This document shows positions 1 to 51,816 of a stretch of 51,816 nt of DNA, one piece after another. The DNA comes from a virus, in IMG/VR virus record IMGVR_UViG_3300027908_000080, positions 1-51,816 of that record; one strand, 5' to 3'. A program made the translations under genes and the position numbers. A model generated the notes under the pieces. The model saw only the letters and a list, made by a program, of their open reading frames with translations. It did not search any database and was not told the origin of the DNA. Numbering within the stretch: the first letter of the stretch is position 1; every line of letters begins with the position of its first letter.

Positions 1-10
1 AATCGCATGG
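1..10. repeat. Terminal direct repeat, left copy (circular join)
   Basis: The ten bases AATCGCATGG open the window and also close it at 51807-51816. Joining the two copies keeps the long minus-strand fibre frame open, so I read this as the overlap of a circular assembly rather than a biological end. The real genome may be circularly permuted or cut elsewhere. Confidence 0.75.
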
Positions 11-2037
11 CCTGTGTCGTATCCGTCTATGTATTCGTCACCGGTTGCAATATCGCTCAAAAAACCACCGGATATTGTGCTCCAAAACATTCCCATCGCC
101 AAACCTTCACTGCCAGTGAATTGCAATGGCTGAAGTCTTATTTCCGATGTTGAAGCAGACGAGGCAGTTCCGCCAAGGACTTTTAATACGTTTGGAGCAG
201 CCGTTGCAACATAGCTGGATATTGAATTGGTCACTACAACACCTGAACCAGCCCAATTATTCGTCAAAACATTCGGCACGATGTTCGCGTAGGGGACGAC
301 GCCTGTTGTTATCGTTGTGTATCCGACCTGAAAAACATTCGCTCCAGTCGCCGGAATTGGATACAACATTACTAGGAAACAATCATTTGTCCCAATCGTC
401 ATCGTAATTGCGTTGCTTACAATCGTATTATGCGGTGGCGCAAATGTCGTGTAAGTCTCCGTGATGTCTCCATTCCAGGCGTCCTGCTCAAGATATTGCT
501 GGTTGTTTGTCCCCATCCAACCCGACAAAGAACCATTGAAAACATTCGTGGAATAATTTGTGTTGACGAGCGGAACGGTCACAGTTTCAATAAGGTTCGT
601 GCTGTAATTATGAACCAGTAACGCAGAACTACCGTCCGATAATGGCTCAATTCCAACGTCCACGTTCGTTCCGAACCTGTTTGTGCCTCCATTGTAAAAT
701 GACAGCGGAGCAAGCCATATTATGTTGTTGTATGCGGGGTCTGTCTGAATTTTCAAACAGGCGGCATTGGTCAACGAAGTTCCTCTCGTGCCCCAAAAAT
801 CCCAGGCATCTCCGATTATGAACGGACTATGAGCCAAAGCCCAAAGCGACATTTGCTGTCTGCCTTGAACCGTATCAAAAACATTTGCACTGGAAAACCA
901 ACCTTGCATCACGTTAAGAAATGGGTGGCGATTGGCATTCCAAAATCCTGCCAAATTTTGAGACAAAACAAAATGATTTATGAATCCGTCCAGAAACGAA
1001 TTTGCCGCCAACCATTCCATGTCCGCATTCAGGTAATCACAATCTGAAACTTCCCAAGGGAAAAAACGTCCGGGGTTTAAATTGGAATTTACTGGCAGAC
1101 CATTTACGGGGTCAGTTCCGGCAATGTTTGATGGAAAGGCATAGACGTAATCTACGTTGGTCGAAGCTTGGTCAACCAGCGTGAATGAAATTGACGGAAG
1201 AATTTTTCGTGCCCAATAAGAGCAATTTTCCATGTTTGCTCGAACTACAGGATCTCCACCCGGATATGCACCCGTGTTTTCAGCAAAAACAAGCCCGTCA
1301 ATTTTCCATGAGGCGAATAGAGACATATCGTTTGAGAAATCAACGGAAGCTATTGGCGTGTTGCTGAAAATTGGAACGATTGGGGAAACCAAATTTGTTC
1401 CTCCAGTTCCATTCCCGCCAATTTCGCCGTAGAACAAATATGCTTTGAATCCATTTGTGTGAAGTCTCGCTATCACTGATGCGACACCGTTTGGAAACTG
1501 GTTGGTCGTGTAGGTAAGTTGCCCGTTAGGCAGCCGTCCATAATTCCAACCTGTGTCAATAAGAACCACGTTGTATCCGTAGTTGTAAAGGCCGCTTCCA
1601 ATTAAATTTGTGGCGATTTGAAGGACGTGCATCTCGCTTGAATAGCTGTTGTTGCCGCCAGTATTGTATGGGTAATAAGTGTCCACACCGCACCATGGAA
1701 CATTTTTTAGTGACTGCGAAATATTCGCCTCCGTTCGTGGTGAAGTGAATGTGTTGCCGACAAACACATTACTAGCACTAAAACTATTACCGGCATTAGG
1801 TGCAGTCACAACGCCGGTGAAGTTTAATGCCCTAGCATCATTAGTCCCTGCTGCACTTCCCAAAGAAGTAACTATTGAACCTGTCCCACTTCCAGTAATT
1901 GCACCAGTTAAATTGGTAGCCCCACTTCCTCCACCACCTCCAGAAGTTCCAGGATTAGCACTAATAGTGCCATTAACCAATCCAGCACCCTTAGAAGTCA
2001 CGCAACTAAGTATTAGTATAACTAGAAATCTTTTCAT
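1..2037 (-). CDS. Fibre-like secreted protein with GH27 alpha-galactosidase-like domain (5' part; continues at 51806)
   Basis: This is the N-terminal 679 codons of a protein that leaves the window at base 1 in frame and continues at 51806-51597, giving about 748 residues in a circle. It starts MKRFLVILILSC, a signal peptide with a lipobox-like end, followed by a Gly/Ser/Thr-rich linker. Residues about 112-430 resemble a glycoside hydrolase family 27 barrel: PWCGVDTYYPYN, GYNVVLIDTGW, FPNG, FASWKIDGLVFAEN, GFWNANRHPF, MSLWALAHSPFIIG. In active GH27 enzymes the strand after FASWG(V)D carries K-[YF]-D-[NG] with the nucleophile Asp; here that position reads V-F-A-E, and the IDDCW motif is IDTGW. 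The domain may therefore be inactive or altered, and may bind sugar. The start overlaps the preceding stop as TGATG. From about 1740 down, the DNA is clearly richer in G+C than the neighbours. The family match is from motif reading only. Confidence 0.7.
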   Translation of the reverse strand, partial: MKRFLVILILSCVTSKGAGLVNGTISANPGTSGGGGGSGATNLTGAITGSGTGSIVTSLGSAAGTNDARALNFTGVVTAPNAGNSFSASNVFVGNTFTSPRTEANISQSLKNVPWCGVDTYYPYNTGGNNSYSSEMHVLQIATNLIGSGLYNYGYNVVLIDTGWNYGRLPNGQLTYTTNQFPNGVASVIARLHTNGFKAYLFYGEIGGNGTGGTNLVSPIVPIFSNTPIASVDFSNDMSLFASWKIDGLVFAENTGAYPGGDPVVRANMENCSYWARKILPSISFTLVDQASTNVDYVYAFPSNIAGTDPVNGLPVNSNLNPGRFFPWEVSDCDYLNADMEWLAANSFLDGFINHFVLSQNLAGFWNANRHPFLNVMQGWFSSANVFDTVQGRQQMSLWALAHSPFIIGDAWDFWGTRGTSLTNAACLKIQTDPAYNNIIWLAPLSFYNGGTNRFGTNVDVGIEPLSDGSSALLVHNYSTNLIETVTVPLVNTNYSTNVFNGSLSGWMGTNNQQYLEQDAWNGDITETYTTFAPPHNTIVSNAITMTIGTNDCFLVMLYPIPATGANVFQVGYTTITTGVVPYANIVPNVLTNNWAGSGVVVTNSISSYVATAAPNVLKVLGGTASSASTSEIRLQPLQFTGSEGLAMGMFWSTISGGFLSDIATGDEYIDGYDTGHAI

Positions 2038-2417
2038 CACAATATACTACCTTGCCCTGAAGCATTATCATTCCTCTTTAGGAGTGTAATAGCAATAGTA
2101 GTTCCGCCTCTTGAATACATAGATAGTCTCTGTCCACAGTTTGAAGCATCTAATTGCTGCCCTGAACCAAATCCATCAGTATTAGTGGATGATGGCTTAG
2201 AAAGAATACCATTAAAGTTTACTGGTGAACAATCAGAGCCAAAAGAATAGTATGTATCGTTAGCTCCTACATTCTGAACATATCTCCCCGCTAATTCACC
2301 TACAAATGCAGTAGCATTAGGTAAAACATCTTTAGCAGTCGAATCTACTAATACAACTGGTTCAGAAGGAATATTAACTACATTCTTCTCTACTGAATTT
2401 GCAACTCTTAGTGGCAT
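2037..2417 (-). CDS. Small structural protein, possibly capsid decoration
   Basis: This 126-residue protein begins MPLRVANSVEKNVVNIPSEPVVLVDST and has no signal peptide or membrane segment. It contains two cysteines and a C-terminal stretch (RGGTTIAITLLKRND) that looks like beta strands. It follows a strong hairpin at 2427-2457 and overlaps the start of the GH27-like fibre gene by one base (TGATG), so the two are probably translated in tandem. Small beta-rich proteins next to the capsid gene are often decoration or head-fibre base proteins, but I do not recognise a family. Confidence 0.6.
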   Translation of the reverse strand: MPLRVANSVEKNVVNIPSEPVVLVDSTAKDVLPNATAFVGELAGRYVQNVGANDTYYSFGSDCSPVNFNGILSKPSSTNTDGFGSGQQLDASNCGQRLSMYSRGGTTIAITLLKRNDNASGQGSIL

Positions 2418-2426
2418 AAATAAAGT

Positions 2427-2457
2427 GGGAGTATAGAGTGTTAAGTTCTATACTCCC
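2427..2457 (-). terminator. Hairpin terminator or attenuator after the capsid cassette
   Basis: GGGAGTATAGA (2427-2437) and TCTATACTCCC (2447-2457) form a perfect 11-bp stem with a 9-base loop. On the minus strand it follows the stop of the 164-residue gene and is followed by ACTTTATTT just before the next start. The tail is only moderately T rich, so partial termination is likely. It closes the unit that begins at the sigma-54 promoter near 4480. Confidence 0.7.
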
Positions 2458-2471
2458 ATTAGTTTAGTTGA

Positions 2472-2966
2472 TTAGTGATATGTTACAGTAACAGTAGCAA
2501 TACCAAGAGAGGTATTAGTAAACCAAATTCCTTGTCGGAAATAATAGTTTACTTGGTCATACCTACTAGAGGTTGATGCAAGTGTAGCAACTCCAATAAC
2601 TTGATTATAGTTATTGGTAGTTGCTGGAACTAGATTGTTAGTCTGGTCATACAATGCAATATTAGTAGTAGCAGTAGCCACTCCATAATAGTTAGTTGTT
2701 AATGTAATCCAATTAGTAGCAACACTAAGTGTATTAGAGTATGCTGGAGTAATATATGACAACTTATTAGTTGGACTGTCGATAAATAACCCACTAACAT
2801 TAGTTGTATTTGCAGCAATAACTATTTGATTAACAGTTGCCAAGTTATTAATAGCAAGAATTTGACCCATTGTATTAGGTCCAACTACAGTGCTAACAGA
2901 ATTAGCAAATGCTGAACTTGCAAGACCAATGCCCAGAAGGGCAAGTATAGTATATTTACGAATCAT
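2472..2966 (-). CDS. Exported beta-rich protein co-transcribed with the capsid gene
   Basis: The 164-residue product starts MIRKYTILALLGIGLASSAFA-NS, a textbook Sec signal peptide with an A-x-A cleavage site after residue 22. The mature part is rich in Thr, Asn and Val with TTN repeats and ends IATVTVTYH, so it should be a beta-rich secreted protein. It lies between the capsid gene and a strong terminator, so it would be produced together with the capsid protein. A partner of the capsid carrying an export signal is odd. It could decorate virions outside the cytoplasm or act on the cell surface. No family recognised. Confidence 0.75.
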   Translation of the reverse strand: MIRKYTILALLGIGLASSAFANSVSTVVGPNTMGQILAINNLATVNQIVIAANTTNVSGLFIDSPTNKLSYITPAYSNTLSVATNWITLTTNYYGVATATTNIALYDQTNNLVPATTNNYNQVIGVATLASTSSRYDQVNYYFRQGIWFTNTSLGIATVTVTYH

Positions 2967-2989
2967 ATGTTTATTAAGTTATAGTTAGA

Positions 2990-4324
2990 TTATACAGAAG
3001 CAACTGCTGGACGTGAACGAGCAATAATCATAGGGAAGGCGAAACGTCTTTCTGTAACTATAGCTCCATGGGTTAGTTGAGATTTAAGTTGTAAATTCTC
3101 ACCGAAATCATTCATTTCAATTGTTCCATCAGAGTTAGTAATAAGTAGTTGGTCAGTTAGACGAACTTCACCATTCCACCTTAGAGAATAGAATTTCTCT
3201 CCAGACATATTCTTAGTGGCAAACTCTTTAGGAGGAGGGCCAACTTTAAGTGTTTTAATGAAGTTATCTCCAAGTAGCCATGCAATAGAATATGGAGCAG
3301 ATACTAGAGATGTGTAATATGGATTAGGTTTCCACTTATTGTCTACAGGGTCAAATATTTCAGGGTCAATTGGAAATCCAGCAGCCCACAAAGTATTACC
3401 TGCACCATCAAGAATAGCAGCAGACGAGAAACGAATAGGATACTTTTTAATCTTACAAGTAATTGTTCCAAACAAAGAACCTTTGAAGTCATTAAACAAT
3501 AAATCAAGGTTCACAGTTTTAAGCATACCTTGAACACCATTAACTCCATTAACATCAGGGTCAAATGTAAAGTTAAACCAATCTTCAGAACCACAGAACA
3601 AAGCATAACGACCTTTCAAACCCTCATTATCCTTTGGCATATTCTTACTGCCATTAAATGAAGGCGCACCAAGGTCATCTTGAAGATTCATAATTGCGCG
3701 ATAAACGTCACGAATACGCAAAGATTGAATAGCTCCTGTATTACCACCAGTTCCTTGTGTAACTCCAATGAGCCACGCAGCAGTCTTAGACCCAGCAGCA
3801 TTAAGAGCTATATTACCATAAGCTGTAGGTGCACCACCAACTAATCCTGTGCCACAAAGATAAACATAGTTAGCTGCAAACCACATGATAGTTTCAATAA
3901 ACTGATTATTAGATACTGCAATTTGCTTAACAATATCATCAGAATTGAACTTAATATATTTATCCCAGAAAACTTGGAAAGAAGGAATAAAGTTAAATAC
4001 GAATGAACCATACTTGTGTTTATAAAGAATAGCTTGTTCATTACTTTCAGTAACCTGATAAATATCTTTATTAGATGCTGTAGTGATAGGATTAGGGAAA
4101 AAGAATGAACGGCCAACAGGTGAACGCTGTGGAGTAACAGCCTCCATCACTGAACCCATATTCTCTTGCCACGGAATAGAACCATACATTTGGTCAAATT
4201 CATTCCAGTTTGAATACTGTTGAATCTCGTTATGAACCAAATAGAAAGGAAGTTGTGCGAATAAATTATTCGCCTGAATAACTGCTGGACTAAATTGTCC
4301 TGGAAGGTTATAAAAACTAGGCAT
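2990..4324 (-). CDS. Major capsid protein
   Basis: This 444-residue protein begins MPSFYNLPGQFSPAVIQANNLFAQLPFYLVHNEIQQYSNWNEFDQMYGSIPWQ and follows the scaffold gene, where the capsid gene is expected. Length, soluble composition and the late region IPWQENMGSVMEAV are like podovirus-type major capsid proteins. I chose the ATG at 4324; an upstream in-frame TTG at 4384 would add 20 residues, but they overlap the leader hairpins. A perfect sigma-54-type promoter lies about 130 bases upstream, with three stem-loops between, and a terminator follows the next gene, so this looks like a separately boosted, highly expressed transcript. Confidence 0.8.
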   Translation of the reverse strand: MPSFYNLPGQFSPAVIQANNLFAQLPFYLVHNEIQQYSNWNEFDQMYGSIPWQENMGSVMEAVTPQRSPVGRSFFFPNPITTASNKDIYQVTESNEQAILYKHKYGSFVFNFIPSFQVFWDKYIKFNSDDIVKQIAVSNNQFIETIMWFAANYVYLCGTGLVGGAPTAYGNIALNAAGSKTAAWLIGVTQGTGGNTGAIQSLRIRDVYRAIMNLQDDLGAPSFNGSKNMPKDNEGLKGRYALFCGSEDWFNFTFDPDVNGVNGVQGMLKTVNLDLLFNDFKGSLFGTITCKIKKYPIRFSSAAILDGAGNTLWAAGFPIDPEIFDPVDNKWKPNPYYTSLVSAPYSIAWLLGDNFIKTLKVGPPPKEFATKNMSGEKFYSLRWNGEVRLTDQLLITNSDGTIEMNDFGENLQLKSQLTHGAIVTERRFAFPMIIARSRPAVASV

Positions 4325-4363
4325 AATTAAATTAATTGTTATTTGTTGACTTACACTCAATAA

Positions 4364-4442
4364 CAAGTTATTCGTAACTTGCAACCGAGTTGATGCCCTT
4401 CAACAAACTTTAGTAAGCAATTAACTCTATATGCCCTTATAG
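4364..4442 (-). promoter_or_regulatory. Structured 5' leader of the capsid transcript
   Basis: Three stem-loops lie between the sigma-54 promoter and the capsid start. They are CTATA/TATAG at 4427-4442, GTTG/CAAC at 4389-4404 and CAAGTTA/TAACTTG at 4364-4381 with a CGAA loop in the RNA. The first two loops both present AAGGGCA-like sequence in the RNA, which suggests a shared ligand or a stabilising role. Confidence 0.55.
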
Positions 4443-4464
4443 ACTTCTAGTAGCGAGATACTGT

Positions 4465-4499
4465 AAGCAAGAATCATGCCAACCATACTTATCTACTAT
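4465..4499 (-). promoter_or_regulatory. Sigma-54 promoter P2 for the capsid unit, with AGTAGATA box
   Basis: On the minus strand the site reads TGGCATGATTCTTGCTT, with GG at 4480-4479, exactly ten bases, then GC at 4468-4467. This matches the RpoN consensus TGGCAC-N5-TTGCW almost perfectly. The predicted transcript starts near 4456. An AGTAGATA box ends 8 bases upstream of the -24 TGG, as at two other phage sigma-54 sites. The only gene downstream before a strong terminator, besides the capsid gene, is the exported 164-residue protein. Confidence 0.85.
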
Positions 4500-5728
4500 C
4501 TCATGCCCATTGATTCTAATAACTTCGGGTCAAGATTAAATTCTTTTGGAACATTACCATTAGAATGACTCCCGTTAGTTACTTCTCTATGGTCAGAGGA
4601 TACCTCTACTCTCTCTGATTCTTCTTTCTTAATATTTGAAACTTGTTGAGTATTTTGTGCCGCTTTAAGTTCTGCAGTTCTAATCATAAGTCCAACAACT
4701 AAGTTAGCTGACATTCTAGCACCAGTAGAATTACGTTCATAAGAAGGAAACATATTCTTCACATCATTAATAATATCTTTAAGTTTTCTATCTCCAACTC
4801 CTTCTATTTCTACTGTATGTTCTAGTAACTCTGGATTAGCTACCCAAGAGAAATGTTCTTTCTCGTATTGATTGATAGCTTGTTGGTCTAGTTGAATACG
4901 TTGCTTGAATTGTTGTGGAAATGTTTGAAGTTCACCATTTAATTGCTGATAAACATTAAGACATTTAGATAAGTTATTATTAACTCTTATTTCTGCTTTA
5001 TCAGAAAATGGAATCTCATTACTAAGTTTAGGAGAACCGTCTTGATTCCATCCAACAATATCTTGGAATGGTTTTCCAGCCTTAATATTAAGTAATGCCT
5101 GTTCCCATACTTCAGCTTCCTTCTGTGCAAAGTATTGTTTCTGTTGTAACTGTTGAAATTCAGGACTTAAAGTATATCCTTGCTCATGTTGTAGATACTG
5201 AGAGTCTTTAAGAGCGGCAAGTTGTTTATTCTCATCAATAACTTTAGCATACTCTTTCTTAGCAGTATTAGACATTTGCTTAAGAATCTGTTGCTGCTCA
5301 GTAGAGTATTTAGTATAATCGAAAGTATCTTGTTCATCTTTCTTTAGAGGAGTGATAGGCTTGATTACTTCTTTCTTGACTTCCTCTTTCTTCTGTTCTA
5401 CTTTCTTTTCATCTTTAGGAGCTTTAAGAACTGATTCAATTCCAGTCTTTTTCTTCTCTTTCTCAATTTCTTCTTTAGGTTTTTCTTCTACTTTAACTTC
5501 TTCTTTCGGTTTAGTATCATCAACTTTTGGTTTCTCCTCTCCAATCTTAACTTCAGGTTTAATTTCTTCAACTGGCTTTTTGTCAATAGTAATAGTAGAT
5601 TCTCCACTCTCACTAATAAGAGAAGGATTAAACTCAAATTTCATTTCTTTAGCCTCTTTAGTAGGCTCAGTAGGCATTTGAGGTTTGCCCACATTAGATT
5701 GTGCTGGATTAACTATAATGTCTGCCAT
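4496..5728 (-). CDS. Capsid scaffolding protein
   Basis: The 410-residue product has a very charged N-terminal half (runs of E, K and P such as EEKPKEEIEKEKKK, residues about 45-130), then a helical, Gln-rich middle (QQILKQMSNTAKKEYAKVIDENKQLA) and a short C-terminal tail EFNLDPKLLESMGMR. This composition and its place between portal and capsid genes are typical of podovirus scaffold proteins, which build the procapsid in the cytoplasm and then leave. The start has GGAG twelve bases upstream of the ATG. The 3' end overlaps the upstream box of the capsid promoter. Confidence 0.75.
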   Translation of the reverse strand: MADIIVNPAQSNVGKPQMPTEPTKEAKEMKFEFNPSLISESGESTITIDKKPVEEIKPEVKIGEEKPKVDDTKPKEEVKVEEKPKEEIEKEKKKTGIESVLKAPKDEKKVEQKKEEVKKEVIKPITPLKKDEQDTFDYTKYSTEQQQILKQMSNTAKKEYAKVIDENKQLAALKDSQYLQHEQGYTLSPEFQQLQQKQYFAQKEAEVWEQALLNIKAGKPFQDIVGWNQDGSPKLSNEIPFSDKAEIRVNNNLSKCLNVYQQLNGELQTFPQQFKQRIQLDQQAINQYEKEHFSWVANPELLEHTVEIEGVGDRKLKDIINDVKNMFPSYERNSTGARMSANLVVGLMIRTAELKAAQNTQQVSNIKKEESERVEVSSDHREVTNGSHSNGNVPKEFNLDPKLLESMGMR

Positions 5729-5732
5729 AATA

Positions 5733-5984
5733 TTATTTCTCCGATAATTGAACGAATTTGGTTGTTTCTTTTGTTATTGATAAAATCACATCTATAGTTT
5801 TTAGACCATAAGATAAATTTCTAAAATGAGAATCAGATAAATCATTATTACCTGCTGAGAATGATAAAGAATCTACAAATGATTTCTTATGCTTTTCTAT
5901 ATTTTTAAGTAATTGTATTGTCACAGGATGAACTAACCATGCCTTATGCTCAGCACTTAATATGTTTTCAGGAGTAATATCCAT
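5733..5984 (-). CDS. Small unknown protein between portal and scaffold
   Basis: This 83-residue protein (MDITPENILSAEHKAWLVHPVTIQLLKNIEKHKKSF) is predicted to be helical, with no cysteine or membrane segment. Its length and position between portal and scaffold are common for small head-assembly proteins. The start is preceded by GAACAACTAATAATT, without a clear Shine-Dalgarno sequence. I do not recognise a family. Confidence 0.65.
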   Translation of the reverse strand: MDITPENILSAEHKAWLVHPVTIQLLKNIEKHKKSFVDSLSFSAGNNDLSDSHFRNLSYGLKTIDVILSITKETTKFVQLSEK

Positions 5985-5989
5985 AATTA

Positions 5990-7891
5990 TTAGTTGTTCT
6001 TTTGTTGAGGTTGTGTTAGCTGTTGTGCTATCTGTTGATATTGCTGTGCGGCACTTTGAATCTTAGGGTATATGTGAACCCTTCCAGTTTCACTAAACAT
6101 TTCAGGATGCTTAGACAAATCTACAATTTCATCTCCTAAAGACTTGGCTATTTGTAATCCTTGTTGCATCATTTGTCCTTGCTGAGATTGCTTTTGTTGT
6201 TGAGCATCATTAAATGCTTTCAAATACTTAGGAGCATTATCAGGAAACATTAGTTCTGTTAAGTCAGTTAGAAATGCTTGGGCAGCAGGAGTATTTTGAT
6301 ATACTGGCCATGCTTGTTGCATCATTTGAATCTTCTGCTGTTTCTCAATAACATCCACATCTCCAGAAGGCTTAACTGTCCATTCTCTTTGATATAATGG
6401 AAATACAGTTGGAGATACTTTAATTAGTCCAGCAAGAACACGAGACTTAATAATCTCACACTCATATGTATATTGAGCCTTAGTAGCTATAGAAAATAAT
6501 GTTACTTGAACTCCAGACAACTGTTGCTGCTGTGACATTGAGGCTTTGATAGCTGTAGCAGTCTTTCTCGAATCTCCCTGCCTATTATTCTCTGCAAAAT
6601 TAACTTGTGAAGTCTCTTGCTGATTCTGAGAGACTAGCATATTAATAGCTTGATAGGTAGATGGGTCAGGAGGGGTAAGTGAAAACTCTTTAACCTTACC
6701 ATTAATCAATGCACCAGTCTTAAAATTAATATTCTTCTGCATTAAGAAATCGTCATTAGGGTCAGTAGTATCTTTAGAGAAGTAAAGCCCTGATGCCCTT
6801 CTGGCTTGAGTGAGTGTAGAAGATATTAGAGAAGAAGCAGCATTCTGAACATCTTGGTCAAGAAATACTCTGCCCTTCAAATTAGCAATTGTATCATTCT
6901 CTGATATAAGATACGGATATAAGAAGTATGGATACTGAGTCTCATATACTTCATCAGAAGGTGGGATACCAGACTTCATTTGTTCTATGTACTTATCACT
7001 AAGGGATGGGACTATCTTTTTAAGAGCTATAGATGGAACTTTACCTATAAACCTACCAACTTTAGCAGAATCAGTATTAATCTTGCGGCGGCCTAAGAAT
7101 AGAGGTCGTGGACTTCTTAACCATCCATCACATAAATTAGGACACGCCCATCCGACCTGAACAACTCCTTTTACTCTAAACATTACTTTTAATATCTTAA
7201 AAAGACTACGATTAATAGTTGTAGTTCCAGAGTAAGTATTTGATTGTTCATCATTGGGTTCAGAATCTATTATTTTTTGAACTTGTGCAGAATCCCATTT
7301 ATCATTCTCTGAATCTTTAGAAATTAATTCTTTAAGTTTAGTTCTAGTAAAATAATATGCTCTACCTAGCATTTCTACTTTTTGTAAGTCTCTAGTGTCA
7401 GCTATGAATGAAAAATCTCCAAACTGAACATACTCTCTACCTATATTACCAGGATTATTAGTATCATAAATAGTCTCACACACTCCATATCCATTAGCCT
7501 GAAATCCATCTATATTAGCATAGGCTGGTAATTGCCATCCATCCCAACGTAATTTCTCTGTTAAATCAACCTCAAGAAGGGATAAGTCAAATGATGCCTC
7601 CTGTTTATCTTTAAGTATTACTGCTCTTGGAGATTGAGTTATGTATTGAATATATGAAGATTGTTCTCGACGAATATTAGTATCAATTATATGTTGTGGA
7701 ACATACATTTCATCTGGAGCTATTCTACCAGCCTGTCTTTCAACTTCAATATCAATTTCAGCGTATCTAAGTCTACGAGAAGCTAAAGATTTTGCAGTAA
7801 GGTCAAAGCAAATATCTTTTAGATTATTAATTTTATCTACAAGAATCTTATAATCTATGCTATTGATATAGTCTGTATAGATATCTGGCAT
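5990..7891 (-). CDS. Portal protein
   Basis: The 633-residue protein fits the portal of short-tailed phages in length and position (after terminase, before scaffold and capsid). It begins with a helical segment, has the QYITQSPRAVILKD and DLTEKLRWDGWQLPAYANIDGFQANGYGV regions often seen in this group, and ends in a Gln-rich helical tail (AQQYQQIAQQLTQPQQKNN) expected for the barrel or crown. As dodecamer it would form the DNA channel and bind terminase. The start context is CTGACTAAAATATT-ATG with no Shine-Dalgarno. The call rests on context and general similarity. Confidence 0.8.
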   Translation of the reverse strand: MPDIYTDYINSIDYKILVDKINNLKDICFDLTAKSLASRRLRYAEIDIEVERQAGRIAPDEMYVPQHIIDTNIRREQSSYIQYITQSPRAVILKDKQEASFDLSLLEVDLTEKLRWDGWQLPAYANIDGFQANGYGVCETIYDTNNPGNIGREYVQFGDFSFIADTRDLQKVEMLGRAYYFTRTKLKELISKDSENDKWDSAQVQKIIDSEPNDEQSNTYSGTTTINRSLFKILKVMFRVKGVVQVGWACPNLCDGWLRSPRPLFLGRRKINTDSAKVGRFIGKVPSIALKKIVPSLSDKYIEQMKSGIPPSDEVYETQYPYFLYPYLISENDTIANLKGRVFLDQDVQNAASSLISSTLTQARRASGLYFSKDTTDPNDDFLMQKNINFKTGALINGKVKEFSLTPPDPSTYQAINMLVSQNQQETSQVNFAENNRQGDSRKTATAIKASMSQQQQLSGVQVTLFSIATKAQYTYECEIIKSRVLAGLIKVSPTVFPLYQREWTVKPSGDVDVIEKQQKIQMMQQAWPVYQNTPAAQAFLTDLTELMFPDNAPKYLKAFNDAQQQKQSQQGQMMQQGLQIAKSLGDEIVDLSKHPEMFSETGRVHIYPKIQSAAQQYQQIAQQLTQPQQKNN

Positions 7892-7897
7892 AATATT

Positions 7898-8389
7898 TTA
7901 GTCAGACTTAGGCATATCTTCAACACTAAATTCTTCTACTTTACTGCTATCTGGATTGCTATTCATCTGCAACAGTTCTTCAGTTCCCATTTTTGCACGA
8001 ACTTTATCTGCCTCCCAATTATTACAACACGCATTTGGATGTATTTCATTTGGAGTTAATCCATTACTATTTTTATCAACTTCTTTACAATCATTCTTGC
8101 CAAATAAGAAATACTCACATCTTTTACAAGAAAATCCCTTTTTATTCTCAGCATATCCAGCTTGAACTTTTAGTATATTTCCTATAACAGGATTATAAAT
8201 TTCAGACTTAGTTCCATCTTCATGAACATAAAACCCACAAGAACCATTGTCAGGACTTATTTCATTGTCTGGCCCAAATAAAGCACATATATTTGTCTCA
8301 GGGATTCTGTTTACACATTGTCCACAAGTATATTCTGTCTCTGGATTAAATGCATATAGAACAACTTCCTTCTTTATTTTATCTCCCAT
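7898..8389 (-). CDS. Cysteine-cluster protein (metal or Fe-S binding candidate)
   Basis: This 163-residue protein has two similar cysteine clusters, CGQC-x8-C-x14-C near residues 19-48 and CKRC-x10-C-x20-CC near residues 88-122. Each looks like a knuckle that could hold zinc or an iron-sulphur cluster, similar to the high-potential iron-sulphur-like proteins some phages encode beside the portal. No membrane segment. It lies in the head-gene block just before the portal gene. Function unknown. Confidence 0.7.
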   Translation of the reverse strand: MGDKIKKEVVLYAFNPETEYTCGQCVNRIPETNICALFGPDNEISPDNGSCGFYVHEDGTKSEIYNPVIGNILKVQAGYAENKKGFSCKRCEYFLFGKNDCKEVDKNSNGLTPNEIHPNACCNNWEADKVRAKMGTEELLQMNSNPDSSKVEEFSVEDMPKSD

Positions 8390-8392
8390 AAC

Positions 8393-8647
8393 CTAAGAAG
8401 GCATTCCTTCTGTGCTAAAGTTCGCAGTATTAAGATGTGATTTCTTCTGGCTAGACATTAGCTTCTGTCTAATCTCAGATATTTGACTAGACATAAAATC
8501 CAGTTCTGGGATAGTAGCATCATTAATTAACTCAGAAACTTCTTTCTGAAATTCTTCAGAAATCTTTACATTATCTTCTCCTTCTTCCTTTTCTTCTTCA
8601 GGAGATTCTGACATTTCTTCCTCTTGCATTCCTTCATCTTCTTTCAT
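8393..8647 (-). CDS. Small acidic protein
   Basis: The 84-residue product starts with an extremely acidic stretch (residues 1-30, many Glu) followed by a helical half (EFQKEVSELINDATIPELDFMSSQISEIRQKL). Small acidic proteins in head blocks may act as chaperones or scaffold helpers. The start is preceded by CCAACTAAATAATATT. I do not recognise it. Confidence 0.6.
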   Translation of the reverse strand: MKEDEGMQEEEMSESPEEEKEEGEDNVKISEEFQKEVSELINDATIPELDFMSSQISEIRQKLMSSQKKSHLNTANFSTEGMPS

Positions 8648-8651
8648 AATA

Positions 8652-8981
8652 TTATTTAGTTGGAGTTGGTGGAGTAACTACTCCTGCAACTTTAGGAGTA
8701 ACTACAGTAGTATTACTTGGCGGAGTTTTAGTAACTTGTTCAGTCTTAACAGAAGTTTCACCCCCGACCTTATAAAGTTTCACACCATTCAACTCAATAG
8801 TATCATCATTAGAATTGAATATGATATCTTTTGCACCCTCAGTTCTAGCATTATATCTAGACATATAATTAGTCATAGGCTTAATATCAGAAGGTAAAGG
8901 TTGATTACAGGCGGGACAAATCTTAATCTCAGGCTTCTTTAGAAAGGTTCTAGCCTGAGGATTATATGTTTCTATTGGCAT
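8652..8981 (-). CDS. Small protein with one CxxC knuckle
   Basis: This 109-residue protein has one CPAC motif near residue 22 and a low-complexity Thr/Pro/Val tail (VTPKVAGVVTPPTPTK). With only one CxxC pair it could bind metal as a dimer. It lies between terminase and portal genes. No function can be assigned. Confidence 0.6.
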   Translation of the reverse strand: MPIETYNPQARTFLKKPEIKICPACNQPLPSDIKPMTNYMSRYNARTEGAKDIIFNSNDDTIELNGVKLYKVGGETSVKTEQVTKTPPSNTTVVTPKVAGVVTPPTPTK

Positions 8982-9021
8982 AAATTATACAGTAGATGGA
9001 GGAGTTGACATAGGTGGAACA

Positions 9022-9183
9022 TTAGGAGCTTCCTTTTTTCTTACTAGCTTGCATTTGAAGTTTAGGATTGAATGTCCCTCTAGCATTTGACAATTCTACT
9101 TCTTTATTGATAATCTTATGATGCTCAGAAGTAGGTTGCTCAACTTTAGGTGGATAATTAAGTTCTGTTATTTTTGGTTGCAT
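9022..9183 (-). CDS. Very small protein between terminase and portal
   Basis: A 53-residue frame starts MQPKITELNYPPKVEQPTSE and ends in a basic tail (KLQMQASKKKGSS). It fills the otherwise empty gap after the terminase gene and sits 4 bases before it, in the same orientation. The start context CTAAACTAATACT-ATG is like its neighbours. Likely a real gene of unknown role. Confidence 0.55.
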   Translation of the reverse strand: MQPKITELNYPPKVEQPTSEHHKIINKEVELSNARGTFNPKLQMQASKKKGSS

Positions 9184-9187
9184 AGTA

Positions 9188-10987
9188 TTAGTTTAGTTGC
9201 ATTTGTTTTCGTTGTTTGTTGTATTCACTCAACTGTTCTTTCAAATCATCTAGCTGGTCATATTCTATATGTTCAGGTTTAAACTTATTCAAACTCCTAT
9301 TAGCCCAATCATTTAAATCAAAATCTCCTACTATCTTATTTTTAGGCTTATATTCTGGAATATCAAAAGGTTTTACTATACTTTCTTCAGAGTCTATTCT
9401 AGTTGATTTATAATTCCAAAAGCATAAATTCACAGCGTCAGCCCTATCAGGAGAAGGATAACCTCTACTCCTCTGCTCCAATTTAGTAAGCAAAGCATGA
9501 ATATTAGAAGTTGTTATTTTATAATACCGCGTTGAAAGTTGAGTAATTAAAGTTTTATCATCTATTAGAATCAATTCTTTTCCTTCAAGTAACTTTCGTA
9601 AGTTAAAGAATAGTTCTGTTCCTCTGTTAGAATAGGTTCTAAATTCTGAAGCTTTGTGCCTAGAATCAATATATTTTATATTAGACCAACCTTTTCTTTT
9701 AAGACTATTTAGCATAGGTTTTCCCATACCACAACAATCTGCAAATATTAGTGCTTCTGGAGTATTAAGATTATTTTCTTTGAACTTCTGCTCTAAGTAT
9801 TCTATAGAATCTTCTGTATTCTCAAATCTAAATGGCAGAAGTTTAATAAGTTTATTACCATTTCTTATAGCTAACACAGTCTCAGCTCCGCCATCAGAAA
9901 GGTCTAATCCTCCAGTATTAAAAGATTCAGCTATATGAATAGCTTTACTTCTTGCTCCAGCCCAAACAAATGATGAAGGTATCACTACCATTTCATCTGT
10001 AGTTCCAAACTCAGCTAGAATAGAGGATTTAAATACTACATTATTCTTTCCTCCAGGTAATTTAGAAGCAATACGTTCTATCTCAGACTCAGTAATATGT
10101 GAACATTGATATCCTGTAACTTTATACAGAATTACTTGTGTAGAAGTCAAAGACTTAATATCCTCTATTTCTTCCCTTGGTAATGCTGTTGAGGCTGTGT
10201 TATAGAAATAACCAGAAGGAAGTCCAGGTGAAGATGCATCAACTCTATGTGTAAATCCTGTGCATCTTTCGAGTGCATCTGTAATTTCTTCTGGAATCGA
10301 TTTTGTTTCTGAAGTGAAAATAGCCATTCTTTTTCCTGCATCAACTGGATGATAACCTTCAGCTTTTCCTGGCTCATCAGTAGCAAATAGTTTAATTGTG
10401 GAGATTTGAACTTCCCCTGTTTCAAGAGTATATTGGAACTCATAGTATCTATAATTAATTTTCCACATTTTACCAAATAGTGCGTTAGCTTTATGACAAA
10501 GACGGTCTATATGAATAGAGGTCTGGCTATCAAGTTGATTACCAGAAGATGAAGTTATAGGACATTGACACTCTCTATATCTCATACAAAGCCATACTGC
10601 ACAAGCAGCAATGATATATTTATCTTTCCCACTACTATTACAGGTTTGACAACAGGCTTGAAATGGAGAATCTTTAGTATGTTTACTATTTGCGAAATCT
10701 AACATAAACTGCATTTGCCAATCATGTAGCTTAACTTCTCCTGATAGTATATTTTCATCAAGAAGGAGTAAAAGTTCTATAGGATTAGCTATATCTATCC
10801 CATCAAAATCTAAAGAAGGAGTCACAGGTGAGGAAAGCATAGCCTCATCTTTAACTTCCGAAGAAGTAGAACAACCCAATACTTCAGTAGCATGTGACTC
10901 CAGCTTATTAGGAGAAAGGTCAGTTACTCCTAAATTTCTATTATTAAGTATTTCTATGAAATCTTCTGGAGATAAGTTATTAGACAT
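9188..10987 (-). CDS. terL: Terminase large subunit
   Basis: The 599-residue protein has the two parts of a packaging motor. The ATPase part shows HDWQMQFMLD, a P-loop-like CNSSGKDKY (residues 116-124) and a TSETKSIPEEI segment (225-235) at the Walker B region, where the usual DE is replaced by a single Glu. The nuclease part shows LDLSDGGAE (361-369), FADCCGMG (415-422) and the classic ending SPDRADAV (512-519). It would cut concatemers and drive DNA into the procapsid through the portal. The Walker A lysine is present, but the motif lacks the usual GxxxxGK form. Start chosen at MSNNLSPEDF. Confidence 0.92.
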   Translation of the reverse strand: MSNNLSPEDFIEILNNRNLGVTDLSPNKLESHATEVLGCSTSSEVKDEAMLSSPVTPSLDFDGIDIANPIELLLLLDENILSGEVKLHDWQMQFMLDFANSKHTKDSPFQACCQTCNSSGKDKYIIAACAVWLCMRYRECQCPITSSSGNQLDSQTSIHIDRLCHKANALFGKMWKINYRYYEFQYTLETGEVQISTIKLFATDEPGKAEGYHPVDAGKRMAIFTSETKSIPEEITDALERCTGFTHRVDASSPGLPSGYFYNTASTALPREEIEDIKSLTSTQVILYKVTGYQCSHITESEIERIASKLPGGKNNVVFKSSILAEFGTTDEMVVIPSSFVWAGARSKAIHIAESFNTGGLDLSDGGAETVLAIRNGNKLIKLLPFRFENTEDSIEYLEQKFKENNLNTPEALIFADCCGMGKPMLNSLKRKGWSNIKYIDSRHKASEFRTYSNRGTELFFNLRKLLEGKELILIDDKTLITQLSTRYYKITTSNIHALLTKLEQRSRGYPSPDRADAVNLCFWNYKSTRIDSEESIVKPFDIPEYKPKNKIVGDFDLNDWANRSLNKFKPEHIEYDQLDDLKEQLSEYNKQRKQMQLN

Positions 10988-11402
10988 TAATAGCCTTTTG
11001 TCCTTTAATATTATTTGTAAGTCTCGCAGCCGCCTCTCTAACTTGCATAATACGCTGATTGAAATTGAATATATTAGTTCCTTGTGGAACTTTTATCACA
11101 TCTTTTCTTCCCATTGCATCATCTCTCACATTAATTAATAGTTTACCTCTTAAATGCTCATCTTCTGCACTAAGAGCCAAATCTAATAATGCTTCTTTCA
11201 CTCTCATTTGTTCATCAAATGAGTATTTAAGTTTATTAATATCTTCTGAATCTTGCCCACAATCCTTTCTATATTTAGAAGAACACTGCATAAGTGCCCC
11301 TTTAACCGCCTCAATTTCAAGTGATTGGTCTAAAGCAATAGTCTCTGGCTGCATATTTTCTTCTTCATACGCAGTCTTAATTATGTTTAATATTGCCAAC
11401 AT
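10980..11402 (-). CDS. Putative small terminase subunit
   Basis: This 140-residue protein overlaps the large terminase gene start by 8 bases. It is helical (LEIEAVKGALMQCSS, DEQMRVKEALLDLALSAEDEHLRGKLLINVRDD, FNQRIMQVREAAARLTNN), as expected for an oligomeric DNA-recognition subunit. The start overlaps the stop of the gene before it (TAATG). Position and length favour a small terminase role, but I see no clear helix-turn-helix. Confidence 0.55.
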   Translation of the reverse strand: MLAILNIIKTAYEEENMQPETIALDQSLEIEAVKGALMQCSSKYRKDCGQDSEDINKLKYSFDEQMRVKEALLDLALSAEDEHLRGKLLINVRDDAMGRKDVIKVPQGTNIFNFNQRIMQVREAAARLTNNIKGQKAINV

Positions 11403-11650
11403 TATAGTATATTATTTGGAAGTGCGGAGGGGAAGGGGCGCTCCATAGCCTCTTCTTCATCCATCTTATTAAGTGATTCTTGCTGTTTAAACATTTGTGT
11501 AAATATAATTGCTCTATGTAGAGCCTCTAATTCTTCTTTAGTATGTGTATCTTCTGGTGGACGACTTAGATATGCTTTAGCATTAGACTTGGTTGACATA
11601 TCTATAATTTTCATTGCTTGAGGCTTATTAGTTGGAAATTGAATGTTCAT
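11402..11650 (-). CDS. Small unknown protein near the head of the structural operon
   Basis: The 82-residue product MNIQFPTNKPQAMKIIDMSTKSNAKAYLSRPPEDTHTKEELEALHRAI has a central helix and a Pro-rich C-terminus. It precedes the putative small terminase gene. No family recognised; the clean context and overlapping stop support a real gene. Confidence 0.6.
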   Translation of the reverse strand: MNIQFPTNKPQAMKIIDMSTKSNAKAYLSRPPEDTHTKEELEALHRAIIFTQMFKQQESLNKMDEEEAMERPFPSALPNNIL

Positions 11651-11663
11651 AATATTTATTAGT

Positions 11664-11750
11664 TTAACAATGTAGTTCTATAGCTTTAATAGTTTTCAAA
11701 GTCTGTTCTCCTTCTAAAGAGAAGAGAAACCCACAATCATTTAGTTTCAT
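11664..11750 (-). CDS. Possible 28-residue leader peptide
   Basis: A short frame MKLNDCGFLFSLEGEQTLKTIKAIELHC overlaps the preceding 55-codon frame by 14 bases and ends 13 bases before the next gene. The arrangement is like translational coupling, but the length makes the call uncertain. Confidence 0.35.
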   Translation of the reverse strand: MKLNDCGFLFSLEGEQTLKTIKAIELHC

Positions 11751-11904
11751 TATATCTTTGTTTGTGTGCTTTAGTTATTGTTTCTCTAATTCTAGTTAAT
11801 TTCTCTTTAATTATCTTAATGTGCTTCGCCTCTTTAACCTTAATAAGCATTTCTTTCAGTTGTTCTCTTTCTTCTATTAGTAAATTATATGCCTTTTCTG
11901 TCAC
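11737..11904 (-). CDS. Small basic helical protein, first gene of the structural operon
   Basis: A 55-codon frame from GTG at 11904 encodes a charged helix (EEREQLKEMLIKVKEAKHIKIIKEKLTRIRETITKAHKQRYNETK). The predicted sigma-54 start site is only about four bases upstream, so either the message is leaderless or translation begins at an internal ATG (residue 19), which is preceded by GAACAACTGAAAGAA. Strong helix and charge periodicity suggest a coiled coil or RNA/DNA binder. Unknown function. Confidence 0.5.
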   Translation of the reverse strand: MTEKAYNLLIEEREQLKEMLIKVKEAKHIKIIKEKLTRIRETITKAHKQRYNETK

Positions 11905-11917
11905 TAGTTTACTATAG

Positions 11918-11950
11918 TAGCATTTTTCATGCCAATTAGTCTATCTACTG
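11918..11950 (-). promoter_or_regulatory. Sigma-54 promoter P1 for the structural operon, with AGTAGATA box
   Basis: On the minus strand the site reads TGGCATGAAAAATGCTA, with GG at 11933-11932, ten bases, and GC at 11921-11920. The core from TGG to TGCT is the same as in promoter P8 near 23.94 kb. An AGTAGATA box (11949-11942) lies 7 bases upstream of TGG. Transcription would begin near 11908 and run through packaging, head and tail genes. Confidence 0.88.
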
Positions 11951-12070
11951 TTTTATCCTTCTTAGCCCTATTATATCACGACTTTAGGATTCGTAAATGG
12001 TCTATTCGAGAGAGAGGTATAGTTCGAGTTCGAGTTCCTCTTTCTGGTTTTCTAATAGACCCATAATTTT

Positions 12071-12154
12071 AACTAATGATAGTATTGCTAATAGTAGGTA
12101 AACTAATGATAGTTATACTTATGTAGAGATACTTATACTTATGTAGAGATACTT
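12071..12154. repeat. Iteron-like direct repeats
   Basis: AACTAATGATAGT occurs at 12071-12083 and 12101-12113, exactly 30 bases apart. A 20-base unit, starting ATACTTATGTAG, is repeated head to tail at 12115-12134 and 12135-12154. Such repeats beside an A+T-rich stretch are common at phage origins. Confidence 0.7.
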
Positions 12155-12337
12155 ATTAGCTATTATGACTACTAGTTAGCTAGTCATTCGTGGAGCTAAT
12201 GGAGTCATTGTGACACAGTGTATAGTGTTGTCCTTCAAGTAGTTAAAGCTTGTCTAATAGTGTTCTAACATCTCATACTTTCACTAATACAACTCGATTT
12301 GTATCACCCTTTTTGAAAAAATGGTCTCGTGGGGAGT

Positions 12338-12430
12338 TATATTAACGTTATATTATAGTTGGAAAGAAATATATTAAATATAATATAATATATTAGTATT
12401 CATAATATATTACTATACACTAGTTTATAA
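12338..12430. other. Candidate DNA-unwinding region or origin
   Basis: This tract is almost only A and T (for example AAATATAATATAATATATTA) and follows the iteron-like repeats by about 180 bases. It lies at the point where the two transcription arms diverge. An origin role is inferred from composition and context only. Confidence 0.4.
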
Positions 12431-12497
12431 ATTAAGTCTCTGATACGGAAGGGAGTTGTATTAGTCGTGATACAAAGAGACAAAATGTCCCTAATAA

Positions 12498-12514
12498 TGG
12501 CATGAGAAGTGCTA
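12498..12514 (+). promoter_or_regulatory. Sigma-54 promoter P3
   Basis: TGGCATGAGAAGTGCTA has GG at 12499-12500, ten bases, then GC at 12511-12512. It overlaps a TGTCC half-site and is the first of three such promoters on the plus strand. No gene starts until 13059, so the product would have a long leader. Confidence 0.75.
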
Positions 12515-12693
12515 ACCTCACCCAGTTACTAACTGTCTCAATAATGGACATGTCCAAAAGACATGTGTAAGAACAGGACATACCGTCCTAAAAGTGGAAT
12601 AGGGTGTCTAATAATGGGCAAAGTGTTAATACTTAATGAGTTATGATTAAGTCTCTGCACTATTAGTGACTCATTAGTGGACACTTTGAGAAC

Positions 12694-12710
12694 TGGCATA
12701 AAAACTGCAA
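12694..12710 (+). promoter_or_regulatory. Sigma-54 promoter P4
   Basis: TGGCATAAAAACTGCAA has GG at 12695-12696 and GC at 12707-12708 with a ten-base gap. A TGACT-N7-GGACA repeat ends eleven bases upstream. It points towards the 13059 gene. Confidence 0.78.
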
Positions 12711-12747
12711 TAATGTAACCTATTGATACTAAACAACTTAACTAGAT

Positions 12748-12764
12748 TGGCATACCGGATGCTA
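12748..12764 (+). promoter_or_regulatory. Sigma-54 promoter P5
   Basis: TGGCATACCGGATGCTA has GG at 12749-12750 and GC at 12761-12762 with a ten-base gap. The predicted start is near 12774, 285 bases ahead of the next gene and just before a cluster of stem-loops. Confidence 0.75.
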
Positions 12765-12773
12765 TACTCAACT

Positions 12774-13058
12774 TGCCTGTGAAGCAATGCTACAGGTGAG
12801 GGACTGCTAACCTCACTGGGGAACTGCAGCGGCTCATAGTGGGTTGGCGGAGCTATGCTCCGGGTGAACCCACAACTTAACTGTCTTATTTGTGGACACA
12901 ATAGAACTGTCTAGTAGTCTAACTCACTACAGACACTCTCTATCAATTTCACAAGCTAGGAAATTCATGTAAAGCTAATAATCACTTTGCAGACATAAGA
13001 ACTCTGCAAACGCTAGGAGAATAATCTCTTACTGATACCAGTAATAGCTATACTTAAC
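12774..13058 (+). ncRNA. Structured leader or small RNA upstream of the 116-residue gene
   Basis: Several stems are visible: GTGAGG/CCTCAC (12796-12801 with 12811-12816), GTGGGTT/AACCCAC (12839-12845 with 12867-12873) enclosing CGGAGC/GCTCCG around a TAT loop, TTTGCAG/CTGCAAA near 12986-13010, and TTACTG/CAGTAA at 13028-13043 just before the start codon. TGCTAACCTCAC in the first hairpin also occurs at 12510-12521, overlapping promoter P3. The stretch has no gene. It could be a regulated 5' leader or a separate RNA. Confidence 0.5.
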
Positions 13059-13409
13059 ATGAAAACAGACAACATTGTAGTTGAAAAGGCTCTAAACCCA
13101 TTCAAAACTGCCATTGGCAATAGTATGCCAAAGATAGTAGGTGATATAAAGTCTCTACTTGGCAGAGTTGATAAGGATGTAGTAGTGAAAGACGGAGACT
13201 GGAAAGCCAGCGCGGGGTTCAAACTATCACGCCGCAATGGTGAAACCGTTCAATTACCAGCTAATAATCCGGCAACCATATTGCTCTGCTTTGGTATGCG
13301 GTTCAATGAATTAGCAAAAAATGCTGATTGTGAGATTGAAGCATCCATACCAACAGTATGTGAAGCATGGGTGAAGGAACATAGCTCAAAACAGCAAGTT
13401 GCTGCCTAG
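13059..13409 (+). CDS. Unknown protein under three sigma-54 promoters
   Basis: The 116-residue protein (MKTDNIVVEKALNPFKTAIGNSMPKIVGDIKSLLGRVDKDVVVKDGDWKAS) has a globular composition with two cysteines, no membrane segment and a helical C-terminus (VCEAWVKEHSSKQQ). It is the first gene of the rightward arm, preceded by promoters P3-P5 and followed by a strong terminator, so it should be made in quantity from its own transcript. That pattern fits a regulator or abundant DNA-binding protein. I do not recognise a domain. Confidence 0.7.
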   Translation: MKTDNIVVEKALNPFKTAIGNSMPKIVGDIKSLLGRVDKDVVVKDGDWKASAGFKLSRRNGETVQLPANNPATILLCFGMRFNELAKNADCEIEASIPTVCEAWVKEHSSKQQVAA

Positions 13410-13421
13410 TTTGTAGTCACA

Positions 13422-13471
13422 AGAGACATAGTAGTTAGTAGCTTGTTATATTAGCTCACTACTATGTCTCT
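13422..13471 (+). terminator. Strong hairpin terminator
   Basis: AGAGACATAGTAGT (13422-13435) pairs perfectly with ACTACTATGTCTCT (13458-13471), a 14-bp stem with a 22-base loop, followed by TTACTCTTTT. It ends the 13059 transcript. Confidence 0.85.
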
Positions 13472-13479
13472 TTACTCTT

Positions 13480-14051
13480 TTGTCCGACAAATAACACCTA
13501 AAGGATTGCAACATTATATCTATTAGTGTGCCTTATTTGATGCTGATACCATTGAATAACAAACACTTGAAGATTATGGTATGCACAAACTTGTAAATAG
13601 CAAAGCCAGAGAAGTAAACTTCTCATTACAACATCATATTAGATTTATCAATCCCTGATGCTTATTTGCCATAGCTATTATAGAAAGATTACAAGACTTT
13701 AGTACATAGTTGTCAGTCACACGAACATCATTGTGTGCAGTTTAATCTATCTTATGAGCAAACTTGCATTATAGAAGATAAAGGCATCGACTTAATACTC
13801 CTTGTTATACTTTGCAAGATAACAGTCATGACGACACACGATAGAACTTTAACAGAACCTTGTCTGAAGCGGATATGCAAAGGCGCGACGACATATAGTA
13901 TAATCTACTAATGAATGTTCTCTAGGATTCGAGCAGACGGTTTAAGAACTAGAGTTATCAAGGTTTAGGACAATAAATATTAGTATCCTACAATCAGCTA
14001 CTTACTATTCTCACCAAGTAGCAATTACCTACATATTAGGTGGTTGATTGT
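13480..14051 (+). other. Non-coding stretch with scattered hairpins
   Basis: I find no convincing gene on either strand in these 570 bases. Short stems are seen (CACAC/GTGTG near 13718-13737, TGTTAT/ATAACA near 13803-13825, CTCTAG/CTAGAG near 13919-13954). It may hold small RNAs or decayed genes; nothing more specific can be said. Confidence 0.5.
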
Positions 14052-14405
14052 ATGATATTACTGAATTATCCCAAAATAAATGAACACCTGACAAAATGGA
14101 ATACTGATAAATCTGATATTCCAAACCAACATAACTATTTATTAGTAGTTATGATGAAATCAGGATTACAATATGTAACAAGAGTTACTTGCATTAATAA
14201 TTTCCATAGTCTTGAACGAGCAGAAATATCTGATGTTGAAAAATGGAGACCATTAGATATAAGGGATAAACAAATCATAAATTCTCTACTTGGTGGACTA
14301 GAACAACCATTAAATGCAGTATGTGAAGTATTAACATCACAAGATAAAGATATTTATGCAGAATCATTAACTGATATTTATCTAATAGCATTAACTAATG
14401 TATGA
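14052..14405 (+). CDS. Unknown small protein
   Basis: The 117-residue product (MILLNYPKINEHLTKWNTDKSDIPNQHNYLLVVMMKSGLQYVTRVTCI) contains a YLLVVMMKSG..Y-V-T-R-V-T strand pair and VEKWRPLD, resembling the small phage proteins that end a beta hairpin with a W-x-P-L motif. I preferred the ATG at 14052 over an in-frame GTG at 14040. The stop overlaps the next start. Role unknown. Confidence 0.6.
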   Translation: MILLNYPKINEHLTKWNTDKSDIPNQHNYLLVVMMKSGLQYVTRVTCINNFHSLERAEISDVEKWRPLDIRDKQIINSLLGGLEQPLNAVCEVLTSQDKDIYAESLTDIYLIALTNV

Positions 14406-14578
14406 ACTCCCAAGAATTTCAACGACTCCTCTCTTTTCAACATGCCCGAAAACACCAATTCCGCCCTGCTAAAATACTACCCACTAAATTTGCAATGAAA
14501 CGTCTATCTCGTAAGCCTCAAGGTAGAGTATTAGTGGATGTTGAGAAATTGTTTCTTAGGTCGAAGAATAGTTTTTAA
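14402..14578 (+). CDS. Small basic protein
   Basis: A 58-residue frame (MNSQEFQRLLSFQHARKHQF...RGVL-type basic stretch KFAMKRLSRKPQGRVLVD) overlaps the previous stop (ATGA) and is rich in Arg and Lys. It could bind nucleic acid. It overlaps no better frame except the upstream extension of the next gene. Confidence 0.5.
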   Translation: MNSQEFQRLLSFQHARKHQFRPAKILPTKFAMKRLSRKPQGRVLVDVEKLFLRSKNSF

Positions 14579-14588
14579 TATACAATTT

Positions 14589-14792
14589 ATGTTAAAACAA
14601 ATAATTAGTTTAATAAAACGAGGCTACATATCTATTTATGTAGTTCAAGACAAAGACCATGAGACAATAGAATTTGCTTCAATAAGTGAATCTCTGGTTA
14701 TTAAAATTCTTAAACATGACTCTGAAGTTTTAGAAAAACAATTCAAAATTAATAATCCATTTAAGTTAGAAGACTATTATCACAGAATATAG
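14589..14792 (+). CDS. Unknown small protein
   Basis: The 67-residue protein MLKQIISLIKRGYISIYVVQDKDHE starts 10 bases after the previous stop. An in-frame ATG at 14538 would overlap the previous gene by 41 bases and seems less likely. It shows a helix-strand pattern and no known motif. Confidence 0.5.
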   Translation: MLKQIISLIKRGYISIYVVQDKDHETIEFASISESLVIKILKHDSEVLEKQFKINNPFKLEDYYHRI

Positions 14793-14878
14793 ATTATGGT
14801 TTAGGCTTTGAAGTCGCCATAGTTAATGCCATGTGGCAACATGCACAATACCAACCACAATAACTATTAAATAACTAT

Positions 14879-14895
14879 TGGCACAAAACTTGCTT
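14879..14895 (+). promoter_or_regulatory. Sigma-54 promoter P6
   Basis: TGGCACAAAACTTGCTT is an almost perfect RpoN consensus, with GG at 14880-14881, ten bases, then GC at 14892-14893. The predicted start is near 14905. The next features are a long hairpin and a tRNA-like gene, not a protein gene, so the product would be a structured RNA. Confidence 0.88.
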
Positions 14896-14904
14896 ATATG
14901 AGGG

Positions 14905-15020
14905 CGGAGATGATTAAATGGAGTAGTGATAACTAAATATTGTTGGACAATTTGAGCAATTCTAACATTAGAACACTAATCTCAATAATATGTTGTGACC
15001 TCACTACTCCATTTAATTAT
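14905..15020 (+). ncRNA. Long hairpin RNA ahead of the tRNA-like gene
   Basis: ATTAAATGGAGTAGTGA (14913-14929) pairs perfectly over 17 bp with 15001-15017. The 71-base interior folds further: TTGAG/CTCAA and TTCTA/TAGAA. It begins within a few bases of the predicted P6 start and ends 11 bases before the tRNA-like gene. There is no reading frame of note. It could be a small RNA or a processing structure. Confidence 0.7.
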
Positions 15021-15028
15021 TTACAAAT

Positions 15029-15121
15029 GCCACAATATCTCAACTGGCTAGAGAACTAGAACAACGAAAGCAATAGTAATTGACAATCTAGTAAATGTGA
15101 GTTCAAGTCTCACTTGTGGCT
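15029..15121 (+). tRNA. tRNA-like gene with an enlarged anticodon loop
   Basis: The acceptor stem is GCCACAA (15029-15035) with TTGTGGC (15114-15120) and no encoded CCA. T8-A9 follow, then the D stem TCTC/GAGA with loop AACTGGCTA. The T stem is GTGAG/CTCAC with loop TTCAAGT, all canonical. The anticodon stem CTAGA (15056-15060)/TCTAG (15087-15091) is intact, but its loop is 26 bases instead of 7. If the last seven (TTGACAA) are the real loop, the anticodon would be GAC (valine) with a 19-base insertion in front. A 5-base variable region follows. It could be an intron-bearing tRNA, a decoy or a decayed gene. Confidence 0.65.
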
Positions 15122-15127
15122 CTCTTT

Positions 15128-15274
15128 ATGAACAAAACAAAATACAAATACCACTACTATTCTCCACGAAATCATTGTATAACATGGTCTTATTGGTTCT
15201 ATAGAAAAGTAGAATTTTCAACAGGCTTAACTGTATTAAGAGTTTTTGGTTTTAATTTTGTGAAAGATATATGA
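15128..15274 (+). CDS. Small Tyr/Trp-rich protein
   Basis: The 48-residue product MNKTKYKYHYYSPRNHCITW is rich in aromatic and basic residues. It begins seven bases after the tRNA-like gene and could share its transcript. Unknown function. Confidence 0.45.
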   Translation: MNKTKYKYHYYSPRNHCITWSYWFYRKVEFSTGLTVLRVFGFNFVKDI

Positions 15275-15339
15275 TAATAGTTCCAAATGAAAGAGGAGAA
15301 CCATAAAATATGGGAAGAATTAATAAGGAGACCTAAAGT

Positions 15340-15438
15340 ATGATACATATAATAAACTGCCTAACATTCAACATCTTAGTCTTATCAATCTCATTCTTTT
15401 TCGCCGCGCTAGGAATTAACAAGTTAAGGAAACCATGA
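15340..15438 (+). CDS. Single-span membrane peptide
   Basis: A 32-residue frame (MIHIINCLTFNILVLSISFF then a short basic end) has one hydrophobic span. It starts seven bases after an AAGGAG-like sequence and its stop overlaps the next start (ATGA). Likely a small membrane protein of unknown role. Confidence 0.5.
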   Translation: MIHIINCLTFNILVLSISFFFAALGINKLRKP

Positions 15439-15539
15439 AAGAAATAACAAAAGAATTAATAGATGATATACATAATGCTCTTGATAAAGGTTTAACTAAA
15501 GGTTTAGGAAAACCTATTGAAGGGAAAAATGTGCGTTGA
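15435..15539 (+). CDS. Very small charged protein
   Basis: The 34-residue frame MKEITKELIDDIHNALDKGL is a predicted amphipathic helix followed by a Gly-rich tail. It overlaps both neighbours by a few bases, which suggests translational coupling. Unknown. Confidence 0.4.
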   Translation: MKEITKELIDDIHNALDKGLTKGLGKPIEGKNVR

Positions 15540-15993
15540 AGCATTGATATGCTTTAAATTGGGTCTTCCACATGGAGATAATCCTCCTTGTGTAGGAGGT
15601 GAAGTTCGTTTAGCTAAAATATCTCTTAATGATTGCAATTGGTCATCCCCTAAAGCAAGAGCAGAGGGAATGAGAAAATTAGCTATTGCTCAATTAGGCT
15701 CAGATAAAATTGACCAAAAAGTGTTTAAAGATACATTAAAACTAATATCAGCAAAAAGAATTTTGCCATGCTTAATCCAGAAACATTATGAAATAAGTAA
15801 AGATCCAAAATTAGTCGAATGGAAATTAAAATTTGAAAGTCTGGTTAAATTAGATAATAAGTTGTGGAAAGAATTCTACTACCACTACTACCACTACTAC
15901 CACTACTACGAAGATGAACTTCTATTATTAGTCGCCGACTGTATTCTGCAAGCATTAATAGAATGTAAATCCGAAGGTTGTAAGTGGTTATAA
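15529..15993 (+). CDS. Unknown protein with YYH repeats
   Basis: The 154-residue product (MCVEALICFKLGLPHGDNPP...) carries six cysteines and a repeat of Tyr-Tyr-His near residues 117-127, encoded by a 9-base tandem repeat. I prefer the ATG at 15529, overlapping the previous gene by 11 bases; a TTG lies 12 bases upstream. The rest is helical. No family recognised. Repeat number could vary between isolates. Confidence 0.65.
   Translation: MCVEALICFKLGLPHGDNPPCVGGEVRLAKISLNDCNWSSPKARAEGMRKLAIAQLGSDKIDQKVFKDTLKLISAKRILPCLIQKHYEISKDPKLVEWKLKFESLVKLDNKLWKEFYYHYYHYYHYYEDELLLLVADCILQALIECKSEGCKWL
15877..15909 (+). repeat. Coding tandem repeat TACTACCAC
   Basis: The nine-base unit TACTACCAC is repeated three times and followed by a partial copy (TACTAC), all in frame, giving Tyr-Tyr-His repeats. 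Exact identity suggests recent slippage. Confidence 0.85.
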
Positions 15994-15997
15994 ATTT

Positions 15998-16174
15998 ATG
16001 CCATCACCAAAAACATTAGAAATACGTTATATTGGCACAAAGAAAGCTAATATCTTTGTCAAACAAACTAATAAACCTAAACCAGTTCTATTAGAACGAA
16101 ATGTTCCTATTTATAAGTTAGGAACTATCGTCCATTTTGGTGGAATGAGGGTAGGAGAATTTCCTAAAGATTAA
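15998..16174 (+). CDS. Unknown small basic protein
   Basis: A 58-residue frame, MPSPKTLEIRYIGTKKANIF, ends GMRVGEFPKD. It looks like a short beta barrel (LEIRYIG, ANIFV, VLLERNV, GTIVHFGG), similar in style to small SH3-like phage proteins. It sits tightly between its neighbours. Confidence 0.5.
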   Translation: MPSPKTLEIRYIGTKKANIFVKQTNKPKPVLLERNVPIYKLGTIVHFGGMRVGEFPKD

Positions 16175-16178
16175 TAAT

Positions 16179-16367
16179 ATGTTTGAACTTAATGAAAAAG
16201 TAATGATAAAACCACCAAATAACCAAGATGGTTGGATTAAATGTGGTTTTAAATTTTCACATTACAATCACGATAAAACTATAATAACTGTTAAATCATT
16301 AAGTAATGAACCAGCTTATTTTAACTCTTTTGAAGTAGAGGCCAATAGAGTTATTAAACAAGATTAA
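16179..16367 (+). CDS. Unknown small protein, SH3-like
   Basis: The 62-residue product MFELNEKVMIKPPNNQDGWI resembles small barrel proteins that begin with a KVMIKPP-type strand. No catalytic motif. It ends the run of small genes before promoter P7. Confidence 0.5.
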   Translation: MFELNEKVMIKPPNNQDGWIKCGFKFSHYNHDKTIITVKSLSNEPAYFNSFEVEANRVIKQD

Positions 16368-16404
16368 TCACTAATTTCCTTCAAACTTATCTAACCACAA
16401 CCTA

Positions 16405-16421
16405 TGGCACACAAAATGCTA
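16405..16421 (+). promoter_or_regulatory. Sigma-54 promoter P7
   Basis: TGGCACACAAAATGCTA has GG at 16406-16407, ten bases, then GC at 16418-16419. The predicted start is near 16431. The 100-base leader has TGACAG (16438-16443) complementary to CTGTCA near 16486-16491, with AGAAAGAA facing TTTCTTCT inside. The gene at 16534 and a long stem-loop at 17168 complete a one-gene transcript. Confidence 0.8.
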
Positions 16422-16533
16422 TAACACACATTTACGGTGACAGTCTGAGAAAGAACAACCAATAGCACGGACTTCTATTTCTTCTGTCAGGTAATAACAA
16501 ACAATGAACAAATAAACAAAATAGAACACAAAT

Positions 16534-17169
16534 ATGAGTAATAACCCACTATCAATCCCACTTATGGTTAATCGCAATGGAATTGATGCGACATTAACTT
16601 TATGTATGGGCAAACGTGATGCTTGGAAAGATAAACCTTATCAGGCATTTCAAATTCAAACTGATGGAACAGAGTCTTCTCCCGCTGAAGATAAACCCTT
16701 TATAGAAGGAATTACTTGGTGGGGAAAGCAAAATGTAAAACTTGCTCTTAATACTATCTTCAAGCGTTTTGGGCAAGATTTTGCTGATGATGCTACAGGA
16801 GATAAAGACACAGAAAAAGCTGGTGGTTTGGCTGATGGTATTTTCTCTGTTGAAAAATTCCTTGAGTATTGGCAAAAGGGCAAATCTTCTGCAATGCGTC
16901 TTTCAGAGTTGAATGAAGCATATCAATCAACAGTGGCTGAGTTTAATGAGTTTACTTCTGGTGAACTTATGGCTGCTGTTCAAAGGCAGACTGATGCTAT
17001 GGCATCTGGTGATTCGACACTAATCTCACAAGCTAGTGTTCGTTTTGCTAATGCTAAGACTAAAATGGAGTCTCTTAGTGCAACACTTAAGTCCTACAAA
17101 GCTGACTTTGAGGAACGTAAGGCTCGTCGTTCTAAAGAGGCTGCAACTGAAACGACAAGCCCAGAGTAA
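16534..17169 (+). CDS. Unknown abundant-type protein in its own sigma-54 unit
   Basis: The 211-residue protein (MSNNPLSIPLMVNRNGIDATLTLCMGKRDAWKDKP) has a globular N-terminal half with strands and a helical C-terminal half (residues about 105-200: LSELNEAYQSTVAEFNEFTSGELMAAVQRQ, ASVRFANAKTKMESLSATLKSY) that looks like a coiled coil ending in a charged tail. Codon use is clean and the flanks hold a sigma-54 promoter and a terminator, so strong timed expression is likely. Candidates are a DNA-binding or virion-associated protein. I do not recognise it. Confidence 0.7.
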   Translation: MSNNPLSIPLMVNRNGIDATLTLCMGKRDAWKDKPYQAFQIQTDGTESSPAEDKPFIEGITWWGKQNVKLALNTIFKRFGQDFADDATGDKDTEKAGGLADGIFSVEKFLEYWQKGKSSAMRLSELNEAYQSTVAEFNEFTSGELMAAVQRQTDAMASGDSTLISQASVRFANAKTKMESLSATLKSYKADFEERKARRSKEAATETTSPE

Positions 17170-17244
17170 TCAGTCAAACTAGTAGTTAAAGTCTCGGCAT
17201 TAGTAGGTAACTATCTGTTAGTGCCGAGCATTTAGTTACTGATT
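17168..17244 (+). terminator. Long two-part stem-loop terminator
   Basis: AATCAGT (17168-17174) and AACTA (17177-17181) pair with TAGTT (17233-17237) and ACTGATT (17238-17244). Inside, CTCGGCATTA (17193-17202) pairs with 17219-17228 ending TGCCGAG. The T tail is short (ATTT), and the next start codon follows at once, so it may also act as a leader structure of the next gene. Confidence 0.65.
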
Positions 17245-17248
17245 ATTT

Positions 17249-17836
17249 ATGAAAACTAAATTACTTCCATGTCCGTTTATCCTTCAGCACAAAGACGAAA
17301 ATGGAATCTGGTATGATATGAATGAAGCCGACCCTAACAGGGTAAATAATGTTGAATGGATGAATAAGACTTATGACAAAAGCACTTGGCGTGTAATTCA
17401 ACGATTACCTCATGTTGAAGTTTGGCCAAACGACACCCGCGCTCCGCTTCCACAGCAGTGGCAAGAATGTGCTGATTGTGCCATTAACGGACAAGTTAAT
17501 TGTCCTGAACATGGCTACAACCAAGCTTTGGACGATTATGTTTTTGAACTCACTGGCAACGAGGGTGAAGACGACGCTCTTTTTGTTTTAAGACAATTTG
17601 TCAAAGCCCTCCAATCCTCCCCCTCAACCTTACAGGCGAGAATAGTGGAGTTGGAGAAGTGTGGGGATGAGTTGGCAAAAGCAGTTAGAACTATGCCACA
17701 CCATTCTTCTTGCTCATCTCAGATTACATATAATGAGTATGCTGAATGTAATTGTAGAAAGAAAAATGCATTAATTGTATTCACCAACTGGAACAAACTC
17801 CGCCTCGAAACCGAGTTGCCAAAGGAGGGATTATGA
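17249..17836 (+). CDS. Unknown cysteine-containing protein
   Basis: The 195-residue product (MKTKLLPCPFILQHKDENGIWYDMNEADPN) has CADCAINGQVNCPEH near residues 74-88, like a zinc knuckle, and CSSQITYNEYAECNCRKKN near residues 154-172. Base and codon use are richer in G+C than the neighbours, and a run of such genes continues to about 18370. It could be a recently acquired cassette. Function unknown. Confidence 0.6.
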   Translation: MKTKLLPCPFILQHKDENGIWYDMNEADPNRVNNVEWMNKTYDKSTWRVIQRLPHVEVWPNDTRAPLPQQWQECADCAINGQVNCPEHGYNQALDDYVFELTGNEGEDDALFVLRQFVKALQSSPSTLQARIVELEKCGDELAKAVRTMPHHSSCSSQITYNEYAECNCRKKNALIVFTNWNKLRLETELPKEGL

Positions 17837-17994
17837 TACCATTGCTTATTATTTTAGTGGCTGTTGGATTTTTCTCTGTTGGTTTCATGTTTGGGCAACG
17901 ACGTGAAACTTACTGGCGTATCAAATGGATTGAACTGGAGCATGAAACAGCCAGAAAATTAGGTAAAGAGCCAAGAGATATAAACTCTATATGA
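17833..17994 (+). CDS. Small single-span membrane protein
   Basis: The 53-residue protein MIPLLIILVAVGFFSVGFMF begins with a hydrophobic span followed by a charged helix (QRRETYWRIKWIELEHETARKLG). Its start overlaps the previous stop (ATGA) and has a full AGGAGG Shine-Dalgarno 5 bases upstream, in contrast to the weak starts elsewhere in this genome. Confidence 0.6.
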   Translation: MIPLLIILVAVGFFSVGFMFGQRRETYWRIKWIELEHETARKLGKEPRDINSI

Positions 17995-18308
17995 CCACCC
18001 ACAACCAAACCGCCGAACAGGAAGCGAGGGAGTTGATTTCAAGACTTCACAACGATTTAAACTATCTCGACTCAATTAAAGAACTCACCACCCTCATCAC
18101 CAAATCTCATGAGAGGGATGTCCTCGAAGTCTGGTTGAAATTGAACACGGCAACAGGAAACGAACACAAGAAATATGATTTGGCCACAATGCTTCAAAAC
18201 ATTATTAGACAGCGCAACTATTTCCGTGAGCAAACTGTTAAGACAATAACCAAACTCGAATCCTACAAACAAAAGGCCGAGGCGATCACAATTTCCAGAT
18301 GGATGTGA
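17991..18308 (+). CDS. Unknown helical protein, possibly frameshifted at its end
   Basis: This 105-residue helical protein (MTTHNQTAEQEARELISRLHNDLNYL) overlaps the previous stop (ATGA). Just past its stop, the +1 frame encodes a sensible Cys motif, PDGCECDICQNWDTFSEAI, running to a stop at about 18375. A one-base change, sequencing error or programmed shift near 18285-18297 would add this tail. Base composition is G+C rich like the two genes before it. Confidence 0.55.
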   Translation: MTTHNQTAEQEARELISRLHNDLNYLDSIKELTTLITKSHERDVLEVWLKLNTATGNEHKKYDLATMLQNIIRQRNYFREQTVKTITKLESYKQKAEAITISRWM

Positions 18309-18374
18309 ATGTGATATTTGTCAGAATTGGGACACATTTTCAGAAGCCATCACCGCCACGAAAAAGGATAAATA

Positions 18375-18839
18375 GTGATTAAAAAGCAAATAAAAGAACA
18401 ACAAGTTACAGTTCCACTTAATGATTTAATATTCTGTATACTAGGAGACTATGATAATGGATGGTCTAATGCTACTATTAGTCATTCGGTTGCAGCTATA
18501 CTAGACTTTCGTCTTGAAGATTCTCTACTTTACAAAGTAGTTTTCACTGACCAAGATGATAAACCTCTTGAATTTCCACAATTATGGCGTTATCCTGACT
18601 GGAAAACTTCACAAGAGAAATACTATAAAGCTAAGAAATGGTCACATAAGCAACGTATTGAGAGGCAGATGTTTGAGGCGAATATAGCTAATCTGTCTAA
18701 AGCCATATCTAAAACTTCAGGAATGTATATTGAAGATGCTAGAGGGTTAGCATATACTCTAATGAAGAAGGGGAATAAAGAATTACTAGAAGTATTTGGG
18801 ATGATTAAAATAATAACTGAGGAAAAAGATTTACCATAA
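18375..18839 (+). CDS. Unknown protein before the helicase
   Basis: The 154-residue protein starts with GTG (MIKKQIKEQQVTVPLNDLIFCILGDYDNGWS) and is helical and basic in its middle (EKYYKAKKWSHKQRIERQMFEANIANLSKA). It ends four bases before the helicase start, so the two are probably co-translated. It could be a helicase partner. No family recognised. Confidence 0.6.
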   Translation: MIKKQIKEQQVTVPLNDLIFCILGDYDNGWSNATISHSVAAILDFRLEDSLLYKVVFTDQDDKPLEFPQLWRYPDWKTSQEKYYKAKKWSHKQRIERQMFEANIANLSKAISKTSGMYIEDARGLAYTLMKKGNKELLEVFGMIKIITEEKDLP

Positions 18840-18842
18840 TTT

Positions 18843-21074
18843 ATGCCAGAACAACTCACCAAAGAACAACTGACTCAGAAAAAAGCCGACTCCAAACAAA
18901 GAGAAGTAGTCAAAGGAATAGGTAATAGACTATTATCTCAATATTCGTTTCAGAATATCAAAACATGGAATGATATTTACAAGTTTACAGGCTTCTCTGA
19001 CGACTATGTTCGCGCCACTTTCAAACCAGAAGATGTAATAAAACCAGTTTCTCTACAAGATGTTAAGAATTGGATTAAGAAATTAACTGATGATGTAGAG
19101 AATAAAATAAGGGAGAAGTATGAGAACATACAAACCAAGAAAGAAAACTCGGATATACAAAGCAAAGAAGTCAACGGTAGTATATCTATCACAGATAATA
19201 AATCCACAGTTGGAGTTGCAGATTCAAGCAAGATTAAAGAGGATGTTGTAAAGGATGAATCAGGCTACTCTAACGACAACAACTACGGACTCGTTGAAAG
19301 TCCTAAAGAACGAGCGTTCTTGTATTATTTTCAGAAAAAAGCAGCAGCAGAAGTCCTACAAAAAGTTATCAAAGAAAAGAAAGAAGGTATCCTAGTTCTA
19401 GCATCTACTGGGACGGGTAAAACATTTATAAAGGGTGCAATAGAAAGGCGTCTAGCAGATATTAATTTCTTAGAAGATACTACTTGGGGTCATATTAAAT
19501 GTATTAATGTTACCCGTGCGACTGTTGTTGAGCAAGATAAAAGAGTATTTAAGAATTTCTTTGGGATTGACCCTGTAATAGAATCAGAAGTTATCAATAT
19601 TGAGCAACTTCGTTCTCGTGCTGGACAGATATGGATTAAGTCTTGGACAGCAATAGAGAATGGGGAAGAAGTGGAGAAGTATGAATGGAAGCCCATGATT
19701 CATCCAGCTAGATTTCATTTAGATGAATGTCAGGCTGTAAAGAATGAGGATAGTATCCAACACAAAATTTGTATTCAATACTCAGCTATTAAGATTCCAG
19801 TTATACAAATATATTATTCTGCTACTCCATTTACCCGTGTATCAGAGGCGAAAGCATTTGCTATAGCAACGAAGAAAGATATATCTCACATCACTGGTAT
19901 TCCAGGAACTCGTCTCTCACTTGCCACTTGGCCAACTTATGCTGCTGCTATTGCAGCTCCATCTCCGCCCGATGAATATAATGAAGCTGCTGTAGAGCGA
20001 TTAATGAAAGATTTGGATGACTATGTAGTTAGAGTTAAGGGTGTTAGATGGCAATTTAATGCAGTTAATAAGGTTGAGATTATTGATTTTGATTCTGATG
20101 AGTCGAGGCAGGAGTATGATAATGCTTGGCAGAAATACCTAGCAAGGAAAGCTAAGTTAGAAGAATCAGTCATAGATAATCCTAGATTTCAAGCTTTAGT
20201 AGAACTTGGTATTTTTCTTGCGGCAGCGGAGTATTGTAAAAGATATATTCTGGCTAAAAGAATGTATGAAGATGTGAAGGCAGGTAATGCTGCTGTAGCT
20301 GCTGTGAAGTTTAAGAAAACTATTATAGCAATAGTTAAGATTCTAACTGAAGAATATGGAGTAAGCAGAGATTCTATATCTCTTGTGTGGGGTGGAGGAC
20401 AGACACAACTTACAGCGAAGCAGAAATTGAAAGCTAAAGTCTTGGAGAACCAAGCACTATTTGAGGCTCAAGGAATATCTATGGAAGATATGATGCTTGA
20501 AGATGTAGAAGAAAGAATCCTTGAGGATTTACCTGAGCATCTAAGACTAGGTGGGCAATCAAAAGAACAGAGACAGAAAGAAATTGATAGGTTTCAGTCA
20601 GGGAAGTCTTTATACTGCATCCATACTTTTAAATCTGGAGGCGTAGGCTTATCTCTCCATCACTCTGACGAGAGGGTAGCACAGAAAGTTAGGCATCAAA
20701 AGAATGGTTATGCTATAGTTGAAGATATTCCTAAAGTTCCAGTGCGGCCAAGAAAAGCTACTATTTCGCCTACTTGGAGTCCAATAGAAATGGTTCAAGG
20801 GGTAGGAAGATGCCCTAGATTAACTAGTCTCAGCGATACAGAACAAACTTTGCTGTTTTATAGAGGGACAGTGGAGGAACAGCAAGCATTTGTTGTGACC
20901 CATAGACTTAAATGTCTGAGTAAAGTAGTAAGGCAGCACGAAAGTTGGCAAGATTTAATTACGAATCATGTTAAAGCTAAGGAGTTAGCTAGAAAAATAG
21001 TTGAAGAAATGCCAACAGAAGATTCTAAGGACGGAGAACAACCAAACCTAGTAGAAAGTGAGGATAATGAATGA
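18843..21074 (+). CDS. Superfamily 2 DNA/RNA helicase
   Basis: The 743-residue protein has a linker-rich N-terminus (residues 1-150), then the SF2 core: LASTGTGKTF (Walker A, 187-195), FHLDECQAV (Walker B DECQ, 291-299), YYSATPF (motif III), FKSGGVGLSLHH (motif V) and SPIEMVQGVGRCPR (motif VI). It would unwind DNA or remodel protein-DNA complexes using ATP during replication or recombination. Phage replisomes often carry such a helicase beside ligase and polymerase genes, as here. The ATPase residues look intact. Confidence 0.88.
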   Translation: MPEQLTKEQLTQKKADSKQREVVKGIGNRLLSQYSFQNIKTWNDIYKFTGFSDDYVRATFKPEDVIKPVSLQDVKNWIKKLTDDVENKIREKYENIQTKKENSDIQSKEVNGSISITDNKSTVGVADSSKIKEDVVKDESGYSNDNNYGLVESPKERAFLYYFQKKAAAEVLQKVIKEKKEGILVLASTGTGKTFIKGAIERRLADINFLEDTTWGHIKCINVTRATVVEQDKRVFKNFFGIDPVIESEVINIEQLRSRAGQIWIKSWTAIENGEEVEKYEWKPMIHPARFHLDECQAVKNEDSIQHKICIQYSAIKIPVIQIYYSATPFTRVSEAKAFAIATKKDISHITGIPGTRLSLATWPTYAAAIAAPSPPDEYNEAAVERLMKDLDDYVVRVKGVRWQFNAVNKVEIIDFDSDESRQEYDNAWQKYLARKAKLEESVIDNPRFQALVELGIFLAAAEYCKRYILAKRMYEDVKAGNAAVAAVKFKKTIIAIVKILTEEYGVSRDSISLVWGGGQTQLTAKQKLKAKVLENQALFEAQGISMEDMMLEDVEERILEDLPEHLRLGGQSKEQRQKEIDRFQSGKSLYCIHTFKSGGVGLSLHHSDERVAQKVRHQKNGYAIVEDIPKVPVRPRKATISPTWSPIEMVQGVGRCPRLTSLSDTEQTLLFYRGTVEEQQAFVVTHRLKCLSKVVRQHESWQDLITNHVKAKELARKIVEEMPTEDSKDGEQPNLVESEDNE

Positions 21075-21262
21075 CACCCTTAAACCCACCCAAATATAAA
21101 CTATTCCAAAAGATAAATAACAATGTCTATTTTGGCTCTTTGGAAATCAAAGATATATTTACTAATATAGACTGGAGTTCAGAGTATGTCTATAGAGTTA
21201 TGAATGATGACATGGAGTATTTCTTCCTAACTGAGGAAGAACTTTCGGAGTATTTTATATGA
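21071..21262 (+). CDS. Small unknown protein
   Basis: A 63-residue acidic frame (MTPLNPPKYKLFQKINNNVY) joins the helicase and ligase genes with four-base overlaps on both sides. The C-terminus is acidic (TEEELSEYFI). Tight coupling supports a real gene; role unknown. Confidence 0.55.
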   Translation: MTPLNPPKYKLFQKINNNVYFGSLEIKDIFTNIDWSSEYVYRVMNDDMEYFFLTEEELSEYFI

Positions 21263-22173
21263 TAAATTTTCGTAGGCCGATGCTCGCTGCCTCACTTCTA
21301 CCTTCTAAAGTGGAGCATACTGACGAAAATATCTTAGAAGCAATGAAGAAACTTCGTTACCCAGTATTTGTAACAGAGAAGAAAGACGGAATCAGAGCCT
21401 TAAAAGTTTCTACTAATTTAGTATCAAGAACATTAAAACCAATTCCAAATTCAAGTATTAGAATAAGGTCATATAGCCTACCTACTGGATATGATATGGA
21501 ATTATTTAATGCTGAACTTAAATATGAACAAATAGAATCTATTGTAATGAGCAGAGAACACAAAGATTCAGATTTGGTTCAATTTCATGTTCTTGATAAT
21601 TTTAATATTGAGGGAGCAACTTATGAACAAAGAATATGGTCAATCAATAAAGATATAAATTGTTGGTCTGATTGTCCATTTGTATTTGAATATCCTACTG
21701 CATATACAACTCCTGAAAGATTGTTCGACATATTTCTTGATACAGAACAATCTGGAGGCGAAGGTATTTGTTTCCGCACTCCCAACTCACACTATAAACA
21801 AGGTCGTTCCACCCTCAAAGAGCAATACTTAGTTAAACTTTGTCGTAATTTAACCTCAGAAGCAGTTATAGAAGGCTTCGAAGAGCAAATGGAGAATGGT
21901 AATGTAGAGCAACGTAATGCTATTGGAGCAATGGACAGGTCATCTTGTAAGGCAAACTTATATGGCAAAGATACTCTTGGCAGTCTAATAGTGCGCGACT
22001 TAAAAAGTGGATTAGTGTTTAATATAGGAACAGGGTTTAATGATGCTATGAGATTTAATATTTGGCACGAACAAAGTAATACTAAAGGCAAAATAATAAC
22101 ATATAAATACAAGGGCGGAGGTAAAGATTTACCTAGATGCCCCGTCTTTATGAGATTTAGGAGTATACAATGA
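21259..22173 (+). CDS. ATP-dependent DNA ligase
   Basis: The 304-residue protein begins RRPMLAASL and has the nucleotidyltransferase motifs: I, EKKDGIRA (residues 40-47, lysine nucleophile K41 in KxDG), III, YDMELF (near 90), IV, EGICFR (near 174), and V, YLVKLCR (near 194). It is short, like T7-type phage ligases, with an OB-type C-terminal part. It would seal nicks left by replication. All expected catalytic motifs are visible. Confidence 0.88.
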   Translation: MINFRRPMLAASLLPSKVEHTDENILEAMKKLRYPVFVTEKKDGIRALKVSTNLVSRTLKPIPNSSIRIRSYSLPTGYDMELFNAELKYEQIESIVMSREHKDSDLVQFHVLDNFNIEGATYEQRIWSINKDINCWSDCPFVFEYPTAYTTPERLFDIFLDTEQSGGEGICFRTPNSHYKQGRSTLKEQYLVKLCRNLTSEAVIEGFEEQMENGNVEQRNAIGAMDRSSCKANLYGKDTLGSLIVRDLKSGLVFNIGTGFNDAMRFNIWHEQSNTKGKIITYKYKGGGKDLPRCPVFMRFRSIQ

Positions 22174-22319
22174 AAGATAAATACGGCAGAGAAATTGAGA
22201 AAGAGGAACAAGAGTTCTATGGCATTGAGGACTATGAACTTGAACAACGTAGAATGGAACATGAAGATTGGATGATGGATATTTCAAGACAAGATTTATC
22301 TACTTCTTATGACAAATAA
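22170..22319 (+). CDS. Small acidic protein
   Basis: A 49-residue frame, MKDKYGREIEKEEQEFYGIE, overlaps the ligase stop (ATGA) and the next start. It is highly charged and helical. Unknown. Confidence 0.5.
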   Translation: MKDKYGREIEKEEQEFYGIEDYELEQRRMEHEDWMMDISRQDLSTSYDK

Positions 22320-22626
22320 TACTATCGTTGTAGATTTGAATAAAGTCCAATTCGCTAATCTATATTGGAAGAATCAATATGGCAATGTCAAACGTCTTAA
22401 GCCACGAAAACCTACTGTGCATGGAACAAGATTTAATCCTAATGACCTACATATTACTGAACATATTCTAATGATAGAGTTTGCACAGAAGCATAGATTA
22501 CTTGATATTTGGAATCCAGTGTGTAGGTTACAATTATCTTCTAATCATTGGCTAGAATATACAGGAGATAAAGCTTTGTCAATTTACAAAGAGTGGAATA
22601 GAAGAATTTTTAAACCAAATAAATAG
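22309..22626 (+). CDS. Unknown small protein
   Basis: The 105-residue product (MTNNTIVVDLNKVQFANLYW) has an RLKPRKPTVHGTRFNP segment and an aromatic C-terminus. It lies in the ligase-activator operon with overlapping ends. No family recognised. Confidence 0.55.
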   Translation: MTNNTIVVDLNKVQFANLYWKNQYGNVKRLKPRKPTVHGTRFNPNDLHITEHILMIEFAQKHRLLDIWNPVCRLQLSSNHWLEYTGDKALSIYKEWNRRIFKPNK

Positions 22627-22627
22627 T

Positions 22628-22879
22628 ATGACAGTATTTACATCTTACTTACATACATCATATACTTGGAATCACAAAGAGAATAAACGTATAGGTTTTA
22701 TAAATGAAGATGATGCTAAGTATGCTGTATATTGTGCAGTAAGAAGACAAAGAAGATTAAGATTTAAAAGAATAAATAATTTTATTTGTGCAGAATCTTC
22801 TAACAATCCTACAATAGCAGTTGAAAATTATGATACCACCAACAAAGAACAACCTACAGAAAGAGCCAACAAAGTATAG
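22628..22879 (+). CDS. Unknown small basic protein overlapping the activator gene
   Basis: This 83-residue protein (MTVFTSYLHTSYTWNHKENK) has an RRQRRLRFKR basic patch near residues 39-48. Its last 50 bases overlap the start of the sigma-54 activator gene in another frame, an unusually long overlap that could couple translation of the two. A nucleic-acid-binding partner of the activator is possible but not shown. Confidence 0.55.
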   Translation: MTVFTSYLHTSYTWNHKENKRIGFINEDDAKYAVYCAVRRQRRLRFKRINNFICAESSNNPTIAVENYDTTNKEQPTERANKV

Positions 22880-23729
22880 TCAATCCACACTTCAAACATT
22901 CCTAGATAATGGGATGATAGAAGTAGTTCAGAATATACTTAATCTTAATCCAGACCTTAAATATAAAATAGAGAATGGAAAATTGTTAGACTCTGTAACA
23001 GGAGCAGCATTGTGGCTTAAGAAGTTTATTACTGAGGATGCGGATTGTATAACTCTTAAACAAGATGCAATGAAGTTAGCTAAAGTTGATGATGAAGTTC
23101 TAATAACTGGTGAGACTGGAACAGGCAAGGAAATAATAGCTAGAGCTATGATAGGAGATAGAGAAGGGGACTTTAAAAGGGTTAATTGTGCGGCAATGCC
23201 GGAAGCTCTTATTGAAGCAGAATTATTTGGCTCAGTTGCAGGAGCATACACTGGTTCTACAGGTGCGAAGAAAGGAATGATATTATCAGCGAATAATGGA
23301 GTAATGTTTTTGGATGAAGTTGGAGACCTTCCATTATCTATTCAGGCGAAACTTCTCAACGTATTGCAACCAATAGAGGGTAAAAGATTTATTCGCCCAG
23401 TGGGTTCTACAGAAGAAAAAGAAATAACTTGTCGTTTCGTCTGCGCGACTCATAGAAACTTATTAGATATGGTGAAGGCTGGAGCATTTAGACTTGACCT
23501 TTATGCTCGTATAAGCACTTTTGAATTACACATAAAGCCATTGAGAGAAAGAAAGGCTGACATAATTCCTATTGTAATAGCCTTAGGAGAACTTCTGAAA
23601 ATAAATACTAAGGTTTTCTTGGAGAAATATACAGAAGATATTATCTATGATAGCTCATTTGACCTCTCACTTAATGTAAGGTCAATAGAGAGAGCGATAA
23701 AAAGGTTTAGTGTATTAGGAAAAATATGA
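22830..23729 (+). CDS. Sigma-54-dependent transcription activator (AAA+ domain only)
   Basis: The 299-residue protein is a bacterial enhancer-binding-type ATPase that would open promoter complexes of host sigma-54 polymerase. Visible motifs: Walker A GETGTGKE (94-101), the sigma-contacting loop GAYTGS (138-143; usual GAFTGA), Walker B VMFLDE (158-163), sensor I CATHRN (205-210), the arginine region FRLDLYARI (220-228), LRER (238-241) and NVRSIERAI (282-290). It ends right after the AAA+ lid and has no Fis-type helix-turn-helix, and no receiver or GAF domain; only about 65 residues precede the core. It might act from solution or through a DNA-binding partner. I chose the ATG at 22830, not the TTG nine bases upstream. 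A sigma-54 promoter follows 200 bases downstream. Confidence 0.93.
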   Translation: MIPPTKNNLQKEPTKYSQSTLQTFLDNGMIEVVQNILNLNPDLKYKIENGKLLDSVTGAALWLKKFITEDADCITLKQDAMKLAKVDDEVLITGETGTGKEIIARAMIGDREGDFKRVNCAAMPEALIEAELFGSVAGAYTGSTGAKKGMILSANNGVMFLDEVGDLPLSIQAKLLNVLQPIEGKRFIRPVGSTEEKEITCRFVCATHRNLLDMVKAGAFRLDLYARISTFELHIKPLRERKADIIPIVIALGELLKINTKVFLEKYTEDIIYDSSFDLSLNVRSIERAIKRFSVLGKI

Positions 23730-23902
23730 AACCGACACATAGATTGAAAGTCTTAGATAAGAAAACAAATGGTAGAACAGAGGCAGGAGCAGGATGGCAA
23801 AATGAAGATGGCTCTATCTCAATAGTATTAAATCCTTGCATAAGACTCACTCCAGATAATAGAACTGTAATAACTTTGTTTCCTATAGATAAAACTGAGT
23901 AG
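23726..23902 (+). CDS. Small unknown protein
   Basis: A 58-residue frame, MKPTHRLKVLDKKTNGRTEA, starts on the activator stop (ATGA). The GWQNEDGSISIVLNP stretch with TVITLFP resembles many short phage proteins that form a single beta sheet. Unknown role. Confidence 0.55.
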   Translation: MKPTHRLKVLDKKTNGRTEAGAGWQNEDGSISIVLNPCIRLTPDNRTVITLFPIDKTE

Positions 23903-23916
23903 TATAAAAACTAACA

Positions 23917-23954
23917 TCATTAGTAGATAAATAAAAGTGGCATGAAAAATGCTT
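23917..23954 (+). promoter_or_regulatory. Sigma-54 promoter P8 with AGTAGATA box
   Basis: TGGCATGAAAAATGCTT has GG at 23939-23940, ten bases, then GC at 23951-23952. Sixteen of its bases equal the structural-operon promoter P1. AGTAGATA ends 8 bases before TGG. Transcription would start near 23964 into a non-coding structured region, then the gene at 24367. Confidence 0.88.
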
Positions 23955-23963
23955 AATATAAGG

Positions 23964-24145
23964 TAGAATTTGCAGTAGTTAATTTGTGGATAAGTTTGTA
24001 GAAGCGTCACACTTGACAGAGGAATAAAGGCTACTTACAATTTATCCACTTTAATTTGTCCGTGTTGACAGGACGATAACTAGCAACTGACACTCTGGAT
24101 TAAGACAGAGCGACTTTAAGGGTATTCAAAATGAACCCTGTTTTT
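23964..24145 (+). ncRNA. Structured RNA from promoter P8
   Basis: GTGGATAA (23986-23993) pairs with TTATCCAC (24042-24049), with TTGT/ACAA extending inward. TGTCC and GGACG face each other around 24057-24075. AGGGT (24119-24123) pairs with ACCCT (24135-24139) and is followed by TTTTT, a plausible terminator. No reading frame of note. It would be a phage RNA of about 180 bases. Confidence 0.55.
24013..24041 (+). promoter_or_regulatory. Sigma-70-type promoter
   Basis: TTGACA (24013-24018), 17 bases, TACAAT (24036-24041) fits the housekeeping consensus closely. It lies inside the P8 transcript, so the downstream genes could be read early by sigma-70 and later by sigma-54. Confidence 0.6.
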
Positions 24146-24150
24146 CACAA

Positions 24151-24360
24151 ACTGGCCAGTGAAGCTATCATAGGTTAGAAAGCTAGAACATCCTATGCTG
24201 AATAACTAGAAATGATAGTATAGTTTCAGGAGTAACTATAACTCCTTGACTTGAACCGTTAATTGAAAAGTAATATGGCGGTTAGACGCTTGGGTTATTA
24301 CCGTGAGAAAGTATATTGGGCGTCAATAAAGAAAGCAAGAACTTTCCCACGAGTATAATT
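24151..24360 (+). promoter_or_regulatory. Hairpin-dense leader of the 24367 gene
   Basis: The stretch has no gene but many stems: ACTGGCCAGT palindrome (24151-24160), CTATCAT/ATGATAG (24165-24171 with 24212-24218) in competition with CATAGG/CCTATG (24169-24174 with 24192-24197), AGGAGT/ACTCCT (24228-24233 with 24241-24246), AACCG/CGGTT (24254-24258 with 24279-24283) and GACGC/GCGTC (24285-24289 with 24320-24324). Alternative pairings suggest a regulatory RNA, for example a riboswitch-like element; no known class recognised. Confidence 0.5.
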
Positions 24361-24366
24361 TAACTT

Positions 24367-24996
24367 ATGCCCGAACAAGAACAACCAATTCCTAATACTT
24401 CACCTCCGCCCAAGTCAATCACACTAACTATCAGTGACCAATCTACAATGGCTAAAGTTGTGGATTTAATTGTTAGGAAAAAGCCTGTGGGTTGGAGTCG
24501 CAGGTCTTATGCTTCATACTACAAAGAATCTTATGCTAAATGGTTGCAGAAAGATATAGATGAAATGATGGTTGATAGACAGCCACGAATTTATCGTTAT
24601 GATATGTGGCCATCAGTTTCTAAGAACTCTCTATACTTACGAGTTAATCAGGCTACTGCATATCTATTAGACAATCTTGACCCAGAACAGAAGTATAAGA
24701 AGTTCTTTTCTGAACTTAAGTGTAAGAAAGAACCAGATGGTATTGCTTTGAGGCTTGATATAGTTATTGAAGGCAAGACTTCTCCTCAAGCTGAGAAGTT
24801 TATAGGTGCATCAGATAAACCTGCTTGGAAAATTAAGATGGATGATTGGATAGAAGATTCTACAAGAGAAGAACCCTTCTTCAAAGGTGGTCTACTATTG
24901 TCTCCAGAAGAAATAAAGCAACTTGAATTAGAGTTAGATGGGTCTGGGATACTATACTCTATAACCTCAAGGGAAATAAAACTCATTAAGCAATGA
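24367..24996 (+). CDS. Unknown replication-region protein
   Basis: The 209-residue product (MPEQEQPIPNTSPPPKSITLTISDQ) has a Pro-rich start and a basic, aromatic middle (RRSYASYYKESYAKWLQKDIDEMM). It heads the operon that leads to nuclease, ATPase and polymerase genes, behind a long structured leader. No domain recognised. Confidence 0.6.
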   Translation: MPEQEQPIPNTSPPPKSITLTISDQSTMAKVVDLIVRKKPVGWSRRSYASYYKESYAKWLQKDIDEMMVDRQPRIYRYDMWPSVSKNSLYLRVNQATAYLLDNLDPEQKYKKFFSELKCKKEPDGIALRLDIVIEGKTSPQAEKFIGASDKPAWKIKMDDWIEDSTREEPFFKGGLLLSPEEIKQLELELDGSGILYSITSREIKLIKQ

Positions 24997-25229
24997 CCAT
25001 CGAGCAATTAATAGCTTGTGATGCAGCAACTTTAGAGAAAATGTCCGACCAAGAGTTGCTAGAACACTTTAAAGTGATGTTAGATGTGACGAGGCCGGAG
25101 AGACAAACAGTAACAAACCAAAAGAAAGAACAACAATTAAAGATTACGAATCCTAAGTTAGCAGCAGGATTAGCTTTGGCTAAACAGTTAGGGTTTGATA
25201 ATTCTTTATTAAACTTTAAGAAAAGATGA
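24993..25229 (+). CDS. Small helical protein
   Basis: A 78-residue product (MTIEQLIACDAATLEKMSDQELLEHFKVML) overlaps both neighbours by four bases. The N-terminal half is like many small phage helical bundles. Unknown. Confidence 0.55.
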   Translation: MTIEQLIACDAATLEKMSDQELLEHFKVMLDVTRPERQTVTNQKKEQQLKITNPKLAAGLALAKQLGFDNSLLNFKKR

Positions 25230-26155
25230 TAACAATAAATTTAAGTCAATCAGCTTTGGGCTATCACGGGTGTATCTTAGAGTTTAAGAGAACAGCCATA
25301 GATGGCTATTATACTTTGCCATCTTCGCAAATAGTTTATGGAGAAGCCATACACAAGTATAGACATATAATGTTTCAAACTGGTGGACATATTCCAACAG
25401 CAAGAGAAGAAGCAATCAAAGTGTTTAATCAGCCCAAGACTTTACCTTCTAGTCGCTCAGGACATTTAGCAGACCAGAATCATATGCTAACTACCTGTTT
25501 TAATTTCTGGGAATTATTTGTGAAGGATATAGATAAAGATTTAGAATACTTATTGCTGAACGGGAAACCTGCAACTGAAGTTTCATTCTCTATTAAGTAT
25601 TACCAAGATGACTACATTACAGTAAATCTCTGTGGCACTTTAGATGGCATAGCTAAAGTTAGAGGAGGCTGTTATATTATTCCTGACCTCAAAACAACTT
25701 CATCTTGGGATAAAGAAGGATATTTTGGGACATATAAATTAAGTAGGCAGCTACGACTATACATATTAGCATTAAAATTGATGGCTAAGATGCATCCTGA
25801 GTCTATATTAGGCCAAGTAGGAGCAACTAAAGTTGGCACAAGAATAGATGGGTTATTTATTAAGCCAGCACCAAATGATAATAAGTATGTATCATCTGAT
25901 GTATTTCAATACACTGATTCTGATATTGAGGAGTTCCAAAAGACTCTTGACTATAAGATAGAACAAATAAGTGCGGCAGTGAAAGATAATCATTGGCCGA
26001 AACAAGGTATATTGAATAATAGTTGTATTGGTAAATGGGGACTGTGTTCATTCTCAAATGCTTGTGCTGCTTCATCGAATGAGGTTTCAGAGTTATTACT
26101 TAACAGAGATTTTAAGAAAAGGGATTTTAATCCATTGAATTATTCAGGATTATGA
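25226..26155 (+). CDS. PD-(D/E)XK nuclease (RecB/Cas4-like)
   Basis: The 309-residue protein has GEAIHKYRH (39-47), a strand with Glu near 118, GTLDGI (137-142), PDLKTTS (153-159, the D-x-K signature) and QLRLYILAL (175-183). This is the core of RecB-type exonucleases of phage recombination modules. Cys residues near the end (CIGKWGLCSFSNAC) may hold an iron-sulphur cluster as in Cas4-like enzymes. Together with the Sak4-like ATPase at 27504 and an SSB-like protein it would form a recombination set. Confidence 0.83.
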   Translation: MITINLSQSALGYHGCILEFKRTAIDGYYTLPSSQIVYGEAIHKYRHIMFQTGGHIPTAREEAIKVFNQPKTLPSSRSGHLADQNHMLTTCFNFWELFVKDIDKDLEYLLLNGKPATEVSFSIKYYQDDYITVNLCGTLDGIAKVRGGCYIIPDLKTTSSWDKEGYFGTYKLSRQLRLYILALKLMAKMHPESILGQVGATKVGTRIDGLFIKPAPNDNKYVSSDVFQYTDSDIEEFQKTLDYKIEQISAAVKDNHWPKQGILNNSCIGKWGLCSFSNACAASSNEVSELLLNRDFKKRDFNPLNYSGL

Positions 26156-26352
26156 GAGTTCTAAATGATTTTGACAGAATGCCCTTCGGCAAATATAAAG
26201 AAGAACTTATGCAGGATGTTCCTGCTGATTATCTATGGTATCTTTGGACTAATGGAATGTCACATAAGTCAGAGACAGATGCAGTAGCGAACTATATCAA
26301 GAGAAGTTTGAATGCTTTGAAGATTGAATGTCCTAATAAACTCTGGTCATGA
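26152..26352 (+). CDS. DUF3820-like protein
   Basis: The 66-residue protein shows MPFGKYKEELMQDVPADYLW, the signature of the DUF3820 family often placed beside or fused to phage nucleases and exonucleases. Its start overlaps the nuclease stop. Exact role unknown. Confidence 0.75.
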   Translation: MRVLNDFDRMPFGKYKEELMQDVPADYLWYLWTNGMSHKSETDAVANYIKRSLNALKIECPNKLWS

Positions 26353-26834
26353 AAGAATTAAAAATTAAAAACTCTGAACTAGTGGCTTTAGTTGATGATG
26401 AAGACTATGACAGGCTTTCAGTCTATTCTTGGGAAGTGAATATAAAATCAAAAAGAGTCAGTAGAAAATTTTCTAGGAAAAGAAAAACTATTCATATTTC
26501 ATTGGCTCAAGAAATAATGCACCAAAGAGCTGTGATGTTTGACTATAAGAATAGAGATTCATTAAATAACCAGAAATACAATCTTAGACAAGCATCATAC
26601 TCTCAAAATATGATGAACAGAGATAAATATTCTGGAGTGTCAAAATATAAAGGAGTTACTTGGTTCAAGAGAGACTCTAAGTGGAAAGCCCAAATAAATA
26701 TAAATGGAAAATATATTTACTTAGGCTTATTCAAAGATGAATCAAAAGCAGCAAAAACTTATAACAATAAAGCTGTAGAATTATTCAAAGAATTTGCAGT
26801 ATTAAATAAAGATGAGTTTGGAAACATACTGTAA
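26349..26834 (+). CDS. HNH/AP2-type homing endonuclease-like protein, degenerate
   Basis: The 161-residue product resembles phage HNH endonucleases with a C-terminal AP2 DNA-binding domain (SKYKGVTWFKRDSKWKAQIN, residues about 97-116; YLGLFKDESKAAKTYNNKAV). The HNH core reads FDYKNRDSLNNQKYNLRQA, where the usual D-H-x-N has lost its His, so cleavage may be lost. It is a likely selfish insertion in the operon. Confidence 0.75.
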   Translation: MKELKIKNSELVALVDDEDYDRLSVYSWEVNIKSKRVSRKFSRKRKTIHISLAQEIMHQRAVMFDYKNRDSLNNQKYNLRQASYSQNMMNRDKYSGVSKYKGVTWFKRDSKWKAQININGKYIYLGLFKDESKAAKTYNNKAVELFKEFAVLNKDEFGNIL

Positions 26835-26854
26835 CAAGAACAACCAGATAAAAT

Positions 26855-27022
26855 ATGGTAATAGTTAAGGTAATATTTGAAAGAGAGCCTAATAATTTAT
26901 GGCAAGTTAGATTCGCCTACAATACTCGTCAAAAAATTGACAGAGCAATTAGAAACTATTTAGAAGAACTTAAAGTATTTTATCCTTTAGCCAAAATAAA
27001 AGAACACCATGAAACCAAATAA
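26855..27022 (+). CDS. Small unknown protein
   Basis: A 55-residue frame, MVIVKVIFEREPNNLWQVRF, follows the endonuclease with AAGAACAAC 10-18 bases upstream of its ATG. Strand-helix fold, no motif. Confidence 0.45.
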   Translation: MVIVKVIFEREPNNLWQVRFAYNTRQKIDRAIRNYLEELKVFYPLAKIKEHHETK

Positions 27023-27188
27023 AACACATACATGCTTTATAGAGCATAAAATAATTAATGACAAACCATTCTTAGAATTAACTTTATCTGACGAGAATGG
27101 AGATGTAGATAGGTCAACATTTAGACCAACTGAAAATCAAACTTTATGGAAAGTTATATTGGAGTGGTTATACAATTATGAACGTTAA
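27009..27188 (+). CDS. Small unknown protein
   Basis: A 59-residue frame, MKPNKTHTCFIEHKIINDKP, overlaps the previous gene by 14 bases and the next by 11. Acidic middle (SDENGDVDRS). Unknown. Confidence 0.45.
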   Translation: MKPNKTHTCFIEHKIINDKPFLELTLSDENGDVDRSTFRPTENQTLWKVILEWLYNYER

Positions 27189-27507
27189 AGCACTACTTTC
27201 CTACCATAACTCTATGTCAACTCGTGCTAGAAATATAATGCGAGTTAAAAATAGAGACTATGCTGGTGCGACTGGTGAAACTCCATTTGCTAATTTTCAA
27301 TTAAATGAGCTGGCCAAGATTTCAACCACAGAGAAAGGCATTCTAACAAGGATGCTAGATAAGATTATGAGACTATCTACCTATGCGAATAGTGGTAAAC
27401 TTCTAGTTAAGAATGAAGGAACAGAGGATGCTTGTTTAGATATTATTAATTATGCAGTATTACTTTCAGCCTACATTAAATTCCAAAAGAAAGAACAACA
27501 TAAATGA
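27178..27507 (+). CDS. DUF1599-like nucleotide-modification-associated protein
   Basis: The 109-residue protein has the pattern RNIMRVKNRDYAG, TPFANFQ, GILTRMLDKIMRLS and DIINYAVLL, found in the phage-associated DUF1599 family that sits with nucleotide-metabolism genes. It overlaps the next gene start by four bases. A role in nucleotide handling is inferred from the family. Confidence 0.7.
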   Translation: MNVKALLSYHNSMSTRARNIMRVKNRDYAGATGETPFANFQLNELAKISTTEKGILTRMLDKIMRLSTYANSGKLLVKNEGTEDACLDIINYAVLLSAYIKFQKKEQHK

Positions 27508-28355
27508 GTATTTATACACCACCTAATTGCACAACTTTAGCAGCATCAAAATATAAACAGCAATTACGATTAGGGATTCAAGGATTTCCTAAAACAGGTA
27601 AGACATGGTCTGCTTTGACTTTCCCCAATCCTATTGTTATAAATATGGACAGAGGTTTAGCTGCCCATGAGGGTCGCTCAGATGTTATTGAGATACCATT
27701 TTACAAAACAGAATTTTGTGGAAATAGATTTGAAGTAAAAGATAAACTAGTTAAATGGTTAGAAAAAGAAGCTTCCAATTTAACAGAAGAACAAACATTA
27801 ATATTTGATGGTTTCTCATCTCTTGAAATTGCTTACCATATATGGTTTTCAGTTAATCAACACAACTTCTTAACCAAGCAGGGTAAGGTAGATGATTTTG
27901 CAGAGTATCAAGTAAAGAAAAAATATTTTGCTGAGTTGCATGAGATATTTAAATCTCTCAAATGTGACTTGATAGCAATAACTCATGAGTCAGAGAGAGC
28001 TGATAAACCTACCCCAGGACAACCAAGTTCATATAATGGAAAAATTAGACCACTTCTTACTGGTGCTTATGGGGATATGATAGTAAAAGATTATAGTGAT
28101 TGGTATAGACAGCACTCTGCTGATAAACCTAAAGATTTTAGTAATATAACACCTGATACTTTGTTTAATTGGGGATGTAAAACTTTAGAAGAATTTAAAC
28201 TCTTGATATCTCAGTTTGAAACAAATACTGTTTATTTTTGGCAGACAGCTGGTGATGATAAATTTGATGGTGGAACATCACTTATCAACTGTCCTAGATT
28301 TCTACCAGCAAACTATCAATCGTTCACAAAATACCAAAGACAGAATAAAATATGA
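27504..28355 (+). CDS. Sak4-like AAA ATPase (recombination/annealing)
   Basis: The 283-residue protein starts MSIYTPPN and has GFPKTGKTW (Walker A, 27-35), VINMDRGLAAHE (46-57) and TLIFDGFSSLE (Walker B region, near 96-106). This arrangement fits the RecA-fold Sak4 family of phage single-strand annealing ATPases. It lies with a RecB-like nuclease and a possible single-strand DNA binding protein. Confidence 0.75.
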   Translation: MSIYTPPNCTTLAASKYKQQLRLGIQGFPKTGKTWSALTFPNPIVINMDRGLAAHEGRSDVIEIPFYKTEFCGNRFEVKDKLVKWLEKEASNLTEEQTLIFDGFSSLEIAYHIWFSVNQHNFLTKQGKVDDFAEYQVKKKYFAELHEIFKSLKCDLIAITHESERADKPTPGQPSSYNGKIRPLLTGAYGDMIVKDYSDWYRQHSADKPKDFSNITPDTLFNWGCKTLEEFKLLISQFETNTVYFWQTAGDDKFDGGTSLINCPRFLPANYQSFTKYQRQNKI

Positions 28356-28522
28356 ATATACAAATAACTCAAATATCAAATGGCTTTTTAGTTGCCATAG
28401 CTAAATCTCCAACCGAACAAATGGCAATATATGTTGAAACATTTCCACAAGTATTAGACCAGCTTAGAGAAATATCAACTCCACCAGAGAATGTAGCCAA
28501 GTTGCCAACTGATAGAAAATAA
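28352..28522 (+). CDS. Small unknown protein
   Basis: A 56-residue frame, MNIQITQISNGFLVAIAKSP, with the pattern GFLVAI..YVETFPQVLDQLREI typical of small phage strand-helix proteins. Start overlaps the ATPase stop (ATGA). Confidence 0.5.
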   Translation: MNIQITQISNGFLVAIAKSPTEQMAIYVETFPQVLDQLREISTPPENVAKLPTDRK

Positions 28523-28551
28523 TTTCTCTCATACTAATTGAGATTAACGCC

Positions 28552-28572
28552 TGAGAAGTCGTAACCTTCTCA
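28552..28572 (+). promoter_or_regulatory. Short hairpin in an 85-base gap
   Basis: TGAGAAG (28552-28558) pairs with CTTCTCA (28566-28572) around a 7-base loop. No T run follows, so it is more likely a leader structure of the 28608 gene than a terminator. Confidence 0.45.
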
Positions 28573-28607
28573 CAATAGCTAGCATCTTACTGCTTACACA
28601 TAAACAT

Positions 28608-29150
28608 ATGTCAAGAAAAATAGGAACAGATATAGCAATTCCTCAAGACTCGTCATACATTATTCGTTGTATTGATGAAACTTTTGGACCATCTAAGTCA
28701 AGTGGTAAGCCAATGATAACTCTTAAGTTTGAGGTTGTCTCTCCTGAGGAAGTAGAAGTAGCAGGAGAAATGATTAGTATTGCGGGGGCACAACCAACAC
28801 CTAACTACTATGTTACTCAATCTATAGACGAGAACGGAGCAGTAGATGTTGTGAAGTCTGCTGAAATACTTAAGCGTTTGAAGGCAGTTTACAAAGCATT
28901 TGGGTTGCCAGATGCAGACATTAATCCTGAAAATCCTGCCCTAGGATTCAAAGGAAAGACTGTTTACGCATTACTATACCCAGATAAACAAGAACGACGT
29001 AAATCTCCAACTGCTGCACAATTAGCAGCAGGACAGAAGCAAGGAGATGTTATGATTAATCCTGTGACTAAACAACCATTAACTTCTTATTATATTAAAG
29101 TTGGAGAAATCTTTGGTCTTGCTACGACTGATGGTAATAAACCTTATTAA
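28608..29150 (+). CDS. Possible single-stranded-DNA-binding protein
   Basis: The 180-residue protein (MSRKIGTDIAIPQDSSYIIRC) has SSGKPMITLKFEVVSPEEV, a beta pattern like OB-fold replication proteins of phages (DUF669-like), and GFKGKTVYALLYP further on. Its place between a Sak4-like ATPase and the DNA polymerase supports a single-strand-binding role. The call is by context and pattern only. Confidence 0.55.
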   Translation: MSRKIGTDIAIPQDSSYIIRCIDETFGPSKSSGKPMITLKFEVVSPEEVEVAGEMISIAGAQPTPNYYVTQSIDENGAVDVVKSAEILKRLKAVYKAFGLPDADINPENPALGFKGKTVYALLYPDKQERRKSPTAAQLAAGQKQGDVMINPVTKQPLTSYYIKVGEIFGLATTDGNKPY

Positions 29151-29206
29151 TCAATGACTCCCAGTCCCGCGGGCTACAAGAATAAATTGTGGGACGCTTA
29201 TTAATT

Positions 29207-29413
29207 ATGGATACTTTTGACGGACTTATAATTATGGTACTCATTACCGGACTGACATTCCTAACAATAGGAGCTACAGTTTCTTATGAACATACACAAA
29301 TAGTTAAGCACGGGTTTGCTCACTGGGTAGTTGAAACTAATGGTGATACTAGATTTGAATGGGATACTGAGGACTATTATTTAAATCATTTGACTAATGA
29401 TAATGCGCAGTAA
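29207..29413 (+). CDS. Small membrane protein before the polymerase
   Basis: The 68-residue product begins with a hydrophobic span (MDTFDGLIIMVLITGLTFLT) and ends in an acidic tail. A GTG 18 bases upstream is in frame, but the ATG fits better. It overlaps the polymerase gene by 17 bases. Unknown. Confidence 0.55.
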   Translation: MDTFDGLIIMVLITGLTFLTIGATVSYEHTQIVKHGFAHWVVETNGDTRFEWDTEDYYLNHLTNDNAQ

Positions 29414-31010
29414 ACCAAAATTTTCTTATTGTGGACTCTCTATAGTCTTAAGTAACCCATCACGTTTTGATAAATTAAGACTTCTTAGTGCGAATGGTGG
29501 TCAAATGTTTGATAATTTTTGTTTGCGCCCAGAAATAAATTCATTAATGTGCGACGTTCGATTAGCTGAAGATAACTCACCATTTTTACCTGATACTAAA
29601 TGTATCTTACTACTTGGCCAACGAGCAATGGAAAAATATTTACCAGAAACTTTTGGTTCACAACTATCTAATATACGAGGGGGATTATATGAATATAAAG
29701 GCATACCAACTATCTGTTCTTTCTTACCACAGGACGCTGCTGATTACAAGAATTATGAGGCGTCTCTTAATCCTTTGTCCTCGGATTATACTCCTGACTC
29801 TGAAATATCAGATGGAGATGAGGAAGATGAGGGTGATGTTAAAGCGTTTGGAAGAACAAAGAGAAGCAACTATGCGTTTTGGCTTAGGGCAGATGTTAGG
29901 AAGTGTAAGTCCATGCTTTCTGGACGGATGGAGTCACTACAACATATTCCCAATTATAAAGTATATCCATCTAGTGAGGAAGCAATAGATACATTAACTA
30001 ATACCAAGAATGAATTTTTATACTTTGATATTGAGAGCGATAGGGAAGAACAGAATCTTCAATGCTTCTCTTTTGCTTTTGGAGATAAAGAATTGAAACT
30101 ATGGTCACCAATTTATGCTGTTCCAATACTAGATTGGAATTATAAGGTGGCATATTCATCGTTCCATCTTATACTGCGCGCTTTGTCTATTGCGATTCGT
30201 GACAATATTACTGTTGCTCACAATGGTTCTAACTTCGATTTCTTTGTCCTATCACATAAATACAAAATACCAATCGCGCGAACATATGATACGATGATAG
30301 CAATGCATAGATGCTTCCCTGATATTGAGAAGTCTCTCGGGCATTGTGTTAGCTATTGGACGAATGAAAAATTCCACAAAGATGAAGATTCAGTAGCCTA
30401 TAGAACCCATAACCAAATGATGGATAGATTAAAGTATAATATGAAAGATGTCTACACTATGTATCTAGTCCATCAAGCCATAACTAAATATGCACGAACT
30501 ATTCCAGGTCTTGAAGATAGTATTAGAGATGCTATGCGTTGTATCAACCCTTATCTTACTAGCACTTTGCAAGGCATCAAAGTAGATGAGAAGAAGGTAG
30601 AATTAATGGTGAATGAGAATGATAGATTGATGTTTCAGTATAACCGAATGATAGAACTCTTGATAGGTGAAGAAGGAATGAAGAATTGTAGAGCAGAAAT
30701 TAAAGGAAAGGCTAAGTTAATAGCAGGTTCTAACACTCAATGTTGCGAATACTTCCATGAACTAATGAATTATCCAGTAGTTGCACGTTCTTCTAAAACA
30801 CAGAAGCCATCCTTAGGAAAGAAAGCATTATACAAACTTGCTCTTAAACACGAGAATCCAGTAATAACACTTATATGTGCATATAGAGCCACACAAAAAG
30901 AAACTTCAAGACTTAGATTTATACCATGGATTAATACATCAAATGAAGATACTAATAAAATACAATTTAATGGAATTAGACCCAACGCAGAGTGCCTTAT
31001 TACCTCCTAA
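29397..31010 (+). CDS. DNA polymerase A, N-terminal part (UDG-like and 3'-5' exonuclease)
   Basis: The 537-residue product carries an N-terminal stretch (residues 1-125) that looks like a uracil-DNA-glycosylase-like fold (ILLLGQRAMEKYL, NIRGGLYEYKGIPTICSFLP), an acidic linker, then a DnaQ exonuclease: YFDIES (209-214, Exo I), HNGSNFDF (275-282, Exo II) and YNMKDVYT (347-354, Exo III). It ends just after KIQFNG, at the point where family A polymerases continue into the TGR motif and palm. The palm is on a separate frame at 31146, so the gene is split. Confidence 0.82.
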   Translation: MIMRSKPKFSYCGLSIVLSNPSRFDKLRLLSANGGQMFDNFCLRPEINSLMCDVRLAEDNSPFLPDTKCILLLGQRAMEKYLPETFGSQLSNIRGGLYEYKGIPTICSFLPQDAADYKNYEASLNPLSSDYTPDSEISDGDEEDEGDVKAFGRTKRSNYAFWLRADVRKCKSMLSGRMESLQHIPNYKVYPSSEEAIDTLTNTKNEFLYFDIESDREEQNLQCFSFAFGDKELKLWSPIYAVPILDWNYKVAYSSFHLILRALSIAIRDNITVAHNGSNFDFFVLSHKYKIPIARTYDTMIAMHRCFPDIEKSLGHCVSYWTNEKFHKDEDSVAYRTHNQMMDRLKYNMKDVYTMYLVHQAITKYARTIPGLEDSIRDAMRCINPYLTSTLQGIKVDEKKVELMVNENDRLMFQYNRMIELLIGEEGMKNCRAEIKGKAKLIAGSNTQCCEYFHELMNYPVVARSSKTQKPSLGKKALYKLALKHENPVITLICAYRATQKETSRLRFIPWINTSNEDTNKIQFNGIRPNAECLITS

Positions 31011-31149
31011 CTTTGCTGGCAAAGTTTATAAGGTTGTAAATACTTTTGTTGACCATTACGAGATAGAAGATAGAAAAGGTTTCTTTTGGAATGTTCCTTT
31101 TTATCTGGCCTCAAAACATCATCCAAGAGTTAGACATAATAGGATATGA
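30970..31149 (+). CDS. Small reading frame inserted between polymerase halves
   Basis: A 59-residue frame, MELDPTQSALLPPNFAGKVY, followed by VVNTFVDHYEIEDRKGFFW and NVPFYLASKHHP, looks like a genuine small phage protein. It overlaps the end of the N-terminal polymerase part by 41 bases and the start of the C-terminal part by four (ATGA). It occupies most of the segment that interrupts the polymerase. Confidence 0.65.
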   Translation: MELDPTQSALLPPNFAGKVYKVVNTFVDHYEIEDRKGFFWNVPFYLASKHHPRVRHNRI

Positions 31150-32207
31150 TTAGGGACTCCTCATCTTGGGTAATATCAGGAACTAAAACTTTTAGATTAG
31201 CTTCAAGAAAAGTTCTTAAAATTTATGGTGGTAATTTAGCTAATATAGAAAAATCAATGCGCGAGATATATGTTCCTGATGATGGTAAAATATTTGTCCA
31301 ATGTGATTGTGCGGGTGCAGAAGCTTTAGTAGTAGCATACCTCTGTGAGGCTGGACAGTTTAGACAGTTGTTCCTTCATGGAGTTAAGCCCCATGTATTT
31401 GTAGCACTACATATTTTTAAAGACATATGGGCTAAAAAGATGAAATCAATAGTAGGTGATATGCCATTCAATATAGATAATATTATCAAACTCCCAATAG
31501 CATCTTTAAAGTCTGCACCATTTTGGAAAGAGCTTGACTCTCTTATCAAAGATTCTGATAACTGGTCATTAGACCAACGCTATTATTATCTAGCAAAGCA
31601 AACGTGTCACAGCGCGAACTATGGAATTACTGCTCCAACATTTAGAATGAATATCCTAGAAAAATCTGGAGGAAAAATTAACATTTCTAAAGAAGATTCA
31701 GAACGATTTCTATTAACTTACCATTCATTGTTTCCTGAAATTCAAGAATGGCATCGTCGTTTGAAACAACAAGTAGACCTATCAAAGGTTCTCTATAACT
31801 TACATGGTCATCCATATACTATAACTTCATACACAATTCTTGAATCTCAGTGGAAAGAGTTAATAGCTTGGATTCCCCAAAGCACGGTAGGCATGATAAC
31901 TAATATTGCCTATGCTAACTATCAAGATGAAATTGAAGCGCGGCACTTGGATTTTGATTTACTAGTTAACTGCCATGATAGCTACCTTTTGCAGTGTCCT
32001 ATAGATGAAACCAATGAGTGTATTAAGTTGGCGAAGCAGTTTATGGAACAGGAGTTTGAGTCTCCAGTAGATGGAGTTAAATTTAGGATGAAGTCTGAAG
32101 TTCAAGTAGGTATGAACTGGCGACCTAGATATGAGAAAAATAATTTAGTTATAAATCCACTAGGATTAAAGGAGTTTAATTATGCTCATAAAGATAAGAT
32201 AGTTTGA
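31146..32207 (+). CDS. DNA polymerase A, C-terminal palm part
   Basis: The 353-residue protein has family A polymerase motifs: SGTKTFRLAS (11-20, usual TGR reads TFR), NLANIEKSMRE (30-40), motif A DCAGAE (54-59), motif B KQTCHSANYG (151-160) and motif C NCHDSYLL (275-282, usual HDE reads HDS). It is in the same reading phase as the exonuclease part, with in-frame stops between. It would work as a second subunit, or the intervening piece would have to be removed. Confidence 0.85.
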   Translation: MIRDSSSWVISGTKTFRLASRKVLKIYGGNLANIEKSMREIYVPDDGKIFVQCDCAGAEALVVAYLCEAGQFRQLFLHGVKPHVFVALHIFKDIWAKKMKSIVGDMPFNIDNIIKLPIASLKSAPFWKELDSLIKDSDNWSLDQRYYYLAKQTCHSANYGITAPTFRMNILEKSGGKINISKEDSERFLLTYHSLFPEIQEWHRRLKQQVDLSKVLYNLHGHPYTITSYTILESQWKELIAWIPQSTVGMITNIAYANYQDEIEARHLDFDLLVNCHDSYLLQCPIDETNECIKLAKQFMEQEFESPVDGVKFRMKSEVQVGMNWRPRYEKNNLVINPLGLKEFNYAHKDKIV

Positions 32208-32210
32208 TTT

Positions 32211-33581
32211 ATGACTAACTATGAAAAATGGATGAGTTATACATCTGGATTGAGCAGTCCAGATAGTTTCCTTTCTTGGGCATGGAGATTCGTAATCTCT
32301 GCAGCACTACAACGTCGTGTAGGATTTGGAGGCAACGGAGACCTTACTTTCGGTCATGGTGTTTTGTTCCCTAATATCTATGTTATTCTAGTAGGTAAAG
32401 CAGGAGTAGGAAAAGGTGTTGCCATAGCTCCAGCAGCAGAATTATTGCGTTATCATAAGAAGAAGGACTTCACTACTGCTACTCCACAATCAACTGAACA
32501 AGAATTATTAGTCATAGAGAAAGTAAACCAAGCTAATTTAGAAGATGCCGAAGCAACAATGACTAAATTGAAGCGTGGAGGGGAGAAAATAGATGCTCCA
32601 TTATTCCCTTCTGCTCCAGATGCAGTCACTTATGAGGCATTGGTAGAAGATATGAGTAATTCATTGCGGCGGATTAATCACACAGTTATTAACGGAGAAG
32701 GCCATCCTAAGATGGCAATATACACTCATTGTTCAATGTTCTTTACTCTGCCAGAGTTGGGTTCTTTGTTTCGTAAACGAACAGACGACCTTATTAACTT
32801 CTTACTTGGTATGTATGATAGTCCTTTAGACTACGAGAAGAAAACTAAGACTAAAGGTGATGATAGAATACGCAGGGGATGTTTGTCAATACTCGCTGGA
32901 ACTACTCCAGAGTTTATGGAGACAGTATTTAATCAACAGTTGATAGACCAAGGATATTCTAGTCGTAACTTCTTTATCTATGCAGCTAGGAATAGAAAGC
33001 ATGTTATAGTTCCAGACCCTCTTACAGAAGAACAGAAAAATTACCGATTAGATTTACTTAGACACATTAAAGAATTAGCTAAGCTGTTTGGAGAAGTTAA
33101 GATTGAGCCAGCAACATTAAAATTTTTAAAAGAGTGGTGGAACTATGTTGAGGAAAATAGAAGTGAGCGTTCTAATATATCTCCTAAGCTTGAACCATAC
33201 TATGCAAGAAAGAATATACATACTATTAAGTTAGCTATGATAGAACACTTCTCCGAGTCAACTGAAATGATTATTCCTTTGCCAGCTTTTGAAAGGGCTA
33301 TAGCTATTCTTGAGAAAGAGGAAAAGAATATGCATATGGCTTTGACATTTGAATGTGATAATCCACTATCTAAATTGACTGACGAAGTAGTGGCATACCT
33401 GAAAACTAAAAAACAGGCTAATATGGTTGACCTTATGGTAGAATTTTTTAAGCAATGCCCACAAGGTAAACATAGTATGGAAGAAGTATTACAACATTTA
33501 ATAGGAGTAGGAATTGTTAAAGAAGAAGTAGTTAGTGACTTAATAGGAACAAAAACAAAACTAATGTATAAAATTGTATGA
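32211..33581 (+). CDS. DUF3987-like ATPase, candidate replicative helicase
   Basis: The 456-residue protein has WAWRFVISAALQRRV, GKAGVGKG (Walker A, 62-69), CSMFFTLPELGSLF, and GCLSILAGTTPEF. This resembles DUF3987/YfjI-type ATPases that serve phages as primase-associated helicases. The C-terminal part could be a winged helix (MVDLMVEFFKQCPQGKHSMEEVLQHLIGVGIV). No primase domain is seen in the window. Confidence 0.7.
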   Translation: MTNYEKWMSYTSGLSSPDSFLSWAWRFVISAALQRRVGFGGNGDLTFGHGVLFPNIYVILVGKAGVGKGVAIAPAAELLRYHKKKDFTTATPQSTEQELLVIEKVNQANLEDAEATMTKLKRGGEKIDAPLFPSAPDAVTYEALVEDMSNSLRRINHTVINGEGHPKMAIYTHCSMFFTLPELGSLFRKRTDDLINFLLGMYDSPLDYEKKTKTKGDDRIRRGCLSILAGTTPEFMETVFNQQLIDQGYSSRNFFIYAARNRKHVIVPDPLTEEQKNYRLDLLRHIKELAKLFGEVKIEPATLKFLKEWWNYVEENRSERSNISPKLEPYYARKNIHTIKLAMIEHFSESTEMIIPLPAFERAIAILEKEEKNMHMALTFECDNPLSKLTDEVVAYLKTKKQANMVDLMVEFFKQCPQGKHSMEEVLQHLIGVGIVKEEVVSDLIGTKTKLMYKIV

Positions 33582-33970
33582 CAATAGAACAACAAATGGT
33601 AAGAGAGTTTATGCTTAAAGCAGGCCAAGAGTGTCCTGTCTTTTGTTCACATGAACCGACAGAAGACATTAAAAATCTAAGATATGAATTGATAAGAGAG
33701 GAATTAGAGGAATTTGATAAAGCTCAGTGTGATTGTGATAGGATTGGAGTAGCTGATGCAATAGGAGATTTATTAGTTGTAGTGTTAGGTGCGGCAGTAT
33801 CGTATGGATTTGATATTCAGCCAATATTTGACGAGATAATGCGTTCTAATATGTCAAAATTTATTGATGGTTATAAAAGAGAGGATGGTAAATGGATGAA
33901 AGGTAAGTCATGGACACCACCCAATCTTGAACCAATTATCAAGGAACAACAGAACTCTTTGCTTCGTTAG
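33578..33970 (+). CDS. MazG-like NTP pyrophosphohydrolase
   Basis: The 130-residue protein shows LRYELIREELEEFDKA (E-E-x-x-E metal site) and VADAIGDLLVVVLGAAVSYGFD (D-x-x-x-D) and SNMSK, a pattern of all-alpha MazG/PRA-PH-like pyrophosphatases. Phages use them to adjust nucleotide pools or (p)ppGpp levels. It is the last gene of the rightward arm, and its last 32 bases overlap the end of the convergent ejection-protein gene. Confidence 0.78.
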   Translation: MTIEQQMVREFMLKAGQECPVFCSHEPTEDIKNLRYELIREELEEFDKAQCDCDRIGVADAIGDLLVVVLGAAVSYGFDIQPIFDEIMRSNMSKFIDGYKREDGKWMKGKSWTPPNLEPIIKEQQNSLLR

Positions 33971-36900
33971 TTATCTTGTGCTTGAAATAATCTGACAACT
34001 CTGCCTGTGCAGCTTCAGAACCTTCTTCTCTTTGAAGATAACCAAGATAGCGCATGAATTGTAAAGGCATTTTTTCAAGAGAGGGAAAAGTGCTGTATTG
34101 ATTTTCTTTCAATGCCTGTAACTTACTCATCATAACGTCAGGATTGCTTCTATATGTTTGAATAGTATTCTGAATAAGTTGTGGCAACTCTTTCATAGCA
34201 GTTGGTAAGTCTTGTTCATATTTGAACTTCTTTTGTTCCAAATTCATATAAGGATTACTTCCTTCATCAATATCATTATATGGCAATCCTTCTACCATAT
34301 CGAATCGTCGTAGTTGTCCAACTTTGTCAGATAATTCTTTCTTTTCTGCTGGTAAACCAGTAATAAGTCCAGAATTAATGCCTTGATTAATAGCAATCCG
34401 TCCCATCTGAAAGTTAGTAGATAGTGTGTGCATAGCTACAACCTTAGCTAAGTCAACCCAATTAACATTTGGGTCATTGGCAATAGCTTCTGAGACGTAA
34501 TGCAGAGTAGATGCTGTGTCAGTTACTACTTCATCCAGAGGAAAAGTCGCGCCTTGTGGGTTATTTTTATATGCAAAGTCAAATGGATATTTAGCAATTT
34601 GAGATAGCAATCCTCCGAATCCTGCATACTGCATTGCTGCAATCATGTTATATCCTATCAATCCTTTATTACCTTCTAATCCTCTATCGCTACTAGCTAT
34701 CTCCTGTAGAGAAGGTATTGGTGATTTCTTTCCTTGAATATCTTGACGTAACTCTTTAATCAAGTAGCCACCAATAGTTGCTCCAAACACACCAGCTAAT
34801 AAAGGTTTAAGGTCTCCCCTTAAAGCTGGCTCATAAGTATCTTTCATAAAGTTATTAGTCTGAGCAATAGACCAATGAGCAAGAGAAAAGAATCCTGAGA
34901 ACTCAGAATCGTTTAGCATCCAAGCTGGTAATGAGCGTATATCACCTGTTCCATGAATATAGTTAGCAGAACGAGATGCTAATTGTTGCATTTCTTGTTC
35001 TGAATATTGTTTACCTCTGGCATATGTGGGGTCTAATCTTCTTATAAATAGTTGTGAAGTAATATCTCCAGCATTTGCTCGCGCGACTTTGGACGGTATG
35101 ATTACTTCTGCCATTGATTGGACTAATCCTGCACCTACTTTAGTGGTTATGTCATTGAGTGTAGATACGCGACGAATAATTCTGGCCAAAGATTGCATTC
35201 TTTCAGCGGCAGTAGATGAACCAGAAATCATTTGAGAGGCTGAGCGAGCAGTTAGTTTAACTACTCCATTTTCTACTGCGTGTTGGTAACCAGATTTTAT
35301 GTTCATTATACCATTAACTAATGCTTTAATTAAGACAGAAGGATTGGTAGTTTGAATCATTTCCTTTACAGTATTAGATACTACTTTATGAACTTCAAGT
35401 GGGGGTCCAGCTATAAAGCCAGAGGATACTAAAGATGATATAGACGACTCATTATATTCAGAAGGATTCCTTGCTTCACCTCTCCAATGATTAAGTCCAG
35501 CCTTAACTGCTGGATTATTAGCTATTGAACCTTCCTTATTTGGTGGAACTTCATTACCCCAAGCATCCTTTGTTTGTCCTAAAGAAGACAATACTTTAGG
35601 GTCTTTTTCCATAAACTCATAGTGAGAAGCATCAATAGCTGCTCTGTCGAAGTATCGTTCTAAGTTCCTAACAGGGTCAACTTCTCGAAATGAAGGTGGA
35701 AGTGGAGAACCTTGTGCCTTACGGTGAGCATTGAAGTAATCTTGGTGTGATATATCAGAGTTCTTAATTGAACCTTGTAAGGCTTTCTTAAAGTTATCAA
35801 TTCGTTCTTTAGAAGCCTGTTCATTCATTCCTAAAGTTTTAGTATTGTAGTCATGGAACTCTTTGTCCAATTTATCTATAGCTGCATGGTCAGTGTTATT
35901 TCTATAGACCTCATTAATCTTTTGATTGGCCATTCCAGGGAAATAAGTAGGGTCTTGTTTAAGATTACGCTGAACATAGATATTATTCCCTTTCTTATCA
36001 GTAATAGTTTGTGTCACAGGTTCACCTATTGCAAGGCGATATTTACCTGATTCATCGAGTTTAGCTCTTGCTAAGTTGTAGAAGGCGCGCTGAGCAGCAT
36101 TAGTAAGCATAGTAGTTGCTGGCTTACGAGTTGCCATTTCAGTATTAAAAGTATCCATCAATTTCTTACGGTCGAAAGATGATAAGTGTTCTCCAGCTTG
36201 AACAATCATATTTTTCCATTTACCTTTAAGCTCTGTCTCTTTATCAACTGCCATTTGCATATGGTCAGCTAAGTATTTGGCAGACTGTTTAGGTATATCA
36301 CGAACCTTATCTATTACTGCACGAGTAATTAGGCCGAATCGACCCATATATTTATCGGGAGGTAAGTTGAGTTCGGAAGGAGTTTTGGATTGTTCTTCTT
36401 TGGGAACTTTAACTTCTTGAGAGACTTCATCACTCTTGCCAGTTTGTTTGGGTGGGGCAGATACTTTGTCTCTTATTTGGGATGTGCCAGGATATTTCTT
36501 ATCAAGATAGTCATTGAGCCAACCCTTAAACTTTTCAAGTGCTATCTCTGGGGTTTTACTATTACCAGTAGCTGGACGAGAACCCCCATTTTTAGTTTCA
36601 TAGTAATACTTACCGTTACCATAAGTATCTTCTTTATCTTCCTTGAGAACATGTCTATTAAATTGTTCTTCATATTCAGATTGCCTAGCCTTTTGATATT
36701 CTAATCTCTTCCGCATTATATCTGGCCTCTCCTGCTTAATAAGTTCACCACTACTTCTAAGCACTCTATCAAGCATACTTCCAGCTTTCGGACTTAGTCC
36801 TAATAACTTACGAACAGCATCTACAATCTTCTGCATTACTGTTCTGCCATCTGTTGTCTTAATACCATCTAACACTCTCTGAAATTGTGGGTCTTTAAGG

Positions 36901-39269
36901 GCTTGAGCAATAAATTCATCTAAATTGCCCATTGCATATTTGGTGGTTGAACCTAGCCCAATATTAAGTTGCTGAGCCTTATCTGGGTCTCCAGCAACAC
37001 CTTTGAAAGAGTAATTAAACGAACCATCTTTATTTTGTATTCCAGAATCTTCATAGCCAAACAATTTATTGTGAAGTCCTAAATGTTTCGCTGTCTCAAA
37101 ATAGCTATGAATCAAATCCTTAACATGAGGATTAGAACCAGTTTTCAAATAACTATTAAGTCTATTATAGTGCTCTGCACCTTGACCAGCAAAATGTGGT
37201 ATTTTTTTACTGGTCAAAGAATGTATTGCTTCTTCTAATACTACTCTTGAGTCTCCAGCACTACCAGTTCCAATATTAACTCTATCAGTTATTGGGTCGT
37301 AGTGGGAGCGAAGTCCTTGCATCATCTTTAGAGTCTTTGGATGCAGCCATGTATTATCTTTATCAAGAGAAGGGTCATGATTCCACTTAACACCTAATGA
37401 CTTAGTATCTCCATTCTCATATAGCTCTTTAGCTAATGGAGCAAGTTCATGGTTAGGAGTATTAGCCAATCCATGTAATACTGAACCTGTTGTAGCTTTG
37501 CCAGACAATATATGTTCCTGTAAACTCAATGGATTTAGTATCCTATTCTCAGGAACTTCTGGTGGAGGTAGCCCTTTATTCCTATTCTTAATCTCTTCTA
37601 ACTCCTGATTTATCTTTTGATACTCTGGAGAGGCCATTATCTCCTCAGGGTCTTTAGAAGAGCGGACAAGTTCTTCGCGCCGGAAATTAAGTTCAGTGTA
37701 ACGGTTGTAGTCTGAGAGGGGAGAATTGACGGTATGTATATCCTGTTTTCTTTTTCCATTTAGACCAGAATAATGTTTTAGATTTATATCATTGTAAATA
37801 GCATAGTCTTGTAGAGCTTCTTTTTGTCTGTTAGTAAGTTGTTCAAATGGTTTATTTGAGTCAGACTCAAGAGTATTTGTTTCTTTATTATAAACAACTC
37901 TAAGATTTCCTTGTGATTCATAATCTTTCGCAGCTGGTCTGTCAGAATAAGCAGAATATGATTCTTCATAGTTACCACCCTGACTATTCAAATCTTTTAC
38001 AGCATATAAATCATGCCCATATGAATTGTTAACAGCAGACATTTTGCCTTCTGGTGATACCCAAAAACCATAGGGAATAGACTTTTTTGGCGGACTATTT
38101 ACAACTTGCCCCGACTCCATTAACTCTTTCTGTAATTCCTCTTTTTCGGCGTCACTGAGTTCGGCAGATTTTTGTATTCCACTGGACTCTCCTTCTGCCA
38201 CTGGTGTAGTAGATTCGGGTGTTTGACTGCGAATAGCTTCCACTGTGCTTTTGACTTGATTGGCATATTGTTCTGGTAGTGTTAATGTTTTTCCTTCATC
38301 AGTTATTATTTGTGTATTACCTGTTTCCGGTTCTGCTCCTATCACATGGCCTTGAACTTTAGTTCCGTCAGGCATAGTAGCATGAACTTCGTCGCCATGA
38401 TATAAACCTTTCTGAAGTTCTTCTAAATCTTTGTCAGGCTGTATAATTTGTGGCTTAACAATTCTATCTGGCTGTTGTTCAGTTTCTCCTAGTATTTGTT
38501 TGCCGGCCTGTTCATCAGGTAATAACTGTTGATTGCCATTATTAACCTCTGGTGCTGGTTCATCAGGAGTTCTTCCGTGTCCTATTAGTCTATTTGCCCA
38601 TTCAGCTTGTTTAGAAAACAAAGCGCCACCAATGGCTTGAGAAGCTAGTTCAGAACCAGTTGGTAACTCACCAGTCGTGGCATAGTTAATGCCAGAATTA
38701 ATGGCAGGATTGATGGCACTTTGAAGTAGTGTAGGAGCTATTGCAGCACGGTCTATGGCTGCTTGACCTTCTGAACCAGATAAACCAATAATTCCTCTAA
38801 TAGAACGTAGAGCATTAAGAGATGGTTTACCTCCAGAAGCAAGAGCAGATAATCCTATATCAGTAGCTAAGGCAGTTTTAGGATTTTGTTCTGATGCTTG
38901 TTGAGCAATATCTTGCTGTCGATTATAATAGTCAGTAGGCTCAATAGCCTGTTGAGCTTTCTGTCCAACATAACCTCCACCTAAAGCTCCGGCCGTTCCA
39001 CCTATTATTGCTCCTAATGCTTCTGGAATACCTGTTAAGTCAGCCCCAGGAACTAATGCTCCAAGCGCTGCACCAGATAAAGCCATTCCACCAATAGAAC
39101 CAGCACCACCACCCAATATACCACCAGCATGAGCTTTAGCTATATCACCTATAGTTCCTAATGTTCCAATAGGTTGTTGAGACTGTTGTGGAGGATTATA
39201 GTTAGCTATATCCTCATCAGTCCAACCTTGGGACTTAAGAAATGGTATATCTTGAGAAGGAACTGGCAT
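33939..39269 (-). CDS. Giant ejection/internal virion protein
   Basis: The 1776-residue protein begins MPVPSQDIPFLKSQGWTDED, has a Gly/Ala-rich hydrophobic stretch (about 45-110, GGGAGSIGGMALSGAALGAL) able to enter membranes, a VVLEEAIHSLTSKKI segment (near 675-690) resembling a zincin helix with the first His lost, and a long helical C-terminus with another hydrophobic part (LLAGVFGATIGGYLIKEL). Such very large last genes of podovirus tail blocks encode internal proteins that pass into the cell with DNA. The two smaller genes upstream have the same style. Confidence 0.75.
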   Translation of the reverse strand: MPVPSQDIPFLKSQGWTDEDIANYNPPQQSQQPIGTLGTIGDIAKAHAGGILGGGAGSIGGMALSGAALGALVPGADLTGIPEALGAIIGGTAGALGGGYVGQKAQQAIEPTDYYNRQQDIAQQASEQNPKTALATDIGLSALASGGKPSLNALRSIRGIIGLSGSEGQAAIDRAAIAPTLLQSAINPAINSGINYATTGELPTGSELASQAIGGALFSKQAEWANRLIGHGRTPDEPAPEVNNGNQQLLPDEQAGKQILGETEQQPDRIVKPQIIQPDKDLEELQKGLYHGDEVHATMPDGTKVQGHVIGAEPETGNTQIITDEGKTLTLPEQYANQVKSTVEAIRSQTPESTTPVAEGESSGIQKSAELSDAEKEELQKELMESGQVVNSPPKKSIPYGFWVSPEGKMSAVNNSYGHDLYAVKDLNSQGGNYEESYSAYSDRPAAKDYESQGNLRVVYNKETNTLESDSNKPFEQLTNRQKEALQDYAIYNDINLKHYSGLNGKRKQDIHTVNSPLSDYNRYTELNFRREELVRSSKDPEEIMASPEYQKINQELEEIKNRNKGLPPPEVPENRILNPLSLQEHILSGKATTGSVLHGLANTPNHELAPLAKELYENGDTKSLGVKWNHDPSLDKDNTWLHPKTLKMMQGLRSHYDPITDRVNIGTGSAGDSRVVLEEAIHSLTSKKIPHFAGQGAEHYNRLNSYLKTGSNPHVKDLIHSYFETAKHLGLHNKLFGYEDSGIQNKDGSFNYSFKGVAGDPDKAQQLNIGLGSTTKYAMGNLDEFIAQALKDPQFQRVLDGIKTTDGRTVMQKIVDAVRKLLGLSPKAGSMLDRVLRSSGELIKQERPDIMRKRLEYQKARQSEYEEQFNRHVLKEDKEDTYGNGKYYYETKNGGSRPATGNSKTPEIALEKFKGWLNDYLDKKYPGTSQIRDKVSAPPKQTGKSDEVSQEVKVPKEEQSKTPSELNLPPDKYMGRFGLITRAVIDKVRDIPKQSAKYLADHMQMAVDKETELKGKWKNMIVQAGEHLSSFDRKKLMDTFNTEMATRKPATTMLTNAAQRAFYNLARAKLDESGKYRLAIGEPVTQTITDKKGNNIYVQRNLKQDPTYFPGMANQKINEVYRNNTDHAAIDKLDKEFHDYNTKTLGMNEQASKERIDNFKKALQGSIKNSDISHQDYFNAHRKAQGSPLPPSFREVDPVRNLERYFDRAAIDASHYEFMEKDPKVLSSLGQTKDAWGNEVPPNKEGSIANNPAVKAGLNHWRGEARNPSEYNESSISSLVSSGFIAGPPLEVHKVVSNTVKEMIQTTNPSVLIKALVNGIMNIKSGYQHAVENGVVKLTARSASQMISGSSTAAERMQSLARIIRRVSTLNDITTKVGAGLVQSMAEVIIPSKVARANAGDITSQLFIRRLDPTYARGKQYSEQEMQQLASRSANYIHGTGDIRSLPAWMLNDSEFSGFFSLAHWSIAQTNNFMKDTYEPALRGDLKPLLAGVFGATIGGYLIKELRQDIQGKKSPIPSLQEIASSDRGLEGNKGLIGYNMIAAMQYAGFGGLLSQIAKYPFDFAYKNNPQGATFPLDEVVTDTASTLHYVSEAIANDPNVNWVDLAKVVAMHTLSTNFQMGRIAINQGINSGLITGLPAEKKELSDKVGQLRRFDMVEGLPYNDIDEGSNPYMNLEQKKFKYEQDLPTAMKELPQLIQNTIQTYRSNPDVMMSKLQALKENQYSTFPSLEKMPLQFMRYLGYLQREEGSEAAQAELSDYFKHKITNEAKSSVVP

Positions 39270-39271
39270 AA

Positions 39272-40699
39272 TTATTCTCCAAGTAATTTATCTAATTCAT
39301 CAGCCATATCTTGTAATTGGTCATGAGTATAATCAGAAACAACTCCTGCTTTACCTGCATAGTGTTTAGGTGGATTAGTTAAAATAGAAGTTAGTTGTTG
39401 TATTCTAGCATTTTCAGATTGTCTATTATTTATCGATTGTGAGACACTCATCATTGCTGAACGGCTATTAGGATTAGAACTATTTGGAGTTCCTATAGTT
39501 GACGGTATACCTTGTAATAATCTTTGACCAGTAGTTAAAGGTTTGTGAGCCTGATTATTATCTAGCCAGCTACCTCCTGCACCATGAGGAGTGTTATCAT
39601 CTACTGGAATACCAGAACGATATAATTGTCCTTTTTCATCAGTATGATAATCTGTGCTGCCAATCAAAGGATTAATTGGTTGTTGAATTTGAGGCTTAAC
39701 TGGATATTGATTTCCTGAAGGTGCTGTAGTAATTCCACCACCCATCATACTATTTAGTCCTCCATTCATCATCCAAGATGCTCCAGCAGGAGAAGACATA
39801 GAGGCCGGTAAGTAACGACCAGGAGTTATATTTCCTAGAGAACCTCCATTTGGATTAATATTTATATTAGCTGCAAAAGGATTGGTTGCTATTAAAGGAT
39901 GCTCAGCCTGATATAATCCACCTATAGCTCCGGCTTCTTGTGCCTGAGCGTCGTAAGGAGCAGTAGCAGAACCAGCTTGCGCACCTATTAAAGCACTATT
40001 ATTCAAATAAGGTATTCTTTGAGCTAATCCATATTGTTGCTGTATATCATTTTGTAATCCAATATTCTGTGAGCCTGCAATTAGTTGAGGATTACCTAAT
40101 TGATATGCTTTAGCAGCTTCTGTGGCTCTATTTGCTGCCTCATTAGATTGAGCAATGTTTGAAGCTACATCAGTAGAAGCAGTAATTTGTGGTAAACCCT
40201 GATTAATTCTTTGTATATCAGTTCCAGTTCCTATCAGAGAAGGAGCAGTAAAATTACCACCAGTTGTGGTTATAGCATTCTGCTGATTAGGAAATAACGA
40301 CTGTTCATTAGGACTTAAAGTTTGATAATCCTTACCTGCCTCTGTTCGTCCTATAGTTCTCTGCAAGTCTGCTACATTCTGAGCATTATTCTGATGTGCA
40401 ACCCAATCTGCCATTTGAGGATTAGAGTTAGCTAGCGCATTAGAGTATGGAACATAAGGACTATTAGAATAATTACCTTGTTTAGCAGCATTGTATTGTT
40501 TAGCTATAGAAGGATTAGGATTATCTTTGCTATGAACTATATTTCCATCTTTATCATATATCTGCTGGTCAGCACCAGTCAATCCATTGTCTGTATACCC
40601 AAGGGTAGAATTTTGTTGAGGATTAGAGGCTGCTCCTTTGTTAGCACGGTCTTGCCATTGATTAACTAAATCAAAAATCTGCAGAGGATTCATTGGCAT
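39272..40699 (-). CDS. Gln/Asn-rich internal virion protein
   Basis: The 475-residue protein (MPMNPLQIFDLVNQWQDRAN) is of low complexity, rich in Asn, Gln, Gly and Pro, with a helical C-terminus (YTHDQLQDMADELDKLLGE). It is placed between two other ejection-type genes with two- or three-base gaps. A core or ejection role fits; no domain is recognised. Confidence 0.65.
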   Translation of the reverse strand: MPMNPLQIFDLVNQWQDRANKGAASNPQQNSTLGYTDNGLTGADQQIYDKDGNIVHSKDNPNPSIAKQYNAAKQGNYSNSPYVPYSNALANSNPQMADWVAHQNNAQNVADLQRTIGRTEAGKDYQTLSPNEQSLFPNQQNAITTTGGNFTAPSLIGTGTDIQRINQGLPQITASTDVASNIAQSNEAANRATEAAKAYQLGNPQLIAGSQNIGLQNDIQQQYGLAQRIPYLNNSALIGAQAGSATAPYDAQAQEAGAIGGLYQAEHPLIATNPFAANININPNGGSLGNITPGRYLPASMSSPAGASWMMNGGLNSMMGGGITTAPSGNQYPVKPQIQQPINPLIGSTDYHTDEKGQLYRSGIPVDDNTPHGAGGSWLDNNQAHKPLTTGQRLLQGIPSTIGTPNSSNPNSRSAMMSVSQSINNRQSENARIQQLTSILTNPPKHYAGKAGVVSDYTHDQLQDMADELDKLLGE

Positions 40700-40702
40700 A
40701 GA

Positions 40703-41833
40703 TTAAACCTTTCTCCAAATATTAAACCAAAATAAACGTATTGGTATTGTTACCCATCCAAACTTACATAGTCTACTCATCCATTTACCATTATAAGAAA
40801 TAGGTTTAACCATAAACAAATTAACAAAGAGCCGCACTGAAGTATGTTGTTTCATTAATGGAACTAACCATTTAGCCATTCTTTTGTATCCTTCTGCAAT
40901 TCTAGGCTCTTCTTTGTAATAGTAATCTCTCCAATAACGAACATAGTTAGGCAATGCTCCATTATAAGATTCTAAAAATATGAAGCAGCAAAGATTTGAA
41001 CCAATACCTTGTAACTCTCCTTGTGAGCCACCAAGAGCTCCAGTTAATTGATTGGTATTAGTAAGACCCATAGCATTATTCTGAACTCCAAATAATCCAC
41101 TTAATAAGCCATTGCTGCCTGCTAGAGCATTAGAAGCACTTCCAGCTTGAGTTCCAGAATTAGCACCAAATGTATTAGATGTTCCAACATTAGGTTGTCC
41201 GAGAGCAACATTAACTGGATTAAATCCTGCATTTCCAGAGGCAGCGTTAGCAACATTAGAAGCTGCATTAGTAGCATTATTCATAAGTCCAATCTTATTA
41301 TTAAATGCTCCACCAAAATTCATTGCATTAGAAATAGCATTAGTATTATTAAGTAATCCAAGATTACCAGTTCCAGCATTAGATTGATTAAGAGAGCGTT
41401 CTGTTGCATTATATTCCCCAGGACTTAGACCTTGCAAGTTAATAGCATTAATGGCATTTCCAGCACCTAATGAGGCATTATTAATAGCATTATAGTATGC
41501 AGGGTTTAATAATTGATTAAGATTTTGGGCTGCTCCTGCTGCTTGTCCACCTGCTCCTTGAATCTGAGCAAGATTAGTTTGTGCTCCTCCTAATGCTGCA
41601 GCTTGTGTAGCAGCACTTTGAGCTTGTGCTGTGGGTATTCCGTATTGCTCTAACTGCTGTAAAGTTAGAGCATTATATCCTGGTTGTGTATTTTGTGCAG
41701 CAGTTAAAGCCCCCTGAGCTAAGCCTGGAGTTCCTGCTGCCGTCTCCTGCAAGATAGCAGGAAGATTTTTAGTGTATGCTGCAATTGCTTGAGCATCATT
41801 TGTTGAAGGATTTACTGCGCCTGGACTTGACAT
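40703..41833 (-). CDS. Ala/Asn-rich internal virion protein with conserved C-terminal domain
   Basis: The 376-residue protein is Ala/Asn/Gly rich through residue 280, then switches to a compact aromatic and basic domain (CCFIFLESYNGALPNYVRYW, YKRMAKWLVPLMKQH, WMSRLCKFGWV). A similar ending, with a Cys-rich start and a GY.RMAKWLVP-type helix, is common in podovirus ejection proteins. It overlaps the previous gene by 22 bases. Confidence 0.68.
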   Translation of the reverse strand: MSSPGAVNPSTNDAQAIAAYTKNLPAILQETAAGTPGLAQGALTAAQNTQPGYNALTLQQLEQYGIPTAQAQSAATQAAALGGAQTNLAQIQGAGGQAAGAAQNLNQLLNPAYYNAINNASLGAGNAINAINLQGLSPGEYNATERSLNQSNAGTGNLGLLNNTNAISNAMNFGGAFNNKIGLMNNATNAASNVANAASGNAGFNPVNVALGQPNVGTSNTFGANSGTQAGSASNALAGSNGLLSGLFGVQNNAMGLTNTNQLTGALGGSQGELQGIGSNLCCFIFLESYNGALPNYVRYWRDYYYKEEPRIAEGYKRMAKWLVPLMKQHTSVRLFVNLFMVKPISYNGKWMSRLCKFGWVTIPIRLFWFNIWRKV

Positions 41834-42195
41834 AAAATTTTATTGATTAATTTTGGTGTGTTATGAATACGAAATTTATTACGTTTTTCAGAAAGTATTG
41901 TATAATTGGGATATAGCCTAATCATTCTTTGTATGAAGTTTTTCAATACCCATTTCTCTTTGCATATTATATTTTCTACAAATAAAGTTTTTTCATCATG
42001 AAAAGGTTTAACACAAACTACTCCAACTATTTTATTATCATTATTAGTTGCGAATGCTATTCTATTATCTTTAGAGTATTCTTCAACCATAATAGATAAA
42101 CTTTTAATGCTAGATTCATAGAATGTTCTACAGCCTTTATTTCTATTCGCGATAATAAACTTAACTAAATCACCTATAGTAAATTGATTGTTCAT
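41812..42195 (-). CDS. Possible GNAT-type acetyltransferase in the tail block
   Basis: The 127-residue protein (MNNQFTIGDLVKFIIANRNK) has the strand-helix order of GNAT domains: RIAFATNNDNKIVGVVCVKPF, TLFVENIICKEKWVLKNFIQRMIRLYP. Small acetyltransferase-like genes occur in tail blocks of several podovirus groups. I chose the ATG at 42195, which overlaps the nozzle-protein stop (ATGA), over an upstream start. The CoA-binding motif is weak. Confidence 0.5.
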   Translation of the reverse strand: MNNQFTIGDLVKFIIANRNKGCRTFYESSIKSLSIMVEEYSKDNRIAFATNNDNKIVGVVCVKPFHDEKTLFVENIICKEKWVLKNFIQRMIRLYPNYTILSEKRNKFRIHNTPKLINKILCQVQAQ

Positions 42196-44081
42196 TTCAC
42201 ATTCGCCTGTGCTGTTAGTGGTTGCATAGTTTCTGCCTCTGTCATAGTCATAGAGACAGAAGTTAAGTTTCCGCCTGTCCAAGATAATAATACAAATGTT
42301 TTCCACCCTTGAGAAGTGTTAGGAAACGTAAAATACACTGGCTGACAAAGAGTGTTAATATCTGGCATATTAACTGCTCCATTGTAAATAAAGTCTGGAG
42401 GATTATAAGTAATAGTCTTAGGAGTTGAATTAGCTTCAGATATTCTATTATCAGTAAATACTTGACATGAACAGGTGCAGTTACCAGTGATTTCATTAAG
42501 AACCAAACACACATCAGTAAGCTTATGAGTCATCTTAGGGTCATTAGAAATAGCACCCAAACGAACGTAAGCTGTGGCAAAGTTAGGAGAACTATAGAGT
42601 GTGTAGAGATTATCGTCAACTCCTACAGCATATAGAGCTTGAATAGTTAGTTCTATTTTCGCCAACTGTTTAATCGCAACAGGGCATTGTCCTAAATCAA
42701 ATGAACTCCAGCAACTAAGTATTGTATCATATACTGCTATAGCTTGTCCAAATATAGTATTAACTGCATATAACTCATAGTTATCATATAGAATTGCGGC
42801 AGACATAGTTGCATCTTGAACTATATTAGTAAATGCAGATTGTATAATAGCGGAGAAAGCAGAATTACGACCTTCATTCTGTTGTTGTTCTACAGCATTA
42901 AAAGACCTAATTCCTGTCAAATCTATAAACTTAGTATCACCAAGAGAGTCAATTATAGTGCGGTCAGATAAACAAGTATCATTAAATAAGAAGGTTCGAA
43001 TAAATGTATATTCTCCATAAATAGTTGGAGCATTAGGAGTAGTATTCTGTGTGACCACAAAATTAGCATTAGAAGCCGCAACGAATATACCTCCAGATGC
43101 TACAGGTCTTAGGCATACTATCCCTCCAACTCCTACAGAATAACTAGTGGTTGTTGCATCTCCTCCAGCACTAAATACATTAGTTGCTGAAAATGCTCCT
43201 CCACCTGATTGAGCATAGGGAGGAACAGACACAGTAGTTCCAGTCCCAGATATAGGGTCAATATAATTCCATGTTTGTGTAGTAGTATTAGCAGCTAATA
43301 TGTTAGTAACATTAATAACAAAATCTAATGGCCGACCTGAAACAGAGCGATATATGAAATTACCGTCTTGAGATGTAATATACAGCACTCCATTCTCCCA
43401 AGTCATAGAGTTACCTATTGGAACATATTCTCTATTATCTAATGGATTATTGTGAGAATCAGTTGCAACTACAGTATTAGTAGCATCAGTATAAACTATT
43501 GACCACTGAGTAAATGATTGAGTGGTTCGGCAAATAATATTACTGTCTTCATCTAAGAATATAAATTGTGGCTGATTAATATTGTCTTGCACTAATAATC
43601 CTGGTAAATTACCTGCAGAAGCACCAGCAACATTAGATAATTGTATTCCACCCGCCGGATTTGTTGTTCCAGTGTTGGTTGTCCCAGTTGCAGCAATTCT
43701 AATGTAGTTAGTAGTAGCCACTGGAACGAAGGAAGTCCAATATCTAGGAGCAGTTGGTGACATTTGGAAGTTTGGAATTTGCTTCCATCCTGAGTCTAAA
43801 TAATAACGATAGTAAGCAAATCCCGCGACGAAAAGGATAATATAGTTTCCGAAGGTTACTAATTCTTGTTTAATGCCAACTGGAGCAGCAGGGTCTTTAA
43901 CTGATTGGTAAATAGGCTTAAGGGTGTCATAACGATTGCGGACATTAATTCCTAAACGATATTGGTTATATCCAATCTTATATGGATTATCTCCAATCTT
44001 ATATTCAAACATCACAGGTAGGCGTGAATCATCTAGTAGAAGGTTCATGCCAGCGTTGAAGTGAGTTTGAACAAATTTCAT
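42192..44081 (-). CDS. Tail nozzle-like protein (tubular protein B type)
   Basis: The 629-residue protein is beta-rich throughout (for example DGNFIYRSVSGRPLDFVINV, NVLAANTTTQTW, AVNTIFGQAIAVYDTILSCW) and follows the adaptor gene, which is the order of tail tube proteins A and B in short-tailed phages. DLTGIRSFNAVEQQQNEGRN resembles the propeller region of nozzle or DNA-stabilising proteins. AAGGAAC lies 5-11 bases upstream of its ATG, one of the better ribosome sites of this arm. Confidence 0.65.
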   Translation of the reverse strand: MKFVQTHFNAGMNLLLDDSRLPVMFEYKIGDNPYKIGYNQYRLGINVRNRYDTLKPIYQSVKDPAAPVGIKQELVTFGNYIILFVAGFAYYRYYLDSGWKQIPNFQMSPTAPRYWTSFVPVATTNYIRIAATGTTNTGTTNPAGGIQLSNVAGASAGNLPGLLVQDNINQPQFIFLDEDSNIICRTTQSFTQWSIVYTDATNTVVATDSHNNPLDNREYVPIGNSMTWENGVLYITSQDGNFIYRSVSGRPLDFVINVTNILAANTTTQTWNYIDPISGTGTTVSVPPYAQSGGGAFSATNVFSAGGDATTTSYSVGVGGIVCLRPVASGGIFVAASNANFVVTQNTTPNAPTIYGEYTFIRTFLFNDTCLSDRTIIDSLGDTKFIDLTGIRSFNAVEQQQNEGRNSAFSAIIQSAFTNIVQDATMSAAILYDNYELYAVNTIFGQAIAVYDTILSCWSSFDLGQCPVAIKQLAKIELTIQALYAVGVDDNLYTLYSSPNFATAYVRLGAISNDPKMTHKLTDVCLVLNEITGNCTCSCQVFTDNRISEANSTPKTITYNPPDFIYNGAVNMPDINTLCQPVYFTFPNTSQGWKTFVLLSWTGGNLTSVSMTMTEAETMQPLTAQANVK

Positions 44082-44091
44082 ATAAGTTCCT

Positions 44092-45063
44092 TTATCTACC
44101 TACTATTCGGTAAGCATACCTATAGTCTCTTCCAAATCCAACCCTATGAACTACAGAATCATGTGGATTCTGAACAAGAGACACTACATCATCAGTTCCT
44201 CGATTCATGTCTTCATGTATCTGAGCTAATGATTGAGTAGCTTTAGCTGAGTAAGCCATCGCTCCTTGTATATCTCCTTTTTCTTCACACCATAGTTGCA
44301 AGACTTTATTAACAATAATATTGTCATATCCTTTAGCTGGAAATTCATCTGTATCATTTGAGAACCAAGGTAAAGCTTTCTTATACAATACTTCTACCCA
44401 TCCAAGTAAAGGATTAACATTTGCTGGATACCAAGGTGAGGTAGATATGTCAACCTCTTGATAACGAGCTTCTAGTTTATCATTAGGTATAGTAGTAACC
44501 AAGTTACCATCTATATCAAATATAACTACATTATATTGATTAACTACATTCTTGGTTACTGATTTAATATCATTAAAACTGTTAGTCGTAACCATTGATG
44601 TTGAAGTCATAGTAATAGTTTCAGTTACATTAGCTGAAACATTACTAGAACCTGTAATAGATACTACAACAGGTGGAGTTTCCACTGCGGGAACTGTAAT
44701 TGTCATTATTGACTGATTGACGATTGCAGCTTGTAAAGCAGTCAAACCTTTAAGTCTCCAATCTCTCCATTCGTCTGGCCAAGAGAATTGGTTATATCTT
44801 GGGCGCATTTGAGATAGTTTCAAAGCTATATGAGAATATGCTTCTCGCATTGCACGAATTTGTCCAACGTATTCAGGTAAAGATATTGTTTGGTTAGAAT
44901 TAATTTTGAAATATTGTTCTTCCAAGCATCCTGCCATGTCAGACTGTTGATACAGTTCTACTACTGCCTCATTAACGAACCTAAGCATAACAGCACGTTG
45001 TGCAGGATTAGTCTGGTTAAGCCCCATCTTATAACTAACTTGTTGTAAAATATACGATAACAT
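44092..45063 (-). CDS. Head-tail adaptor-like protein (tubular protein A type)
   Basis: The 323-residue protein starts MLSYILQQVSYKMGLNQTNP with AQRAVMLRFVNEAVVELYQQ, a helical opening typical of adaptor proteins that ring the portal. The middle (residues 105-190) is beta-rich. It lies just before the nozzle-like gene. The call is by order and pattern. Confidence 0.6.
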   Translation of the reverse strand: MLSYILQQVSYKMGLNQTNPAQRAVMLRFVNEAVVELYQQSDMAGCLEEQYFKINSNQTISLPEYVGQIRAMREAYSHIALKLSQMRPRYNQFSWPDEWRDWRLKGLTALQAAIVNQSIMTITVPAVETPPVVVSITGSSNVSANVTETITMTSTSMVTTNSFNDIKSVTKNVVNQYNVVIFDIDGNLVTTIPNDKLEARYQEVDISTSPWYPANVNPLLGWVEVLYKKALPWFSNDTDEFPAKGYDNIIVNKVLQLWCEEKGDIQGAMAYSAKATQSLAQIHEDMNRGTDDVVSLVQNPHDSVVHRVGFGRDYRYAYRIVGR

Positions 45064-45064
45064 A

Positions 45065-46159
45065 TTACAAGTATTCAGTTACCTTTATTGATGTTGCGCT
45101 AACAGCAAATAAGTTAGTTCCTCCAACATTAGCATTAAGTGTTACAGTATTAGCATTAGTAGTCTGTCCAAAACGTAAGTAAAATGTTAGTGCTGATAAA
45201 CTAACACTAGCTAGTATACACTGAAAACTTAGCGGAGCAGTAACATTAGCATCTATAGTAATACAGCCCATACCTCCAACAGGTGCAACTGCACCAGTGC
45301 CAGTATAAACTCCCATAAAAGCAGAGGTAGCAGCAGTAACTAATGGATTTGCAAATACTTCAATTAAGAATGTTGAAGTTGCAGATTTAGGTGTAAATAC
45401 TAAAGCTATTCCAGAATCAGTCACACCTGTAGCATTAGCATTTGGGGCAGTAGTATTATTTGCTAGAACTCCAACAGAAGCAACGGCAACAATAGTTTGA
45501 GCATAGGCTACTTGTAATACTCTAGCTCCATTAATAGCCCATTCACAAGCTGTAGCTCCAGCATTAGTTCGGAGGACTGACAGTCCTACTCCACTAGGTA
45601 GCATATCAGTAATTGGTTGAATAGCTTGTGATGCTATATTACTATGAGTAATTGTAGATGCCGCAATCTTAGCTCCAGTTATTGCTCCTCCTGCTACAGT
45701 AGGATTAGGAAATGTTCCAGTAAGGTCTCCACCTGCAGCTCCAGAAGGGGGAAGTCCAGAAGGTGCACCAGTAAGCTTAGAGTATGACAAGTTAGCTATT
45801 TTAACATCTTGAATAGTGTTATCTGCTATCATACTATTAACTATAGAACCAACACCTATTCCTGCTATATTAATAGATTGCCATTGAAGGAACGTAGCAT
45901 CAACAGCAGCATTAGGATTCCACACATAAAACCCTATAGAAGTAGATGACACCCTAAGCCATCCATAGTTCTGCCATTTAGTAGTAGCAGTAGCATTAGG
46001 AACTTGTGGAACTCCTGCAATATCAATAGTAGTTATTACAAATCCTATTCCTGCAAATGGTGCTGCACCAGTAATTAGTTGTAAAAGTTGCGCGCCTGTG
46101 ATTTCTGTATAAGCCGTTGGGTCAAATGGAGCAGATAAATCTTGTGTAGGTATTGCCAT
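45065..46159 (-). CDS. Tail fibre / receptor-binding protein
   Basis: The 364-residue protein has an N-terminal domain, the linker GGDLTGTFPNPTVAGGAI (near 145), common in phage fibres, and a C-terminal jelly-roll-like head with FTPKSATSTFLIEVFANP and ATSIKVTEYL at the end, a frequent trimeric fibre-tip pattern. No signal peptide. It would bind the host surface. Confidence 0.75.
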   Translation of the reverse strand: MAIPTQDLSAPFDPTAYTEITGAQLLQLITGAAPFAGIGFVITTIDIAGVPQVPNATATTKWQNYGWLRVSSTSIGFYVWNPNAAVDATFLQWQSINIAGIGVGSIVNSMIADNTIQDVKIANLSYSKLTGAPSGLPPSGAAGGDLTGTFPNPTVAGGAITGAKIAASTITHSNIASQAIQPITDMLPSGVGLSVLRTNAGATACEWAINGARVLQVAYAQTIVAVASVGVLANNTTAPNANATGVTDSGIALVFTPKSATSTFLIEVFANPLVTAATSAFMGVYTGTGAVAPVGGMGCITIDANVTAPLSFQCILASVSLSALTFYLRFGQTTNANTVTLNANVGGTNLFAVSATSIKVTEYL

Positions 46160-46165
46160 AATATA

Positions 46166-46819
46166 TTAAGGATTAAGGATTGGTTGAGATGGGACTGGCC
46201 ATGTTAGAGGTAAAAGAAAGACGGATGATACTGTTGTTACAGTTGGGGGAGGGTTTGTCGCTCCCATGCCTACTGCCCAACCTGTGGCTAAATCTGGTGT
46301 AGCTACATTGCTAGAACTTGTATAATAAGATAAAGCTGTGCCAATAATCCATGAGCCAAATCCACCAGTCCAGTTTATAGTATTTATTCCACTCTGATAT
46401 AAATTTTTACCATTGAACTGCCCATTTAATGTATAAGTTCCATTAATTGATGGAGTTCCTGCACCACTTACAATAATACTACCACTAAGTGCAGCGTCTT
46501 TAAATGATGTAACAATAGGGTCACTGTTTACTAACGTATTATCTACTCCATATCTGTAATCGATAGCTTGTAGAACAGAAGTAGTAAACTGTAGTGGAGT
46601 TAATTGTCCCACTGTTACTAAATCTGTTGACCATACTTCAAACCTAAAGTTTTTAGCTATCTTTTGACCAGAATACAAAGGTATATTTTCAAACACCACT
46701 TCTCCTACACCTTTCCACATAGCGTATCGGAACATATTATTGTTCCCATCTACCCAACTAATAGTTAGCATATAGTTAGGCTGGAAATTGGCAGGTAGGT
46801 TTGTTAGATTAGTTATCAC
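46166..46819 (-). CDS. Beta-rich tail or fibre accessory protein
   Basis: The 217-residue product (MITNLTNLPANFQPNYMLTI) has a beta-sandwich-like N-terminal part (ISWVDGNNNMFRYAMWKG, FRFEVWSTD) and ends in a Pro-rich tail (PVPSQPILNP). No signal peptide. It is embedded in the fibre block. Unknown family. Confidence 0.55.
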   Translation of the reverse strand: MITNLTNLPANFQPNYMLTISWVDGNNNMFRYAMWKGVGEVVFENIPLYSGQKIAKNFRFEVWSTDLVTVGQLTPLQFTTSVLQAIDYRYGVDNTLVNSDPIVTSFKDAALSGSIIVSGAGTPSINGTYTLNGQFNGKNLYQSGINTINWTGGFGSWIIGTALSYYTSSSNVATPDLATGWAVGMGATNPPPTVTTVSSVFLLPLTWPVPSQPILNP

Positions 46820-47373
46820 CTTGTTATAGTAATTGTAAATGTTTGAGGATTAGCAACTCCTAAAGCAGCAATAAAAAATATAGCTGCTGACTGTCCAGGG
46901 GTGTTCTGAGAACACTCTATTTGAAAAAAGCCGTTGCCTGAGCCATCAGTGGTATATCCAACATTACCTACACCTTGCTGAACTACGTTAAAAGTTGTAT
47001 TATTAGGACTAGCTGGTGAGTTATTCCAAGATGGAGATATAGATATAGCTGATATAGTGCTTCCCCAATTACCAGTTCCAGTTATAGTAAATAGTATTGT
47101 TGGAACTGATATAGATACAGCATTATCAATTCCTGGAACTGTGGCAATATCAACATTGATTGAGTTAGTGCTAGTCTGATATACACTAGAGTCTAATGTA
47201 AAAGTTAAAGTTCCTGATGGAGAACCACCATTATTACCTAAGTTATTAGTTAATGAAAGATAGGAAGGAGTTATTTGGCTATTTATTTGTTGGTCAATAA
47301 ATGGCAAATCATTCATAGTCATAGATTGACTATAGCATGACAAGGAACTTAATAGTATTACTAAGTATTTCAT
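46816..47373 (-). CDS. Exported beta-rich protein
   Basis: The 185-residue protein starts MKYLVILLSSLSCYSQSMTM, a Sec signal peptide, followed by a Ser/Thr/Asn-rich domain that looks like an Ig-type beta sandwich (SGTLTFTLDSSVYQTSTNS, TILFTITGTGNWGS, TFTITITR). I chose the ATG at 47373, which overlaps the upstream stop (ATGA), instead of one 18 bases upstream. Its place among fibre genes is odd for an exported protein. Confidence 0.65.
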   Translation of the reverse strand: MKYLVILLSSLSCYSQSMTMNDLPFIDQQINSQITPSYLSLTNNLGNNGGSPSGTLTFTLDSSVYQTSTNSINVDIATVPGIDNAVSISVPTILFTITGTGNWGSTISAISISPSWNNSPASPNNTTFNVVQQGVGNVGYTTDGSGNGFFQIECSQNTPGQSAAIFFIAALGVANPQTFTITITR

Positions 47374-48005
47374 TGAAACGTAGTTGTGCAATAATTAGTT
47401 AATACTCCACTATTTACTAAATAACTAACAATTCCCCACTTACCAGCAAGTATAGATAGTAAGTTAGTTGAATTTACTCCTGCTCTACCAACTGTCATAC
47501 TAAGGGTTATAGTATTAGTAGATGAATTGCTAACTGACAATGATGCCCATGCTCCAGTCCCAGTTATATTAGTTATTCCAACATTATTAGTAGAAATGTA
47601 TTTCCAATAAGAATTATTAATAGATAAACTATTAGTATTAGAAGGGAAAGTTGACCATGTGTATAGATTAGTATTGATATAATTTATTACATTAGTGGTT
47701 ACTTGATTTATTATATTAGTAGTTATAGTATTAGTAACATAAGTATAAACATTAGTGGTAATTATATTTATGAGATTCGTAGTTAATAATTGACTCGTAA
47801 AATTAGTATCATTGGCCAAAAAATTCTCAAATTGTCCTACTGTTATATTATAGTTGCCAACACCAGTGTTAGAGAGTAGTAATAGTAGACTAGGTGCAGG
47901 ATTAGGATTATTTGGAAATAATGAAACTGGAGTAATATTAAGACCTGCCCCTATAACTAAGAGTAAAATACAACCACAACTCGCTCCTACTAAATACTTT
48001 TTCAT
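47370..48005 (-). CDS. Membrane-anchored or exported fibre-like protein
   Basis: The 211-residue product begins MKKYLVGASCGCILLLVIGA, a signal peptide or membrane anchor. Residues about 70-115 contain periodic ITTN, VTTN and NTN repeats (for example TNTITTNIINQVTTNVINYI) expected of a beta-helical or coiled shaft. The C-terminus is a small beta domain. It starts inside the previous stop (ATGA). Confidence 0.6.
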   Translation of the reverse strand: MKKYLVGASCGCILLLVIGAGLNITPVSLFPNNPNPAPSLLLLLSNTGVGNYNITVGQFENFLANDTNFTSQLLTTNLINIITTNVYTYVTNTITTNIINQVTTNVINYINTNLYTWSTFPSNTNSLSINNSYWKYISTNNVGITNITGTGAWASLSVSNSSTNTITLSMTVGRAGVNSTNLLSILAGKWGIVSYLVNSGVLTNYCTTTFQ

Positions 48006-48313
48006 ATTAACATACCTCCACCTTCTGCTCCAATGGCAGTTCCACTAAATGGTTGAGGCCCAGTGTTACTAAGTGGAACAACAGTAGCTATTTGTTTCAA
48101 AGTAAAATTATGTGTTCCTTCAAATGTAAATGCTGCAACTATATCTGAGTATCCTTGCCAATTCACATTAACACTAAAGGCTGGCAAAGTTATGAAAGTT
48201 CCGCATCTATCTAACTTTGTAACAGGGTTTTCATCTAACCATCTTTGCAGTTGCCGAGGAACAGTTAATGCTCCTGAGTCATTAGATGGAGGTGGCACAA
48301 TTGGGGGAGGCAT
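48002..48313 (-). CDS. Small tail-associated protein
   Basis: The 103-residue product MPPPIVPPPSNDSGALTVPR has a Pro-rich start and a beta-rich domain (FITLPAFSVNVNWQGYSDIVAAFTFEG) ending in Gly-rich sequence. I chose the ATG at 48313, which is preceded by GGAGTTAATATT. It resembles small fibre-base or collar proteins. Unknown. Confidence 0.55.
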   Translation of the reverse strand: MPPPIVPPPSNDSGALTVPRQLQRWLDENPVTKLDRCGTFITLPAFSVNVNWQGYSDIVAAFTFEGTHNFTLKQIATVVPLSNTGPQPFSGTAIGAEGGGMLI

Positions 48314-48317
48314 AATA

Positions 48318-48752
48318 TTAACTCCTATCTTCCTTAAACGCGTGCCATCCACCAATTGTCACACCTTCGTATATGGCATCCATCTGTGCTTTCTCAAATA
48401 ATGTTGGCTGCGGTTTTATAGACTGCATAGCTTCTAGTAGAAGGTCATTAGACTCTTGTTCGTTGAGATTGGCAATCATTATATTGCATTGACCATCAAT
48501 AACTTGTAAAGTATTCTGGTATGCAGAATCATGTAGCTCTGCTGGCAAACTATACCATCCAGTAGGTATTAAGAATAGTAGTGCACCCCACAACTCCTTA
48601 GGCACAGATGCAAAATCTGTAGATGCTCCTATTGGGATTCTGTAATGCATACCACTTTTAGAAATATAATCTACAGGCTTGATGAGTTTACATACACTCA
48701 AATCAAGCGAGTAGATTATCTCTACATCTACAGTTGAGAATCCTGACTCCAT
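48318..48752 (-). CDS. DUF1353-family protein
   Basis: The 144-residue protein shows IPIGASTDFASVPKELWGAL, PAELHDSAY, and a C-terminal AQMDAIYEGVTIGGW, which together are the signature of the phage DUF1353 family. The family is common near phage lysis and tail genes; its activity is not known to me. The conserved His-Asp pair is intact. Confidence 0.78.
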   Translation of the reverse strand: MESGFSTVDVEIIYSLDLSVCKLIKPVDYISKSGMHYRIPIGASTDFASVPKELWGALLFLIPTGWYSLPAELHDSAYQNTLQVIDGQCNIMIANLNEQESNDLLLEAMQSIKPQPTLFEKAQMDAIYEGVTIGGWHAFKEDRS

Positions 48753-48757
48753 ATTAC

Positions 48758-49072
48758 TTATGGTGCTGGTGTAATTGCTGTTGCTACTGCACTTGCTACT
48801 GTAGCAGGAATAGCATTAAGAGAAGATACTTCGGCAGTTAAATCTACATTTGTAGCTTTAGCTTGAATTGCAGCAATAATAGGTGCTAGTGCAGTTTCAA
48901 GTGCAGTTTCAAGTTCTTGTGGAAGTGCTGCTATTGCAGCATCTAGTTGTGCCTGTGTTGTCATAATTTTATTCTCCAGTTCTTTTATCCTTTCAAGGAT
49001 TTTTATTTCGGTTTGCTGTATTGCCATTAATATTTGATGTGACAAATTATAATGTTCTTGTTCTTCTGACAT
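48758..49072 (-). CDS. Coiled-coil protein
   Basis: The 104-residue product (MSEEQEHYNLSHQILMAIQQ) starts with a charged coiled coil (TEIKILERIKELENKI) and continues Ala-rich (AAIAALPQELETALETALAP). It may be a trimeric connector or spanin-like rod, but has no signal or membrane segment. Confidence 0.55.
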   Translation of the reverse strand: MSEEQEHYNLSHQILMAIQQTEIKILERIKELENKIMTTQAQLDAAIAALPQELETALETALAPIIAAIQAKATNVDLTAEVSSLNAIPATVASAVATAITPAP

Positions 49073-49073
49073 A

Positions 49074-49682
49074 CTACCAACAAAGATTAATCATTAGTCC
49101 TGCATCAATGTCATTACCATTTTTAGTGGAATACACATAATGCTCATAATCACCTATTAATCCCATATTAAGAATATATTTATTACTAAAGTTGTGAGAA
49201 AATAGAGTAACCCAAGCTCCTGGCCCAACACTACCATACAATGACGAACTTCCCATTCCTACTGAAGTTTCAAGAAATGGATGAACTACAAAGCTGCCAA
49301 CAGTATATGTTGCTTGTATTTGTGCTTGAACTCCTGCCTCAGTCTTTTGATGGTCAACACTTTGAATCCTTAGTCCAGTCCAAAGAACTGGATTAACTTG
49401 GTACAGTATAGCTGCACCTTCACCAAATGCTTTAGTTGAAGTATCATAAATAGCAAATGGAATTACTACCCAATTAGTAGCAGATAGATTAAGAGTTGAA
49501 GTAATTCCAGATGGCTCTGGAAGAGTAGTAACTGGTGGAGGAATGGCAAACACCCCTATTGTAGGAGGTAATGTTGGCATCCCATTAGTTTGCAATACTC
49601 CATTTACATATGTTGCTTGTGCATAAATAGATAATGCACAAAAGAAAGTCGCGCAGATAAGTATTAATTTTTTCATGGTCAT
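49074..49682 (-). CDS. Outer-membrane-protein-like exported protein
   Basis: The 202-residue protein starts MTMKKLILICATFFCALSIYAQ, a Sec signal peptide. The C-terminal 110 residues alternate polar and hydrophobic residues (VQAQIQATYTVGSFVVHPFLE, GPGAWVTLFSHNF, YILNMGLIGDYEHYVYS) and the chain ends in Trp (GLMINLCW), as outer-membrane barrels usually end in an aromatic residue. A phage-encoded barrel may change the host surface, for example to exclude rival phages, but that is inference. Confidence 0.6.
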   Translation of the reverse strand: MTMKKLILICATFFCALSIYAQATYVNGVLQTNGMPTLPPTIGVFAIPPPVTTLPEPSGITSTLNLSATNWVVIPFAIYDTSTKAFGEGAAILYQVNPVLWTGLRIQSVDHQKTEAGVQAQIQATYTVGSFVVHPFLETSVGMGSSSLYGSVGPGAWVTLFSHNFSNKYILNMGLIGDYEHYVYSTKNGNDIDAGLMINLCW

Positions 49683-49844
49683 TTAATGATGTATAGGTTG
49701 TCCAAATACTACCCATCCAAGTAAAACAAGAAGGATGAATAAAAGTAAGTCTCCACCAAACCCGCGAAGGTTGGTGCGATTAGTATAAAGTCCGAATACT
49801 AGCCACATTAGAATTAGTATCCAATAGCACAGTGAGAATGTCAT
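49683..49844 (-). CDS. Two-span membrane protein, holin candidate
   Basis: A 53-residue frame begins MTFSLCYWILILMWLVFGLY and has a second span (LLLFILLVLLGWVVFG) with a short basic turn (TNRTNLRG) between. Small two-span proteins beside each other are typical of holins. The stop abuts the next start (TAAATG). Confidence 0.6.
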   Translation of the reverse strand: MTFSLCYWILILMWLVFGLYTNRTNLRGFGGDLLLFILLVLLGWVVFGQPIHH

Positions 49845-49848
49845 ATAA

Positions 49849-50178
49849 TTATTGAGGTATCATATTACCTGATGGTGGTTGGTTAGATTGTGAACCAAGG
49901 TTACTAATTGGTGAACCTTGCATAGTTATTTGCTGTCTTGTTGGGGGTGTTGTTATACTTTGTTTCTGTCCAAAATAAAATCCTACTATAATTAGTGTCA
50001 TAGAGTAAAGAGGTTCTGTAACCCCAATCTTAAACCACTCCATACCACATACGCAAATAACAACAATAAGAGTAATCCATCCACGCATGGATACATTCAT
50101 TAGTTGAGATTCAGACTTTTTAGTTGAATCATCTTTAGGTGCTTTAACTGATATTGTTGTTTGCTCTTCCATATTCAT
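49849..50178 (-). CDS. Membrane protein, holin-like
   Basis: The 109-residue product has a charged N-terminus, two spans (GWITLIVVICVCGMEWF, residues 33-49; YSMTLIIVGFYFG, 58-70) and a Gln/Pro-rich soluble tail. Its start overlaps the upstream stop (ATGA). With the next small membrane protein it may form a holin or holin-antiholin pair. Confidence 0.6.
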   Translation of the reverse strand: MNMEEQTTISVKAPKDDSTKKSESQLMNVSMRGWITLIVVICVCGMEWFKIGVTEPLYSMTLIIVGFYFGQKQSITTPPTRQQITMQGSPISNLGSQSNQPPSGNMIPQ

Positions 50179-50315
50179 ATTAAATTATTCTTTTGACATC
50201 TATCTGCCAACTTAGCTAATTGTATTGCTTCTTTCTTAGTTATTTTCTTGCCAGTTGCTGATTTCATAGCTAAAGTTTTAGACAGCTTACGTTCAACTGT
50301 GTTCAAAGGTTTCAC
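50175..50315 (-). CDS. Small basic protein
   Basis: A 46-residue frame from GTG (MKPLNTVERKLSKTLAMKSA) is highly basic and helical. Start and stop both overlap neighbours (GTGA, ATGA), showing tight coupling. Unknown role in the small-membrane-protein cluster. Confidence 0.5.
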   Translation of the reverse strand: MKPLNTVERKLSKTLAMKSATGKKITKKEAIQLAKLADRCQKNNLI

Positions 50316-50719
50316 AATTCATCAGACTTTGTTGTAATCTTACCATACTTTGCTTTTAATTTATGCTCACAAACAGCACCTAAAATACCGGCTAGACTAC
50401 GTTCTATCTTAGAGACTCTAGCTTCGTCATGTAAAATATCTTCACATCTATGTGCTAGTTCTTTCCACTCTTCCATTGATAGTTCATAATTACGGTCTAA
50501 ATATTTGTTTAATAGATTATCTAAGTATAAATGGTCATCTTGATTATGTAATGCTTTTGCTATTTTCTCACCAAGAGTATCAATAAATAAGTCATTCACA
50601 AATTGAATTTTATTAAGTTTTAGCAGCATACCTAAGTAAGCCGCACTCAAAACAGTATTCCAAACACAAATACCACCAAACATTGCTAAAATAGCCACAT
50701 CAGATAGTCTGTCATTCAT
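50312..50719 (-). CDS. Membrane-anchored helical protein
   Basis: The 135-residue product has an N-terminal hydrophobic span (VAILAMFGGICVWNTVLSAA) and a long charged helical part (residues 30-120). This layout recalls inner-membrane spanin or holin accessory proteins. No family recognised. Confidence 0.55.
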   Translation of the reverse strand: MNDRLSDVAILAMFGGICVWNTVLSAAYLGMLLKLNKIQFVNDLFIDTLGEKIAKALHNQDDHLYLDNLLNKYLDRNYELSMEEWKELAHRCEDILHDEARVSKIERSLAGILGAVCEHKLKAKYGKITTKSDEL

Positions 50720-50727
50720 AAGTAATA

Positions 50728-50832
50728 TTATTGTTTAAAGCACCAAGACATCATTAAGTAAATAATAATTATAACTACAACTATCCCAAATAAAACACTA
50801 ACTGTTTGTTTTGTATATTTATCTAGTTTCAT
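50728..50832 (-). CDS. Single-span membrane peptide
   Basis: A 34-residue frame, MKLDKYTKQTVSVLFGIVVV, contains one long hydrophobic helix. It begins inside the upstream stop (ATGA). Small size limits certainty. Confidence 0.5.
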   Translation of the reverse strand: MKLDKYTKQTVSVLFGIVVVIIIIYLMMSWCFKQ

Positions 50833-51164
50833 TTATGAGTTGCAAAGGTGGATATTGAATGTGTAACAGTATTCGACGTGCAAACCGCATAAAAATCCAT
50901 TGGATTTGACTCTTGAAAATAAATGAACTTGTTGCTTGTGAAAATTATCATCTTGAATCCGGTTACGTTAGTTACAGTTCCAATGGGTGCAGCTAATCCG
51001 GTAACTCCCATTCTACCAATATCATATTGAGCGTTGGTAGATTCAAACACTGCAAACACGCAATTCGGTGGCATAGTGTTTGTAAAATCCCAACCTATAC
51101 CAAATTGTCCGGCCTGCAACGAGGCGCACAGGGCGAGAAGAAATATGATTAAATATTTTACCAT
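50829..51164 (-). CDS. Exported beta-rich protein in the G+C-rich island
   Basis: The 111-residue protein starts MVKYLIIFLLALCASLQAGQ, a Sec signal peptide. The mature part (IGWDFTNTMPPNCVFAVFES, TNVTGFKMIIFTSNKFIYF) looks like a fibronectin-type or Ig-like domain. Base composition is richer in G+C than in the genes downstream. It overlaps the tiny lipoprotein gene. Confidence 0.65.
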   Translation of the reverse strand: MVKYLIIFLLALCASLQAGQFGIGWDFTNTMPPNCVFAVFESTNAQYDIGRMGVTGLAAPIGTVTNVTGFKMIIFTSNKFIYFQESNPMDFYAVCTSNTVTHSISTFATHK

Positions 51165-51247
51165 AGACCATGGTTGAAATCGTGGTTGCAGCCACTAGCA
51201 ATCAACGCCAGCACCAAGAGGCACAGGATGGCGAAGGTGGGTTTCAT
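51158..51247 (-). CDS. Tiny lipoprotein
   Basis: A 29-residue frame, MKPTFAILCLLVLALIASGC, has a perfect lipobox (I-A-S-G-C) and a nine-residue mature part. It overlaps its neighbours on both sides (ATGA; seven bases). It could be an outer-membrane spanin-like or entericidin-like peptide, or a surface anchor. Confidence 0.6.
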   Translation of the reverse strand: MKPTFAILCLLVLALIASGCNHDFNHGLW

Positions 51248-51600
51248 TGCGTCAGTTGGATACCGGTCGCCACAAGATTTCCCGTGAACGTCAACGCCGT
51301 CATGCTCATGCTGAAATTAGTTGTCGTCTGTGCCGTGATTGATAAGCCCGGAATTGAAAGTCCGTTCTCGGTCATGCTGATAGCATAATTATTATTCGGA
51401 AATGCAGTCTTCCAGTTGAACGTGAATGAAGATACACCAATCAGAGCTACATTGGTAATGCCGGACTGAACCACCGGCACGGTGATGTTGTTGGTCGAAA
51501 TCGAATCAGCAACATAATGGGCAACGCTGTCAACACGCTGGCCGGAGACGCAGACTGCCAACACGCAAACTGAACAGATTGTGATAAATATTTTTTTCAT
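51244..51600 (-). CDS. Exported beta-rich protein
   Basis: The 118-residue product starts MKKIFITICSVCVLAVCVSG, a signal peptide, followed by a beta-rich part (VAHYVADSISTNNITVPVVQ, IGVSSFTFNWKTAFPN, NYAISMTENG) that looks like a phage-type fibre tip domain. The ATG at 51600 overlaps the stop of the GH27-like gene (ATGA). Composition matches the G+C-rich island. Confidence 0.68.
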   Translation of the reverse strand: MKKIFITICSVCVLAVCVSGQRVDSVAHYVADSISTNNITVPVVQSGITNVALIGVSSFTFNWKTAFPNNNYAISMTENGLSIPGLSITAQTTTNFSMSMTALTFTGNLVATGIQLTQ

Positions 51601-51806
51601 TGGTAAAGTGGAACTTTGTAAAGGCTTCCGTTGTTTGTTACTCCTATCCAAAGAACCGGAGTAGTCGCATTGGCAGGAGGGGAATTTGTGGTCTGTAAAG
51701 TTGGTGAATTCTTTACGTTTATAGTTGGAACATATTCGATGAAATTATCCACATTTGATGTTGCAAATACGCTGATAGTGGATTGACCGTTTCCCAACCC
51801 TATTCT
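51597..51806 (-). CDS. GH27-like fibre protein, C-terminal 69 codons
   Basis: This is the in-frame continuation of the frame that leaves the window at base 1. The codons AGA-ATA-GGG at 51806-51798 precede GNGQSTISVFATSNVDNFIE, and the protein ends LWIGVTNNGSLYKVPLYQ, a pattern frequent at the tips of phage fibres. The join needs only the ten-base end overlap, and no stop appears. Confidence 0.75.
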   Translation of the reverse strand, partial: RIGLGNGQSTISVFATSNVDNFIEYVPTINVKNSPTLQTTNSPPANATTPVLWIGVTNNGSLYKVPLYQ

Positions 51807-51816
51807 AATCGCATGG
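51807..51816. repeat. Terminal direct repeat, right copy
   Basis: This is the second copy of AATCGCATGG. It is identical to bases 1-10 and supports a circular or circularly permuted molecule. Confidence 0.75.

Follow-up and report, generated by a model that had tools for sequence, protein, structure and literature searches.

A phage-borne sigma-54 activator gene and matching -24/-12-type sites in an environmental phage and its relatives

The activator gene and the sites of the window

The window, i.e. the whole stretch of DNA analyzed (51,816 nt), comprises positions 1 to 51,816 of the environmental phage record IMGVR_UViG_3300027908_000080, and its relevant features are collected in Table 1. 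An earlier note, made from the letters alone, had proposed that this phage carries a sigma-54 activator gene together with eight matching promoters. The predicted activator matched the Pfam family PF00158 with E=4e-51 and 173 bits against a cut-off of 20.2, which agrees with that proposal, and all 21 members of the activator family that were compared exceeded the same cut-off. The Walker A and B motifs, the Asn switch, the R-fingers and sensor II are all kept in the family, in which the G, K and E of GETGTGKE, N119, D162/E163, F220/D223/R227 and R284 are invariant. The sigma-54-contacting loop, which belongs to the GAFTGA class, reads GAYTGS in the window and G(A/S)(F/Y)TGA, GSYTGS or GAFTDA among the relatives. 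The F3Y, G5D and A6S changes have each been found in known enhancer-binding proteins (EBPs), and the two that make up GAYTGS are known from working activators, F3Y from TouR and A6S from PrpR (PMC3162934). The AF2 model of the activator (pLDDT 88.8) had the AAA+ domains of FleQ, NtrC1 and PspF as its best structure matches. Judging by its sequence and predicted fold, the protein is a genuine sigma-54 AAA+ protein, and our findings suggest the same role for phrog_7998, a PHROGs family of "unknown function" that was matched by all 21 members.

The activator differs in its domain composition from the classical type Ia and Ib proteins, as the C-terminal HTH_8/Fis domain was sought and found in none of the 21 activators, whose chains stop at the sensor II helix. 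The N-terminal stretch is short (about 60 aa, and about 20 aa in some relatives) and contains no known domain. The protein thus consists of an AAA+ core lacking both a signal domain and a DNA-binding domain, as in the FleT-like type Ic. For want of a DNA-binding domain, it probably does not work at enhancers but serves sigma-54 promoters of any kind from solution. A phage-encoded sigma-54 itself (PF04552) was absent from the 17 phages searched.

The eight sites P1 to P8 were all recovered at the positions and on the strands given previously, and each follows the pattern TGGCAY-N6-TGC, which entails GG-N10-GC. The window contains 12 matches to this pattern, compared with a mean of 0.63 and a maximum of 3 in 60 Markov-1 shuffles; the earlier note had estimated about one chance site in both strands of 52 kb. 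The other four matches (1958-, 38678+, 38680- and 42363+, of which two are opposite strands of one palindrome) are intragenic, and P1-P8 therefore represent the complete set of intergenic sites. When the spacing was varied in TGGCAY-Nn-TGCT, nine matches were found at n=6 and zero or one at every other n from 2 to 10. A search of both strands with an RpoN matrix, which had been proposed as a check, was carried out with a matrix derived independently from the ChIP data for 29 sigma-54 sites of Salmonella (PMC3844500). The seven highest-scoring positions were, in order, P2, P6, P4, P7, P8, P5 and P3, and P1 took rank 10 because of the final base of the 18-mer. Seven sites in the window scored at least 15, compared with 0.2 in the shuffles, far above the shuffled frequency.

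Table 1. Coordinates of the activator gene, the sigma-54-type sites, and the genes and RNAs behind them
Feature	Position	Strand	Remarks
Major capsid protein, HK97 fold, N4 gp56-like	2990..4324	-	AF2 model against PDB and BFVD
P2	4467..4481	-	Highest matrix score; 143 nt before major capsid gene
Large terminase subunit (TerL)	9188..10987	-	tblastn to annotated terminases
Packaging/head operon (P1), leftward	11402-11650; TerL; portal?; scaffold?	-	
P1	11920..11934	-	Exact match; 270 nt before first gene of packaging/head operon; counterparts before TerL operon in most relatives
P3	12498..12512	+	Exact match, matrix rank 7; non-coding divergent region
P4	12694..12708	+	Exact match, matrix rank 3; non-coding divergent region
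P5	12748..12762	+	Exact match, matrix rank 6; non-coding divergent region
P6	14879..14893	+	Exact match, matrix rank 2; before folded RNA
Structured RNA after P6	14901..15124	+	Long hairpin, tRNA-like 3' part
P7	16405..16419	+	115 nt before 16534, first gene of helicase-ligase-activator operon
Sigma-54 AAA+ activator, 299 aa	22830..23729	+	PF00158; type Ic bEBP architecture, no C-terminal HTH
P8	23938..23952	+	Directly after activator gene; 415 nt before replication operon (24367 onwards)
P8 leader RNA, non-coding, multi-hairpin	23962..24366	+	Fold z=-3.39

The sites also have the orientation that had been claimed for them: P1, P2, P7 and P8 face genes, P6 faces the folded RNA, and P3-P5 face a non-coding stretch of 300-550 nt that is followed by an ORF at 13059. 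The capsid protein was assigned by its AF2 model (pLDDT 63), for which the N4 capsid and the N4-gp56 major capsid protein were the best matches in PDB and BFVD, and the terminase by its best tblastn match, Akkermansia phage Chantilly (27%, E=1e-32). The RNA behind P6 is predicted to fold stably (z=-5.39) and had a sub-threshold match to RF00005 (18.6 bits); at gathering thresholds, no Rfam family was found in the window. In one relative (G001), a site at 3500(-) stands before a complete tmRNA gene. None of 100 shuffles was as stable as the P8 leader, and the long gap at this position is kept in all relatives that have the downstream gene.

Conservation of the sites in related phages

Across the related phages (24 genomes or fragments), a search for the same pattern gave 154 exact sites, compared with 6 for the reversed pattern. 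The gaps between genes make up 13% of this DNA and hold 114 of the 154 sites, 100 of which are directed at the next gene. In 1.06 Mb of relatives, the right spacing was seen at 136 sites and any other spacing at 4-14. Positions outside the search pattern also fit the sigma-54 consensus, with T after TGC in 97%, T before TGG in 75% and a purine after TGGCAY in 99% of the sites, and the sites conform to the consensus of -24/-12 promoters, YTGGCAYR-N4-YTGCT with GG-N10-GC.

The placement of the sites is conserved as well. Every near-complete relative has the activator as a core gene present once, and a site lies within 700 bp downstream of it in 21 of 22 genomes, as P8 does in the window. In IMG/VR, 283 contigs carry the activator. 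The counterpart of P2 precedes the major capsid gene in 22 of 22 genomes, and that of P7 precedes the helicase-activator operon in all 12 genomes with its first gene. Most of the remaining core genes, among them those for the portal, the helicase and the DNA polymerase, have no site in front. The arrangement of the activator with a site close behind it recurs in 46 of 62 further viral loci that carry the gene, and in the wider scan 57 of 75 loci have such a site within 400 bp downstream. Distant relatives without the activator have zero or one site. The gut phage MT121960 encodes a PF00158 protein and has no exact sites, and the coupling of activator and sites is thus not universal outside the present group. 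Altogether, the central proposal of the earlier note, a phage-borne activator with matching promoters, is borne out by the sequence and by about 85 related viral loci.

With regard to the host, the capsid protein had a sole match among GTDB genomes, on a contig assigned to a peat MAG of the "Methanoregulaceae". To our knowledge, Archaea lack sigma-54, and this contig is therefore very likely a misbinned phage contig. The 27% similarity of TerL to Akkermansia phages is a weak hint of a Verrucomicrobiota host. Sigma-70 consensus matches near the divergent region did not exceed the shuffle frequency, and thus no early promoter was identified.

A proposed regulatory circuit and its alternatives

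Takeover of transcription by phages is thought to proceed mostly via sigma-70-type promoters, anti-sigma factors or the phages' own polymerases. We propose, with a probability of roughly 0.87, that the activator encoded by this phage opens host RNAP-sigma-54 at the middle and late phage promoters, including that of its own operon, from solution in the manner of FleT or DctD250. In such a circuit, host RNA polymerase and host sigma-54 would wait as closed complexes at the -24/-12 promoters heading each major gene block. The phage would supply a minimal activator in the form of a ring-shaped AAA+ ATPase that has the sigma-54 loop but neither a signal receiver nor a DNA-binding domain; this protein would be produced early, hydrolyze ATP and remodel sigma-54 from solution, so that all of these promoters would be opened together. 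P7 would drive the activator's own operon and so create positive feedback, P8, just behind the activator, would start the replication block, and transcription of the packaging block, the capsid block and several structured RNAs would begin at the remaining promoters. The earlier note had described a late program run through host sigma-54; the sites before the capsid and packaging genes agree with this, but the predicted program is not late only, as it would also include the helicase-ligase-activator operon, the replication operon and the structured RNAs.

An unlikely variant of this explanation is that the activator is brought to enhancers, and thereby made promoter-specific, by a DNA-binding partner, either a small phage HTH protein or a host factor. 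Enhancer binding is the rule for most known bEBPs (PMC3162934), and some genomes have lineage-specific boxes 10-30 nt upstream of the sites, such as GTAGATA before P1, P2 and P8. Against this, HTH_8 is lacking throughout the activator family, no small gene adjoining the activator and kept in most genomes was found in the neighborhoods of the relatives, and in no genome was a k-mer shared by the majority of the promoters, although this simple count might overlook an enhancer of degenerate sequence or a separate partner that binds DNA. It is less probable still that the sigma-54 promoters are real but are fired by host activators, with the phage activator mainly reprogramming host genes. An activator without a DNA-binding domain would fire host sigma-54 promoters too, and the late promoters of phage YuA, which has no PF00158 gene, need host sigma-54; but activator and sites co-occur in every near-complete genome, the site directly behind the activator is nearly invariant, and the k-mer count revealed no host-type enhancer common to the promoters. 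It is very improbable that the AAA+ protein has another task, as a loader in DNA replication or repair, and that a different factor binds the sites: the gene sits in a replication region and has weak clamp-loader matches in PHROGs, but the loop specific to sigma-54 is retained along with all bEBP motifs, its best structures are activators, and the sites fit the Salmonella matrix at exact spacing. Finally, chance, composition or coding origin of the sites, as might be suspected from the intragenic third of the window matches and their palindrome, is ruled out by the shuffles and the reversed-pattern and spacing controls, which the intergenic sites exceed about tenfold or more, and the sites hold their place across divergent genomes.

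If the proposed circuit is correct, sigma-54 promoters, which strictly depend on an ATP-driven activator, receive it from the virus itself, and the phage genes would therefore be kept tightly off as long as this protein is absent. Loss of rpoN would then be expected to confer phage resistance, and a natural DNA-binding-free activator to suffice. Because the activator would work without DNA binding, it would also turn on the entire host sigma-54 regulon, so that host sigma-54 genes are expected to be on during infection. A broader proposition, to which we give even odds, is that host sigma-54 carries almost the whole middle and late program of a large, uncharacterized lineage of tailed phages of ~50 kb, with an activator that fires the entire host regulon as well.

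Comparison with known systems

Very few phages are known to control their genes via sigma-54, and the phage-encoded switch is apparently the first of its kind; in the open-access literature, we found no description of a phage that encodes a sigma-54 activator together with promoters for it. A whole late program run through host sigma-54 had been called unusual in the earlier note; the use of host sigma-54 by a phage has a precedent. In the Pseudomonas phage YuA/M6 (Yuavirus, AM749441), three -24/-12 late promoters are described as dependent on host sigma-54 in PMC5053324, which cites Ceyssens 2008, and phage structural genes are there, too, transcribed through host sigma-54. YuA has no PF00158 activator and would rely on host activators only, whereas the present phage, which has no sigma-54 of its own, brings an activator. 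Furthermore, YuA has sigma-70 promoters as well, the 50 kb of YuA examined contain no exact TGGCAY-N6-TGC, and the sites of the present phage span the replication, activator, RNA and structural blocks.

Among bacterial regulators, the type Ic bEBPs FleT of R. sphaeroides, FlgR of H. pylori and CtcC of Chlamydia share the AAA+ core, the GAFTGA loop and the absence of an HTH, and FleT, which also lacks the signal domain, has the same architecture as the phage activator (PMC3162934). These proteins serve bacteria, in contrast to the core genes of about 50 kb phages described here. DctD250, a truncated S. meliloti DctD without its DNA-binding domain, activates sigma-54 promoters promiscuously in Salmonella (PMC3844500). 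It consists only of an AAA+ core, is constitutive and acts from solution without an enhancer, as the phage protein probably does. DctD250 is a laboratory construct, of which the phage seems to have a natural counterpart with a promoter set of its own. PspF is likewise one AAA+ module without a signal domain, but it retains a Fis-type HTH and binds enhancers, whereas the phage protein stops before the HTH. The phage late activators T4 gp33/55/45 and lambda Q steer host RNAP at sigma-70-type promoters. As in the proposed circuit, a phage protein redirects the host polymerase to middle or late genes; the differences lie in the sigma factor and the mechanism, which here would be ATP-driven remodeling of the closed complex.

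Sigma-54-type sites and their conservation

Eight intergenic sites with GG-N10-GC spacing (P1 to P8) had been claimed in the earlier note, and all eight were present at their assigned places. The pattern TGGCAY-N6-TGC (exact site) matched the window 12 times, compared with a mean of 0.63 and a maximum of 3 in Markov shuffles; the other four matches are intragenic, and two of them form one palindrome. When the spacer was varied from 2 to 10, n = 6 gave 9 matches and every other value 0 or 1. The matrix scan and shuffle comparison suggested in that note, performed with an independent sigma-54 matrix from 29 intergenic Salmonella ChIP sites printed in PMC3844500, agreed with the claim: on both strands the top seven hits were P2, P6, P4, P7, P8, P5, and P3, all in gaps, while P1 ranked tenth, and 7 sites were observed at a matrix score of at least 15 versus 0.2 expected.

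IMG/VR scans with the activator, capsid, and terminase yielded 28 related records, all of which contain sigma-54-type sites. Exactly one PF00158 protein is encoded by every near-complete relative (43 kb or more); the only records lacking it are six fragments, none longer than 34 kb. Across 24 genomes or fragments (1.06 Mb), 154 exact sites were found versus 6 for the reversed pattern, with 114 outside genes, in gaps constituting 13% of the DNA, and 100 directed towards the next gene; since a few records are near-duplicates (G001/G002, G006/G007), these counts represent records rather than independent events. Varying the spacer in the relatives gave 136 matches at n = 6 versus 4-14 at other values. 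Site positions unused in the search fit the sigma-54 consensus too: the base after TGC is T in 97% of sites, the base before TGG is T in 75%, and the base after TGGCAY is a purine in 99%. At the sequence level, the anatomy, conservation, and spacing of the activator-site system are established.

The sites also occupy recurrent places. In 22/22 genomes, the capsid gene has a site no more than 300 nt upstream (usually at 126-172 nt), and in 21/22 the activator stop is followed by a site within 700 nt. The first gene of the helicase-ligase-activator operon (family F26) is preceded by a site in 12/12, and the terminase operon has one at its head in most genomes. No site was found directly upstream of the portal, helicase, DNA polymerase, nuclease, or activator genes in the related genomes. 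A wider IMG/VR search with an alignment of 21 activators detected an activator relative on 283 contigs, and in 57 of the 75 new loci examined the activator is followed, within 400 bp, by a site on the same strand. By contig names, 62 of the 75 are outside the 24 genomes, and 46 of these have the downstream site. Two loci of the 29-series records, L171 and L179, whose activators have long C-terminal tails, showed no site downstream of the activator. The activator-less Akkermansia phages Chantilly and DTMo-2021a, used as controls, have 0 or 1 site. Gut phage MT121960, which encodes a PF00158 protein, has no exact sites; the activator-site pairing therefore characterizes this lineage and does not extend to all phage AAA+ proteins.

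One of the lineage's phage contigs (JACTVG010000014.1) was found inside a GTDB 'Methanoregulaceae' peat MAG, and another contig of the same bin (C19 of G029) carries a PF00158 protein. Because archaea, to our knowledge, lack sigma-54, the archaeal assignment is very likely due to misbinning.

Organization of the window and RNAs behind the sites

The window, 51,816 bp from IMG/VR, represents a phage genome that is complete or close to it. Its two termini have 10 bp in common, and the left-end gene runs on across the overlap to 749 aa; therefore, the map is circular. The 749-aa protein, which has a weak alpha-galactosidase match (Melibiase_2), is perhaps a tail-associated carbohydrate-active protein. 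Two divergent blocks both originate in a nearly non-coding region of ~1.1 kb, which contains three sigma-54 sites and short repeated words, such as AGACTTAAT and TCTAATAA, and may house small RNAs or an origin. The large terminase was identified from tblastn matches, and the capsid protein from a moderate-confidence predicted structure that best matched N4-type capsids. At the tblastn level used, the capsid, portal, and helicase had no recognizable relative in any named phage.

Coordinates of features in the window and in a relative
Feature	Position	Strand	Content
Leftward block	from 11.65 kb through ends to 33.9 kb	-	packaging, capsid, tail genes
Rightward block	13.06-33.97 kb	+	helicase, ligase, activator, nuclease, AAA_24, DNA polymerase A, DUF3987
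Start region of both blocks	~11.9-13.0 kb (11934-13059)		nearly non-coding
Left-end gene	1-2037	-	749-aa protein, across ends
Activator	22830-23729	+	PF00158
RNA directly after P6	14901-15124	+	hairpin, cloverleaf
P8 leader	23962-24366	+	non-coding, 405 nt
tmRNA gene (relative G001)	L005:2997-3287	-	~200 nt downstream of sigma-54 site

The RNA after P6 is strongly folded (z = -5.4), with a ~100-nt hairpin and then, in the 3' part of the RNA, a tRNA-like cloverleaf whose anticodon arm is extended and whose T-arm is GTGAGTTCAAGTCTCAC; it scored below the Rfam tRNA threshold. In G001, a full tmRNA gene (RF00023, E = 3.5e-44, 110 bits) lies behind a sigma-54 site; the 29-aa tag of this tmRNA (ANQDYAMSVAQADAVLAHYGYVDAGLVTV) is unusual. 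The P8 leader is unusually stable (z = -3.4). Long non-coding leaders follow the P8-type promoter in relatives too, in gaps of ~0.3-1.5 kb between the activator and family F19; by eye, those of G004 and G009 have a tRNA-like T-arm and an acceptor with CCA at the end, and ARAGORN called a tRNA-Ser in G006.

The activator and its proposed action

The AAA+ sigma-54 activator proposed in the earlier note carries the bEBP motifs, namely Walker A (GETGTGKE), Walker B (VMFLDE), an Asn switch, R-fingers (FRxDLYARI), and sensor II (NVRS), and its sigma-54 loop is GAYTGS. The predicted structure of the activator (pLDDT 88.8) matches the AAA+ domains of FleQ, NtrC1, FlrC, and PspF. Both departures of the loop from GAFTGA are known in working activators (F3Y in TouR and A6S in PrpR; PMC3162934). 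The chain terminates at the sensor II helix, and the HTH_8 DNA-binding domain was found in 0/21 family members. In one subgroup (L154-L164, L166, L167, L169, and L170), no standard GAFTGA-type loop was recognized, the closely read loops being GSYSGA (L154) and GSHSTA (L155); a sigma-54-type site is nonetheless present downstream of these activators. Activator divergence tracks that of the helicase (rho 0.87) and less that of the capsid (0.56). Divergence in step with the helicase makes long residence of the activator in these genomes more likely than a recent acquisition.

None of the phages of the group encodes PF04552 (sigma-54), and therefore sigma-54 must come from the host. As to site use, timing, action from solution, and the need for host rpoN, we infer that host E-sigma-54 would occupy the phage promoters and wait, and that the activator, made early, would remodel sigma-54 from solution; no early promoter was identified among sigma-70 consensus matches near the divergent region, which were no commoner than in shuffles. 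P7 would feed back onto the activator operon, P8 would start the replication genes, P1 and P2 the packaging and capsid genes, and P3-P6 non-coding or structured RNAs.

Comparison with known systems

Bacterial activators of similar design exist: the type Ic protein FleT, of the same build, has neither a signal domain nor a DNA-binding domain, and FlgR and CtcC, also type Ic, lack the latter (PMC3162934). DctD250, an artificial activator reduced to the AAA+ module, needs no enhancers to switch on sigma-54 promoters across Salmonella (PMC3844500), and our finding no upstream element shared by most phage promoters is in keeping with such enhancer-free action. Phage use of host sigma-54 is described in PMC5053324 as rare but not unprecedented, Pseudomonas phage YuA being strictly dependent on it; three -24/-12 promoters are annotated in YuA (AM749441). 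We found no report in the open-access literature of a phage that encodes a sigma-54 activator and also has promoters to match, which would be the new part. Use of host sigma-54 was thus already known from YuA, which has no PF00158 gene, whereas the phages described here encode the activator, and its pairing with the sites is a lineage-wide trait that is simple to test.
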